In this document: positions 1 through 64,000 of the stretch, one piece after another
Layout of the letters: every line of letters starts with the position of its first letter
Position numbering within the stretch: the first letter of the stretch is position 1
NCBI RefSeq assembly: GCF_019649055.1
Contig: NW_026570311.1
Coordinates: 62,001-126,000, forward strand
DNA from: Paramacrobiotus metropolitanus
Lineage: Eukaryota; Tardigrada; Eutardigrada; Parachela; Macrobiotidae
Reading direction: 5' to 3'
DNA: 64,000 bases
The notes under the pieces: model-generated
Database searches by the model: none
What the model was told of the DNA's origin: nothing
Seen by the model: the letters and a program-made list of their open reading frames with translations, nothing else
Translations under genes and position numbers: made by a program

Positions 1-1696
1 TTGCGCGCAACGTCCCGATCATGTAACAGTTGCTGTATGTAATCGCTTCCAACTGTTATTGTTGTCTGATTGTTGAAGTTCTCTAAAGATGCTTGGCTGT
101 AGGGGACTTTTATCGTCATGACGAACAACACCCGAAAAGCTGCGGTTAAAATCTGTAACATTATAGAAACCTTGTATATACCACCAGTGAGCCGAAACAA
201 TTAGTAGAAAATTATCTTACTATCAAGTCAGTATCATTCGATGGCATCCAGTTTAGAAAGGCGTCCGGCTGTTCCTGCACCGTAATAAATGCCTAGCAAA
301 AGTACTGTTATGCCGAATAATTAAAATTATAATTACATTGGACAGAAAATTTTACGAGACTTCACGTTACTGTTCTTACATAGTCTCCATTCGTCATATT
401 CTCTTGATAAGCGGCTACCTAAGCAGCGCAAGGTATTTATCTGTTGTATTCATAAAAAGCAGAGCGCGTTAGCCGCATTGACAAACTGTACCACTTTTTA
501 CCATTATCTTCTTAACGGTGTCGGGCAGTGTGGAAAGAATGACAACTGCAAAAAAAGAAAGAAAAGGTCAAAGGTGAAATCGGCTACAAGAATAAGTAAA
601 CGGAATCGTATGTCTTTGTAGCTTTCTCTTACTGCGCGCAAGTGGGCGAACGTGAGCCAGCAACTCCTTTGGGCTGAGCTCGCTTGAATTGAACTTAATG
701 AAATACGGCACGAAACTCCGTTGTTTCTGCAGCATTTCCTGAGCACTAGAGCAGCGCCCGGAGGGAAACGCCGACTGCGTTTGATCCTGATCACACAACC
801 ACACACTGGTCTTCCAACTGAACCACGAACATACGCCAACAAAGCCATCAAAAGAGCTCTGTGGGCGGTAAGACATGGACACGATCGTCGGATACCGCTG
901 CGGTGTGATAACGAAGTTGTTCCCCAAGCTAAACATCGTGCAGACATGTGACCTGGTCTGGTGAACTGCCATTCTTTCCGAAATAAATGATACTTACGTT
1001 GTCATGAATAAAGTATTCCATTCTGTATCGAACACAAACATTAATAATAATAATATTAAGTAAAACGTTAACGAAATAAATGCTTGTCCCAAGCAACGGG
1101 TTATTTTAAAGTACCTCTCACAATGGCTCCTAGCTCCAAAATCTCTTGAAAGCATCCTTATAAGAGAAAGTGTTCCATAGACTTATCGCCTTACACAGAA
1201 TTTAAAGCAAGCCTGGATAATTACAGCAGCCTGGTATTTTTAATGATAATTACAATTATACGGATTATAATCATATCGTTAATTACAATAGTTTACTATT
1301 TTTTTCACACAACTGTTTGAGGAAGCGCTTCGTCGGTTAATATTTATTAAACAGTCGCGCATGGTTTGTTTTGATTCTGTTCTCTGTCGTACCTGGACTG
1401 GCAAACGCAACGGCTTGTCCACTGGCGGCATAAAACACCTTCGACGCCCAATTGACCACTCGCGACGCCACATCAGCACACTGCGACACATTGCGTTGCC
1501 ACAGAAACTGATATGTAATATTAATCCGGTCGCGTAGCTGTTCCTGCAGCTGCTGATAACCCAGAAGGAACCCGCGAATATGCCAGGGAATCTGGTGCTG
1601 TACAGCATCATAGGCTAGCACCGTCACAATCGTCAGGTTCGGTGGTGAACACACACAGAAACGCAGGATGATCAACAAAGCCGCAGAGCGCATCAT
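1..1696 (-). CDS. ANF-receptor ligand-binding-domain protein (receptor guanylyl cyclase-like), 5' exons only
   Basis: I read three exons on the minus strand: 1393-1696, 633-965 and 139 down to the window edge. Both introns are phase 1 with GT donors (GTACGA, GTAAGA) and AG acceptors, and the joined frame stays open to base 1. The product starts MMRSAALLII, a signal peptide, then resembles the periplasmic-binding type I fold of ANF receptors: a segment with AYDAVQH and GFLLGYQQL, then a Cys, then exon 2 with the hallmark RYPTIV followed by FSWKTSVWLCDQD, the usual 'W..V..... D' strand. In the known family this ectodomain binds peptide ligands and is followed by one TM, a kinase-homology and a cyclase domain; those would lie left of the window, so the intracellular output is not known. 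About 258 codons are visible. The family call rests on motif memory, not on a search. Confidence 0.68.
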
Positions 1697-3101
1697 GGTG
1701 GATTAAATTTGACCCGACATATTTCCCTGACTGTGTATATCTGTGTGGGGAAGGTGTAGCAGCCGGATTAAGGATGCAACAATTACGCTGGTCGTTTACG
1801 TAATCAACATCGTCTCCAGGGACATTGATGGTTAGCGTCTTGAGCTGCCGCTAACCGGGTTGTAATTAGGTTGTATTCAGCGTTGTCATGCGCGTTATTG
1901 TATGCGCCTTTAAGTGCTTAAAGCTAAAGATAAACAGTTCAAGGGATCGGTGTGGATGGAATTATGGAATAGCCGGTGACAGGGAGATTAAAATGCCTAA
2001 TAATTCACGTAATACAAAATACAGATATCAAGGCCTATTTTTCAGCTATAACTACCGTTCGCAACTGTCAGAGCGTAAGAACAGTATTTACTATTTAGTG
2101 ATATCAATTTTGTTAAACATTTCCTGACCTTGCCAACAAACAGCCTAGGCCTAGACCATCCTAAAGTTACTGGGAGTTTTGGTGCGTGTTCAGTAAATAA
2201 TTCTGTATTCAGGAAAAACACTCTGGATAAGCCGAACTGATTCCGCAGGATTTCGTTGCAGGATGCCGCGGTTGTTGTTGGGTTGAAATCTTTCATCGCT
2301 TTGAATGTTTGTTGTAGAAGAGGATGCCGCAGGATTTCGAAGTGATACCGCAGGATTTTGTTCTTTACTTTGCGTTTGACCCCTTTGGAAATGACATCTA
2401 ACTTTGTTTTGCACTACTGTCAAAATTAACGCACTTTGTAGCTGCTGTTAGAAGCGCGAGCGATATGCCGGTGGATTTAACGGAATTATGTAAGAAAAAG
2501 ATAAAGCAACTTAAATTTAGCAGCTGGTTTAGTAGTTTAATTTCTTGTCGTTAAATCATTTCTCGGACAATTGGCTTTATCAGTTTACCATAAAAACTGC
2601 GAAAGCGGCTGTGTCAACAAAAAAGGCGCCGGATGACGTTGTACATACCTGCTCAGCTGAATTTAGTGCGAATGTAACATGATAACTTCGGGATTTATTC
2701 ACAGTTTTTAACTCAATCAGCTGTTCACGATATTTACAACTTAAAGCCTAAATACCAACGACAGTAAAATGCCCATCAGGAATTACTATTAATAAAATTA
2801 GTAGGGTAAATTAAGTAGCGAAATTATATGAACAGTTATCAAGAGGGGGACAATTTACAAGGTGACGGGAAAGGAAAGCAAATTCCTGAAAGCGTGCTGA
2901 AGTACTCTGCACTCGGGTTGACAAACAGTATTGTGCTTGTGCAGGAAGGTTAAGTAGCTGTACTGCGCCACTGCATACTGCTTATAGTGCAAAACCTATT
3001 TCAATAAAGCAATTTACAAGTCAATTCTGAACATAACCGCATGGCACATGCAGCAAAGTGCATTAACCTCATCATCTTGTCACCATCGTCTACCGTGCTG
3101 C
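1697..3101. other. intergenic, no supported gene
   Basis: Short open frames exist on both strands but none has a signal peptide, membrane segment or recognisable motif. A short GCCGCAGGATTTCG-like phrase recurs loosely around 2246-2355 (CCGCAGGATTTCG, GCCGCAGGATTTCGA, CCGCAGGATTTTG), a minor degenerate repeat. Confidence 0.5.
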
Positions 3102-4422
3102 CTATTTCGAACACCACCACAAGAACGAGTTGTATGTTTGTTTTAAATACGCCCTGAAACTCGTCAAGGACATGGCGAAAATGATGGGATCCATCGCCGC
3201 TTGCATGGCGAACAGCACCATGGTCAGCGTCTCCACAGCCGGAAACTCCAGCGCGGTAAAGCAGCCGATGGTCCAGTACACTTCATCCGGCGTCCAGCAG
3301 ACCAGCACGCTAAAGGTCAACAGCGTCAGCACCAGGAAAGGTCGCATGTTTGCCTTTGGTTTGCTTATGGGAACACTGCTGCTAACTCTTGACCTATTCC
3401 CATGCTAAAAACAAAACCACGATTACCGTTTGCCTGAATTGATTACACAGGTACATATCTATTTATCCGAATAGTGGAACTGCTTTCTGGTGCATTTTCT
3501 CCAGAAAAAAGTAACATATTCGAATGGTTTCCGCACTATGAAGGGGCACAGAAGGAATGAAGATGGTTCACATTGCTGATAAACGACACAAAAACAACTT
3601 TTTCGATGGGTCAGCGAAAGGAAACGTGTCAAAGGGGTCATAAACCTGTTGCTACAGGGCCGCTTACGGAGTACTTTGTTAACGCGACATTGACAATGCG
3701 AAAGTACCGTGTATACAAGCTTACCGAAACTGGACCATGCACCTCGATCGTAGGCAGCACTTTGGAATGCGCCCATGCAGATTCACCCGCGATTTTTCCC
3801 CGCCTCTTATGCTTGTACAGCAGAAACGGATAAGAAACAACCACTACAACAATTGGAACGTCGTAGCCCATAATTTCCACGAGGGTACAATACAGATTCT
3901 GCATCTCTATATTCATCTCACACACGTCCCGACTTCATAAACGGGCCGATGAAAATACAGCTGATCCCGAATATACAGGGGAAGGCAGACAAGATGGACA
4001 TAGGCCACCATGCCCACGCACATTAAAACCGCGACCTTCGTCGTGTGCTTCTGCCGATAGGAAACGGGAAAGACCACCGCCCAGAGACGGTTGATGGTGA
4101 TGAGGACGTGCATGTGCATGGTGGCGCTGCAGATGACCCAGAGTTGGTACAGATACAGTCGGCACGCGTGGTCGGACAACCACCAACGGGGGTAAGTCTG
4201 ACGTATGACTTCTAGTGGATATTCGCCGGCGCTATAAAAAATGTTGAAGGACAACAGGGCCATGATGTAGACGGTGAAGGGTGAGCGTAGCGTTGGATGG
4301 AATATAAACACGCACAGCATGGTGCAGTTCAAACATAGCTGCACGATACACAAGGTCAGACGGCCGATGGCGCCGTATGTCCAGGTTTGAGTATCTGTAG
4401 CGTTGCCTGTACTGTTTTCCAT
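3102..4422 (-). pseudogene. type B class A GPCR, two exons, frameshifted
   Basis: The start ATG is at 4422 (MENSTGNATD, two N-glycosylation sites), preferred over upstream in-frame ATGs because the type B paralogues start at the same distance before TM1. TM1-TM4 read in one frame down to about 3925, including CPL-type motifs shared with the 21.8, 23.5 and 26.9 kb genes: SPFTVYIM, YPLEVIRQ, MHMHVLITINRLWAVVFPVSY. TM5 (DVPIVVVVVSYPFLLYK) continues in another frame; the switch falls in a TGTGTG run near 3920-3927, as if one TG were gained. A GTAAGC donor at 3724-3719 sits at the family's phase-0 position. The last exon (about 3393-3102) encodes TM6 with CWTPDEV and TM7 with MDPIIFAMS, but no acceptor there restores frame cleanly. 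Likely a decaying gene, or an assembly error. Confidence 0.7.
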
Positions 4423-7400
4423 GTCCCGTAGACGGCGTAGTCCGAATTTAGTAAGTTGGGAAATTGCGTAGACTTTTGTGGCTACGAAAAAAGCTGATTG
4501 GAACGCTTGTTGGTCAATTTTCTTTGTATATATATGAGGTCTACTGGCTTGTGGATAATGCCGAGTCAGTTGCGAGCGGAAGTACCGGAGAGCAAACAAC
4601 GCGTGATCGAGCGTTCTCGTTGCACAACGCTTAATTTCCATGCAAAACCATACCCAAACGCGCGGCTAGATCTTTGAGGTGCATTTAGATGCGCTGAGGA
4701 AGCGAAGGCACCTCCGGAATAACAGGAGGTGGAAGAAATGTCAAGTTAGTTATTGGCAGTTGCCGTTGTATTGTTGCGCTGGCCTACAAACGTCACGGCG
4801 TTCGTCTAGCGTTATCCGAGTAAAACATTCTATAGTTCAGAACAACACCGCTCAAGCGACTATAATTATACAAATCCCCTGGGTTTGTATATGCACTGAA
4901 AGTAAAGTGACGTTTGAACAACAAAGGACGGAATAATGGGAAAGCAAAAATTCTTTTAAACCGATAATTAGGGTGATTGCGTCCGTCAGTTTGAAGCGTT
5001 TTGACTGTCGTTCGTGCACCGGAAATTTAGAGATGCGAATGATTTTGTGTGTACTTTGTTTGCTCCAGTTTTACAGAAAGGGTTGTTTTACGTTTGTAGG
5101 CCCAAGGCATGAGAATATTGCAGCCAAAACATATGTAATTTGAATTAGTGCTTCGCAAAAGTCGCGCCCTATACGCTCCAGTTTGGCATTATGGTTGCTC
5201 GGAGTATAAAACAGAATTCAAGGGCCCAAACTGACGTAACGGTAGGCTGAAACATTGGTCCCAAAATTCTCTTAACTCTGCAAACTGTGCTTACAGGCGC
5301 TTCTTCGTTCGCAAACAAACACTTTCCGCTGGTATTTGGTGCATGCATGGTGACTGGACTGGTTCATTGGGAGGATCTGGTTTGCGTGGGGCATTTAACG
5401 CACCCGAGGTGAATATTGCAGCGAAGATAGTAGTTGTCCATGAATCCGTTGAATTCGTAACAATATGCTTATGCCAAACCAAATTCTCTTACAATTTAGC
5501 TCGCTGATGTCTTTTACACTTTCATTTGATACTAGTTAAACGTTCCTCTTCAACACAGTTCACTACAAGCGCGATGTCATACACAATTTTACGGGGTTTA
5601 TGTGAGTGATAAACTTTTGCCGGTGTTAGAGTTGTCCTTGTTCTTAAATCTGAGATAAGTAATTATTACTGCTGTCTCTATCGTAATTGCATCCTCAAAC
5701 AGACAAATAGAGGATCTTTCAGCTAACTGGATAAGTTCATTAGAAAAGTGACCTTTGTGGCATGTACTCTTAGAGGTGGGCGTGTTTTCGAAAAACAACT
5801 CCAAGCAGAAAATAGTTTGTTCACCGCAGCTCATCTACTGTGCGTGGGCGGGTTTCTACTGAAATTTTAAGAGATCGGATAGCTGCTAAAGATCTTAGCA
5901 CCGTTGTCACTTGATCTCGGAATGTCGGTGCTCTTGTGGCCATCAGTAATTCGATATTTACTATTCAGTATTCAAATGATAACAAGGCTACGAATCTTGA
6001 GCACGTGCAACCGGTGCAGATGATTTAGAGCTCAGTGATAATAGTTGCTCTTCAGTAATACGAGCTTCAATCGTTGAGAGAAAAGGAGCTAACAATAGAC
6101 GTCGCTCGGTAATTTAGCGACTTCCGGCTGCGGTGCGTTTGCTTGCAGGGACAATCTTGAATCTAAACTCGAAAAGGTTGACGTACATGTTGTATTTGGA
6201 ACAACAAATGTAAAAAGGATTTCCAGCGATTTTGAATTGGGAGCACAAGGACTTCACTTGTCATAGATGTATTATATTATTTAACTTACTGTATCATGGT
6301 GTTCTTATTTGTCTTTTTACATCTTCGTCCGTGGTCCAGATCCAGTTGAGCAACCAGCCACCATTGACAAACCCCAGTCAGCCGAAACAGGCGAGGCTAA
6401 AACGGAACTTATCGTCCGTTCTAACCTCGAGAAGTCCTTGTTGTGGTAGATATTCGGTCGGCACTGCAACTAATGCGGAACTCTGGTGGCTTTCAATGCC
6501 AACTGTCATCCACATCAGTTGCAGGGCCGAATAGCGCAGCCTGTCGAATTCAGACACACCAACTGCGTCTTTAATACATTTCCGCGTGGTACAGTTATTG
6601 AGCCTGTTATTTAAAGGTAAAGTCCTGATGCTGCTTCGCCAGGGATATTTGTGAAGATTCTATCCTTTGCTCTGTGGACAGCCGGAAAGCTTCGCCAAGT
6701 TCGTTTTGTGGAAACGCAGCGGGCATTGCCCGTACATTCAGTAAGAGCATTATTCTCTGATAAGTTTCCGGCTCTGTGTAGCCGGAAACTACGAAGAGGA
6801 GAATGCCTTTACGTTACAAGGATTCGATTTTCAGATATTTTACCTCACTGGCCAAAGTGTAGCTCTCCAGCGTTTGTATGGTATACTTCTGTCAATTCTT
6901 GCTTCAAAAAACACCTTACTTTTTCAAGGTATAAAGGCGCACTTAAGTTTGTATTCTTTACATGATGCTTGTGCGTGTACAGTATGTTCTTGTGAGATTT
7001 GCGAATACGTATTGCATTCAGTAAGTCGTGTCTGTTGTACATAAATGCGAGCATGAATTTGACCTTTACAGCTATAACTACAGAACCCATACATTATTTT
7101 GAAAGGTCAGTTCTATATCATACATTTGTTAATAGATTGACCTTCAACAGATCTTTAAACTGGTTCTTAATCAAGTAGCGCATGTGTTCTTAATCAGAAG
7201 ATATGCCTGCCAAATTATTCCGAAAACGATTAACTTTTACTTCCATAACAAACCGGCTTTGTTTTGTTTCTGATTACTTTTGATCAGAATCGATCGTACT
7301 GAAAATTAGAAACTGATCAACGAAATACAGCGTATCCTATTTAACAGTTACCATTTACCAGTTATCACTATTCAGAAAACGGGTAATAATATTATACTAA

Positions 7401-8690
7401 ATGGGTGATATTGCTGTATGTCATATACTGATAAAAGAGCTCGGTATCGCAACGATCAGTCCAGGAGCGCATGTGACTGCAGCGGCGCTGCCTGCCTGAG
7501 CATGGATAACACGGAAATTTGGTTGTGTGTAATGCAGATATATGCTAGCGACGGATGCCACCACATCTGATTGACGCCCCGCAGTTCAACATCGTTAATA
7601 TCACTTAGTGAACATGCCCTTTGTACGGGAAACCACGGCGGGCAAATCACCGTGTCCCATATACGCACGTTGTACGCGTAATTCAATCGGCAGCCGCAAC
7701 CATCCCTAGCGTAGTGTAGCTGGCGAAATGACTGTCAAATTAATATGTGTGCATTTATCGAAAAATATTGTGCTCAGTAGTCAATATGCATAGCAGTAAT
7801 CTACTAGCATAGCACTTTTTGAAAAATACTATGATCTGCTACGAATCTTGAGCACATACTGCGATTTTATTTTCTCTCCTCTGGTTTTTTAAGCAACGGA
7901 TGTACGAGGTAGTGAAGACAAATGTAGGATCCCTAATTCATTGCACAGACATAGTTAGATGCTTTTTTGAGAGGACGCAAGAGTAAAAATCAGATCAATT
8001 CCTGAAACTGTGAATTTGGGTTGTTAATGCGATTTACTGATGTTACCAGTATTTTGTATCTGTAAGATGCTTAATGAATTACAGTTTGAAATAGGTAAAG
8101 CTTTTCACTTCCCGAATAAAACCAAATTTGATGATCGAGGCGTGAGATTCCCTTTTTTACGATATGCTTATTGGTATTTGCTGACAGCTGGCATACTAGT
8201 TTACCTGCAATTCGTCGTCTCAAGTCGAAAAATGGTTGTTCAAAATCATTATACGGCTTGGGCCGCTTAAACTACGTTGGAAAAAAGCTGCTATCTGCAC
8301 CACAAATACCCGTGCACAGGTGCCATATACCGCTCCATCGTTGTTACTGTTATCAGAGCCAGCCAAGTTCAACACAAATACCACTTTGTTTGCTCTACAT
8401 CCGGTTGAATGAGTTTAGAAGAATGCGCATTATCAGGACAGAAAGTGATAAACAACCTGTGCGCAATTTCTGGTGGCTGCGGTAGCAAACAACAAGCTCT
8501 TACATACATTAAGGTTGTAGCATTAGGTGCGTTCATCCGTTCTAATTGATAGAATTGTTCCAGACACAACGTTGTTCGTTGATAGTGATTTCAGTTTACC
8601 ACAGGTGGTTTTCTGTGACGCAGTATGCAGAAAATGTAGTGATCACATTTCTCTACGTGTTTTCTATGATAAATATTTCATGTTAAAATC
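4423..8690. other. 4.3 kb without a convincing gene
   Basis: I find no signal peptide, multi-TM frame or known domain. The best open stretch is minus 7456 to about 7730, whose frame contains CGCRLNYAYN and WDTVICPPWF and could be an exon of an unrecognised gene, with a possible acceptor at about 7725; confidence is low. An 18-base word GCTACGAATCTTGAGCAC occurs exactly at 5987-6004 and 7838-7855, with weaker similarity around it, hinting at an old dispersed repeat. Confidence 0.4.
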
Positions 8691-10257
8691 ATGAAAATCG
8701 CTTCTTTTATTATTTTACTAGCGACAGTTGTACTAGTCGCGGGTGGCGTTTACGATAACCCAAGTAAGTTTAAAAAATGCTTAAAAACGAACCAATTAGA
8801 AGAAAATTTTAGGCCGAGATTGTAAGAAATATGTATAAGCAGTTTCGTTACAGTTAAAAGTTGTCATTCGAGAAACGACCAACCCGATGTTGATCAAGTG
8901 CGTTTCTTGATGGGCTTATCAGCAAATATAAATTACAGATTCAAAGTGTTTGACTGGCACGGGAACTTTTGAACACTGAGTCCGCTTGTTTTTTACAGTC
9001 TCACTGACGCACGAGCTATGCACCAGCCACCGTTTACCGGCCATTCGGTGTCCGTCTGGTAAGTACGGTATGGCCGGCACCATCGTATTCCCAGCGCACA
9101 TCCAACATCACGACTGCCGAGTGTATCTGGCCATACAAGCCGGCTGCCCGCACAATTCATCGGCCGATCAATTCGCCATCTACATCAATGTCAGGTCAGG
9201 CAGATCCTGTTGCAACAATTTTAGAGTGGCCCTATTTTTTTACCTTTGTCTTTTGACCGCTAGAATACAGATACCCGATGTTTGGCCGTCGCATAATTAG
9301 GGAAGATTCTTATCTACGCTCGTCGCATATTAAGTTTAAAGCGACAACTTTACAATGTTAGCGCCGTGGCGTAATTATGCTGCATGGAAACAACGAGTAG
9401 ATGATCCGTTGTGATTATTGCTAAGGTTATCACATATACGTGGTGATAACGATTCTGTCGTTGTGTCCGTGTAGAAAAGCTGAGTTATACGGCAACAGCA
9501 GTCTAATCATGAGTGACCAAGCTACACAATATAATGCCCTGACCCTGACCGGTGCCGGGCATCACGTCAACAGCGATCCCGAATCCCTGGCCCAGTATAT
9601 ACCATATTATTCGCGTGCACCCAATATTTCGATCACATATCGGAGCGGCTTAACCAACGCCAGTGGCGGCGTACGTGTATATCGGTCCATCACCCTCGAC
9701 TACATTGTCGTATTAAAGGGTACAAAACTTTTCTTGAACTGCTTTTGTGTAGACTTATTAGTTCCCGAATTTCAGGGGGATTCGGTGACGGCTACACGTA
9801 CTGTCGCGCTCTCGGTGGGTTTATGGACAACTACTTCCTCTGCAATACGGACAACGGGCGTGTCAATTGCCCCTCGCCGACTTGGTCAAACTACTACGGA
9901 AGCTATAATCCAGCGCTGGGTCGACAAGCCTGTCCGCTGGCCACAGAAGCGCCAAGTACCGCGGAAACACCGGAGGTCATTCATCCGCGCGTAGACTACC
10001 TGTGGGGCATCGGAGCGGCCGTCGTGTTGGCGGGGGCCATCCTCATTCTGTTGGGAGTATTCTGCTCCTCCAAGAAGGCCCATCGACGTCAAATTCAGTA
10101 TGCACAGTTCACCAACAATCCGCATTCCGCTGTACTGGACCACGAAAAAGCGCTACCTCAGACTTTGACTCCCGATGATATTAAAGAATCCTTTAAGCCG
10201 TACGAGCGAAAAGCGGAGAAGCCAGTCGATGTACCAGTTCATGGGGAATTTTTTTGA
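8691..10257 (+). CDS. CLT family copy 1: signal peptide, CUB-like, Cys-rich module, single TM (331 aa)
   Basis: Exons 8691-8763, 8999-9194, 9475-9719 and 9776-10257 join with intron phases 1, 2, 1 into 331 codons plus stop. Exon 1 is a signal peptide (MKIASFIILLATVV). Exons 2-3 form a CUB-like domain: Cys-containing N-part, then a C.VYLAI core, the QFAIYINVR strand at the phase-2 junction and a TLDYIVV end strand. Exon 4 opens with GYTYCRALGGF and FLCNTDNGRVNCP, an LDLa-like Cys/Asp module, then a TM at about residues 247-270 (IGAAVVLAGAILILLGVF), a basic stop-transfer and a 60-residue charged tail without the PPxY motif of its relatives. Type I membrane topology is inferred. Copies 1 and 2 lack the intron that separates the Cys module from the TM in copies 3-6. 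Function unknown. Confidence 0.8.
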
Positions 10258-10923
10258 ACAGAGACTTTGCCCCGTAATGTGTACATACAGACGTTCGAAA
10301 CAGTGTTCAACTTTTTGCAGCTTTGGACGATTCATTAAAACGTTTTACGTAGGGAGCCGTTTTCCATGTTACAGGACCCCTCACTTCAAGCAGCAAGCAT
10401 TCTTTTTCGCTCATGTCTTGCCACCATTCCTACGTGTGTAAGACCATGATACGATTATTGAAAATTCTGGTGTAAGATTGAAAAATAATAATATGTGAAT
10501 GTAATTTTTTGCCGACTATTTGTCTGCGCTGTTTTTGCGTAGTGCCGACTGCTTATTTTTTGAAACTGTTTGCGTGCAGATTTAATACTACGTAAGCGCT
10601 TTCAAGCTAGTTAATTATGATGTCATTCGGGAATGAATAGGGTGACTAAATGGTCAGAGTGCAGGTTAGTAGGGAAAACATCCGCGTTTGATGTGTATCT
10701 GCGTTTTCCGTGCTTGTATAGACGCAAACTTGCGATGTACAAGGCTTGCACTCCGTACTGTATCACACTCGGGTAAACTAGCACATACATCTGCTAATAC
10801 GTATTGCTGTGCAATCAAATCCTCAGGCCTTGCAGGCACGTTCAAGGCACGTCTTGTAGAGTACTTCGTCCATGCACTGTGGAATTATATGCATTATTGC
10901 TATAGGTCGACTTTGAAGGTACC
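10258..10923. other. spacer between CLT copies 1 and 2
   Basis: No supported gene. Open frames here are short; the one covering 10688-11170 merely overlaps the signal exon of copy 2 in the same frame and has no support upstream of 10924. Confidence 0.5.
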
Positions 10924-12388
10924 ATGGAAGCTTTTAGCCATCTTTTCCTGTTCGTTTTATTGGGCATTGAATATTTATCAAGAAATGCTTTGGCTCAGCG
11001 TTATGTTTCGTGTAAGTAATGCCGCTCAAGTATTAATTTTAGAGGGAAACGTTTATACCGTAATGCAAATTCCTCGTTCCAAGATTTCAATTTGGCAGTC
11101 AAGTAATTTCTGCCGCGATTTCTTTGTTAGAATATTTCTCCAGTTATTTTATTCAGCGGCTGTATTTTGAAATATTGATTTTATTTACTAATTTTGGCAA
11201 CATTTTACTTGTATGGATGGTATCGAAGTTAAGTCACACTGTGGACTGGCGTTTTGACAATTACAGATCCGGATCTGGAGAACACGTGCAACCAAACTAT
11301 GGTAATGATGTCGTTGGGGTGCCCTGGTACCTTCAGTGGCACAGCCGGAACCTTCCGCTATTTCGACATCTGGAAGCTGTCCGAAGGAGAGATGTGCTAC
11401 TTTAACGTTTTTATGGACCCTAGCTGCGGCATGTCATCTGCCAAGTTTGCTTTTTATTTCAATATCAGGCATGTAATTTTTGTTCTAAGTTGCCTGCAAT
11501 ACGTGCGACTAGTTGTTGCTCGTAACGTATATATATACAACGTCCCACCACTCATCTCCAAACCCTGCCTGTAGGAAACTCAGGCTTCCGGCGGGCGACC
11601 ATTTGGCAATCTACGAAACCCGAGACGGATCCGCATTTTGATCCAGCAGTTGACTGGCTACATGACTCAGTTCCATAATCCTTCGACCGTCGCGCAAGCA
11701 CTGACATCGTACGCTCAACAGCCATCCTTTACGTTCGAGTACTTCCGCAACTCATCACGTCCCCACGGTCTGGACGAGGTGTACATCGACTTTGTCGTCG
11801 CTGAAGGTACAGCGCCTGAGTTCATTAATGAGACAAAAATTCCTCGGTCTGAATTTTAGTGAGGTTACTGCAGTTAATTATAGCGCGACTATTGCAGATA
11901 CGTCCCATCCCCGCAACATCTGGTGCAAGGCACTGCACGGTTACGTCAGCGATGAATATTTCTGTGACAAGGACGAGGAAAATGATCGGGTCAACTGTCC
12001 GGACAGTTTTGCCGCCAGTGTGAACGGGTACAACCCGGCACTCTGGTGGCAGTGTGAGCGGCAAAGAGCTGTCGCGCCCAGTCACCACGGACTAAACTCT
12101 GGGGACATCAACGGAATCGTCATAGGGATCGCCATACTTTTACTGGTTTTGATCGCGATTGCTGTGACTCCCCCGGCCCGCTTGCTCCAGCTACAGACCT
12201 CCACTGAGAAGACTTCGGCTGAAATCTGCAATATTAGTCGGTCAGTTGATAAAGACGAACACGAACCTTTAATTTCGGCTCCGGCGCTTACGCGAGCGCC
12301 GCCATCGTATGCGGAAGTCACCGCTTCACCGCCACAGGATACCTTTACCATGCCTCAGACAGCGGTACCACAGATACCTAAATATTAA
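10924..12388 (+). pseudogene. CLT family copy 2, full architecture but frameshifted in exon 3
   Basis: Exons 10924-11011 (signal peptide MEAFSHLFLFVLLG), 11267-11468, 11575-11806 and 11898-12388, with the family's phases 1, 2, 1. The exon 2 donor is GC (AG|GCATGT), not GT. Exon 3 begins correctly (RKLRLPAGDHLAIYETRD) but reaches a TGA at 11639-11641; the conserved continuation (LTGYMTQ, QPSFTFEYFR, VYIDFVV) follows in a shifted frame from about 11641. Relative to copy 6 about 13 bases are missing here, so the gap is not a multiple of three. Exon 4 carries the Cys module (WCKALHGY, YFCDKD, RVNCP, NPALWW), a TM (IVIGIAILLLVLIAIAV) and a tail with PPSYAEVTA. AATAAA signals follow around 12450. 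Either a young pseudogene or a consensus error; all other exons look under constraint. Confidence 0.72.
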
Positions 12389-13531
12389 TTGTTGCAGTTC
12401 GAACAACTTTTTTTTCTGCGATACACATTATGTCTGTCAAAATGCCTTAATAAATAAGCTTGCCGTAATAAATATATAAGTTTGATAGCTGATACCGGGT
12501 TCTTTGCTAACACTTATACTTCAAGTACTCATATCTCTCTGGAAACGCAAATTTAAATTATTAGTGCTGTACAGAATGCTTGTTATGTGCTACGCCGGGT
12601 TGCTTATTGAATTTATACTGCTGTAATACGGTAGGTGCGCCATTAACATAACGTCCTCTTCTGCTACTGATTTTTTTATTCTTTGTAATTTACAGTGCGG
12701 TAGTGGGTAGAAAACAAGCAATTTCCGAATGCACATAGATCGAAACAGCTAAGGACTCACAGCAGGTGCGTACATGCATATCGATAAAATTGACAAGTTA
12801 GGTACGCACAAAATAACGCGTGCTGTATACAGGAGTCAGGAGTGTCCGTATGTTACTGTCTGCATTCGACATAAGGGTACCGCTTCTGTTTACAATGATT
12901 ACCGGGCAGTTTATTCCTTGTTCTGCGTGTTGTCGGCACTAATTGTGTTTGCTGCCGATGCGTGCATGACGCTGTTATATTCTTACTGCAATAACTGTTT
13001 ATAGCAGCTGTGTTCGGTGTTCACACTTCATCAAGCTAATGGTCACGGATTTCAATTCATTATTATTTCATTACTGTATTGAGCCATACGCTGGATGTAA
13101 TTCTATGGTGCTCCAATTTCCATCATGTGCCAATGTTTTTGATAGTACATAATTAAACCCGACGCTTTGTTAATGGCTACGTTTTAGCGGGACAACAAAG
13201 AATGGCATATGATTCAGCTGATTCAGCTGGACGCCTGGACGTACCACGCGTTCCCTGAATCAAGTTACATTTTTGTCCTATTATCCTAAACGTATCAGTT
13301 AAAAAAAGTTTACATTCACTTGACCTACAAATCATTAACGCAGCCTTTCGACCCTGAATCGTCTAAATCTCGATCTGATCCTGAAATACTCAGTGAGCGA
13401 TTTAACTGGTGGCGATTCTGCCTTCACCGATCTGTCATTCACCTCGGCTGAAACATTTCGTCCATTTGAGTGCAGATCTCTAAAATCCGACCTAATCAGC
13501 AACTGCAGCTCGTTACTGGCATATTTACAAC
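12389..13531. other. intergenic between CLT copy 2 and the GPCR array
   Basis: After the polyadenylation signals of copy 2 nothing supports a gene. The last few hundred bases are presumably promoter and 5' UTR of the GPCR at 13532; I see no clear TATA box. Confidence 0.45.
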
Positions 13532-14566
13532 ATGAACCGGACTAACACCACCAACGCCACCACTCCCACCGCTTTCGTGGCCGCTTCGGTCCCGTCCATC
13601 GGCATCTGCCGCATCGTCATCCTCATCAGCCGCTTCGTCCTCAACTCCATTGTGCTCAGCGTGTACATTGCTCGGCGCAAAATGCGCACACCTTTCTCCG
13701 TATACATCATGTCCCTCCTAACCAGTAACCTCCTGGATCTCATTCTGTTCTTCCCCTTTATGATCGCCAACAACCTCGGAACGGACGCCAGTCATTTCGT
13801 CTTCGGGGAAACCGGCTGCGCGGTATACGGCTACGGCGTCGCTATAATGCGCTGCTGTTGTTTAGCATCACACGCACTGATCACCCTGAACCGCGCCTGG
13901 GCCATGACCTTTCCCATCTCCTATAAAAACATTCATAGTTCCCGTTTTGCGGTAGCATTATGTGTCGTTGTGATGGTGGGCATTCACAGTTTAATGGTTC
14001 CCGGTCTCGTGTTAAGCGAGCAAACCCGACCGCGTCCCGTGCAGACGTACGGCTGCTGGTACCAAGTGAGCCGCTCAAAATCGATTTTGAACTTATTAAG
14101 CACGATTGGATTCTTTTTATTCTACATTATGCCGGTGATTATCGTGGCGATGTATCCGTATCTGTTCTTCAAATACCTTCAAGCCAAAAAAAGAGTCGCC
14201 GGACAAGAAGGTCACCAGGGAGCCCCGGCCGAGTTGAAGGCTAGCCGCACATTCGGGATTGTCTCCATGCTGTCGTTGTCGATCATTGTTTGTTGGCTGC
14301 CGGAAGAGCTGGTGACGCTACTGATGAGCTACGTGGGCAGCCGGAGCGTCATCCGAGCGTATCCGATTGTCAGTCTGCTGAGCTCGTTTCAAGTGCTACT
14401 CGATCCGCTGTTTCTCCTGGTGAGCTCGCGCGAACTGCGCTACGGGTTGATGAGTATTCTGTGCAACAAGAAGTTCATGGCGGAACGAGCCGGTACATTC
14501 AATATGGTGACGTTTGCGCGCAGCAACACGAAACATCCCACAATGAGCACCCGTATTTACAATTAA
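13532..14566 (+). CDS. type A class A (rhodopsin-like) orphan GPCR, 344 aa
   Basis: A single exon encodes seven TM segments. The N-terminus (MNRTNTTNATT) has NxT sites. TM1 holds the conserved Asn in LNSIVLSVYI; intracellular loop 1 is RRKMRTPFSVYI; TM2 reads SNLLDLILFFPF, placing Asn where the usual sodium-site Asp (2.50) sits; TM3 starts at the disulphide Cys of ETGCAVYGYG and ends NRAWAMTFP in place of DRY; ECL2 has the partner Cys in YGCWYQV; TM6 has CWLPEEL; TM7 has DPLFLLVS in place of NPxxY. The basic third loop (KKRVAGQEGH) ends at SRTFGIVS. It is the first of a same-strand array. An AATAAA lies at 14582-14587, 16 bases after the stop. Ligand unknown; chemosensory or peptide roles are both possible. 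Confidence 0.88.
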   Translation: MNRTNTTNATTPTAFVAASVPSIGICRIVILISRFVLNSIVLSVYIARRKMRTPFSVYIMSLLTSNLLDLILFFPFMIANNLGTDASHFVFGETGCAVYGYGVAIMRCCCLASHALITLNRAWAMTFPISYKNIHSSRFAVALCVVVMVGIHSLMVPGLVLSEQTRPRPVQTYGCWYQVSRSKSILNLLSTIGFFLFYIMPVIIVAMYPYLFFKYLQAKKRVAGQEGHQGAPAELKASRTFGIVSMLSLSIIVCWLPEELVTLLMSYVGSRSVIRAYPIVSLLSSFQVLLDPLFLLVSSRELRYGLMSILCNKKFMAERAGTFNMVTFARSNTKHPTMSTRIYN

Positions 14567-15355
14567 AAGGATGATGATGGAAATAAACAGGCATTTCTCA
14601 CAATACATGTTTCACACAAGTGACACAACCCTTAAGCTTGAATACGGTTTCTTGTTACGTTTCCTCCGTCAAAATGAATGGACTATATAGTATGGTTTCC
14701 TATTAAAAGCGTCCATAGCTGATTTTCGTGACTGTGAGACTAACAAAAAAAGCGACAAAACAAAAAACATCCATTGGTTGAGCCATATTGCACAAAGCTG
14801 CTAAAAACCACCAGTAGTGGAAATCATGGGGATCTAATAAATGGAACTAGTTATTTTAACTTGCAGTGTGTAAATACAAATATATACATGTTTGCAACTA
14901 TTTTACTACAGCGGCGGAACCTGACTTATACCCTTGATGAGACAAATCAACAAGAATTTAATTTTTGCATATGAGGAAAACAAATTAATACCCCACGTTT
15001 CTGTATGCCATCATTAAATTTAAATTTAAAAAGGAAGTCGATCTTTTTCTGATTGGTGTGATGTACACGTAGATTTCTTAGCTTTTCTGTCAGGTTGCGA
15101 ATTTTAGGACGCAGAAGAAAATCAGTGGCCTACGAATACAATTCAAACAGTTTGAACCGAGCACGAGCCGAGCGTTAGTAAATGGAATTATTCATAAACA
15201 ATTAACGTTCGTGCATCACAGCAATATACTTACTTTTTTACCTCTTGTCTGCTTCAAAACGTGCGCTTGTGTGCTGTGCAGATGGCTCATGTTTTCGTAG
15301 GCCTCAAGTGCAGCTATAGATGAAACGCTACACAATACTGGGTCTAAGACTCTCA
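14567..15355. other. intergenic
   Basis: Contains the AATAAA of the preceding GPCR and AT-rich sequence. No gene is supported. Confidence 0.5.
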
Positions 15356-15594
15356 AGCTTGTTTGCTTAGTTTCGGTATAAGGATGGCTCATATTCCATG
15401 CTCGTGCGATATCAAAATAGCTTCTTATTACAGATTATGGGAGAGGGCAAGCATACAGGATGCTGTCGCATGATTTATTACGTATTTTCACTGGAAATCC
15501 ATGTCCCAGGAGACTCTCTAGCACTCGACGACAACAAGCAAATAAGCTAAAGTAAATAACCGTTCAACGACAGACGCTTCTCCCCGATAACCGA
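15356..15594 (+). repeat. 239-bp direct repeat, first copy
   Basis: The segment starting AGCTTGTTTGCTTAG and ending CCCCGATAACCGA recurs 264 bases downstream at 15620-15858. I see only two substitutions between the copies (A/G in ACAGGATGCTG and T/C in TTTTCACTGG), about 99 percent identity, so the duplication is very recent. A 25-base junction made of GATAACCG-like units separates them. Confidence 0.93.
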
Positions 15595-15619
15595 TAACCG
15601 CTTCTCCCCGACAACCGAT

Positions 15620-15858
15620 AGCTTGTTTGCTTAGTTTCGGTATAAGGATGGCTCATATTCCATGCTCGTGCGATATCAAAATAGCTTCTTATTACAGATT
15701 ATGGGAGAGGGCAAGCATACAGGGTGCTGTCGCATGATTTATTACGTATTTTCACCGGAAATCCATGTCCCAGGAGACTCTCTAGCACTCGACGACAACA
15801 AGCAAATAAGCTAAAGTAAATAACCGTTCAACGACAGACGCTTCTCCCCGATAACCGA
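15620..15858 (+). repeat. 239-bp direct repeat, second copy, just upstream of a GPCR
   Basis: Second copy of the 15356-15594 unit. It ends 30 bases before the ATG of the GPCR at 15889, so it doubles what is presumably the proximal promoter or 5' UTR. A TTAATTTGCAG tract immediately before TAAAATG could be a 5'-UTR splice acceptor. Confidence 0.93.
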
Positions 15859-15888
15859 CCGATAAATTCCTCTTTAATTTGCAGTAAA

Positions 15889-16899
15889 ATGAACCGCAGT
15901 AACTCCACTACGAGTTCGACGGCAATTGTGGTGGCAGCCGTTCCGGTTTTAGGAATCATCCGTATTGCCATCCTCATCAGCAGCTTCATCCTCAACGCCA
16001 TCGTCCTCAGCGTATATCTCATGCGACCAAAACTGCGAACGCCCTTCTGCATCTACATAATCTGCTTGTTGAGCAGCAACATTCTGGAACTGCTCCTGCT
16101 GTTTCCCTTCACTATCGCCAACGATCTCGGCACGAACGCCAACCGTTTCGTTTTAGGGAAAATCGGTTGTTCGGTGTATGGATATGGCGTCAGTATAACA
16201 CGATCATGTTGTCTGTGCTCGCACGCATTGATCACCATAAACCGCATCTGGGCCATGACCTTTCCAATCTCCTATAAAAACGTCCATAGTTCGAGATTTG
16301 CAGCTATACTATGTATTTGTGTGATACTGGCGCTACATGCGATTATGATCCAAGGTTTGGTTTTGAGCGAACGGACCCGGCCACGCCCCGTGGAAAAATG
16401 GGGGTGCTGGTACCAAGTGCGCACCGGCTCCATCGCGACCTCCGTTGGATTCCATTCGTTTTTCACGCTGCCGGTGGTTATTGTCGCCACCTATCCGTAT
16501 CTGTTTTGCAAATATTTGAAAGCACGGAAGCAAGTGATGGCGCAGGACGGAAAGAGCGTCGCACCGGCCGATGCGAAGGCCAGCCGGACGTTCGGCGTCG
16601 TGACCATGCTGTCGCTGTGCACCATAGTCTGCTGGTTGCCGGAATTGCTGGTGGTTATCCTGATGAATAATGTGGGGACGCGGGCTATCTTCTGGTCATA
16701 TCCATACGTTAGCTTTTTCAGCTGCTTTCAAGTGCTCTTCGATCCAATGTTCCTGCTGATCACCTCCCGGGAATTGCGCTATGGATTGCTTAGTGTTGTT
16801 TGTGGTAAAACGTATGCGACGGAGAAATTGGGAACATTGCAGATGGTGACGCTGGCGCGCAGCAGTGCCAAGCATCACACAGTGAGCTCGCGTGTGTAA
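15889..16899 (+). CDS. type A orphan GPCR, 336 aa
   Basis: Single-exon seven-TM protein. N-terminus MNRSNSTTSS; TM1 FILNAIVLSVYL; loop RPKLRTPFCIYI; TM2 SNILELLLLFPF, with Glu instead of the Asp seen after NIL in its neighbours; TM3 from KIGCSVYGYG to NRIWAMTFPISY; ECL2 Cys in WGCWYQV; TM6 CWLPELLV; TM7 DPMFLLITS. The ECL2 phrase VEKWGCWYQVRTGS is shared closely with the 18142 gene, making these two the nearest pair by eye. The sequence AGTAAAATGAAC at the start matches that of the 21760 gene, both with a possible splice acceptor directly before it. The upstream region is the duplicated 239-bp unit. Confidence 0.88.
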   Translation: MNRSNSTTSSTAIVVAAVPVLGIIRIAILISSFILNAIVLSVYLMRPKLRTPFCIYIICLLSSNILELLLLFPFTIANDLGTNANRFVLGKIGCSVYGYGVSITRSCCLCSHALITINRIWAMTFPISYKNVHSSRFAAILCICVILALHAIMIQGLVLSERTRPRPVEKWGCWYQVRTGSIATSVGFHSFFTLPVVIVATYPYLFCKYLKARKQVMAQDGKSVAPADAKASRTFGVVTMLSLCTIVCWLPELLVVILMNNVGTRAIFWSYPYVSFFSCFQVLFDPMFLLITSRELRYGLLSVVCGKTYATEKLGTLQMVTLARSSAKHHTVSSRV

Positions 16900-18141
16900 T
16901 GTAATTGTTTTGCGTTTCTGCGTCTGCCTTGCGTTGGCTAACATGTAATGCAGGGTAATGTTGGTTTCTTAGCGGTTCGGCGCTCGACTACATCAACATT
17001 CACCAGTTTGCTTTACGAATACTGATAGACATAGACGGTGCAACGCCGGTATCACATTGTAAGGGATAATCATTTGGACGTTGACTGTTGCATGACATTT
17101 CCGGTTTCTGGCGAGCGTAGCAGTTATCAAAGCCGTATCGTAACGGTGCTTGCTGAACATGCATTTGCTACGGCATGACGTTACTGTGGTATTATTTTTA
17201 TAAACCGTTCTTGCAATTGCTTAAACCTTGCTTGCATGCTGGTATAGTTTTGACTTTCGTATTTCTCACACTTCGGCCAACCGCCAAGTGATTTAACTGT
17301 TAATCCTTATTTTAGAATTAAACCCGAAATCCTTAGTGTAATGTTGTATTACCAGTTGCACTTCAAAGTTCGCAAACTGCAAACTTCCCCGAAAAATAAT
17401 CTGATCATTACAAATTAGCAACATAAGTAGCTGGAGTGTGTTGTTGGAGAGGGTGTTTTACGCTCATTGATTATACTCGTAGCACGAGTACGACTTTAAG
17501 ATAGGTACAGTACAAAAATGTGGACAAGACTGACATCTGTGCATGCAGCAAGAATCAAATGTAATCAATACATGTAAGTCTTAAGAGAAATTTGTAACGA
17601 AATATCCGATAATTGGTGGAGACAGTCGATTGGTAAAAAATGTAAATATAGTTCAGTGACAGTGCAAAAGGCTTAAATGCGGGCAACAGCATTGTACTCT
17701 GTAAATCGGCATCGATCTGGAAGTATTACAGGCGACTGGTTAGTTTTCCCGTTGAAACATCAACAACAGCCAGCAGCATGAAAAGCGTATGCATACCGGG
17801 ATGTTGGGGGGAAATAAAGAAAATCTCCAGCTGTGCCAACAAAGGCGCGGCTCCAATTACGCCCAGCAGAAAGATCAGAATAATGGCTAGCAGAGGCATC
17901 CAGACGATCAAAACAACCATTATTCACTGCTGACTTGTCGTGTGTAATATAGAGTACAGTCGTGGTAGCCGGTAGGTATCCCGTATCCGTTACGATAATC
18001 ACATGCCTCGTGGAATTTTTGTTTGCTCATTACAATTCGCCGCTCGTTACGTGCTTAGTACACAATTTGTGCAAAAATAACGGGAAAAATTGCATTCCAT
18101 CTGTTCCAAATTTTTTTGTGGCACAAGGCAAAATATTAAGG
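16900..18141. other. intergenic; possible small hydrophobic ORF on the minus strand
   Basis: The only candidate is minus 17726-17920, an ATG-initiated 64-codon frame starting MVVLIVWMPLLAIILIFLLG, strongly hydrophobic, which could be a signal-peptide exon or random. It has no paralogue in the window and no clear downstream exon. Otherwise nothing is supported. Confidence 0.35.
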
Positions 18142-19152
18142 ATGAACCGGAGCAATATCACGGTTCCCGGTCCTCTGGTGGTTGCCTCAGCCCCGGCCAT
18201 CGGAATGTGCCGAATCGGGATTTTAATCAGCAGTTTTATTCTCAATTTTACCGTTCTCAGTGTGTATATTCTGCGACCTAAAATGCGCACTCCCTTTGCG
18301 GTGTACATAATTTCCCTGTTAATCAGCAACATTCTGGATCTTCTCCTTTACTTTCCCTTCATGATCGCCAACAACATCGGAACGGACACGAATCACTTCG
18401 TATTTGGTGAAACCGGCTGCTCGGTGTTCGGTTACGGCGTGTCGATATCACGTGCCTTTTGCCTTTGTTCACACGCATTGATTACCCTCAACCGCATCTG
18501 GGCCATGACCTTTCCCATATCGTACAAAAACCTTCACGGATACCGGTTTGCTGTGATGTTGTGCAGTGGTGTTTTTATCGCGATTCACGCCCTGATGATC
18601 CAAGGACTTGTACTGAGCGAGCGAAGCCGACCGCGCCCAGTTGAAAAATGGGGATGCTGGTATCAGGTTCGCACGGGCTCAGTTGCCAATTCCATTGGGT
18701 TCCATTTGTTTTATACGGCGCCGGTACTGATTGTGGCCACCTATCCGTATCTGTTTTTCAAATATCTGCAGACCAAAAAACGCATTATGGCGCAAGATGG
18801 CCACCATGGACTGCACGATAAGACGGTGAATAAAACTTTCGGGATTGTATCGATGCTGTCGCTGTGCACGATTATCTGCTGGGTGCCGGAAGACGTAGTG
18901 ACGGTTTTGATGAATAACACTGGAAGCAGAGCCATCATCCGATCGTATCCGATTGTCAGCTTGATCAGCTCGTTCCAGGTGCTGCTGGATCCGCTGTTTC
19001 TCCTGATTAGTTCCAAAGAATTGCGTTATGGTTTAATGAGTATCGTGTGTAGAAGAAGGTTTATGGCGGACCGAGCGGTGTCTGTGAAAATGATGACATC
19101 CGCTCGCAGTAACACCAAGCCTGTACGTCCAACTTCCAGTACAAAGTTTTAG
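18142..19152 (+). CDS. type A orphan GPCR, 336 aa
   Basis: I chose the ATG at 18142 (MNRSNITVPG) over an in-frame ATG 60 codons upstream because every type A paralogue starts with MNR or MNS about 25 residues before TM1. The single exon encodes TM1 FILNFTVLSVYI, loop RPKMRTPFAVYI, TM2 SNILDLLLYFPF, TM3 ETGCSVFGYG to NRIWAMTFPISY, ECL2 WGCWYQV, TM6 CWVPEDVV and TM7 DPLFLLISS. The third loop (KKRIMAQDGH) differs in length only slightly from its neighbours. Intronless, intact. Confidence 0.88.
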   Translation: MNRSNITVPGPLVVASAPAIGMCRIGILISSFILNFTVLSVYILRPKMRTPFAVYIISLLISNILDLLLYFPFMIANNIGTDTNHFVFGETGCSVFGYGVSISRAFCLCSHALITLNRIWAMTFPISYKNLHGYRFAVMLCSGVFIAIHALMIQGLVLSERSRPRPVEKWGCWYQVRTGSVANSIGFHLFYTAPVLIVATYPYLFFKYLQTKKRIMAQDGHHGLHDKTVNKTFGIVSMLSLCTIICWVPEDVVTVLMNNTGSRAIIRSYPIVSLISSFQVLLDPLFLLISSKELRYGLMSIVCRRRFMADRAVSVKMMTSARSNTKPVRPTSSTKF

Positions 19153-20031
19153 CATGCGCTAGGCATTTTCATTACTTTATGGGTCAATTCAGCGGCAGAG
19201 AGAAGAGGATAATTTTTTTTTGGTAAAGAACGAGCGCTTTGATGATCTTCTTTCTTTCAATGATACGCTGCCTGAAAGCATATACGTACAAATAAAGTGA
19301 CATGTAACAATATTCAGTACGTTTACAAATGGCCATGCCTGAATTACATGCAGTAGCATATCTTAATATAGCTAGCGTCTCAAAACTCCGGCACCAAATA
19401 AAACTTGTTCTGTACATGCTTGTTAAATTCAGCAAGCTGTTATAAAGACAAACGAAATACAAGAAAGGATGAGTTAGGTGGTGGGCGAATCGAAAGATAA
19501 CGGGCAAACTCGCATCACAGGCATTCGGTTATTACCCTTGACCTTATAGCTCGGGATAGTAGCGGACGGCGGTCTTACATTTTGAGTAAATGAAATTAAA
19601 TTACGTTTTGAATGAAATGGTAGAGATGCTTGCTATGCGCAACCGGGAACATGGAACTACATAGCGAACTATCTGCCTGGTACGTTATAGTATTTATATC
19701 AGTTGCATTTCTGTCTGCCAGTATTCTCAACGGAAGCGTCCCAAAGGCATCGAGTAGCATCTATTTGAAGACGTTTCTGTGAAAATAATTCTGCCGCAGT
19801 AGCACAACGCGTGTTTACTGCTCAGTGTGCAAATTTATATGGCGTTTATGTTCCACATTTTCCCCATTCGAAACTCCAATCAGCATGTGATCGATGGTAT
19901 TCTAAAGACAACTGGAAACGTTAAAACTGCCAGCGCACGGCTGGAAAATACCACATTTGTGAGGAACGTGTTGTAATCTTGAAGACTCACTCAAAAAGAT
20001 TATTCAGTCTGCACAGAGCACAAGAGAAATA
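19153..20031. other. intergenic
   Basis: No gene supported. Open frames on the minus strand (19184-19507) lack motifs. Confidence 0.5.
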
Positions 20032-21039
20032 ATGAATCGCAACAATTCCAGTGTTGCCACTCCGAACGTCGCCGCATCCGTACCGGAAATTGGCATTACC
20101 CGCATCGCTATACTAATCAGCAGTTTCTTCCTTAACAGCACTGTTCTCTGCGTTTATCTTCTGCGCAGAAAACTACGCACTCCCTTTTCCGTATACATCA
20201 TCTCGCTGTTAACCTGCAATATCCTGGATCTCGTTTTATTCTTCCCGTTTATGATCGCCAATAACATGGGAACCAGCGCTAATCATTTCGTTTTCGGGGA
20301 AACCGGTTGTCTAATCTACGCTTACGGTATCGCGATAATGCGTTCATGCTGCACTCTGTCGTCGCACGCGCTAATTACCATCAACCGCATCTGGGCCATG
20401 ACCTTTCCGGTATCGTACAAAAATATCCACAGTTATCGTTTCGCAATGGGGTTGTGTGTCGGCGTGTGTATTACTATTCACGGCTTGATGATTCCCGGAA
20501 TAGTTTCCAGTGAGCGAACCCGTCCACGTCCTGTAGAAACATACGGCTGTTGGTACCAAGTGCGCCCGCAGTTTGATTCAAGTACTATGGGTTTCTTTAT
20601 ATTCTACATTATGCCGTTGTTAATTATCGCCACTTATCCCTACTTGTTTTATAAATATCTGCAAGCCAAGAAGCGGGTTGCTGCGCCGGACGGACAAAAT
20701 GGAAAAACCGGTGAAGGGAAGGTCAGCCGAACGTTTAAAATTGTGTCCGCGTTATCGTTGTGCACCATTGTCTGCTGGGTTCCGGAGGAATTGGTCACCA
20801 TCCTCAACACGCTTGGGAATCAGGGGAGTATTAAGGCGTATGTGGCGGTCAGCCTGCTCAGCTCGTTTTTAGTGCTGCTGGATCCAATTTTTCTTCTGCT
20901 CAGCTCCAAAGAACTTCGTTATGGTTTGATGGCTACCCTCTGCAGCAAGAAGTGTATGACAAATCAAGATGGGACCATGAAACTGGTGACTGTCGGACAT
21001 AGCAATACAAAGCAGGCAAACGTGAACTCTCGTGTTTAA
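20032..21039 (+). CDS. type A orphan GPCR, 335 aa
   Basis: Single exon, start MNRNNSSVAT. TM1 FFLNSTVLCVYL; loop RRKLRTPFSVYI; TM2 CNILDLVLFFPF; TM3 ETGCLIYAYG to NRIWAMTFPVSY, with an extra residue (CTLSSHALIT, where neighbours have CLCSHALIT); ECL2 YGCWYQV; TM6 CWVPEELV; TM7 DPIFLLLSS. TM6 is entered from SRTFKIVSAL. Intact, and its codon use looks like its neighbours. Confidence 0.88.
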   Translation: MNRNNSSVATPNVAASVPEIGITRIAILISSFFLNSTVLCVYLLRRKLRTPFSVYIISLLTCNILDLVLFFPFMIANNMGTSANHFVFGETGCLIYAYGIAIMRSCCTLSSHALITINRIWAMTFPVSYKNIHSYRFAMGLCVGVCITIHGLMIPGIVSSERTRPRPVETYGCWYQVRPQFDSSTMGFFIFYIMPLLIIATYPYLFYKYLQAKKRVAAPDGQNGKTGEGKVSRTFKIVSALSLCTIVCWVPEELVTILNTLGNQGSIKAYVAVSLLSSFLVLLDPIFLLLSSKELRYGLMATLCSKKCMTNQDGTMKLVTVGHSNTKQANVNSRV

Positions 21040-21759
21040 GTCCTTAAGTCAGGTAATACTGATACCGGGTACGGGCCAATGATGGGCCTCTTCCCTAACG
21101 TCTTGATAAATTTGAATTGGAACTTGAGAACTTTGCTTATTACAGTAGCTGTATTTTACGCTTTAAACGCAAACTCGAGCAGTTACATATTTTTGTGGCA
21201 GTGATTGTTGCTTTATTGAGTTCAGCTACCTAGCTTTTGAAACTGAGGTGCTGTAAACGGTAAAACAAGTATTTATTCTCCTTTTTATATACTTCAGTAT
21301 CGGTCTTCTTCTATTTGCTCTTACATTAAAAGAGTTGCACAAAAGGCCATCCGACGGATCCGCACCGGAGTGGTTTATACGAGTACATACGTCAACTTCC
21401 TGTCTGACGGATTGGAAGAATCTTTCTGTCAGTTACGTCATCACAAACTACGTACGCAACTGACGTGACGTTGACAGATTCTGACTTACTCTCTGTCACC
21501 AAGGTATTTCCCCACCTGCCAGGCAAATGTTCCTCGCCACCTATAGGTCACCTAAACCCCACCTATTTTATATCCGTTCTTTGACATGTGACGTTGTTGT
21601 GTAGAACCATCCGTGGACCAATGCGTAGTATTACTCGGGTCCTGGCGCTTTCCCACACATCCAGGCTCTTCCAGTTTCACACAGAATCAAGCGCAATTCG
21701 GCCACTTATTGTAACAGAACGAAACGTCTCTGAGTGCGGTGCTGTTTGCGGGCAGTAAA
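21040..21759. other. intergenic with promoter-like sequence
   Basis: Spacer between a type A and a type B GPCR. ATTTTATATCC at about 21567 and a run of short inverted phrases (TGACGTAACTG-like words at 21395-21470: TACGTCA, TTACGTCATC, TGACGTGACG) could be cAMP-response-type sites. Unproven. Confidence 0.3.
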
Positions 21760-22955
21760 ATGAACTACTCGAATACAATGAACTCATCCACTGCGGATGG
21801 AATGGTATGGAATGTCCCCGCGCGCGCTCGATTGAGCGCTTGCATAATCCAAACAATTTTAAATGGGGCCATGATCATAGCTTTCATCGTGTACAGAGAA
21901 CTGCGCACATCCTTCACGATCTACTTACTGTTTCTCTTTTGCGCCAACATCATTTACGCTGTCGGACAGTATCCTCTGGAGGTCATTCGACAGGGCTTCG
22001 CTGGCCGCTACTGGCTACCGCACAGCGTGTGTTGTTTGCATAGTTACCTCAACTGGGTCTTTGCTCCCGTACCCATGCATATGCATGTGTTGATCACTCT
22101 CAACCGCATCTGGGCCAGCACCTTTCCCGTCTCCTACAAAAATGTACATTCCAAGAAAGTAGCTGTGCTGTTTTGCGTGCTGATGACCGTGTACATTCAT
22201 CTGGTGTGTTTGCCGGTGATTGTCCTGGATTTCATGTACTATCATTTACCGGAACGACAGTACGGTTGCTTCGTTAATACCGAAGCGCAGAAAGTGCACA
22301 GCACCGTCGTAGCCATTGTCAGTACGGATTTGCCGATTCTTGTCGTTGTGGGTGCGTATCCGTTTCTTTGGTACAAGGAATCTCAGAGGAGAAAGACGCG
22401 GCTGAGTAAAGGTTCTCTAAGGACAACAAAAACATCGCAGCAAGGAGCCGCTACGGATGTAAGTTCGTCTTATTTTAGTGACGAGGTGTATCAGACCATT
22501 CTACTCTAAAAATCCATTCTACTCTAAATTCTACTCTAAAAATGACGCCGTTATACAGAAAAACTGAAAACTGTACAACGTAGTAAACGCTATTAGACTA
22601 TTATTTTCATAATAATAACGAGAGCAGATACTCATAGGACAAAAAGGACCGTTCCGATTGTTAAATCTTGTAGGTCAACGCCCTCCCAAGAAGAGTTCCT
22701 TTTGGTTCGCAGCCGTTTGTAATTTTGACACTGTTGACAGCTAGCGTGGCCATTTGCTGGACCCCTGATCAAGTGTTGTGGACGTTGGATTGCTTGACAG
22801 GTGTCGATGACGACTTACCCGGCCTTCGATACACTACCAGTGTGATGTTCGTGCTGCAAGCCGCTCTCGATCCACTTCTTTTTGCTTTGTCGCTTCGTGG
22901 ATTCCGATTGCTATTATGGAAAGCGATGTTTTGCAGACCGGACCCGAAACAGTGA
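21760..22955 (+). CDS. type B orphan GPCR, two exons, 326 aa
   Basis: Exons 21760-22458 and 22674-22955, with a phase-0 intron (GTAAGT donor, TTGTAG acceptor) in the third intracellular loop. The start (MNYSNTMNSS) follows a CAGTAA that may be a 5'-UTR acceptor. TM1 IIQTILNGAMIIAFIVY; loop ELRTSFTIYL; TM2 ANIIYAVGQYPLEVIRQ; TM3 Cys in HSVCCLHSY, then MHMHVLITLNRIWASTFPVSY; ECL2 Cys in RQYGCFVNTE; TM5 LPILVVVGAYPFLWYK; TM6 CWTPDQVLW; TM7 LDPLLFALSLR. Compared with type A it keeps the NRxW and DP motifs but differs in TM2-3 and has this intron. Inside the intron CCATTCTACTCTAAA recurs about three times near 22496-22540. Intact. Confidence 0.86.
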
Positions 22956-23496
22956 TGTTGCCCAGACGGACAATTGTACACTAAAGCAGGCGCTCGCAAA
23001 ATAACTCACTAATAGTATACTGCAGAGCCATTACTTTAGAGTAATGTGCGTATACTATTACGACATCCCATCACAATCGGGCTGGATCAAAGTGGTTTCT
23101 ACTACTGTCAGTCATTCGCTGTTAGCAAATGTTTCGGTTTGATGGATTAGCACAGCAGGCATTTCTGTTCCACCTTGCAAAGTACATCGCATTCACAAGA
23201 CCAAAGTATCCTGCACAATCTGTCACCTATCACACCTGCCGGGAAAAGGTTCCTCTAGCCACCCAATTATACAACTATATATATCTGGCATACTTGTAAA
23301 ATTTCCTTGACATGTATTTGTATATCTGTACATTGTACCGTAGCGGTTTGTGACTTGTAAACACCTACCGGAAGCCCAGCACATCCGTACTGGTTTATTT
23401 GTACCGGCGTTTTTAAGAAACATCAAAACCACTCTACCTACGATTTGAAAACAGTGACATCCAAGTCAGTCCCACTCTTTTTCATCACTAGCGAAA
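22956..23496. other. intergenic between type B GPCRs
   Basis: No gene supported; the stretch includes a TATATATCTGG phrase near 23277 of unknown meaning. Confidence 0.4.
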
Positions 23497-24634
23497 ATGA
23501 ACAACTCTGACGCGATCCATTCTACCAGTTCGGATGGAATGGTATGGAACGTACCAGCGCGTGCTAGACTAGGCGCTTGCATTATTCAAACAGCACTCAA
23601 CTCCGCCATGGTTATCGCCTTCATCGTATACAGGGAGCTACGTACATCCTTCACCATTTATTTACTGTTTCTCTTCTGCGCCAACATAATCTACGCCGTC
23701 GGGCAGTATCCGCTGGAGGTCATCCGGCAGGGCTTTCCCGGTGGCTACTGGCTACCGCACAGCGTCTGTTGTCTGCATATGTACTTAAATTATGCCTTCG
23801 CCCCGGTTGCTATGCACATGCATGTACTGATCACTCTGAACCGCCTCTGGGCCACCACGTTTCCTCTCTCGTACAAGCAGGTGTATTCTAAGAAAGTGGC
23901 TGCGTCACTGTGCGTGCTGATGGCCGTATACGTACAGCTTTTATGTTTACCGTTGGTTGTACTGGATTTCTTGTACTATCATCTGCCTGAACGTGAGTAC
24001 GGCTGCATAGTCAATACCGAAGCACAGGTGGTGTACAGCGCTGTCGTGGCCATTGTCAGTACCGACGTGCCGGTTGTGGTTGTTTTGGGAGCGTATCCGT
24101 TATTGTGGTACAAAGAGAAGCAGCGGCGAAAGACCCGTTTGGGTATGAAGGCGGAGATGACGACAAAAACTAACCTAGGAGGTCCTGCCGATGTAAGTTT
24201 TTCTTATTGCAGTGCCAATTGATAGAGCAGTAAAAGCGGCATCTTTCTGTTGTGATTATTTGAGCAAGTTAAAGCAGTTACCGTACATAAAATGCTACAC
24301 ATGCCTACAGTATCTTTAAATAGCCCATAAATCGTTCAAGTTGTCACCCGTTATAGGCGAACACTTTCCGAAGAAAAGCTCCCTCTACTTCGCGGCCCTT
24401 TGTGATTCTGACATTACTGACATTTAGTGTGACCATTTGCTGGACCCTGATCAAGTGCTATGGACGACTGATATTGTTACTGGAGGTGTTGGTGACTTAC
24501 CCGGTCTCCGACACACCACCAGCGTCATGTTTGTGATGCAGGCGGTGCTCGATCCCCTTCTGTTTGCTTTCTCGCTTCGTAACTTTCGAATGCACATCTT
24601 GAGAATAATATGCTGCAGAGCAAAGCCCAAATAG
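23497..24634 (+). pseudogene. type B GPCR with one-base deletion in TM6
   Basis: Exon 1, 23497-24192 (MNNSDAIHST), is intact through TM5 with YPLEVIRQ, NRLWATTFPLSY and YGCIVNTE, and has the family GTAAGT donor at phase 0. Exon 2 starts at 24357 after TTATAG and reads TM6 in frame up to the Trp of the CWxP motif at 24441-24443. There the paralogues have TGGACCCCTGAT but this gene has TGGACCCTGAT: one C is missing. The frame then runs to an early TGA, while TM7 (LDPLLFAFSLR) and the normal end at 24634 stay open in the shifted frame. Because the rest is clean, this is either a very young null allele or a homopolymer error. An AATAAA at 24676-24681 follows. Confidence 0.82.
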
Positions 24635-25388
24635 CTGCGTTGCGAATTTGACTATTTTCAGATAGGTACGATAAAAATAAAATCTGTATACTTTGCAAGT
24701 GGGTTATCTTACGCTTACAGCTTCGCCGCCGCTCACACCTTCATGATACGCATTTTATACCAATGCACGAGTACATATGCTTCTCTTTAATTTCCGATTT
24801 TCTTTAATTTTTGTTTTGCTTCTTTGTAATACGATAATGGCATTAGCGACTTACTGTAGATAACGATATATTTGCTCCACCTGTTGTTGTCGTATCACCT
24901 TAGTAAGCGCACTCACATGTTTGGTTTCTCTCGGGACCAGCCTTTTAAATGAACGCGCTGAATAAATAAGAAAGATTCAGGTATCTTGCAAATGTAACCC
25001 GCAGTGCTCGAATTACCCTATTCCCCGCACTGCGATGCGGGTACATGAAATGTGCAACCGCGCGCATGCTGGAAATTTGCATAACAACTAATGGATCGGA
25101 CTATCAGCCTGTCTACGAGAAACTTAGCAATGCTAGAAACATGTGTACCATAATATCAAAATATCTTTTATGAAATTCAATCAAGTATTCACCAGTGAGG
25201 ACGACTCAAAGCAATACGCTCAACTACTGGTATTTTTTACCTTGCTGACAAAAGTATAAGGGGTTGGTTAGTCCTGTTTCTATTTGGGTTCTGAGGAAAA
25301 TATCACGATATACAACAACTGATTCAAGTTTTAACGAAGCCGTGCCAATCATAAACTGCTCAGCAATTAAGAAAGCGCTATATTCATT
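24635..25388. other. intergenic, ancestral to a duplicated spacer
   Basis: No gene. The stretch around 24930-25130 is recognisably similar to 28765-28990 (for example AATAAATA followed by a GAAAGATTCAGG-like phrase, CTCGAATTAC versus CCCGAATTGC, and TCAGCCTGTC versus TCGGCCTGTC), supporting segmental duplication of the flanking genes. Confidence 0.6.
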
Positions 25389-26399
25389 ATGAACCGGAAC
25401 AATTCCACCACCTCTACAGCATTCGTGGCGGCATCGGTGCCGGCTATCGGAATTTGTCGTATATTCATCCTAATTACCAGCTTCATTCTCAACTCCATCG
25501 TTTTCACTGTGTACGTAACGCAATCGAAAATCCGCACGCCTTTCTCCGTTTATATAATCTCCCTGGTAGTGAGCAATATTCTGGACGTTATCCTCTTCTT
25601 CCCTTTTATGATCGCCAATAATCTCGGCACCAGCGATAACCATTTCATTTTTGGTGAACCTGGCTGCGTGGTGTACGGCTACGGCATCGCCATAATCCGC
25701 TCCTGTTGTTTGTGCTCACACGCCCTCATCACACTAAACCGCATCTGGGCCATGACCTTTCCGATTTCCTACAAAAATATTCACGGTTTCCGCTTTGCCA
25801 TTTGTGTGTGCATTTTTGTCCTTATCGCTGTCCATTCGGTAATGGTGCCCGGCGTGATTCTGAACGAGAAGTTTCGGCCACGCCCCGTCAAAACATATGG
25901 CTGCTGGTATCAAGTGCACGCCGAATCGACAATCAGCTCCATCGGCATTGTTTTATTCTACATATTCCCGCTGATAATTCTCTCCTCGTATCCGTATTTG
26001 TTTTTTAAATATCTTCAGACCAAAAAGCGTATTATGGCGCAGGATGCTCGTACGGGAGTACTCAGCGAGAACAAGGCCAGCCGCACCTTTGGGATTGTGA
26101 CGCTGTTATCATTCTGCACCATTGTCTGCTGGTTGCCGGAAGAACTGGTCACGTTTTTGATGATGGCGACGTGGAGTAAAGGCAGTGTGCGGGCGTATCC
26201 CATCGTCAGCTTGCTGAGCTCCTTTCAAGTTTTGCTGGATCCGTTGTTTCTTCTCATCAGCTCCAAAGATCTGCGTTACGGCTTGTTGAGTATGGTCTGC
26301 GGTAGGAAGTATATGCAGGAGGAGGTGGCCACGCTGAACCTGGTGACGTTCGCCGCGCGCAGCAACACAAGGAATTACACAATTCAGTCGCATGCTTAA
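25389..26399 (+). CDS. type A orphan GPCR, 336 aa
   Basis: Single exon, start MNRNNSTTST. TM1 FILNSIVFTVYV; loop QSKIRTPFSVYI; TM2 SNILDVILFFPF; TM3 EPGCVVYGYG to NRIWAMTFPISY; ECL2 YGCWYQV; TM5 FPLIILSSYPYLFFKYL; TM6 CWLPEELV; TM7 DPLFLLISS; helix 8 KDLRYGLLS. It lies directly 3' of the type B gene at 23497. The same B-then-A order is repeated at 26942 and 29.2 kb, where the A member is a relic. Intact. Confidence 0.88.
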   Translation: MNRNNSTTSTAFVAASVPAIGICRIFILITSFILNSIVFTVYVTQSKIRTPFSVYIISLVVSNILDVILFFPFMIANNLGTSDNHFIFGEPGCVVYGYGIAIIRSCCLCSHALITLNRIWAMTFPISYKNIHGFRFAICVCIFVLIAVHSVMVPGVILNEKFRPRPVKTYGCWYQVHAESTISSIGIVLFYIFPLIILSSYPYLFFKYLQTKKRIMAQDARTGVLSENKASRTFGIVTLLSFCTIVCWLPEELVTFLMMATWSKGSVRAYPIVSLLSSFQVLLDPLFLLISSKDLRYGLLSMVCGRKYMQEEVATLNLVTFAARSNTRNYTIQSHA

Positions 26400-26941
26400 G
26401 AATTATTCTCAACTTATCCAACGGTTGCACGGTTTGTTCTTGAGCACGTTTTATCAGCCGAGCCGATTCGATTCGACGACTGAAATTGTGCATGCGTACA
26501 AGATTCATGTGCTCACATGTAGCACAGATGCTTTTTTTACGCTGGCTTGCTTCGCGAGCGGGCTTAACCGACCCGCAGTGCAAAATGCTACCCTTGGCTT
26601 GGTTTGTGCGGTGCAGTCTTGAATTTCCTAGTGCAAATTACGTAACGCTGACAAGTTAAATACCGTAGCATAAGGCATACCGACTGTCATCTAGGTATCC
26701 AGCCCAGCAATGTCTCTCTACTCGATAGTCATTAAAATTTTATAAACGACCCTTTTGACATCAATATCCGTTCTTTTTGCACGTAAACTAAGCGTATTCA
26801 AGCAGTTACCATGCCGATTCATACATGTACATCGATCCTGCCATTTTTGTACAGTCGCTCGCGGAGCAAACACAAAGTCAGTTCCGCCACGATTTAAAAA
26901 GTGAAACGCCTAAAGAGAGATCCCTATCGTTAGCCGTAAAC
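26400..26941. other. intergenic
   Basis: Spacer before the third array B gene. An in-frame upstream ATG at 26825 would add 39 residues to that gene, but it is not conserved in paralogues and is treated as 5' UTR. Confidence 0.5.
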
Positions 26942-28246
26942 ATGAACGATTCTAGTACAACAAACCATTCCATTATTGCGGATGGAATCGTGTGGAACGT
27001 ACCGGCACGGACTAGGTTGATTTCTTGCATAATTACAACACTACTGAACGCGGCGGCGATCATTGCGTTCGCCTTATACAAGGAACTACGCACATCCTTC
27101 ACAATGTACTTGCTGTTCCTCTTCTCCTACAACATTGTGTACACCGGCGGACAATATCCCCTGGAAGTCATTCGACAAGGTTTCGCTGGCCGCTACTGGT
27201 TACCACACAGCGTGTGCTGCCTGCACATGTACCTCGTGTGGGTCATCGCCCCGGTGGCTATGCACATGCACGTGCTGATCAGCCTGAACCGCATCTGGGC
27301 CAGCGCCTTTCCTATCTCCTACAAACAGGTGCATTCCAAGAAAGTGGCTGTCATCCTGTGCGTGTTAACGACCGTGTACGTCCATCTGGTGTGTTTGCCG
27401 GTGATCGTTCTGGATTTTATATACTACCATTTGCCGGAACGACAGTACGGCTGCTTTATTAACACCGAAGCGCAGACTGTGTACAGCGCCATCGTGGCAA
27501 TTATCAGCGGGGATGGCCCGATTGTGGTCGTGGTGGGGGCGTATCCGTTTCTGTGGTACAAGGAACTGCAGAGGAAAAAAAGACGGTTGGGGAAGGCGTC
27601 ACGATTGATGACAATGATGTCTCGACTGGGGACTAATACAGATGTAGGTAGTCACTAGGTACCAGCAGCTTATACCGCTGTCAGGAGGTGGCTGCTGCTA
27701 AAAACAGGAATGGCCGAATTAATTTAATTTAATCCGAATCAGAGGAGGTAGCACATTTCCGGCTAGGATGATAATCATTTAACACGGAATTTTTAACCCG
27801 GCTCGTTCTGTTCGTTATATTGTGAATGTATAACGATTTCACTAACATGTAATACCAGCAGCGGCTTTGTAGTGATCTTATCGAGCTTCGTACACAGCTA
27901 TTAATGCAGATGCGCACTAGTACTGTAAATCAAAATTAACGAAATGCGCTGAAATTGTTGCACCTTATAGGCCACCCATCTTCCAAGAAGAAAACTTTCA
28001 GTTTCGCGACCGTTTCTGATTCTGACACTATTGACAATTAGTGTGACAATTTGCTGGACCCCTGATTATGCCGTGTGGACGGTTGATATTTTTTGGGGTG
28101 TGGGCGATCAACCCGGTCTGCGAAACACCACCAGCGTAATGTTTGTGTTGCAAGCGATCCTTGATCCCATTCTGTTTGCCGTGTCGTTTCGCCGCTTTCG
28201 AATGCTACTGTTGAAAATATTGTTCTGCAGATCTAACCCAAAATAG
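26942..28246 (+). CDS. type B orphan GPCR, two exons, 325 aa
   Basis: Exons 26942-27643 and 27971-28246; phase-0 intron with GTAGGT donor and TTATAG acceptor at the same codon as in the 21760 gene. Start MNDSSTTNHS with glycosylation sites. TM1 IITTLLNAAAIIAFALY; loop ELRTSFTMYL; YPLEVIRQ after TM2; TM3 Cys in HSVCCLHMY; MHMHVLISLNRIWASAFPISY; ECL2 RQYGCFINTE; TM5 GPIVVVVGAYPFLWYK; TM6 CWTPDYAVW (Tyr replaces the Gln seen in relatives); TM7 LDPILFAVSFR. AATAAA at 28322-28327. Intact. Confidence 0.86.
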
Positions 28247-29199
28247 CTGCTGTATTGGTAGTTGAATAATGTTGCAAGCGGGATAAGAGCACGGCACTGT
28301 TGGAGTTTTGGACTTCGAAACAATAAAGAATTAAATCTTCACTGGCTGTGGCATTTCGCTTGACAGCCCCCAAACTGAAACTTTGTTTAAAAACAGCTGC
28401 AAAGGCGCTTCTTTTGTGTTCCCCGTACCGTTACTTCAAGATTCTCATGGCACAAAACATGCATCACTGCTTAAAAATTAGATTACAGTAGAACCAAGTA
28501 GCCAAGCTCTTTAATCATATCATTCCGTTAACTTTCTTCCGGTCCATAAAATGCGCAACTTCCCTCTGCGTCACATTTGCATTCATAACTCGTTTAATTT
28601 ATCGATTTAATATGATATATTTACTCATGAATATTTATTTGTTTATTCTTTATTGTGAAATTTTTGCTCGTTGTGTAATAAAAGTACCAACTGCTATCTA
28701 TGTGCCCCTTTTTATGTGATTTGCCACCTTGTAATGCGCGGATATATCACTGGTTTCTGTGGTTCCCAGAGCAGCCCCCGCAATGATCGAGTTGATTAAA
28801 TAGAAGAGATCCTGGCAACGTGAAAATATACAGTAGCTGCAGTACCCGAATTGCGACCACCACGTATAATCTGCGAGTAGCTATAATGCGGGTATGTTAC
28901 ACTTGCATAGTCCTCCATTGTCGGCAATTGAATAACAAATATTGGATCATGTGTCGGCCTGTCGAGAAGGAAACAACGAGCGTCCAAAACACGAGTGTAA
29001 CTGTACCCTGTACAACAATACGAATAGAGATGTCAGATGGCTCTGTGCTTCTGCGTAATTGAGTGAAGTGTTCATTAGTAAACAGGCAAATACACCGGTC
29101 GTAATTATCATGTTATTAAGTTTATAATTCGACTAGAATTTATTCCCTTTTTATTTCAATCTCGATCAAATTATCATTATATACTCTGTAACTGTCAGT
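28247..29199. other. intergenic, second copy of a duplicated spacer
   Basis: No gene. The part 28765-28990 is the diverged counterpart of 24930-25130 (see that entry). Confidence 0.55.
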
Positions 29200-29440
29200 G
29201 TACCAATTACTAACTGCAAATGTGAAAGCTCTGAACGTCATCGAATTCTTTCTTTTTATTCCTGTTAATGGTTTCGGCGCTAACAACAATCACTACATTT
29301 TCAGCAAACCCGGTTGTGTTGCGTACGGCAACAGCACTGCCAGTAAAAGCAGTACTCGTAATCGCTTCTGTTGCCAGTGTTTCCATGCCTTTCTTACTAC
29401 CATCCCCATTCTGCTCCTGACCGTTCCTGTTTTCCTAGAA
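29200..29440 (+). pseudogene. type A GPCR relic (TM2-TM3 region)
   Basis: The plus frame over this stretch reads LNVIEFFLFIPVNGFGANNN then HYIFSKPGCVAYGNSTA, which aligns with LDVILFFPFMIANNLGTSDN and HFIFGEPGCVVYGYGIA of the 25389 gene. The DNA similarity continues a little past TM3 (a CTTCTGTTGCCAGTGT phrase versus CTCCTGTTGTTTGTGC) and then fades. There is no start, TM1, or TM4-TM7. It sits 3' of a type B gene exactly as the intact type A gene does at 25389, so it is best read as the decayed second member of a duplicated pair. Confidence 0.75.
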
Positions 29441-30164
29441 AGATTTTAGATGAATCTCGCTTATCGAGATTGAATTGCCGTTATTGTTTGGCGTGCACCA
29501 GCAGCACGGCGAATCAGACATTTCAGTCGGACGACTCAGGGTAATCGCATGGACTTTTGTGGCGTGGTACGTATGTTGTACCGCCCGTACATGTACCTGT
29601 TATTTCCTTTGAAAGTGCTCGCTGCGTGCACCGCTCCCCAAAAGCGGCTTTATTTAGCATGAAAACGAATAAGCGGCTTAGCATTTAACGGATCCCGTGG
29701 ACGTCATAACTACCACTCTGTACTCTTAAGTATTATTTTTAAAATGCCTTTTCAGAAATCATTTCCGGGTTGGCTTCGATCTTTCCATTATTGAACGACT
29801 ACAAATAGAAAGTTCCAATGACGACAGTATAATAAATCTGTGATAACAATTTTTTTGATGTGTAATATCTAAACCTCCGCCTAATAACCAAATAACTTCA
29901 GAGGAGCTCACTGAAAAAAAATAAATCTGTTCTTCTAGTCAGCATAACAATTTCGTGTGGCAGAATATTACGTTAACGTCAAGTCCGCCAGAAACAAAAC
30001 GATAAAGCACAACCAGCACAGCACAATTCAAACTGCTGCAGAACTGACGAAGTTAAAAACAAAAAGTTTCTGCGCTGAAAAGGAAAGCTCCCAATAACGT
30101 AGTCGTTTTGCAAAAATATTCTGATCTATGATTTAACGGTAAAGATAGGCAGTAGCCGCTGTCT
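29441..30164. other. intergenic
   Basis: AT-rich, no supported feature. Confidence 0.5.
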
Positions 30165-31283
30165 TTAGACGTCGCTTTGCCGGCTTTCCTTTTTTTCCAT
30201 CTGCAAACGGCGGATGCATTGCATAGCGGCCTGACGCCATTGCTTTGACGCCACCATACACAACACCGGACTCAGGGTGCAATCCAGGGCAAATAAAAAA
30301 TTAACCAGAGCCAGCATCCTTACATCCATAGATCGTGTTGTTGTCATCCCCAAAGAATATACCACGTGACCCGGCGTCCAGAACAGCAGAGAGTTGACGA
30401 AGAGGATGGTCAGCACCGCAAAATGCCGATTGCGATTCTGTGCACGGCTACCTTCGTGGATGTGTACTTTTCTGCGGGGAGTGCTCACTTCCACCGACGA
30501 TTTGCCGTTTCGAGTCACAGAACCGCCAGCTTTCTGCACTGACTGTTTAATTGTGACAGCGTTGGTTTTGCGAAGGATTTTTACTTTCCAAAAGACTACT
30601 GGATAAATAATGGTGACTAGCGCCTGTGGTAACGGATGCGTGATATATCCGTACAGAGCACGATAGAAGTAGTCGTGAGTGTAACCGAAGTTGTACATGC
30701 ATAAATGTCCGAGAACGGGTCCACGCGCGCGACAGTCGTGATCGAGAAATACCGGTAACGACAGCGCATTAATAACGACGACAACTGCAATAATCAGGCA
30801 AGCCGCTAGTTTTCGCGTGTGCCGCACTCTGTAGCTAAAGGGAAAGGTCACCGCCCAGAGCCGGTTGACGCTAATCAGGACATGTATACATACGACACAC
30901 GCACTGGTAATCTGCGCGCAGTATAGGTCAAATAAACACCAGTATTCGCCGAAAATCCAGCGCAGTTTAAGGAAATTGCTGATATGCGCTACGTTACTGG
31001 TGCAAGATTTAATGAAGTCGAACGCCGACAGGGTCACAATGTAGCTGTTAAAGGGCGTCCAGAGTTGTGCAGAGTTAATGTAGACTGCCAGAAGAAAACT
31101 GTTACTACAGTAACTGATTATAGCCAGAATCATGTATAGATAACCCATGTAAACGGTATTTGGTGTTACAGGCACAACATCCGTGGTTGCATTGGACGTG
31201 TTATACATTTGATAACTCTCGTTGCCCAATGATGAGTTTATACGATGCCCGCTAACAAAAGGATTGTAAGGGCGTAAAACCAT
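30165..31283 (-). CDS. divergent class A orphan GPCR, 372 aa
   Basis: Single exon, ATG at 31283. The N-terminus has several NxS/T sites (NSSLGNES, NTSNATT). TM1 holds YCSNSFLLAVYI; loop LWTPFNSYIV; TM2 LSAFDFIKS; TM3 Cys in EYWCLFDLYC; end of TM3 VNRLWAVTFPFSY, the NRxW variant again; ECL2 Cys in GHLCMYNFG; a long basic third loop of about 60 residues (SVQKAGGSV, STPRRKVHIHEG) with possible phosphorylation sites; TM6 LLFWTPGHVVYS, where Phe replaces the Cys of CWxP; TM7 TLSPVLCMVAS, lacking even the DP of its neighbours. It clusters with the array by position and the TM3 motif but is a clear outgroup. An in-frame ATG at residue 26 is an alternative start. Confidence 0.84.
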   Translation of the reverse strand: MVLRPYNPFVSGHRINSSLGNESYQMYNTSNATTDVVPVTPNTVYMGYLYMILAIISYCSNSFLLAVYINSAQLWTPFNSYIVTLSAFDFIKSCTSNVAHISNFLKLRWIFGEYWCLFDLYCAQITSACVVCIHVLISVNRLWAVTFPFSYRVRHTRKLAACLIIAVVVVINALSLPVFLDHDCRARGPVLGHLCMYNFGYTHDYFYRALYGYITHPLPQALVTIIYPVVFWKVKILRKTNAVTIKQSVQKAGGSVTRNGKSSVEVSTPRRKVHIHEGSRAQNRNRHFAVLTILFVNSLLFWTPGHVVYSLGMTTTRSMDVRMLALVNFLFALDCTLSPVLCMVASKQWRQAAMQCIRRLQMEKKESRQSDV

Positions 31284-32730
31284 TTTGTCACCTTTAAGGA
31301 GCTTTTTACTACAAACTGCGAAGTCTGTCTAACGTTTCGCAAACCCGAGCTATGGAAATGCAGAACTTCAGAATGTGGTTTCTGCAGCGTATCAGCGAAG
31401 AAAACAAATATGGCGAGGTGTACTTAACATTATAAGATGTCGGAATCACCTTAGGATAGAATTGACCTTCGTAGTCACTATTACTATAGCGTTAAGTAGT
31501 GGTTTAAACCAGCAACTCCTTCTCGAGTTCCCATTTGCATATAAGGTTTGCTCCCAATGCTTTCCCGGGTACGAAGGTGGAGCTCTCTTGGAAAGGAAAG
31601 GTTACTGCCAGGGCTTCTGACAAGGAATCCCATCTTTCTTTGCAAAAACGTGACTGCTCGTGACAATAGCCAGTAGGCTGGGAATTCAGTGCTGTTTTCC
31701 ATAGTTTTCTGGGGAATCCCTCGCATGCTCTACCGGGATCTCTCTCTGCCATAGTATCGGCACTGCCATAGCATAGTGTCACTGCCGTATGCGTTTCGCT
31801 TCAGTATCAGCTGCTATGAAAGGTGTTTACCATAATTGCCGCTGCATTATCGACATGTCGTCGTAATTCTCCTGGGGCAGATGATCTTAGTTGCATTACA
31901 GGGGGCAGTTGCCTTTTGCTGGCATTCTTTTGGCCTTTACATTAGTTTCGTGGCTTTCCAGAAAACTGGTCCGGATTCTGCTCGTTTGAGACGCGTATTA
32001 TCCTATCGTATTTGACCGTAGTTGACGGGTGTTATCCTCACGTATTTGACCGGTTAAATTCAGCTGTGTAAACTTACCAGTGACGGAGAGATCAGTACGA
32101 TAGGAATAATTTCCGTAATAATCTATCCTATGACCAACTCGACCACAGAGTATAAGCTGATAATCTCGATGCGGTACAGCTACGCCTAATAACCTACGCG
32201 AACAAGAACTGCATCTCCAACGATAATTTAATTCTAAAAACTCAGAAGACTGCAAAAACTGCAGACTGCAAACGAAGACTGCAAAAACTCAGAATTAGAA
32301 CGCAGAGATGCCAAAGTACTGCCATTATATAGACTCGACGCATCTGTATAAGTTGCTCTCAAATATACCACGTATTGGGACTGTGATGCGAATTGTATCT
32401 AGGTCAACACTCTCGAGTGCGCAACAACTCACGCACTGATTTGTGAGTCAGTCAGATTCACTGATACCGCCGCGCGCATTGGTCAGATGGAGAATCGGTT
32501 GCTGGATTAGGAAACCGAGCTATGGAGCTCGGTTTTATAATTCGCGCTTACATTCATGACCGCTTGTCAACTCGTTCCTGCGCTGCTGATAAACGTTCGT
32601 AATGATCCAGGCTGCATTAACTGTATGTAATTACGCTGTACTTAATGTAGTTCGTCTTAAGTTTTAAGACAATAAGGTTTAATTAATTAAACTAATAATT
32701 AGTAACTGAGCGAAAATTTGATGAACTAAC
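31284..32730. other. intergenic
   Basis: Open frames on the minus strand (31484-31782) have no motif, and the two overlapping frames look like chance. Nothing else supported. Confidence 0.45.
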
Positions 32731-32734
32731 TAGA

Positions 32735-32840
32735 GTCATTCACGCCTAATTAGCACATTTAGCACCTAATTAATTAGCGAATCTGCCCCTAATTAGTAAT
32801 TTCGCACCTGGTTTTTTAAACACCTAATTAGCAAATTTAT
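32735..32840. repeat. degenerate CACCTAATTAGC tandem repeat
   Basis: The phrase CCTAATTAGCAMATTT recurs about four times with loss and gain of TTAATT units (CGCCTAATTAGCACATTTAG, CACCTAATTAATTAGCG, CCCCTAATTAGTAATTTCG, CACCTAATTAGCAAATTT). A short degenerate satellite. Confidence 0.6.
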
Positions 32841-32997
32841 TACACATGAAGAAAAAATTAATATTACTTAACGACATAATAAGAGAAACGCCGGTGATAG
32901 TGTTGGGGCATGTGGCCAGCCTCAGCTCGGCCGCGGAGTCTCGAGGAAACGTCAGAACATGCTCGACCACCGGAAGGAGCGTATGCGTCGAGTGGGA

Positions 32998-33132
32998 CAC
33001 CTGATGCGTGGCCAGGTGAATAGCTGCTTCCTGGTACGTGGCCAGGGAGGTTTTGCGGCACCTGATTCGTGGCCAGGTGATGCCCTGATACATGGCCAGG
33101 GTGATGGATCCTGATTCGTGGTCAGGATGTAT
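32998..33132. repeat. GC-rich minisatellite, CCTGATTCGTGGCCAGG units
   Basis: About five units of roughly 25-32 bases share CCTGRTDCRTGGCCAGG (CCTGATGCGTGGCCAGG, CCTGGTACGTGGCCAGG, CCTGATTCGTGGCCAGG, CCTGATACATGGCCAGG, CCTGATTCGTGGTCAGG). The 127-codon minus frame across it (32824-33207) is only open because of the repeat and is not called a gene. Confidence 0.75.
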
Positions 33133-33352
33133 GAGTACACCTTCCGGTGCGGTTCTGTGCGTACCATGGCGAGAAAGCTGCGCGAGTGAGAACTGGCCTT
33201 TATTCAATATTTTACAAAGTACCCATGCGTTAGTTTAAACAGTACAACATGATGCTAAAGAGGGGTGGGAAGGCGGGTAACTTCCAGCAGTTGAAAGGTC
33301 ACATTCAACCTTAACGGTTGCAAAAATTATATTCGATCCGACACGCGTGCAA

Positions 33353-33830
33353 AACCGTAGTGCATATGAAGCCCAGTATTACATACTTGTCTAAGTGCGG
33401 ACAGAGCCATAAAACAATTAACCATGTGCGGGACCAGTGGTCGTGGCCTACCGCTTTGAACATGGAACAGCCGCTTCGTAAGTAAATAGAAGCCGACGAA
33501 TCAGCAACCTGTTACCTTGCACAAGTGTAACAATGGTAACATTTGTCTGTAACAGCGGCATATTAGGGAAACTGTTACTGGTCGATACTAGCGTGTGCAC
33601 ATGCCATTAATAAAACCGTAACGACGAGTCGGTATTCAATATACATATACTCGTATATCTGTACTGGACTAATTCGTCGTTACTGTACAATATGGTTTCC
33701 ATAAAAGTATGTCCATTACGCCATGCTTAACATTCTATCTAGTGTATTTACTCGTAGTGATCGTATTATTAATTGGGAAATTACTTATATGCTTTTGTAT
33801 AATGAAATAATTTAGGTATTTATGCTGTTA
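33353..33830 (+). repeat. 478-bp terminal inverted repeat, left arm
   Basis: Begins AACCGTAGTGCATATGAAGC and ends GGTATTTATGCTGTTA. Its reverse complement is at 34846-35323, the same length, with no mismatch seen in the stretches compared by eye. Such long, near-identical arms mark a foldback or long-TIR DNA transposon that inserted recently or is kept alike by gene conversion. Confidence 0.92.
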
Positions 33831-33958
33831 GGTTCAAGTAAATATGGAAATCACTGCATAATAATTACCATTACTACCTTTATTTATAAAATTAATAAGC
33901 CACGACCACACTGACAAACAAACAAAAAACAAAAAATTCCGACCATGGAAAAACGGCT

Positions 33959-34216
33959 TTAGGTAACAGCAACAAAATCGCTGTGGTTTTGGTGTACAAA
34001 ATCTTCTTCCGTGAAATGATTACGACACACAATATCATGCTTTGATGGGAGACGCAAGTTACCGCAAAACTGGATCCATAAATTGCGAGTAGGGTAACCT
34101 TCTTTAGGAACATGATGAAACGATAACTTTGGCGACTGCCCAACTTCCAGCGACTGTTTCTTTGTTCTCGTACCTTGTTCGCTTGGACAGTTCAGCACAA
34201 AACACTTCGTCACCAT
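33959..34216 (-). CDS. THAP-domain protein, transposon-borne, 85 aa, truncated
   Basis: ATG at 34216 (MVTKCFVLNC). It shows the C2CH zinc-finger signature of THAP domains: CFVLNC (C-x4-C) near the N-terminus, FHHVPKE, a central Trp in LWIQFCG, then VCRNHFTEEDF giving C-x2-H-F. Missing is the AVPTIF-like end of a canonical THAP, and the frame stops after FVAVT. In known proteins THAP domains bind DNA; in P-type transposases they recognise element ends. With only the finger present it could act, if expressed, as a repressor-like fragment; more likely it is a remnant. It could also be an exon spliced to something I cannot see. Confidence 0.72.
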   Translation of the reverse strand: MVTKCFVLNCPSEQGTRTKKQSLEVGQSPKLSFHHVPKEGYPTRNLWIQFCGNLRLPSKHDIVCRNHFTEEDFVHQNHSDFVAVT

Positions 34217-34732
34217 GTTTAACGTCACCACCACAAAAAATGAAATCAATCAAAATTTTGCATGGCTGTTATGACCCGATATATTAATAAACTGCATACA
34301 ACATAAAATTATTTCGTTGCTAGCTTTTAATTTGCAGTGTAATGGCAAAACCGATTTCATGAACAAATGCATGGTAATGATGGCAGTCATAGACACGTAA
34401 TCACTTTTGTGACCCAGTAGCTATAGCATACGAGAATGTGCTATTATTGTAGTTACAATACCACCAGACAGAGATTAGAATCGTCTGCTCAGTATTGTTC
34501 ACTTAAATGCTACCAGTGGACATATAATATACATAACAGTGACCAGCAGACGCAAGATGGAGTAGCTGCCGCCTGCCACTCACGTTACTGTCTTTCCTAT
34601 TTTAGCTCTGAATGCATTGAACGGAGCTGACTAAGTAAACAAGCAAACGGTACGGCGGCGAGGAAGCGGTCAAAGGGCCAGTCCCGCACATATTCTTGGT
34701 CTGTTCCCTTTCAAATACCTCTACTGTCCACA

Positions 34733-34775
34733 CTTAGACAAGTATGTAATACGAGGCTTCATATGCACTACGGCA
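34733..34775. repeat. extra copy of the transposon terminus
   Basis: Matches the outer end of the right arm (35279-35321) over about 40 bases with small changes (TAATACGAGGCTT versus TAATACTGGGCTT). It lies about 70 bases inside the inner edge of the right arm. The preceding sequence, a CAGTCCCGCACAT phrase, also echoes CTGGTCCCGCACATGG of the arm at 35239, so this is probably a diverged second terminus. Confidence 0.75.
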
Positions 34776-34845
34776 AAACCAAATGAAATGACAGCCATCA
34801 CTTAACGCACAGCCAAATTTCGCGCAATGCTATCGAGTAACTAGG

Positions 34846-35323
34846 TAACAGCATAAATACCTAAATTATTTCATTATACAAAAGCATATAAGTAATTTCC
34901 CAATTAATAATACGATCACTACGAGTAAATACACTAGATAGAATGTTAAGCATGGCGTAATGGACATACTTTTATGGAAACCATATTGTACAGTAACGAC
35001 GAATTAGTCCAGTACAGATATACGAGTATATGTATATTGAATACCGACTCGTCGTTACGGTTTTATTAATGGCATGTGCACACGCTAGTATCGACCAGTA
35101 ACAGTTTCCCTAATATGCCGCTGTTACAGACAAATGTTACCATTGTTACACTTGTGCAAGGTAACAGGTTGCTGATTCGTCGGCTTCTATTTACTTACGA
35201 AGCGGCTGTTCCATGTTCAAAGCGGTAGGCCACGACCACTGGTCCCGCACATGGTTAATTGTTTTATGGCTCTGTCCGCACTTAGACAAGTATGTAATAC
35301 TGGGCTTCATATGCACTACGGTT
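34846..35323 (-). repeat. 478-bp terminal inverted repeat, right arm
   Basis: Reverse complement of 33353-33830, equal length. It begins TAACAGCATAAATACC and ends GGCTTCATATGCACTACGGTT. Confidence 0.92.
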
Positions 35324-37812
35324 AACTCCCGCTGCCGATGAAAGGGACTGAGAGGCAATGAGAGGAGGGACAGGTAAGCGCGGGAGTAGGTGCGGTGACA
35401 AAGGGCAGGCAGGCAATCCGGTAGTAAACAGGACGATTCCGCATTCCACGGAGATAGAGAGGAGGCAGTCATCACGTCCGTGCGAAGTCCAACAATTGTC
35501 CATCAATGTCCTGCTTTAACGAGAATTCATGCTGGCCGGCGTTTCTCTTACCGCGTTAAACAAAGTTAGCGCACCAGCGCAAACTTCCAATGTCATTAAG
35601 CTATGTGAAATTATTTTTCTTAATAAGTTTGCGCTTGCTGTGTTGCGTTGTCCATGGTAGTGAATGGCACTGAAGGCAGATTTATTGCAGAATTCACGGT
35701 GCTGTCAGATTTGGTGCTTATTTCTACGAGTGTGTCCGTTATCAGTGGTGGGGAACATGTTTCAATTTTTTTCTCTTAGTCATAGCGGAAAGATGAGTAA
35801 CCGATACGTGCGCAGCAGTCGTGCCGCAGATACAAGCGGGCTGCTGATATTTGACAGTCCTAATAGAAACCAAAATATATCCGAACACAAAAGGGAAACG
35901 TCCAGAAAGTATAAGAATAACAGCAAGTACGATTAAAGCCGTCACTTTACGTACGTACCCATGGCTACCGTATCTATATTCCGTCACCGAGGCACATTTT
36001 CCGCCTTCAAATTCAGAGAAATCTCATATTCTGCAGAAACGTACTTACTGTATAAGATACGTATTTACTGTATACTTACCCCGTATTTACTGTATAAAAA
36101 AATAGTTACCAGTGCCATGGTCAAGACGACACATTGACAAACACTTTTAAAGCTACCCTTCACAGCAGTACATTACTGCACTTCAGCATTAATTTAGTTA
36201 GTACTGCATTGCTACGAGTATGTGTATTGCCATTGTATTTGTATTACCATTGTACTCGTATTGCCATTGTATCTTTATTTGATGACTGAGCTTTTTCGTT
36301 ATTTCCCTTCTTTGAAAGTTGTGTGAACGTTGAGGATTGTTTGATATCATGGAATCCATAGCTAACCCTTGGAACATCGTCAACGTTTTACGAGAATATA
36401 TGGCACCAGCGAACGTATCAAATGTCCCGTTGCCGAGAAGGAACGGATTCTTGCATTGCAGCTGAAAGGTACGTGACAAGAGTTACGTTGTCAAAACTCA
36501 TGTACCAACAACCTTACATGATATGGTCGCTTATAAAATCAAAAAAGAACAAAGTGCAAACATAAAGCCGATTTACTGGAGCATGTAGAGCGTAAAGTAT
36601 TTTAGGAATTTGTAATACTTTTGGCCATGGCACACGAAACTATTGTTTTATAAATACAGAGTAAATATATAACATTTCTGCTAAATAGGAGGTTTTTCTG
36701 AATCGGGAGGCGGAAAATCTGCCCTGGTTAGAAACTTAATAAAAATTTGAGACCCGGCGAGGCGGGCGCGGATAAAAAGTCCTTCTTTCTAAACCGTCGC
36801 TATTAGATTCACGCTAGTTCTTGCAAAATTTAATTTTCAATTTACCTGCACAGTGATGTATCCGTGAGGCATGCTCACTAAGCAGAAGTCCAGAACTATC
36901 AAATCCGTTCACGGGATTATATTGATATATTGTCGTGCTGCCTGCTTTACGTTGAAAGCATGCAGCTACCCACCCACACAAAGAATTCATGCATTCCTAT
37001 GAAAATACGTAATTAGCTCACTGCACCCTTTTCTCCTGTTTCTGAATTTTTCCTTTGCCGTTTTGGGTGATATTCTTTTTTTTCTTTGTGGGAAACCGTA
37101 TTATCGCACCTTCAAAATTTCTGTATTTTTAATGGGCGCTAAGAAGACGCTACTCGTGAAAGGGTTCTTGCTTTCGATGTAACCATAACACTTGCAACCG
37201 ATACTAATAATGTTTTACCAAATAGTGCTGGTATCTCACGTAGGTATTGTAACGTTAGCTTAACTAACTCAAACTAGGGTAGCGATGTGCCGCTCCAGGA
37301 AGCGAGCAAGGTTACGTTAAGTAGGTGGTTGTTGTAGGACAAGGAAAGGTCACAAGCTATCGTAGGCAATTTATTAGCACAGCTCGTAAGTAATTAGAAC
37401 AGCTCGTAAGTAACGTTATCTGGTACAGTCGATAGCTCATAAGTCGTCAGCTCGTAGAATCTGGCGGAAGGTGGCTAAAAAATGGTCGGTGTAGTAAGCG
37501 ACAACCTAAATGCGAAGCGCATTTACGCAGTTTGATGAACGTAGTAAAGTGGCCATCGCTACAAGCGCAAACTTCGCGCTATCTGTACCTTTACGTAGGA
37601 AATTACCGGACAAGCTTGTACACACTTATATTCGTACGCGTGGTAGTTTCAATTAAAACAGTTTTCCTTTCCATGGATACATGATTTACTGTCTACGGGA
37701 ATCTACTGTCATGTATGTACGGACACATATATATCCGTTTTAATGTTTCATAACCCGCCAGGCAGTCACAATCAGCACAGCTTCAACGCTGGCAGTGTTC
37801 TTGTCATGGGTC
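35324..37812. other. 2.5 kb without a supported gene
   Basis: Holds two small tandem repeats: CATTGTAYTYGTATTRC units at about 36222-36270, and GTATTTACTGTATA units at about 36040-36098. The phrase CAGCTCGTAAGTAA occurs twice at about 37379-37413. No open frame has a recognisable domain. Confidence 0.45.
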
Positions 37813-38275
37813 TTAGCGGCCAACGGAAGCCTTGATCATGAAAACTTTGCCGACGAATTGGACAACGGTCGCGGCCCAGTCTTCGTCGCTATGCAAATTG
37901 ATAGGGCCGGGTCCGCCGTAGGGACCGTCAAAGGCCGACGGAGAGTTGGCCAACATGACGGCCCCGATATTGTCAAAGATGTCGCCCAGGGATACATACA
38001 CTTGGTTCCTGTCGCTGGCTTTTGCCAGCAGTGTCCTCCCGGCAGCTTCAATGGCTATGGCGGCTTGAAAAGCGCTTTTACGTCCCGGAGGAGCAGGAGG
38101 CTGACATTCCGCTGCAAATCAAGCCGAAAGTGACTGATACAATAAAAAATTATTCAGATTTCAATACCGAAAATATGATTGATACAAATTCTACAAAATC
38201 AATAAATTCTAAAAATCATGGTTTACCTAGTATGATGAGGCAGAGGAGGGGCAAGAAAGCTACCACGAAAGCCAT
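37813..38275 (-). CDS. GDI family secreted protein 4 (115 aa)
   Basis: Exon 1, 38227-38275, encodes MAFVVAFLPLLCLIIL, a signal peptide; exon 2 is 38111-37813. The intron is phase 1 (GTAAAC donor, TTTGCAG acceptor), and the joined frame is 115 codons plus stop. The mature part opens AECQPPAPPGRK and continues QAAIAIEAAG, the core VSLGDIFDNIGAVMLANSPS, then GPYGGPGPINLHSDED and a basic end (IKASVGR). It is clearly paralogous to the protein at 39100-39529 (same ECQ opening, NSPS, PGPxNLHxDED). A single Cys remains after signal cleavage, so no internal disulphide is expected. I recognise no known family. Transcribed away from the plus-strand members. Confidence 0.78.
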
Positions 38276-38279
38276 TTAG

Positions 38280-39099
38280 GGTTCGCTGCAATCGCAAAAT
38301 AAAAGTTCAATGTAATATATTAACCGTCTCAAATCAAACAGATCAAGCGAAACCGCGAATTAACCAACTATTGTAAGCGCATGTATACCGAGACGCTAAA
38401 AATTAACGGCGTTTACTATTGCCCCTAGGTGCGGGTTATTCCTCTTCGAACGACAGTCAGTACAGATTACCGCTAATGTGTTTTGATAGCGACAGTTTTG
38501 CTGCTGCAAACTGCGCCTGCGGTTTGTCGGTTTCTAACTACACGTTAGAATTTCTCTGCCTTGAACCTTTGCTTGTCGGTGCTGTCCATATTGTGCAAGT
38601 CCACTGGATTACGTACTACTGTGTATACAAGTAGTACATACGACTATTGTATAATTATTATTATACATAAATACATACGAGCAGCTATATCATCACGTAA
38701 CAGACATCTTATGAGGCTTGTAAACAGCGCGTTGACTTGTTTTTGTCATGATTTTGTTTTCGGATTGACTTGACACGTTATGGCTGGAAACGTTTGCCAT
38801 GAAGAAGCTCGTGGGATTGTTTTAGTCGGAGTACTTGGAAATTTCTTAATAATCGATTACTTTATCTCTCAGTTCATGGATACGCAGATAATCTACTGTC
38901 GTACTTATATATTATGGTTTTCGAATGTAACATTAGGCCCTTCACACCGACAAAGAACGGTTGCTCATGTCACCACAATTCACACTATTCATCACAACAT
39001 CAATTACACTGTTGGATAGCGCTACACGGTCTTCAACACTATACAATAAAGGCCAAGTCTACAACACTATACAATATAGGTGATTTTCCGAACGCTTAA
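38280..39099. other. spacer between GDI genes
   Basis: Upstream region of GDI 4 and downstream region of GDI 3. Near 39046-39078 the phrase ACACTATACAATA is repeated twice. No gene supported. Confidence 0.45.
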
Positions 39100-39529
39100 T
39101 TAGCGGCCACCGGGAGTGCCGGCATTCTTAATGCCATTGCCGACACCCTGGAACATGGCCGCGCCCAGATCTTCATCGGTGTGCAGATTGACGGGACCGG
39201 GTGCGCCGTAGTAACCACCTGATCGCGACGGGGAGTTGACCAGAATGACGGCCTGTATGTTGTCCATGATGTCGCCTATGGATTTATGCACCTGGTTCAT
39301 GTCGCCGGGGTTGGCCTGCATCGCCATGCCGGCCGCTTCGATGGCCTTAGCGGCCTGCAGACCGCCGTCCGGTCCCGGTGGCACGGTGACCTGGCATTCC
39401 ACTGAAAATTGCAACCCCATTAGAAACATTTTGAAACAACGGAGCATGCAGTGAACAGAAAACGTCATGCTCACACTTACCTAATACGGCTACGCAGAGG
39501 AAAAGCGCCAAAACTGTTAAGGGTGTCAT
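39100..39529 (-). CDS. GDI family secreted protein 3 (116 aa)
   Basis: Exon 1, 39481-39529 (signal peptide MTPLTVLALFLCVAVL), and exon 2, 39401-39100; phase-1 intron with GTAAGT donor and TTTTCAG acceptor. Mature part: VECQVTVPPGPDG, QAAKAIEAAGMAM, then HKSIGDIMDNIQAVILVNSPS, GGYYGAPGPVNLHTDED, LGAAMFQGVGNGIKN and a basic Gly-rich end. The GDIM core and the Ala-rich helix before it are shared with the plus-strand members at 40194 and 41585, which lack the proline and acidic tail. It is divergent head-to-head with the 40194 gene, about 660 bases apart, so a shared promoter region is possible. Function unknown. Confidence 0.8.
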
Positions 39530-40193
39530 TTTTTGTAATTGCAACTGTCGCGTGTATAAGCTGCGAATAGTCTAAACCCGACAATCGAATAACTTCTTCA
39601 CAAGATTACGATAAACTAGCGTAACGAAGAGTGTGTACATCAAAAGCGCATACTGCTGTCCTTAGGCAGGGTTGTTCCACTATGAGCATTACGAAGTAAT
39701 AATTATTACAGGATGTCCACTTAGGTGTCGGCGACATATATGTTTACGCTTTGGCAGCGCCATCACTCAGCTCGTCTCAAGTTCAACTCAACTCAAGTTC
39801 AATCGTCTAGACGGGACCAGTGCTGCCTATTGCAAGAACCTTGATGCAAAGTTTCACGAATCGATGTGTACTAATAACCTGGAGCAGTAGATTCGCATGC
39901 CACACCTCTGTGGCTTTCACTGCACTTTACAAACTCGCTGCGTTGTCGGCCACACACCGAAGCCGTAACCTGGTCGTAGCGATGGCTGCCGGTTAATGGT
40001 ACAGAGTAATCAGCGGTAATTATTGTGCCACTGAACTGCTGCTTATTGCGCGCCCATTAGCAGACATTCCGCTATGCCCACATCAAATAGGTGTTTAGTG
40101 AAGAGGCTCGTCGCAAATTCGTTTGAACTTTTTACGCTGTTTTTTCCTGTTTATTTCCGTTAACGTTAAAACCTTTACCGGCACATTATCGCC

Positions 40194-40610
40194 ATGGAGA
40201 AGCTCGTGGTATTACTCTTTATCGTTGCATGCATCAGTATGTACAACACCCATTAGCCTTACTTTCATTGTATGTACGTAAAATCGGTGATTACGTAATG
40301 TGCCGTCGATCTATAATAAATCGTTACAGGTTATGTGCAAACTGACACCCAAGTAACCATCGACCGAGCCAAGCAAATCGTGGCGCTTGCCCAGCAGATG
40401 CAGGCCGACATCAACAGCAAGGGGAAATCCTACCAGCACATGGCGGACATTGTGGCGCAGGTGTCTATCATCGTCAACAACACCGACACCGACGGCCAGG
40501 CAACCGGCACCAAGGCCTCCAACCGCGCCAGCAACGGACTGACCCTGGCCGGCGGTATCGTTAGCGGTATCGGAGGGGCGCTCTCCAGCTTCGGCAAGCT
40601 ATTCAATTAA
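40194..40610 (+). CDS. GDI family secreted protein 1 (107 aa)
   Basis: Exon 1, 40194-40236 (MEKLVVLLFIVACI), exon 2, 40330-40610; phase-1 intron, GTATGT donor and TTACAG acceptor, 93 bp. The mature chain is about 90 residues: an Ala/Gln-rich stretch (AKQIVALAQQMQ), YQHMADIVAQVSIIVNN aligning with the GDIM core of its relatives, and a Gly/Ala-rich hydrophobic C-terminus (NGLTLAGGIVSGIGGALSSF) ending in KLFN. It has no Cys in the mature part. The C-terminus resembles small membrane-active helices in composition, but that is only composition. AATAAA at 40884-40889. Confidence 0.82.
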
Positions 40611-41584
40611 GATACCGGTGACCTTGTTCTCTACACTGATTTGATTTCACTGAGCAGAAAATTGAAATGTCGACTGGTTGGCAGTTTCTTTGCCGGTAGA
40701 TTCCATTTATGATGCGTAAGGGAAATAATTTCGATGTCAGCACCAAGTTGTCGAATAACCTTCTCTGGTTGACTTAATCGTCACGTGATATATCTGCAGT
40801 TGAAATATATCTAGGAATGTTTTACATTGGATTGAGTGATGTTACTTTATGTTGATGATGATAAGGATAACAACATTCTACGAAATAAAGTGGCGCAGGT
40901 ACTTTGCTTTACTGGGTGTCATTAGTAAGTAAGTATACGTATCTGGTTGCGTGCTTATTCAGTGTTTCGAAGAGGCGTCACCCCTCTGTATCAGAGTGAT
41001 CGGTCATAAGGCAAAATCATTCGACGTACTAAATAACAAAGCCTGAACATTTTGATCGTTGTTTTTGTCAGGCTGCCGCTCTGGAAACCACACAACATAA
41101 TTTATTATTATTCTACGCCACAAGAATCCTAAAACATATGAGTTTGATTTCAGTTTTTCTTAACAATTTTTAAAAATTACAGAGTTCCTAGACAACTTTA
41201 GTTATTTTATTGCTAAGTAAACAGCTAATAAAAGGCGGAAACGCGCAATCACCTCATTATCTGATTAAATCAAAAATTTGTGTATATGTGTACAAATGAA
41301 TCGTTATTTAATTAGGCAAGCCTGCTGATTAGGCAAAAGTGCTGGCTGGCAATAATTAAGCACAGAAGCTGACTATAATTTACCCCGTGGCACCCTCTTG
41401 CCGCCTGCTAATGTTTGCAGGTCGCTGACCATAAACCGCGAATTTATGCTCCCGGCGGTTGACTGTATATGCGGGTGTCTGTTGGTCATATTCATCATTT
41501 GCCATCTCTTACCTTTTGGTCCATTCAGATAGAAAATTCATCGGTGCGAGAACGCTTTCACTACAGCAAAAATAACTTTTCACA
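40611..41584. other. spacer between GDI 1 and GDI 2
   Basis: Contains the AATAAA of GDI 1 and no supported gene. Confidence 0.5.
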
Positions 41585-42039
41585 ATGCAGCTCCTTTTCG
41601 TGGCGACCTTTGCCGTCGTTCTGGCTTGCGGTAAGTCGCACGATACCTGAAGATGTACCATCAGTAACACCTAATATGCAACGCCTATCCGTTCAAATAT
41701 CGGCACAGCCGTCCGCTATTTTAAGACGAACGAAGCGATTACTTTAGACTATTGTATACATATGTTTGTTTTACAGTGTATGGCCAAGCGGCCAACAGTG
41801 TCATCGTGGCGCAAGCGCAGGCCATCGTGGCGTCGGCGACGAAGATCCAGGGCGAATCCGGCAACACTAACGCGGTGTACACAGATATGGGCGACATTAT
41901 GACGGCCGTGGCCAACATCGGCGACGCCCTCGTTCAGTCCAATACCAAACTCAGCGGTCGCGCTTTCAACGGATTATCCTTGGCCGGAGGTATTCTGAAC
42001 GGTATCGGTGGCGCTCTCACCGCAGCTGGCAAATCCTAA
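41585..42039 (+). CDS. GDI family secreted protein 2 (102 aa)
   Basis: Exon 1, 41585-41630 (MQLLFVATFAVVLAC), exon 2, 41777-42039; phase-1 intron, GTAAGT and TTACAG. The mature chain has QAQAIVASATKIQ, then VYTDMGDIMTAVANIGDALV, then NGLSLAGGILNGIGGALTAA ending GKS. It pairs with the 40194 gene (same NGLxLAGGIxxGIGGAL end) and bridges to the minus-strand pair through the exact GDIM word. No Cys after the signal peptide. The four-gene cluster suggests local duplication with strand inversion. I know no named family with this pattern. Confidence 0.82.
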
Positions 42040-42460
42040 ACCTGTGCATCCGAACCACATTCCGGCATACGGGACGCAACCTGCTAAGGAGCCATCCGTT
42101 TGTGAAAACAGAACTTTTTCTCGATTTCAATGTATATTTTTTATGTTTACGATACAATAACTAAAGTTTAGCATAGAAATGCATTCCAATGTGTGTTAAG
42201 AATCGCTTTGCGCCATTGAGGTGGCTACAAGCACTGCTGATATCGTGAGATAAACCATTTCTTATCCTTGTGCGTACTGGCTTTCAAAAGTCGATACAAA
42301 GGCGTTTGTTGTACAACAAGAGCAGTTCTCCTTACATCAGCATACATGTGTAACTAAAACTGTTATAAAATTGTTCGTATGTCGTGCATTCTTTGCCGGT
42401 CGGTTCTTACCAGATGGATTCCAGCTGGAGCAGCGGAAATATGTAGAAGCATCTGACGGT
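42040..42460. other. 3' flank of GDI 2
   Basis: No gene supported. Confidence 0.5.
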
Positions 42461-42527
42461 TCATAGACCTCAGAATGGTATAAGTTTCACATTAAATGTG
42501 AAACTTATACCATTGTGAGATCTATGA
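42461..42527. repeat. 67-bp palindrome, 33-bp arms, 1-nt spacer
   Basis: The inner 20 bases of each arm (42474-42493 and 42495-42514) are perfect reverse complements, AATGGTATAAGTTTCACATT and its partner, separated by one A. The outer 13 bases (TCATAGACCTCAG versus GTGAGATCTATGA) pair with two mismatches. It could form a cruciform, or in RNA a near-perfect hairpin; the one-base loop argues against a microRNA precursor. Possibly a tiny MITE. Confidence 0.9.
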
Positions 42528-42630
42528 TGCATGATGCAGGGATGCTGTTTAATTATATCTGTTCACCAAATCTGATGTACAGTCTACAGATATAAATTAA
42601 ACGGCAACCCTGCATTACGCATTGTCGCAA

Positions 42631-42990
42631 ATGCCCATTCCTCCGCTGCAAATTAAATTTGTGAATATCAGCGCAATCGTTTCAGGCGTTATTGCCGCGT
42701 TAACAATAATTACATTGTATTTCGGTCTGGTTCGCAAAAACATTCTATTAAAGTCGATATTATTCACTGAAAAATTGCACAGACAGCGGCGCGAAAAGCG
42801 ATTCACCAACCTCTGGCTTTTGGTGACTACTGACTGCTACGACCTAGTGATTCATATGTCATATCTGTATGTGCTCAGTGTCGAAGGTGTTCGCTATTCG
42901 CTACAGCTAAAAGGCATATTTTTCCAAAATATTGAAATTCGATTTTGGACAAACACGCTTTTGTTGATCTGCCGGATGGACTGTTGCTGA
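42631..42990 (+). CDS. hypothetical single-TM ORF, 119 aa, weak
   Basis: ATG at 42631. MPIPPLQIKFVN precedes one hydrophobic segment (ISAIVSGVIAALTIITLYFGLV), followed by a very basic stretch (KLHRQRREKRF) and a second mildly hydrophobic part. The positive-inside pattern is protein-like, but there is no paralogue in the window, no recognised domain and no visible splice context. It may be an exon of a larger gene or chance. Confidence 0.28.
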   Translation: MPIPPLQIKFVNISAIVSGVIAALTIITLYFGLVRKNILLKSILFTEKLHRQRREKRFTNLWLLVTTDCYDLVIHMSYLYVLSVEGVRYSLQLKGIFFQNIEIRFWTNTLLLICRMDCC

Positions 42991-43362
42991 TCATAAGTAT
43001 GAAATCTAGAAACATGCTCTGTCCATTTGGCTGGCAATCGCTTCGTGACTACGGTACACGTACAGAATTCACTGCACTCGTCAAATTACCTGACTGCGCC
43101 GTTAGATACAAATAATACACGATTTAAGCGTTGGTTCATGATGAACGACGCTGCGTCATAGAAGCTTAAAATCAAGGGCATTTATGATGATCATGAATAC
43201 TGTACATCAACACTGAACTCCCATTAAACCGAAAAACAGCTAACGTTGCATGTTTTGGCGAACAGGATATGAAACACTGCAAAAATTTTAATTTCAAAAG
43301 TTTGGTATTTTCAAGCATGAATGCTGATGCTGCATTATCGCCGGTTAAAAGTGACAGGATAA

Positions 43363-44414
43363 TTAACGCAGGATGACCATAGCAATACCAACGACTATGA
43401 AGACAAAAAACACACATCCAATGACAATCCCGGCTATGACACCTCCATCCATTGAAGCTGAGACTGTAACAACAAATTCAAACATGAGTTAAGGACCTGC
43501 AAGTCACGCTTAGATTGTCAGTAATGAGATTGTCTGTACCGCAGTTGTCTTGTGGCCCACTGGCCGGTTTCATAGCATGAACAGCATCCTTATAATTTGC
43601 CGGACAGTTTATCCGATTATCAGTGTTGTCACAGAGGTACTCGCTGTGAATGTAGCCATCCAAGGCGTAGCACGGTGAGACATACGAGTTGTTCTGTCCT
43701 GTAAGTTAACAGACAGGATTAATCTTTTTTTAAAAAAAAGGATATTAGTATGTTAATGCAAAGAAATGGGCATACGGTCGACAAGGATGTAATCAAAGGT
43801 CACTCCGTATTCGGGGCTAATCGCGTTCGTCCTAGGCGGAGTATACTCGATGGACAGTTCAGGTTGGCGAGCGTACGATGATCGCACTTGACCCACGGAG
43901 CCGCTGCCGGTCTCGCTGCTCAGCTCACCACCACCCCATGATTTCGCCAGGGACTTTTCTGGCCGTAAATCGTAGATTTCCATTATTGCATTTTCCGGAA
44001 GATTGGACTTCCTATTAACCATTTTGTTCTCACTGGGATTAATTGCCAGAATAAGGCTGCAATCATACCGAATGTTTACGTATATGGCATACTCCGTCCC
44101 GTATTTTCCACAGAACCCATTAGTTTTCAACGTGATCTCGCAAAATTCATTAGGTAATGGCGAATGGTTGAGCGTTCCCGCGCTGGTCTGGTGCTTGTTT
44201 GGACATTGCAGATACACAGAATGGTCACATTTCGCTTTCAAGGGAGCTGAAAAATGATCAAAAACATGAGCGATGTTGCTATGCCTCTTAACAAGTAACT
44301 TAAGGCTTACGCACAGACTTTCTGATATTCCAGAGCGTTTGTGCCGGCAGGGTATACTAGAAATAACGAAAACGCAATTGCAACCAAGTTATGAAACAGC
44401 ACTGAGTTCCCCAT
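43363..44414 (-). CDS. CLT family copy 3 (257 aa, five exons, short tail)
   Basis: Exons 44414-44315 (signal MGNSVLFHNLVAIAFSLFLV), 44246-44069, 44011-43776, 43698-43540 and 43463-43363. Phases are 1, 2, 1, 1 and the total is an exact 258 codons with stop. CUB-like part: KCDHSVYLQCP, FCEITLKTNGFCG, EYAIYVNIR at the phase-2 junction, AIMEIYDLR, ELSIEYT, TFDYILV. Cys module: CYALDGY, YLCDNTDNRINCP. The TM (IAGIVIGCVFFVFIVVGIAMVI) is followed by only two residues, so there is essentially no cytoplasmic domain. Intron 2 is only 57 bases, a multiple of three with no stop, so reading through it stays in frame. The exon 1 donor (T|GTGCGT) was chosen because it gives the family phase. Confidence 0.78.
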
Positions 44415-45642
44415 TTTTGGAATGATATGCAATCCTCCTCTTCACAATTTGCCGTTCCTGGCGAATCCAATCTGGATATGGCGCAGGGGATTGCAGAAAA
44501 TTTGGCGAGATTATTAACTTTAACCACCGGCAGCATTTGCAGACACGTTGTGCCGAACGGATAGGATGTTTTATTATACCAGTCACCATCATGCCTAAAG
44601 AGAATGGCTGCTGATAAGATATGCTTGTTAGTTGTTATAACTCGATAACACTGTCGGGCTCTAAATCGTCGAAAAATCGTCGAAAATGACTTCACAATAA
44701 CCAAACTTTCACGAGCTAGCAATATTATCTTAACTGTTTGTCAGTTTCGTAATGCCGGAATACTACAAGTATCGGTAGTATCCTTGTCTTTTGCCGCAGT
44801 ATTAAAGCGATCCGCCATGCACTAGTACGCAAACGTTAACATTATTTTGTAAGTGCACTGACAACGTCTAAGACCTCATAATAATTCAACCGCAGGAAAA
44901 TTTTTTGAGCGAAGAATTCCAGTAGTTTTTCGGCATAGGCCTTGAAACAGAATTATCGTTTCTGTTATTCCCAGTAGCGCGTGACGATAAGTGATAACCA
45001 CCGTATCGACAATTAATCGATCGATGTACTGCTATGTATACCTTAGCTTATCCATTAGCCGTGGCCAGTGATAATAAAACATAAGACGAACGATATAAGA
45101 AGCAGATGGTTATCTATTTGCAAGTGAAGGACGGTGGGGATTGCGTACCCCAACGGCTAAGGACATCCGTGGCCTGTTGTACATGAGGTCCGGGCACCAT
45201 TAAGCAAAATCAATAAGAACGCCAGAAACGCGGAAACCTAGTACCAACGGGCGGCACATGTAAGTGTACATACGATTTCCCGTTAAAATGTTAAAGAACC
45301 AATTTACAAAACAATCCCGCTAGTGACATATGCGACTTTGTTTCCCACTATGATAAACCTAGTCTCGCAATTTACTACGCTTGGACCTATTAACAACCGC
45401 AAAACATATATAACTGCTGGGAAGAATTTATAATTTATCTAAAATTGCTGATTTGTATGTCTCTCGGTTTTAAGGAACACAGATGCCATTTTAAGTTTTT
45501 AACTAACAACTTGAACCATTTAAATTTAATGTTATTCGGTTTCTGGCGTCACTTTCTGTTGCCGACGGCCCGACAATAACATGATAATATCACTTTGACC
45601 GCTTATTAGTAAAGAATGCACTGACAGGAAAACCTATTAATT
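44415..45642. other. intergenic
   Basis: No supported gene; the minus frame 44357-44722 is a shadow around the copy 3 signal exon. Confidence 0.5.
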
Positions 45643-46430
45643 TTAAGATTCTGTCTTGACAATGAGGCGAGTCGATTGTATAACCCATTCATGGAGGTGG
45701 CGATGCGGGCGAAACCAGAACTCAACCGGGCCCGTATCCTTCGCACTCGTCCGGGGAAAATGCAGATTCAGCGTAAACGACGCTCCCGGTATATTCGCGG
45801 TGGGGCCCAGACCGGTGGCGGTCTGGTAGCTCCACTCCGGCGGGAGAAAGCTCATATAGGGCTCTTCCCGTGGCACGGTAATCAATCGGCCGTTATGGCG
45901 CCACATGTACTGATTGCGCACATTGTCCACGACATCCGGCGACAGCGGCAATCGCACTGTGCAGGTTATCAGTGTGCTTATACCTTGGTTGACAATTATT
46001 GGTTGTAACGGCGACCAACTTCCGACAAAAACCTCCTCCGCCCGCGTCACTCGGGGTATCAGGGAGTAGCGCTTCAGGACAGTTGCCTTGGTAGAGTCCT
46101 TGAAGCATACAATCTGACCGGTGGACAGCAGAGATACATTGATGACGCGCAAGACACTGACGCCGTCTAGCTGTACAACATCGTACTGTACTTGGGACAC
46201 GCTGAGCGCTCGTCCGTCTTCGAATACGGTGCGGCCCAGGACGGTCCACGTCAAGCTGTCAGGTGAGCCGTCCAACGGTATATCACAACTGAAGGAAGCG
46301 TTTTGTCCAAGGCGCGCACGCTTGACGCCGTCGATAACAAGCGGTTGCGCCAAGGTGGTAGGTCCTGGAAATTGAAGTGTGACCATATCGTCTTCTTTAG
46401 TGCGCAACGCCCGGTCCATTATATCCCCCA
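45643..46430 (-). CDS. Ig-like domain protein, main exon (about 262 aa), 5' end unresolved
   Basis: One long exon with a likely acceptor (CTTTTTGCAG|TGGGG) at 46430, phase 1; the first ATG in the exon is at 46419. Two Ig-like domains are visible. Domain 1: ASFSCDI, SLTWTVLG, then SLLSTGQIVCFKD, a normal Cys-Trp-Cys set. Domain 2: TLITCTVRL, QYMWRHNGRL, then SFTLNLHFPRTSAKDTGPVEFWF, where the D-x-G-x-Y-x-C strand has no Cys, so its disulphide is lost. There is no TM after it (ends RLIVKTES), so a secreted form is inferred. A hydrophobic upstream frame at minus 46638-46820 (MHPCTLRWFFTACYS, with a GTAAGT donor) might be the first exon, but its phase 0 does not fit. Confidence 0.6.
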
Positions 46431-49400
46431 CTGCAAAAAGGCAGCTGTGACGTCGAACTCGGTCGTGATTCTATAGTGACGAATATACGGCTAACTGGCT
46501 GATTATTCTGATCAGAAACTATGCGGATTATACTGTAACTTTACAAGCCAGGATAAACATTGTTACTCGTAGGTTGCATTTGTTAGGGCAGGAGCAACTA
46601 ATGGTCAAAACTCCATACTAATTAGCATAAAACTTACGAAATTTTTCGGAGTAAGAATCCCCTGTCTTATGCACCGTACAGGCGCTGCAATGATTGGGAA
46701 GATAATAACGCCACAGACAGTAGAATAGCAGGCGGTAAAAAACCAGCGTAATGTGCATGGGTGCATGAAGGCTGCGGGATTAGGCAGGTTCCATTGGCTT
46801 AATAAAAATCGCGACTGCATTCTCTCCAGTTATTTATTAAGCACAGCTGCAATTTGACTTATTTTTATGCCTCGGAACAGCGCGCGAGCCTTCCTGGTAA
46901 TCAGGTGGCATATTGCGAGCAATAATTAAATACAATGACAGTAATGCCAGAAAAATGTGTAATTATGATGATACGTGAGAGAGGCAGTTAAATTACTGAA
47001 TTATTTACTTCAGATAAATTGTTGCTGTCGGTCCCAGGTCATGTACAAGCTAAGCTACAAAACAATTGTACAAGCACAGTGAGATTAGCGCAGTGTCAGC
47101 GCCTAAAATGATGGCTACTGCATTATAGTTTGGGGAGAGCCGTGATTTTGTATTTTTCGTTGTATCAGTTTATGCTTAACTTGTAGCACGGCATGTAGGT
47201 GCAGAAACTGCAGAATGATGATGCCAGTGAATCTTAACCGAACGATGACGCTATACGTATCACCGGCCCTAACTCTGATTGTTGGATGTACGTTTTGCAG
47301 GTTGCTAGGGAGCCCTCGCCAATTTAGCAATCACCCTCAATTTTTTTAGCACTTTAGCAATTTTAGCATTTTAGCAATCGTCTTTCACGTGAACTAAGTG
47401 TTACCATAATTATCCTGTTGAACTGGCGGATGTACCCTTCCTGTACGACGTTTTTGGCATAGGATGGTTCGGCATAAGGCATTTTGACAGTGCAATTTGT
47501 TTTCTTTGAAGTATTTTTTGTCGGAAAGTGTATATAAAGGGCTTATCTTGCTCATGTTTTTGCCTGTCTTAAACTTGTTGGATGTTTTTATTTGGTCACT
47601 ACGCTAAAAAAGGGCAAGACATCAGTTTCGGTTATGAAATAGTCGTTATGGCAAAATCGATGTCTGGCCCCGTGCTCTTCCAGCCGGTTTACGCAAAGAG
47701 GAATCCTTAGTGAAATCACGGGGCGTCGGTGAGCAGGAAATTTGACACACATAGCTTAGTCACCGCTGCTCGATGGGAGGGCGCGTTTATGCCGTAGAAA
47801 CTCGGAATTTAGGAGACCTAATTCGGAATTTTAAGTATTTTGGCTTTCGATAATGCAGTATAAGATACTAAAATCACGAATTTAAAATTGTAAGTCTATG
47901 GGTAGGATTACGAACAAAAAATTCAATAGTAATCTTGTTTGTCGAAATACGAATTACGAAGCACCAGTCTGCTTACCGTTTTATTCACAAATTAATTTTA
48001 GCGAGAGAAACCGCTGTCAGACGAACAAATAAAAATATTCGGGACAAAGATCAGCGTGGGAGAATTGCATCTACTAAGTGCTTATTCAAAACCGTGTAAG
48101 GTTCCATGCCGAAATGTACACAATCGAAGAAGCAAAACCAATGACCAAAACGTTTACAGACAAATTAGACAGTGGCTAAAGCCATGTGCAGTTAAAAGAT
48201 CAAGAACAGGAGCCTATACCGAAAATGCAACTTCTTCTCACTGCTTATACACGAAATAATTATTGGCCTAGAAATTAATCGGTATCGCTTGCTGTACTGT
48301 ACTTTAGGCGCTTCGTAGCGGAGAGTCGTGTGTTGCGGTTTTGTGACAAATCGGCAGATGTGCGGGTTGCGTTAAATTTAAACTGGTGCAGGTATGACCT
48401 AACGACTTCGAATTTTGGGCATAACATTTTCATCCTCCTGCCCTCAAGCAAGAATCTTGCGGAACGGTGAAAAGGTGATTTTTGCGTGGTCACGGAGGTT
48501 CAGGATCAATATCCGTTATCCATCCGACGCTGTGGCGGTAATGTCTCAGCAGTTGCGGCAGGAGTTGTCGAGTTTTGCAGGTTTGTCGATGATTTCAGCC
48601 GTTTCATATGTGTTACGCAGCCGGCTTTGAACGTAGGCGATATCTCCATCAGCGTATTGGTGTTGGCATGCTAGCTGCTCCATGTCGTGCGGATGGCAGG
48701 TTATGTGCGCATGGAACTGCCGATCGTAGTCGCACCAGTTGGGCGACCGGAGGCACAATCTCGTCGTACGAGGCAATAATGTCAAGGTCAGACTCGGGTG
48801 GTATGAAGTAGCGGTACATGGCAAACCAAACTGGGATTGAGACGTTGTGTATTTAATCGTCGTCTGGGATTATGATGGTATTTCCTTGCCGAATCTGCAC
48901 AATATTAATATTGAATCTACTTAAAAACGCAAAAATTAGTATAGGGTTGTACAAAGTTATACGCGATTATGTGTGCCCGATTGCTGGTGCTGCGTTTAAG
49001 CCAGTGCAAATGTAGTAAGTAGGTATGTATGCAAATCCATAGACTGAATAATTAATTATTAATGTTGGGACGTTTAGCCCGAAAATATTCAACTGCCGAA
49101 TGCAGGCAAAGTTTCCAGTCAAATTTCGCTGCATATTAAACCCATCTCAAAATCACCTCAAGGCTTTTATCGTATTTCTCAATTGAAAATGCTAACAAAC
49201 ACCTATAACACGGTTTCGAACTTTCAGCATGACCTTATTTAATGCAATCATGCACGCATCTCAGATAAGTGCCAACTGGCAACTTACAGGCAAGAGAATA
49301 AACTGTTACGGAGATAAAACGGTTTGTATACCATTAAAAATAATCATTGGGCAATTTTACTTACTGTACATGATGTCCACGGAGAAATTAATTGTCCAAT

Positions 49401-49854
49401 TAATCATTAGCAATATCCACTGGTCCTATAATACAGTACGAATTCCAAATGGCCAAAGATCAAATATTGCACGTAAATGTATCCGGTGCATGGCCAGAAC
49501 TTCGGTCTCAACCAACAGGGTGAACTGAATGAATAATCCGGTTGGCAAACCAGAATTTATTTTAGGAACCTCAAAGGTCACAACGAATAAATCTGGTATT
49601 TAAGAAAGAAAGCGATTATACTTTTCATAACAATACTAGAACTTAGAAGTATACGTGCATCATTCGCGGATTTCGCAATGCAGTTGAAATGGCATTACGA
49701 TCATTGGAACAGTTACGATCAGCGGACTCGAACACATTTAATAAAGTTTGCGCAAAATAACAATTTAATAATGTATTTGACAAGATAACAATTCACTGAC
49801 AAATACGTGCAAATACTGTATTACGTATTTGCCGGTCACGTCGCATTAAAATTA
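46431..49854. other. 3.4 kb without a convincing gene
   Basis: Apart from the possible upstream exon of the Ig gene (46638-46820), no frame shows a domain. A short TTTAGCAA / TTAGCATT tandem tract lies at about 47313-47377. Confidence 0.4.
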
Positions 49855-50364
49855 TCATAATTGTGCCCCATGAGGATTTCCGTTAACATGCAAGAGCTGT
49901 TGTGGAGGAAGATAAACAACCGCCCGTTGTCGTAATAACTTCAACGGGTAAAATTCCAGAATTCTGGCCCAGATTTCCTCGCGCCGGTACCACCCTTTCC
50001 CAAAAAACTTTCTCGCAAAAATTATTTTAAAAATTAACCAAATTAAAAATAGTACGGGAACAAGAATTAGAACTGCGATCACAATGGCGGCGACAATGGT
50101 CCACATTAATGACGACATATCAATCTTACATAAACATCGACAACAGTCAGCGATGTTGGCAGGTAATCTAGCGGAGTCAGTCAGATTATCCATTTTATAC
50201 AAAAAAAATAAAAATACAGTAATGCAACCTGCTGCAAGGTATGCAGCATACTGAATCAGATAAACGCCGAGATTTTTCCTTTCATAATATAATCCACTGA
50301 CGTTAGTACACCTGACGAGCAAACCGTCTAGGATTTCTTGGCAAAAAGTCGCCATGTTTTTCAT
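49855..50364 (-). CDS. two-TM orphan membrane protein, 169 aa
   Basis: ATG at 50364 (MKNMATFCQE). A short Cys-containing N-part is followed by TM1 (IQYAAYLAAGCITVFLFFLY), a roughly 30-residue loop with CCRCLC, and TM2 (TIVAAIVIAVLILVPVLFLIWLIF). The tail is basic and aromatic (ARKFFGKGWYRREEIW) and ends near HGAQL. The frame is longer and more patterned than the background frames nearby, and the two TM segments with basic flanks look real. I recognise no family. It could also be one exon of a larger protein. Confidence 0.5.
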   Translation of the reverse strand: MKNMATFCQEILDGLLVRCTNVSGLYYERKNLGVYLIQYAAYLAAGCITVFLFFLYKMDNLTDSARLPANIADCCRCLCKIDMSSLMWTIVAAIVIAVLILVPVLFLIWLIFKIIFARKFFGKGWYRREEIWARILEFYPLKLLRQRAVVYLPPQQLLHVNGNPHGAQL

Positions 50365-52853
50365 ACTGGTAAAAACAGAAATGAATTGTCCGCGAAGAAA
50401 AAGCAAACTACACAGACTGTCGTGCCTGGTTTATTGAATGGCGCTAGGAAGAGGTTTTTTTGCTTTATCTGTCTGCTTCTCGCTACGCAGACAGTTACAC
50501 AGAAGAGATGCGAGTCGATTCGCTGGATCCATTAATCACAGGCATGGCGCTGGTATGGATTTAGCACGACCGCTGACTTTGAATTCAGATAATCATGCCG
50601 CAGCTAATCGTTTTTATTTATTGCAACCCAACGCAGCAAAAGAAGAGCAGCGTGATGGTCGTGGATGTGATGATTCAATTGTATGGCAGTGCTGGTATCA
50701 ATAAATACCAAGAAAAGCCAGATGAAATTTTGCAGCCTCTTGTCAGGTAAACGGTGCCGTGATCACGATCGGGGATTTAACAGGAGTAGGCTGGAAAGTT
50801 AATTTTACCGGACTAGGGCAGGAAACGAGGCGTGAATTATTGAATTCCACTGGGACTGTTCCATGAAGAGTGCGTACATAACAAGCTGAATGGAATATCA
50901 GCTGGATGAAAAGCTGACGGGACCACGTATGCTTTTCCGGTATTTGGTCGGCTTAAGCGCTGCGGGACAAGCATCCTCGGCAGCGCTTCTGCCGCTCAGC
51001 GGTACTTTACACGCATTTATTATTTACGCCGCTGCAATCTTGACATCCGTGGACATAATGCGAGGGATTTCACCTTTTCACTTTAAGAACGCTGTTAGTA
51101 AAGTGTTAGATATATACCGTATAATGAAAACAAAGGAGGGAGACCATGTTAAGACGTCGTTACACAAGCGGAGTAGGTGCAACATCTGCGAAAACTTTAC
51201 TTACTAATCTTATCCTTTGATACACACGTAATACAAGATACCTCCTTAATATTTCCTTCAACGGTAATTTCTTTAACATACAGTTTATAATGATTTATTA
51301 ATCGTTTTATCCTATAATTTACATGATACATTCAGTAATAACCTCAAGGTGAAACACAATAAATAATAAAAATGTTGTACAGAATTGTCTTGATGAATTT
51401 AATCAGCTCTATGTGCTAGACTGTGATTCAATAACTTAACATTACTGTAAATATTTCCAATGATCTATTAATGTTTTTCCAATGCTCTACGATTTTTTTC
51501 GAATCTTAAAATGAAATTTAAAATTTTTGAAATTCATTTTAAAATTTGAAAAACATGCTAGAACAGTGGATCCGTGTCAAAACGATCTTCATGGTTATGT
51601 GCATTTAAGTGCAAAGTTTGAAAGGGATCGGTCCATAGTGAGACTTTTGGTACACCTGAATGCATTTAAACTTTTTGGAATTTTGTTACTCTCATAACTC
51701 CGCAACCGGATGTTGCGCGCAAAAACGGATTTCACGCCTATGTACACCAATTATTTGGCTACACAATGTCAAAAAGCAACCCAAAAAAGTGTTTGAAAGT
51801 GCGCGAAAGCGAATATTCCCGTCAATGTACACGATTTTAGTGTTATGTACCGGGCCAAATCCCTTAATACGCGTGCAATCACGCGACATATAAAAGCAGT
51901 GCGAGCAATTTGGTGCTTTCACTGTGTGTGCTTAACATCGTTATTGATTTACCGAATCAGCCGCTCAGCTTCCGGTGTCGGTGTCGCTGCAATGTTCACC
52001 TGCAGGATTCTTGTTTTATGCTGAATACTGCGTTTCGCCGTTGATAGTTTTACTGAAAATATGAGCACACGGAAAAACTATAAAAACACGGTAATCACCA
52101 GCCTGGTACTGACCGCACCAAGTAGTGAGATAAAGTATGTAATTAGCAAAATGGAAATTCGACAATATTTTGAAAATGCACATTTATACTGTACTGGTAC
52201 GCAGAACTTATACATTTATCTAACTTATGTATTTATCAGCAGCTATTCAGCTATGTTAACGATAAAATATTGCCGAATAATTATATGGTCTTAATATAAG
52301 CGTATTTAAATGAGGTTGGAAGCAAATTCTGGAAATCAAATAGGGCAAGTTTATACAAATACGTGATTAAAATACATGCGAGTATGCACTTGAAACCTGA
52401 TAGCTGGGAAAAGGACTGCAGCAGCATACCGGAGAAGCACGCTCGCATGAATATCTGCGGCAGCGTTTGTTCATAGAAATTCAACGGGGAAATTCGGCGT
52501 CAGTGCTCGGCATGATGGAAGGGCTGGATTAGCTAAACGAAATTTTTCTGTTACGATTCAGCATGCTTTTTTTACATACAGTATATTTGTGTATTACGTT
52601 TTCGATTTGACCAATAAAGTGCGGGAAGGGAGTACTTTATACTGCATTATGTTTAACTTAATCAGTTTTAATTTTTATTGGCAAGCGAAATTATACAAGC
52701 ATATAAAGGAGCGTTGTAAAAGCATTTGCCGGCAAGTGGCAACTACAGTATTTGGTAGTTGACTATTATTGCTTGCAGGTGGAAGCACGGTCTTCCTAAA
52801 AACTACAGTTTTTTTGTCCACCAAATATCAGAAACCGCCATGCACCCAGTAAA
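50365..52853. other. 2.5 kb, no convincing gene
   Basis: A 105-codon plus frame at 50890-51207 has one hydrophobic patch (SGTLHAFIIYAAAIL) but no other support. The stretch near 52670 includes TTTATT on the plus strand (52674-52679), which is the AATAAA of the Vps62-like gene on the minus strand. Confidence 0.4.
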
Positions 52854-53522
52854 TTATTCTTTTACATATGCCCGGTTCAAAACATTCTGACTCGGTAAAC
52901 TGTGAGGCCGGTCGTAGGAGCGGTGCCCCACAAACGTGTGCACATCCAGCCCATCCGCACCGGTCCCGGGTACATTGCGCCACGCCGAGAAATCGTGCTT
53001 TCCACCGGACTTCTTATCATTCCAGGCTTCCTCCCCGGCGACGGCTGCCAGTACGTATTCGGTCTTCACACAGCGCAGTTCCGGGAACTCGTTGGGCGAG
53101 GCATCCCGGCGACGCGAGCGCAGCGCCACATGTCCCAGGCAGGTGTACCCGGCAGTGGGCACCGGGTTGTAGATGGTCACATCCAAATCCGCCCCGGTTT
53201 TCTCGTCGTCATACACCCATTCCAGACGACTGGGTGGGCGCAGGGCATCCTCGTGTCCCGGCAACGCTTTGACGAGGACGGCGTAGTCGTGGCCGGAGTT
53301 GATGACATGTCCTTGCTTGGCGTAGTGACCGAGGTAAAAGTATCCTAGAGGAAGGCCGACGGGTTGCCAGAAGGAACCGTCCCGCGTGGCACCACTGCCT
53401 TTATCGGTCCAGACCATTTCCAGGTGACGGTGGATCTGCGTCTGCAGGATCGGTTGTCGTGCGAGACTAGCAGCGAACGTCCCACTCGCCAACGCCAGTA
53501 ACATGACCACTGATGAGTACAT
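52854..53522 (-). CDS. secreted Vps62-like protein, 222 aa
   Basis: ATG at 53522; two upstream in-frame codons have no ATG. A signal peptide (MYSSVVMLLALASGTFA) precedes a Vps62-type repeat fold: VWTDKGSGATRDGSFWQPVG followed by GYFYLGHYA, then EWVYDDEKTGADLDVTIYNP and AGYTCLGHVAL, then AWNDKKSGGKHDFSAWRNVP and VHTFVGHRSY. The recurring 'W.D..SG...D...W.P ... GY..LGH' pattern occurs three times, as in Vps62 (PF06101-type) proteins. Known members are poorly understood; fungal Vps62 was named from a sorting screen. A signal peptide and no TM imply secretion or a lumenal location. The gene is GC-richer than its surroundings. TATTTAAA sits about 135 bases upstream of the ATG. Single exon, seemingly complete. 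Confidence 0.82.
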   Translation of the reverse strand: MYSSVVMLLALASGTFAASLARQPILQTQIHRHLEMVWTDKGSGATRDGSFWQPVGLPLGYFYLGHYAKQGHVINSGHDYAVLVKALPGHEDALRPPSRLEWVYDDEKTGADLDVTIYNPVPTAGYTCLGHVALRSRRRDASPNEFPELRCVKTEYVLAAVAGEEAWNDKKSGGKHDFSAWRNVPGTGADGLDVHTFVGHRSYDRPHSLPSQNVLNRAYVKE

Positions 53523-54479
53523 TTCCACCAGCAGATTAAAATAAGGCTCTTGAAAAGACTGGCAGCAACTATAACAAAATACGCTGATAGCGGCGTCCGT
53601 ATACGGTAGCTCTGAACGATGCAGTTAGTTATGGTGGCTGTGAGGCAACGCGGTGTTTAAATACTTCCACCGACCGCGCCGGTACCCTGGCGGCGTGCTA
53701 TCAGATGGCGGAAAGAACAGTGGAATGAACGGCGCTTCTCAAAAGCCGCTGATGGTATCCATCCATTTCCAGTATTAAGCGGTGCTGGTGAGTCATTTTC
53801 GGTGTATGTATATGCATATTCCAGTCTTAATGAGTCGTCAGTAGTTTTTGCAGCCTAATTAGTCGCTTCTTCCGATTAAAAATTTTATCGGATATTAGGA
53901 TCTGCTTTTCACACAACACTTACAATACCCGACTACTGTACACTGGAAACATTTGCCGCAGCACACGTACTATTTAATGACACGGTCTTTTTCTCACAAG
54001 TGAGTGGTTTAATTCATATTTAGAAACTAAAGTCAGATCCTTCGAAGTACGTACAAGGTGCGCAGAAAATTTCATTGCTTATTTTCGCACAGAGAAAACT
54101 ATGATAAGTTATTACCCTCTAAATGCGGGAAGTTAGCGTCTAGTTACAAGCTAGCCCGTATATGAAATTTCGTCCAAGTATCGGCAAGAGGCTAGATGAA
54201 ATTCGTGTTCATTTGTTCATCAGCTGAGGGCGCACATGTAGACACTATACAGTGTACATGGAAAGACATCAACATCATAATTAATTTTACTACAGTACAA
54301 ATACTCTAGGAGACCAGGCGACAGTTTCACGGCACTAAGCACGTTTAAATTATGGAGAATGTACAAAATCAACCCTTTCACAATTGTGATCGCACTCCAC
54401 AAATAATCTTTTGACATTGAATCTGCTACTTGCTAGGCGTCTAATTAGGTGTGGACTATTCTGCGCGTTCTGGTTGCAT
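53523..54479. other. intergenic: promoter side of Vps62-like gene and 3' flank of CLT copy 4
   Basis: TATTTAAA (minus strand, about 53655-53662) is a candidate TATA-like box for the Vps62-like gene. No other feature. Confidence 0.4.
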
Positions 54480-55787
54480 TCACGTTGATGCGGATTCTTG
54501 GTAAGAAGGTACCGACTGATACGGTCCGACAATGCCCTTTGCTGCCTCGGTGGCACGAAGGGAATTCTGCGCACGTCTGCGTCGGATCAGTATCGCCAGT
54601 GGAACGACGACACCGATCATGGCACCAACACAGCCCAGCACGACACCGACAATCATCCAGGCTGCAGACAGAACACCATACTATTTTTTACTACGCAATG
54701 CTAGCAAGCCAACGATTTCCACGTACACGTATTGGCTGAGGAACAGCGTTGTCTGCCGGTTGCCGGGTTTCGTGCAATGCTGTCTACGTAGTTGGACGGA
54801 CAGTTGCAGCGGTCGTCCCGGCCATCTCCGCCGTGATCGCACATGTACTTATCCATGAGGTATCCGCCGAGCGCGTCACAGTACGTTCGGTCCGGACTGG
54901 GAAACTCTACAAAGAACCGTTTAGTGGCACAAACAACCGTGTGCTATCGTCCGTTTCAGCACGCATATGTACTGAGAACTTCTTAGTAAGGAGTACGCTG
55001 CAGCGAATCATAAAGGTGGGACCGAATAAAGTAGAGCGACAACATCTACAGAACTGACCTTCAATAATACGAAAATCGATAGATTCACGTAGAGCCATTG
55101 AGACGTTCGTTTGGTTCCTGGGTTTGCTGAACTGTAGTGTCAAACTGGGCTGATTGGAATACAGCGACAGCAGCTGCGCGACAGAGCGCGGATTCTTGAA
55201 GCCCGCCATGCCTCCGATCAGGTGTTTGACGAGGGTTCGAACGTCATTTCTGTCTTCATACACTTCCACAACATGATGCCTGGATTCCAGTTTCCTGTAA
55301 ATAAACCAGCCTTTTAATTATCCCGTTCTGCTGCTTTGAACAGCGCTTTCTCATGTTCCGTTAAGAACGAAGTCCGATGTATTTTTATATAGCAAATAAG
55401 TCCGAACCGTACGGAAAATTTAGATAAATAGCATATCGATCCGTTTTCTGGCCGCGGCTGTCAAAAATGAACCCGCATTTGTCCTCCAGGGCCAGGTGGA
55501 TCGTACAGCTGTTACTGGGTGGCGTCCATCTCAGTGTACCGAATCTCCCGGCATCATCGAAGGGGCATGGGATTACGATCTGTTCTCCACATCGACGTGG
55601 TAGATCAAGGTTTACTGCAATTAAAGAATGCAAAATACACGAATTTCTGTCTGCTGTTCAGTAAACGTTGGCTGTGGGTATGAAATACATACTAACTTTC
55701 GGAGTAGTATACGTAGGCCGCAGAAACATTCGTCAATGTTGCGGCAGCCAAGAGAATTCCTACATAAACATATCGAAGAGCATCCAT
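54480..55787 (-). CDS. CLT family copy 4 (296 aa, five exons)
   Basis: Exons 55787-55697 (signal MDALRYVYVGILLAAATL), 55614-55413, 55294-55059, 54906-54727 and 54661-54480; phases 1, 2, 1, 1; the sum is an exact 297 codons with stop. CUB-like part: LPRRCGEQIVIPCP, FGTLRWTPPSNSC, LALEDKCGF, RYAIYLNF at the phase-2 junction, VVEVYEDR, SLTLQFS, IDFRIIEG. Cys module: TYCDALGGYLMDKYMCDH, then DDRCNCP with an extra Cys compared with copies 1, 2, 3 and 6. TM VGVVLGCVGAMIGVVVPLAIL, stop-transfer RRRRAQ, tail GPYQSVPSYQESAST, related to the tail of copy 5 but without PPxY. All junctions use GT-AG. Intact. Confidence 0.8.
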
Positions 55788-56360
55788 TTTGTCCCAAGTG
55801 TGCAGAAAAAATAAAGCGTTTTGCGTACTAAAGTACTCGCAATAAAATTTGGAAACGTTCAAAGTGGTGCTTCAAGTCAAACTGTCGTGGATTTTGGTCA
55901 TATATGCGCAGCGGGCATGTGAACAACAACCAGGTTAATCAGCGAATGCCATGACAAAGCCTTGCACGATAATGAACAGCGGAATGCATTATGGCCATGC
56001 AAATAGTCACGCTTGTGGAATTCTAACTGTATATACAATATATCGCCGGTAATCGGTGTTAAATGCAATCAATCTGTACTTGCGGCGCACATTCGCAGCG
56101 ATAATAAACTAATAGCAGCAGCATGACATCATTTCCCATATCCAGTGCTTTCTAGTAAAACGTTTTTGTTTTATAAAAAGAACACAGACTAAACAGAATT
56201 TCTCCATCATAACCAGCATACGATCAGACTAGATAAATTTGTAGCAGAAATCGTGATTGAGATGAGCAACTCCAGTCTGTCGAAAGTTTACCAAACAGCA
56301 CTGCGTTAGTTATTTCTTCCGTAATCTGCACATCGTAATTTTAATTTTTCAGACAGCAGT
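55788..56360. other. intergenic between CLT copies 4 and 5
   Basis: No supported gene. Confidence 0.5.
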
Positions 56361-57982
56361 TCAGCATTTATCACCGCAATGCGGCTCTGTATAACACTGC
56401 TGATTGTAAGCGGGCGGGGCGTTCTGGTAGGACGGCATCTGCTGGTACGGTCCCACCACCGTCGGCTCGTGGACACAGGTGCGGGCCACCAGGATGCGGT
56501 GGTGTCGGCGGCGCGCCAGGAGAACCACCACCACAATGATAATGATGAAACCAATGCTGCCCATAATGGCTCCGACAATTAAGCCGATGGAGCCGCCGTC
56601 TGCAAAACATACACGCCTATGTACAACGTTCGACAAACCGTGTAAAATTACGACCAAAGTTTTTATCAAAACGGGTTTGAATAAAAATAGTTAAAATAGT
56701 TTCGCAGTTATTGAAATAAGTTCTTACGGGTGCCACAGTTCGAGCCGCGGGTGTATGCTGGATTGCTGCCCAGACTGGCAGTGTACGTGTACGGACAGTT
56801 GCAGCGGTCATTCCCGCCGTCATGGTCACAAATGTAATCATCGTTAACGTAGCCGTATAGAGCGCTGCAGTATGTGTTACCGACAGTGGAAGACTCTAGA
56901 AATGATCCGCATTAGCATTTTCGTGATAACATTGTATTAGTTCTTATAATGCAATCGATACATTAAAGTCAGCGTACCACGATGTGGCTGCTATAAATTA
57001 TTGTACAGAATACCACAGAGTACTCGATTCTGTCATAATTGATGTCTGTCATCCTTATCACCGCTGCTTATCGCTCACCTTCCACGATAACGTAGTCGAT
57101 GAGCAGTTCGTGCCCGTAGACCGGTGCCGTCGTCGCTTGTCGCAGGTACTGAATGGTTAAAGAAGGTCTACGAGAGTACGAAGACAACAGCTGGGCCACG
57201 GATGCCGGATTGGTCATCGCCGTCTGGTAACCGCTTAACTGCTTGACCAGGGTGGGAGTGAACGGCCACGGTAGCTGCTGTTCATAGATCATCATGGTAT
57301 CTTGATTAACACCACTGCTGGACGGAAGATCAAACTTGCTGCCAAACAGAAAGAAGACTTCATTTCAAAGTTTCAAACATCAAAACCACGAAAAAAACTT
57401 CCGAATATCGCTGTTTTCTATGTAATTTATTAGCGGAAGCTGCATATACCGGATATTGAAATAAATAGCATATCGGTCAGAGGAGAAACCGCAGTTGCTT
57501 TCCAGCGTGAAGTTAACCTGGCAGTTATAATCCGGAGGGGGCGACAAGCGGAGAGTTCCCGCGCGGCCGTTGAGGGTCGATGGGCAGGAAACGGTAAAGT
57601 TCTTCCCACACCACATCTGCAGATCGACTGTAAACAAAATTTATCATGCCTGTATTTTCTAGCAAAAATTCAGCTGTAAAAATACACTGGGCTTATTTAT
57701 AGAATATTTTTACATGCTCGTTTGAAAAAATTTTTTTTGTCATACTGCTTTTTAAAACCTTCCCTGCTTTTGTACGTTATACTGTAGTCCAAACTATCAT
57801 GGAACAAAAACATTTTCAAAAAATAATCCGCCAAATATCGACAGAATGTAAGCTCGACTGCTTGAAACTGTGCCAGTTATCCGTACTAATCTAAGTTTAC
57901 CTGTTGGGTAATAAACACCGAAAACGCTGGGACATCCTATCGCCACTAAAAGTATCCCGACGTGAATAGCAGAGGCTTCCAT
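56361..57982 (-). CDS. CLT family copy 5 (308 aa, five exons, PPxY tail)
   Basis: Exons 57982-57901 (signal MEASAIHVGILLVAIG), 57627-57450, 57338-57079, 56895-56728 and 56599-56361; phases 1, 2, 1, 1, exact 309 codons with stop. CUB-like part: MWCGKNFTVSCP, GRAGTLRLSP, CQVNFTLESNCGF, RYAIYFNIR, TMMIYEQ, KQLSGYQ, SLTIQYLR, IDYVIVE. Cys module: TYCSALYGYVNDDYICDHD, NDRCNCP, NPAYTRGSNCG. TM IVGAIMGSIGFIIIIVVVVLL, then ARRRHHR and a 50-residue tail with GPYQQMPSYQ and APPAYNQ, the latter a PPxY motif of the type bound by WW domains, ending in a Cys-rich CYTEPHCGDKC. Best-preserved member; a good reference for the family. Confidence 0.83.
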
Positions 57983-59773
57983 TTCCAAAGGTGTTCCCAA
58001 AATTTCAAATTAATGTCGTAATTTAAATGTGTACAGGAAGTCATGCGATGAGGAAATACCGCCACTAAGCCTTGCTTTACAAATGCCGTTTAACCTTGCA
58101 CACACGATTCAAACGTTTATGCACGGTCTTTCTGTACACACTTTATAAATGCTGATCTTGCACATACATTTAACACCTGCTACTTGATAAACATGACCGC
58201 GAAATCAAGCTAATCGATAAATAGCCGGTCAAAGTCCTCTGTTAAAATTTCAAGCGATAACGGAAGTAAAGTTTGTCATATCGTAGTAACTGAAGTAGGC
58301 TCGGCACAGCGGATGCATTACACATTACCAATAACTTGATATAAAAAATCGTAAGTTTTAATTTCCGATATTTTTAACTTGCCGGTGTGCATAATCTTTA
58401 AGCATTACCTTTCTAACTTTTTTTCACTCATGTTTTTATGTTTTGCTGTCATCTTTCATAAACATTAGCCGTCATAATTATTTTTGCTATAGAGTAGTGT
58501 TGATGATCTTTTTAAAAGGTCATCAAAAGCGGCATCGTATTTATATATTTATTCAATTTTTGAGCATGAGATTCGCCAACCCGATGTGCGGTCTTTCACT
58601 GCAGTATCAGCAGGTGTTCGCAATTTCATTTCAAAAATATCTGGTAACGCTTTCATGGTTTATTAAGGAGCCAAACCCATTAACGGGCCATGTATATGAT
58701 GAATATAAATCAATATATGTACTAGTATATGAGGATGAATATATGATAAGATCATCATATATATTCATTCCTACATGCATCATATATTCATCATATTCTT
58801 GTTAATATAATTTTTGTTTACCATTCATATTATATATGATGATGAATATACGAGTGTTCGTATGATGAATGTACAGTATGTATGGATCGTTGCCCATGAA
58901 ACGTATTTTTTCTGAGCGGAACATGTGTATGATAGGCGTAATTACATATAAATATTCAGTTAAACTGTTAGAAACTCAAACGCGGTTTGTCGGCTTAACG
59001 GAATTAAACTCCATTCACTTCCTTGAAATTCAGTAAAATAAAAATCAATATTATTCCCACATTAATTCAAAACAATCAATGAATTACTTATGTGCGAAAG
59101 ACAAGTGTATCAGAATAATATTGTATGTAGAAGTATTACAGATTGTGTTCGATCCCTTTCACGTCCACTGTACACACTACACAATACTTTATCTTCCAAG
59201 TTGTTGAGCATCTTTATTGGGTTTTCCTCTGCATCCATTGATCCCGTATTCCCTAAATAAACATCACCAACAACACGAACTTTCTTGTAACAATGTTGAT
59301 ACAGTACAATCCTACTAAACCCACTGTATACACTACATGTACCAACACTGCGCAGATGTTAACTGCTGCTGCCACACGACAATGCAACGCGACCTCCAAC
59401 ATAATACTCCTCTTCTTCCCGGTTTCCACCCAGTCTCCCTTTACCAGTGCCTCTTGACGGGCTTTAGCATTGAAACGCTGTGACAGTCTCCGTTTAAGAT
59501 GCCTTTTGTAATCATTTATTCAACGTAAATTCAATAAATTACGCATCCCAGCCGCCTTCAGTATCGCTGAAGTAGAGCGCATAATGGATGTGACGATGAT
59601 GGAAACTGTACACTATTCAGCGCATTAGCACATTGTGGTTGGCCTGGCGATCTTTGTGACTTCTTTATTGAGTGCCAGGATATTTATACGGTAGCACATT
59701 TTTGTATGTGACACATTTTTTACGCTCTACAGTTTTTTTCATTTACGCTTTTAACGCCTTACCATTTTCTAAT
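57983..59773. other. 1.8 kb intergenic with an AT-rich palindromic tract
   Basis: Around 58690-58870 ATATATGATGAATAT and its reverse complement alternate (GAATATATGAT, ATCATCATATATATTC, ATCATATATTCATCAT, ATGATGATGAATAT), a low-complexity self-complementary tract. No supported gene; an ATG upstream of and in frame with the GPCR at 59774 (59672) is not conserved. Confidence 0.5.
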
Positions 59774-60724
59774 ATGAATTCTTCCCACAGTAATTTCACA
59801 TCACCAGTATTTCCTTTTGATATTAAGTGGAATGCTTTCGCCATCACCCGCTTAATCGTGGCCATCGGCAGTTTCCTTTTCAACACCAACGTCTTGACAA
59901 TTTACTTAATCCGTCCAAACCTGCGCACGCCGTTTTCCGTTTATCTCATCGCACTGTTAATCTCCAATTTATTAGAAACCGTTTTATATTTCCCTTTTGC
60001 CATAATCGCCAATCTCGGAACGCCGAAAAACCGGTTTTTCTTGAGCGAAACCGGCTGCGTCGCTAACATATACGGAACAACGATCATCCGCAGCTTATGT
60101 CTGTGTTCCCACGCGTTGATTACGTTAAACCGTGCATGGGCTATGACCTTTCCCCTCAGCTACAAAGAACACCACGGACCGCGGTTCGCTAGCGGTCTGT
60201 GCGTGGCACTAGCTGTCAGCGTCCACGGTTTTGGTATCCCGGCGATTCTAGCCAACGAGAAGACCCGGCCGCGGCCAGTCGAGCGCTACGGCTGCTGGTA
60301 CAAAGTGCAATCCGACTCGGCCATCAACGGCATCGCCTACATCATGTTCTACATCCTCCCGTTGTGTATTGTAGCCGCGTATCCGTACCTTTTCTACAAG
60401 TATATGCAGGGCCGAAATAAGGTGCTACAGGATGCCCGTTCGGAGAGCTGGGCACCGACACGCGGCCTGACCAAGTCATCGGCCAATAAGAACCGGACCT
60501 TCCGCATTGTCACGCTGCTGTCGGCGTTCACTATTGTCTGCTGGCTGCCGGAACAAGTGATCATCGTGACGCAGATGGCCGGCGGGGAGAGGTATATCCT
60601 CACGGCATATCCCATTGCCAATCTCGTCAGCGGCTTTCAGACACTCCTGGATCCGATTTTTCTCCTGATCAGCTTGAAGGATCTGCGTGACAGCTTCTTT
60701 AATTTGTGCCGTTCCAAGAAGTAG
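59774..60724 (+). CDS. type A orphan GPCR, isolated member, 316 aa
   Basis: ATG at 59774 (MNSSHSNFTS), chosen over an in-frame ATG 34 codons earlier by comparison with paralogues. Single exon. TM1 FLFNTNVLTIYL; loop RPNLRTPFSVYL; TM2 SNLLETVLYFPF (Glu after NLL); TM3 ETGCVANIYG to NRAWAMTFPLSY; ECL2 YGCWYKV; third loop longer than in the array genes (about ten extra residues around SWAPTRGLTK); TM6 CWLPEQVI; TM7 DPIFLLISLKDL. The C-terminal tail is shorter than in the array (ends CRSKK). It lies 33 kb from the array, between CLT copies 5 and 6. AATAAA at 60774-60779. Intact. Confidence 0.87.
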   Translation: MNSSHSNFTSPVFPFDIKWNAFAITRLIVAIGSFLFNTNVLTIYLIRPNLRTPFSVYLIALLISNLLETVLYFPFAIIANLGTPKNRFFLSETGCVANIYGTTIIRSLCLCSHALITLNRAWAMTFPLSYKEHHGPRFASGLCVALAVSVHGFGIPAILANEKTRPRPVERYGCWYKVQSDSAINGIAYIMFYILPLCIVAAYPYLFYKYMQGRNKVLQDARSESWAPTRGLTKSSANKNRTFRIVTLLSAFTIVCWLPEQVIIVTQMAGGERYILTAYPIANLVSGFQTLLDPIFLLISLKDLRDSFFNLCRSKK

Positions 60725-61604
60725 CCACATGGTTTTGGTGCAAATAGACAACTGATTCTGCGACTTCACGGCTAATAAAGCGCACAATGTGGGGCATGCT
60801 GTAAATGTTCTCGGTGCAAGGAGATATGAGAAGTACACCGGAAGTGTGCAATGTAAATACAGCGTGAATTAAACAACTCAACTGTGCAAACAAAAACATT
60901 CAATACATGTATTAAAGATACTGCAGTAGTATCGGATTGAGTTGCTTGATAATCATGCGAACATACACATGCACGGCAGATCGATAATTTAATTGGTCCG
61001 CTTGGATGGTATTCCTCAAGTACCGGTGCCCGCAGCAGAAGAAGGATATTAAACAGCGACTTATGCAGATGCAGCGGCAGTTTTCACGCAAGACAGCAGT
61101 GTCTTCATCTCCACGATCGCCAGAAATTAAGCAGCAGCTGCGGTGTCATCCTATGTTTCCGGGAATACTCCAGACTTTTCATTCCAGTAACCAACAAAAT
61201 TAATAATTTCGCGTAATGGATATGTGCAATGGACCTTTATAAAGTCTTCTGCGAGTGCAAAATCTCCCAGTAAAGCCAAAGTATTACTTTTCCGCGTTTC
61301 GGTAGTCAATAAATGCGTACTTGTAGATGCGGGTTTTATTTTTTGTAAGTTTGTAGTAATCCATCGCTGGTTGGTTCTCCGCAGTTTGCGCGGGCTTTAC
61401 TAGCAATCTTTGTTTTCACCGCTGTCGTGCAGTAACATGCGCATTACTGCAGTACACCGCAAGCCCACGTTCAAGTCTACATGTTCACATGAAACTGTGA
61501 CATAATTTTTATAAACAAAAAGATATTTAAGGCTGAAATAGCACCTGAGGAATTTTATGAGAGATCGCTTCATTAAGCATCGGCATGCAGCCGCATTGCG
61601 AGGG
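60725..61604. other. intergenic: 3' flanks of GPCR (plus) and CLT copy 6 (minus)
   Basis: TTTTATTTTTT near 61333 may supply the AATAAA of CLT copy 6 on the minus strand. No gene supported. Confidence 0.45.
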
Positions 61605-63206
61605 TCAGTATTTTGGCACTGTAGCCTGTGGCATTGTAAGAGTAACTTGGGGCGACGAGGCAGTGACTTCCTCATAGGACGGCGGTGCACCCATAAAGGG
61701 TGGAGCCGGCCCAGTAAGTACTGGGGTTGCCACATACGACGAATGCAACTCAGCGAATGTTTGGTTGCCCACCACAACCGGACGGCTGGTGTTGACGTTG
61801 CCGCCTGTTGAAGTCAAAACGATGGGTCGGCTAGGGGCTGTCCTTCGATTAGAAGAGCAGGCAGAGGAAGCAAAGGCTATATATGATCAGGATCACAAAG
61901 AAGACAACTCCCACAGTGATGCCCGTAATAGCTCCAGCACTCAGGTCATCTTCTACAAAACAAATTGGTTAACTAGGTTCCGTCTTTCACGTGCAGGTGC
62001 ATTTATAAAAGTAATAAAACGTTCTCTTCCCTCACAGGTTATGCATGTCTGCCCTGGAGGGAACAACAACCAATATACAAAGCAGCCGTATGTGCCTAGT
62101 GCCTACCGTAATCATAATTATTATTGTTGTTCCAGTAGCGCGTCGACCGATCCCAGTAATACGGTGTTGTCGATGCGGTCTGGCATTGTCGCCAAAGCGC
62201 CGGATTCCGTCCCGTTATGGAGGGACTGAAACTGGACGGACAGTTAACACGATCAGTCAAACCGTCCTTATCACAGATGAAGTCATCGTGCACATATCCC
62301 CCAAGCGCAGCGCAAAAGGCGTTGCGTATGTGAGAAGTGCCTATAACAAAGAGTTAGTAATGAAAATCGATAACTTTTTGACAAACAATACCAGCAGCGT
62401 ACTTTCTACGATAACGAAGTCAATGTACGCTTCATGAAGGCCGCTGTACGGAGATGAGCTGCGGAAGTACTCGAACGTGAAAGACGGCTGTCTAGAAAAT
62501 GCTGTCCTGGCTTGCGCGACGGACGTAGGGTTATATGACTGGGCGAGGTAGCCGGTTAATTTCTTGATCATGGTGGACGAGTTTCCCATTACGGAATCAC
62601 GGGTTTGGTAAATTGTCAGGGTGTCCTCGGATGGCAGAATAAATTTCCTTAATTTTATAAAAAAGGTTATTTGCAGTTGTAGATTCAGTTGTGCAGGCGG
62701 TCTTCCAGAATCTTCGCACGTACCTGATATTGAAATAAAACGCAAACTGGTTACTCGCCGATGTTCCGCAGTTCGAGTCTAACGTTACGTTAAACGAGCA
62801 ACGTCCGGCAGGCAGATTGCCGATATAGTAGTAACGAAAGGTTCCCGCTCTGCCGGTGTACATATATGGGCAGACTACTGTGAGGCTTTCGTTGCACGCT
62901 GTCTCCAAATCCCGGTCTGCAAAAAGCGGAAATTATAATACTTAAAATAATTATTTCCATAATGCACGCTACGGATATAACAGCAGTATAGCTGGAAGAG
63001 GCCCTTTAGTTTTACTCCGTTATCCATAGTGACACTTGTATGCGAACTGCGAAATAGCTGTTTCAGGCTGATGTGTTTACTTACTAAATGGAACCAAAGT
63101 TAAATTGCTGGTACTTACATGAATCATAATACTGAGCCGTGGCGCTTTTAACGAAACACAAAAATCCCAATCCACAAATAAGAATAACAACTCTTCCAGC
63201 ACACAT
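61605..63206 (-). CDS. CLT family copy 6 (287 aa as read; conserved tail out of frame)
   Basis: Exons 63206-63119 (signal MCAGRVVILICGLGFLCFV), 62916-62724, 62647-62403, 62340-62107 and 61952 on; phases 1, 2, 1, 1. CUB-like part: ETACNESLTVVCP, GRAGTFRYYY, CSFNVTLDSNCG, QFAFYFNIR, DTLTIYQTRD, KKLTGYL, SFTFEYFR, YIDFVIVE. Cys module: FCAALGGYVHDDFICDKDG, DRVNCP, NPALWRQC, then an unusual Asn-rich stretch before the TM. The TM (ITGITVGVVFFVILIIYSLC) ends in CLLF and a TAA at 61851-61849. Beyond it, in the next frame, an open 80-codon tail runs to 61605 with PPSYEEVTA and a VPKY end, matching the tail of copy 2. So the stop is either a recent frameshift or a sequence error. Confidence 0.76.
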
Positions 63207-64000
63207 TTTCCTGTGATCAGGTGCTGACTTAAATTAATCGCAACAGATTTAAATTCTAGCGCAATATGCTCCGACTTTCTGTATTGCAGAGCAACTTTTA
63301 TAATTACGGTAGGTATATTGTAATCACGATGACAATTAAAAGCGCAGCAAAACAAAGAGCGAAAGATAGCGTATCGCGCTAACGTCTGCTACAATGATTT
63401 CATCGCTGGGCTACGACGCGATTCTATGTTATGTTATCGGACCGTATCCGAAACCGACGGAGCAAGTATTGTTCTTTATCGGCGATTAAGCCGAGATTAC
63501 AAAGCAGTCGCGTGCAGTGCAACGTAAAATGTGTGTGAGAGCATTTTTCGTGCGTTAAATGATCAGACCACGCACATTCAAAAGTCAACCATACATTTTG
63601 AAAAGCTTGTTTTAATGAGTTTTATGAATTTTTTGGATCATTTGAACCAGACTTCTGGAAATAATTCCGTTGTGTCTGGCAGTTTATTCGTAACAGCACA
63701 TGCCAATACAGCTTTCACATTCACCACCATTAACATTCAAAGGTCACCAAGGATTCAAGTCTCGCACAAACTCCAGAGAAAATTATTAAGAAATGGGTAA
63801 ACAGTGGCATGTGCACTGAAAAAGCTCCACCGTACATTCGTAAATGCTTTCGAACCAATGCGGCAGCGGGAGCAACGATGTTTTTTCGACCAGCTAAAGA
63901 TCGATATTTTGTAAGTTTGTAGATGCGTTTGCACGGAGTTCGGCGGCTTCATGGAGCTCTGTGACCTTTATGGCAACGGCTTATCTGCGCAATGACTGAA
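63207..64000. other. right edge, no supported gene
   Basis: Upstream region of CLT copy 6 on the minus strand, then short frames with no domain. Confidence 0.45.

Follow-up and report, generated by a model that had tools for sequence, protein, structure and literature searches.

Six genes of one family, here called CLT, lie in the window, the stretch of 64,000 nucleotides of the Paramacrobiotus metropolitanus genome that was analysed (Table 1). The exons of all six copies were located where an earlier, sequence-only reading had placed them, the gene structures being predictions from DNA. Intron phases 1, 2, 1 were common to the six copies, and an additional phase-1 intron preceded the membrane helix in C3 to C6 and was missing from C1 and C2, which bears out the exon structure described in that reading. 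In C2, intron 2 could be spliced only from a GC donor (GCATGT), and the frame of exon 3 shifts once by a single base. The 57-nucleotide intron 2 of C3 was open and in frame, and an open frame runs from 43777 to 44244; across the family the introns were mainly closed or out of frame, with 3 of 39 cases open and in frame for intron 2 and 0 of 40 for intron 3. A one-base frame break just after the membrane helix of C6 left a stretch resembling the C2 tail (PPSYEEVTAS) in another frame. The breaks in C2 and C6 could reflect real damage or assembly error; the published genome is reported to be a Canu assembly from nanopore reads (PMC11191345). CAHS matches in the genome point to a eutardigrade. A signal-like exon, as judged by a hydrophobicity rule, was present in 43 of the 60 pieces that contain exon 2 (54 loci and the six window copies).

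Table 1. CLT genes and an exon-4 relic in the window, with exons in the order of transcription
Feature	Positions	Strand	Description
C1	8691..10257	+	331 aa; exons 8691-8763 (signal), 8999-9194 and 9475-9719 (predicted CUB-fold domain), 9776-10257 (4-Cys module, helix, tail)
C2	10924..12388	+	exons 10924-11011, 11267-11468, 11575-11806, 11898-12388 (4-Cys module, helix, tail with PPSY)
C3	43363..44414	-	257 aa; exons 44414-44315, 44246-44069, 44011-43776, 43698-43540, 43463-43363
C4	54480..55787	-	296 aa; exons 55787-55697, 55614-55413, 55294-55059, 54906-54727, 54661-54480
C5	56361..57982	-	308 aa; exons 57982-57901, 57627-57450, 57338-57079, 56895-56728, 56599-56361
C6	61605..63206	-	exons 63206-63119, 62916-62724, 62647-62403, 62340-62107, 61952-61605
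Exon-4 (4-Cys module) relic	5358..5486	-	decayed, with stops; E 0.002, reading frames

The six genes are members of a far larger family of tardigrade cell-surface proteins. Among 71 loci fetched from the same genome, 46 had all three ectodomain exons open with phases 1, 2, 1, as did five of the six window copies, a recurrence beyond chance. The scan, made with the family's own profiles (at least 25 bits per exon, GT or GC donors allowed), thereby gave 51 copies, nine of which had a GC donor somewhere. Beyond the fetched loci the copy number comes from a hand count of exon-4 rows, which gave at least about 65 loci. Exon-4 genome searches and the 51 three-exon copies thus ruled out the initial view of a six-copy family. 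The five window copies included in a tree did not form a clade, and C1 was a divergent copy on a long branch. Hmmscan returned no named Pfam family for five window proteins (E 1), three spliced domains from other loci or three exon-4 peptides (both E 10). Contigs of prokaryote genomes, searched for relatives, yielded 28 pattern matches with 0 confirmed. As no paper on such a family was found in searches of the open-access PMC literature, the family is apparently undescribed, as first supposed, and we use the term provisionally.

Some copies are interrupted: a frame break or a stop occurs in each of C2, C6, L002, L003, L006 and L050, and none of the exons recovered from L051, L052, L053 and L055 was complete. 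That most CLT genes are duplicates in decay that no longer have a function is nevertheless very improbable, given the 51 copies with three open exons and dN/dS values well below 1. In 29 pairs of close copies, dN/dS ranged from 0.18 to 0.58 with a median of 0.42. It was below 1 in every pair, so that gene-wide there was no sign of positive selection.

Exons 2 and 3 of one member, L009, which lies about 62 kb outside the window, were modelled with a pLDDT of 79.9 and a pTM of 0.78. A 20-residue intron stretch was left in the model, and 15 residues there fell below 50 pLDDT; C3 was the only window copy in the underlying alignment. With VIA-align, which covers only the 1000 chains ranked highest by Foldseek, all 50 rows listed were CUB proteins matched over their CUB ranges (Z 7.8-10.1), the CUB status being taken from titles or domain maps. 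The best row was C1s, with a Z of 10.1 and an rmsd of 2.5 Å over 107 residues at 11% identity. Foldseek itself gave nine matches at E ≤0.001, three of them neuropilin chains with TM-scores of 0.46-0.51 (query length) and six others. Aligned by hhalign with CUB domains of the same genome, the family profile scored P values of 0.0018 and 0.00095 (probabilities of 15 and 22%) in the expected CUB register. A first model from three alignment rows (pLDDT 49) had shown a nine-strand sandwich that matched a mixture of folds, among them enterotoxin C-domains and CUB; it was not counted as evidence.

The Pfam CUB profile (PF00431) was silent, both in hmmscan of five window proteins (E 1) and three spliced domains from other loci (E 10) and in a genome search, where none of the 52 matches listed fell at CLT loci. 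The nematode CUB-like profile PF02408 had no match in the protein scans; an exon-wise genome search with it was empty, as were its controls. In 41 of the 51 copies, exon 2 encodes four cysteines. In the hhalign register the third of these aligns with CUB C2, and the second, by our reading, with C1. Exon 3 had no cysteine in 41 copies and one in the other ten, so the second CUB disulfide (C3-C4, in the second half of the domain) was absent from these 51 copies. The predicted model supports the assignment of exons 2 and 3 to a CUB fold split by the phase-2 intron, in line with the sequence-only reading.

The VIA-align rows include the spermadhesins 1sfp (Z 8.9) and 1spp (Z 8.7), which are themselves CUB folds, and CLT proteins might accordingly serve reproductive recognition between sperm and egg or between mates. 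The expansion of the family would fit, and P. metropolitanus is reported to be gonochoristic and to have some 2,000 male-biased genes, which concentrate at 29 loci (PMC11191345). The CUB domains listed all match about equally (Z 7.8-10.1), however, and neither the PY tails nor the lectin-module fusions described below are gamete-specific, which makes a reproductive role quite unlikely.

For the module encoded by exon 4, the proposed likeness to LDLa was not sustained. Four cysteines were found in 42 of 51 copies and LDLa spacing in none. Three exon-4 peptides scanned at E 10 matched neither LDLa (PF00057) nor any other Pfam family, and hhalign gave a probability of 3% against LDLa. A genome search for LDLa, in which the best 150 of 292 candidates were scored, listed 149 matches with none at CLT loci. 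On cysteine count and spacing, together with the silence of the profiles, an LDLa identity was rejected. The exon-4 profile had a weak match to thrombomodulin (1fge; E 0.75, 17 positions), and a weak sequence match to an L-rhamnose-binding lectin (5h4s) was seen at E 0.57. Matches of the full-length window profile to PDB chains were confined to membrane-helix stretches. The pattern D.DG..DR.NCP may resemble thrombospondin type 3 repeats, on which Pfam was silent for the exon-4 peptides.

Helices and tails, the latter noted in the sequence-only reading merely as variable, contain recurring motifs. Of 39 helices, 23 contained GxxxGxxxG, against an average of 1.2 after shuffling, and of the 31 tails that were 20 aa or longer, 16 contained PPxY, against an average of 2.0; neither count was reached in any of 2000 shuffles, which ignore kinship among copies. 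Helices were chosen with a small bonus for G...GI, and a repeat without it returned the same 39 helices and the same counts. Strict PPxY was absent from the other 15 long tails. Among the window copies, C2 and C5 have it and C1, C3 and C4 do not: the tail of C5 carries MPSY and PPAY, that of C4 has VPSY in its place, and the C3 protein ends directly after the helix with almost no tail. By its sequence, the tail PPxY is a putative docking motif for ubiquitin ligases that CLT proteins often carry. WW domains are present in the genome, for instance several in one frame on contig C40.

Such tails in 16 of 31 long cases would also suit sorting adaptors that have no outside ligand and pair with membrane proteins, for example the adjoining GPCRs, using PY tails and NEDD4-type ligases to route them to endosomes. 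A sorting role of this kind is reported for the transmembrane proteins Commissureless and PRRG4 (PMC12101832, PMC5578492). Relatives of one window GPCR are dense on both contigs with large CLT arrays, with 12 of the 110 matches listed on C91 and 11 on C79, contigs that together make up 0.75% of the genome; since 113 of 1033 GPCR candidates were scored, the matches listed favour close relatives. Yet 87 of the 110 lie on other contigs, and the two tandem arrays may be linked by history alone. Adaptors would, moreover, need neither a diversified ectodomain of some 200 residues nor secreted forms, and we regard this explanation as unlikely.

A secreted architecture, new here, has the ectodomain run into a C-terminal module with a conserved R-x-K-R site, and the same module is elsewhere fused to C-type lectin domains. 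Of the 62 pieces that contain exon 4, a set that includes the six window copies, nine had a secreted-type module in place of the helix; type I membrane topology therefore holds for the window copies and not as the sole form of the family. Exon 4 and the module shared one open frame in six of the nine, and three loci were broken, by a stop in L002 and L050 and by a frame break in L003. The secreted forms sit in two separate parts of the tree. All 14 C-terminal modules that fit the search pattern had the R-x-K-R site. On contig C68, L073 combined the module with a Lectin_C match in one open frame, and L074 and L076 had lectin exons upstream of it.

CUB and C-type lectin domains occur in matrix proteins too, and together with purifying selection this could point to adhesion or matrix proteins of cuticle, egg shell or tissue surfaces that multiplied by tandem duplication and have no part in recognition. 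Against this, an ectodomain that is short and has only one CUB domain, a helix zipper and PY tails look like features of a receptor, and many copies share one contig, so that we find a matrix function rather improbable.

CLT proteins may instead be recognition receptors; here we infer both ligand and function. The explanation we favour, tentatively and as close to an even chance, is a lineage-expanded eutardigrade repertoire of recognition receptors with a CUB fold, some of them soluble and others membrane-bound and sorted by ligases. The CUB-fold domain, aided by the 4-Cys module, would bind an extracellular partner, and GxxxGxxxG zipper helices would pair the receptors. PPxY tails could then recruit NEDD4-type WW-domain ubiquitin ligases, which would ubiquitinate the receptor complex and cause it to be internalised or sorted. 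A furin-like protease would cut the secreted forms, which would be soluble counterparts. Copy number and divergence would allow for many different ligands, the most plausible being surfaces of microbes or self/non-self surfaces. A bolder version, which we consider doubtful, is a two-armed repertoire with no known parallel in other animals, in which dozens of CUB-fold heads would be borne on dimerising, ligase-sorted receptors or released as soluble proteins. Its soluble arm would be one furin-cleaved module shuffled onto CUB-fold and C-type lectin heads, the whole would act in immunity or self/non-self recognition, and its arrays would be linked to chemoreceptor-like GPCRs.

A large receptor-like family invisible to Pfam shows that the annotation of tardigrade genomes is incomplete, and structure prediction from exon-wise family alignments found a fold that profile searches had missed. 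The tail PPxY, the helix GxxxGxxxG and the secreted architecture with its R-x-K-R module are new here. The parts of the family lead to the predictions that the tails bind WW domains, that secreted forms are cut at R-x-K-R and that the CUB-fold heads bind something. If microbes or self are recognised, the family would give the study of immunity or mate recognition in tardigrades a concrete starting point.

Among known systems, CUB receptors (neuropilins, Neto, Kremen) and CUB proteases (C1r/C1s, MASP) share the CUB fold with CLT, as judged by the predicted model. These receptors and proteases are extracellular and ligand-binding, and neuropilins and Neto have type I topology. CLT differs from them in lacking a Pfam CUB match and the second-half cysteine pair, and in its single domain with four cysteines in exon 2, joined but unassigned 4-Cys module and multigene array. 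The term 'CUB-like domain' is used in C. elegans innate-immunity papers. The nematode CUB-like proteins (CUB_2, PF02408) are likewise ecdysozoan proteins with a CUB-like domain, but CLT has no PF02408 match in the protein scans. To our knowledge, Commissureless, PRRG4 and NDFIP have no CUB fold and form no large family. They are reported to be membrane proteins that bear PY motifs and work together with NEDD4-type ligases, whereas ligase binding by CLT is only predicted. The secreted C-type lectins of L073, L074 and L076, finally, share their C-terminal module with secreted CLT and differ from it in the recognition domain.

Three-frame reading of the coding strand around each copy yielded exon models for all six CLT genes that the sequence-only reading had placed in the window (copies C1 to C6), with the intron phases 1, 2, 1 in 6/6. 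Exon 1 carries the signal, exons 2 and 3 the predicted CUB-fold domain and exon 4 a cysteine module, followed by a membrane helix and a tail. A further phase-1 intron upstream of the helix is present in C3-C6 and absent from C1 and C2. Splice sites are GT-AG in all six copies with the sole exception of the second donor of C2, which is GC. Fully open models were obtained for C1 (331 aa), C3 (257 aa), C4 (296 aa) and C5 (308 aa); C2 and C6 have one frame change each, within exon 3 and directly after the helix, respectively. A CAHS query found 20 matches in the genome (best 1.6e-69), which fits its very probable identity as P. metropolitanus. The published P. metropolitanus genome is a Canu assembly built on nanopore data (PMC11191345), so that single-base errors are plausible, and the two frame changes may be either assembly errors or real damage.

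Coordinates of the CLT genes and of features in and around them (positions without a prefix are those of the window)
Feature	Location	Strand	Basis
CLT genes C1-C6	8691-63206		three-frame exon models
Decayed exon-4 relic	5358-5486	(-)	genome search and reading frames
Open frame running through the short intron 2, copy C3	43777-44244	(-)	
Open frame running through the short intron 2, locus L009	L009:980-1462	(-)	
Open frame running through the short intron 2, locus L011	L011:933-1418	(-)	
Rhodopsin-type GPCRs packed beside CLT arrays	13496-31328, 59672-60721; C79:427043-481127, 580186-583743		
Vps62-domain gene among CLT copies	52857-53624	(-)	E 4.3e-13
Weak Ig_3 match adjoining C3	45646-46470	(-)	E 6e-4, below cut-off
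C-terminal module match, window's contig	C91:160587-160934	(-)	
Tandem pair of C-terminal modules in one frame	C32:465880-466191 and 466342-466665		

The family is not confined to six copies, as had been claimed. Exon-by-exon genome searches (E ≤10) gave 150 matches with C5 as query and at least 159 with C6, on the window's contig C91 and on C79, C73, C58, C13, C31, C56, C68, C53, C27, contig C6 and C388. Family-derived profiles were then run over the fetched loci to locate the three ectodomain exons, with phases and splice sites fixed (GT or GC donors) and at least 25 bits required of each exon. Three open ectodomain exons were found in 51 copies, namely 5/6 window copies and 46/71 loci, the 71 including several fragments and five loci (L064, L068, L073, L074, L076) chosen only for a C-terminal module and having no CLT exon. 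In the window C2 failed at exon 3, and the relic has none of the three exons. A GC donor occurs somewhere in 9/51 copies, and a signal-like exon 1 with a phase-1 donor in 43/60 pieces having exon 2. In an earlier intron check, intron 2 was open and in frame in 3/39 cases and intron 3 in 0/40; exon joins are therefore needed. Retention of intron 2 in C3, L009 and L011 would leave the protein unbroken.

In a tree of the 51 copies, from which C2 was left out, the window copies are scattered: C3 lies beside genes of contigs C79 and C56, C4 pairs with C5, copy C6 falls within the main group of 22, and C1 forms a long branch of unsure placement. For 29 pairs with dS <0.9, dN/dS ranged from 0.18 to 0.58 (median 0.42), with no sign of gene-wide positive selection. 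The copies are constrained and evolve fairly fast.

The first domain had been read as CUB-like and split by the phase-2 intron. Pfam searches with five window proteins (E ≤1) and with three spliced domains from other loci (E ≤10) returned only sub-threshold matches to unrelated families, and the tested sequences fail the CUB_2 profile as well. The CUB profile finds 52 matches genome-wide and 0 at CLT loci, so this silence is no search failure. In C3, L009 and L011 the short intron 2 has no stop and keeps the frame, so the domain can be read there as one exact frame. A first structure model, built on those three sequences alone, was of low quality (pLDDT 49.2), with mixed structural matches. 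A second model, of L009, drew on 54 further exact rows, among them frames of single exons from other loci and copies of L009 and L011 trimmed at their ends, and reached pLDDT 79.9 and pTM 0.78 with nine strands, its 15 worst residues falling in the intron-derived stretch. When VIA-align 2 re-aligned the 1000 PDB chains ranked highest by Foldseek, CUB-containing proteins filled 50/50 rows among the matches listed, from C1s (Z 10.1, rmsd 2.5 Å over 107 aligned residues, 11% identity) at the top to Neto2 (Z 7.8) at the bottom; judged by title or domain map, the aligned ranges are those of the CUB domains. Foldseek alone placed neuropilin chains at ranks 1 and 3 and an unrelated protein at rank 2, neuropilins making up 3/9 hits at E ≤0.001. 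In profile-profile comparison, the family and CUB domains of the same genome aligned in the CUB register at P 0.0018 (probability 15%) and P 0.00095 (22%). We predict a CUB fold from the model. Four cysteines are present in exon 2 of 41/51 copies and none in exon 3 of 41/51, which leaves the domain without the second disulfide of CUB.

The likeness of exon 4 to LDLa did not hold. Its core, C.AL.GY..(4-7 residues)..C..R.NCP, is present in 48/51 copies and four cysteines in 42/51, with LDLa spacing in 0/51. LDLa has at least 149 genome matches (best 150 of 292 candidates), none listed at a CLT locus, and hhalign against LDLa gave a probability of 3%; LDLa identity was rejected on all three counts. 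Three exon-4 peptides had no Pfam match, and PDB sequences gave a marginal match only. Judged by sequence, exon 4 is a separate, unassigned four-cysteine module.

Among 62 exon-4 pieces (56 loci and six window copies), 39 are followed by a membrane helix as proposed, 9 have a secreted-type module instead and 14 have neither within the piece fetched. Membrane anchoring as the family's sole form was thus not borne out. Tails differ, as had been noted, and share a recurrent motif: PPxY, a candidate docking site for WW domains of NEDD4-type ubiquitin ligases, occurs in 16/31 tails of at least 20 residues (21 motifs; shuffle mean 2.0 tails, 0/2000 reaching 16), and GxxxGxxxG in 23/39 helices (shuffle mean 1.2, 0/2000), although the copies are related, the events not independent and the shuffle tests overstate the case. 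Helix choice gave a small bonus to a G...GI pattern; without it, helices and counts were the same. PPxY contexts differ between contigs (PPPYP on C79, GAPPSYEEVTAS on C91). Among the window copies, PPxY is present in C2 and C5 and absent from C1 and C3; C4 has VPSY, and the PPxY of copy C6 sits past the frame break. A subgroup on contig C79 (L058, L060, L061) has cysteine-rich cytoplasmic tails, e.g. RRRCRKCSCSCRPRKIC, replacing PPxY. WW domains gave 19 genome matches; a single frame on contig C40 contains three complete domains and a partial one.

In the secreted layout, exon 4 is continuous in one open frame with a C-terminal module of ~115 residues without a helix (L001, 0.6 kb beyond the right edge of the window, L004, L005, L033, L036, L054); damaged versions have a stop (L002, L050) or a frame break (L003). 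The secreted forms included in the tree occupy two places, L001, L003, L005 and L033 in one and L036 separately. The C-terminal module has 88 genome matches, and three of its peptides matched no Pfam family. Of the modules in the fetched loci, 14 fit the search pattern, and R-x-K-R lies between cysteines 2 and 3 in 14/14. The module is itself a large four-cysteine family, in some frames as tandem pairs. On contig C68, one open frame of L073 contains both the module and a Lectin_C match. In L074 and L076 lectin exons come before the module (best E 2.2e-9); a lectin piece in the frame of the module itself is missing from L074 and scores under the cut-off in L076, a locus with exons for two C-type lectin domains. 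Recognition heads of at least two kinds have therefore been combined with this module.

The four GPCR frames tested beside CLT copies all match 7tm_1, and 2/4 also pass the nematode chemoreceptor profile cut-off. CLT proteins may be sorting adaptors for these neighbouring receptors. Another GPCR of the same array has at least 110 relatives at E 1e-20 or better (best 113 of 1033 candidates); among the matches listed, 12 lie on C91 and 11 on C79, against ~0.8 expected by the contigs' size share, and 87/110 lie on other contigs. Both families expand in tandem, so the association reflects array linkage and few independent events.

CLT proteins may also be reproductive or matrix proteins. The best-fitting reading is a repertoire of recognition receptors: a single soluble C-terminal module is common to two types of recognition head, and the heads vary whereas the motifs of helix and tail keep recurring. 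The sequences show a secretion signal, a predicted CUB fold, a helix, motifs, two architectures, expansion and constraint. Such receptors would bind ligand through the CUB-fold head, their helices would pair, and the tail might recruit NEDD4-type ligases and lead to internalisation, by likeness to Commissureless and PRRG4, for which two papers report such a role (PMC12101832, PMC5578492). The soluble forms would be processed at R-x-K-R and serve as counterparts of the membrane receptors. The family appears, provisionally, to be undescribed, as suggested: no Pfam family matched, and an open-access literature search found no paper on such a family. By the modelled fold CLT groups with CUB proteins, yet it stands outside the Pfam CUB and CUB_2 profiles. 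Compared with known CUB proteins, CLT is without the second disulfide and without a Pfam CUB match, and is alike in predicted fold.
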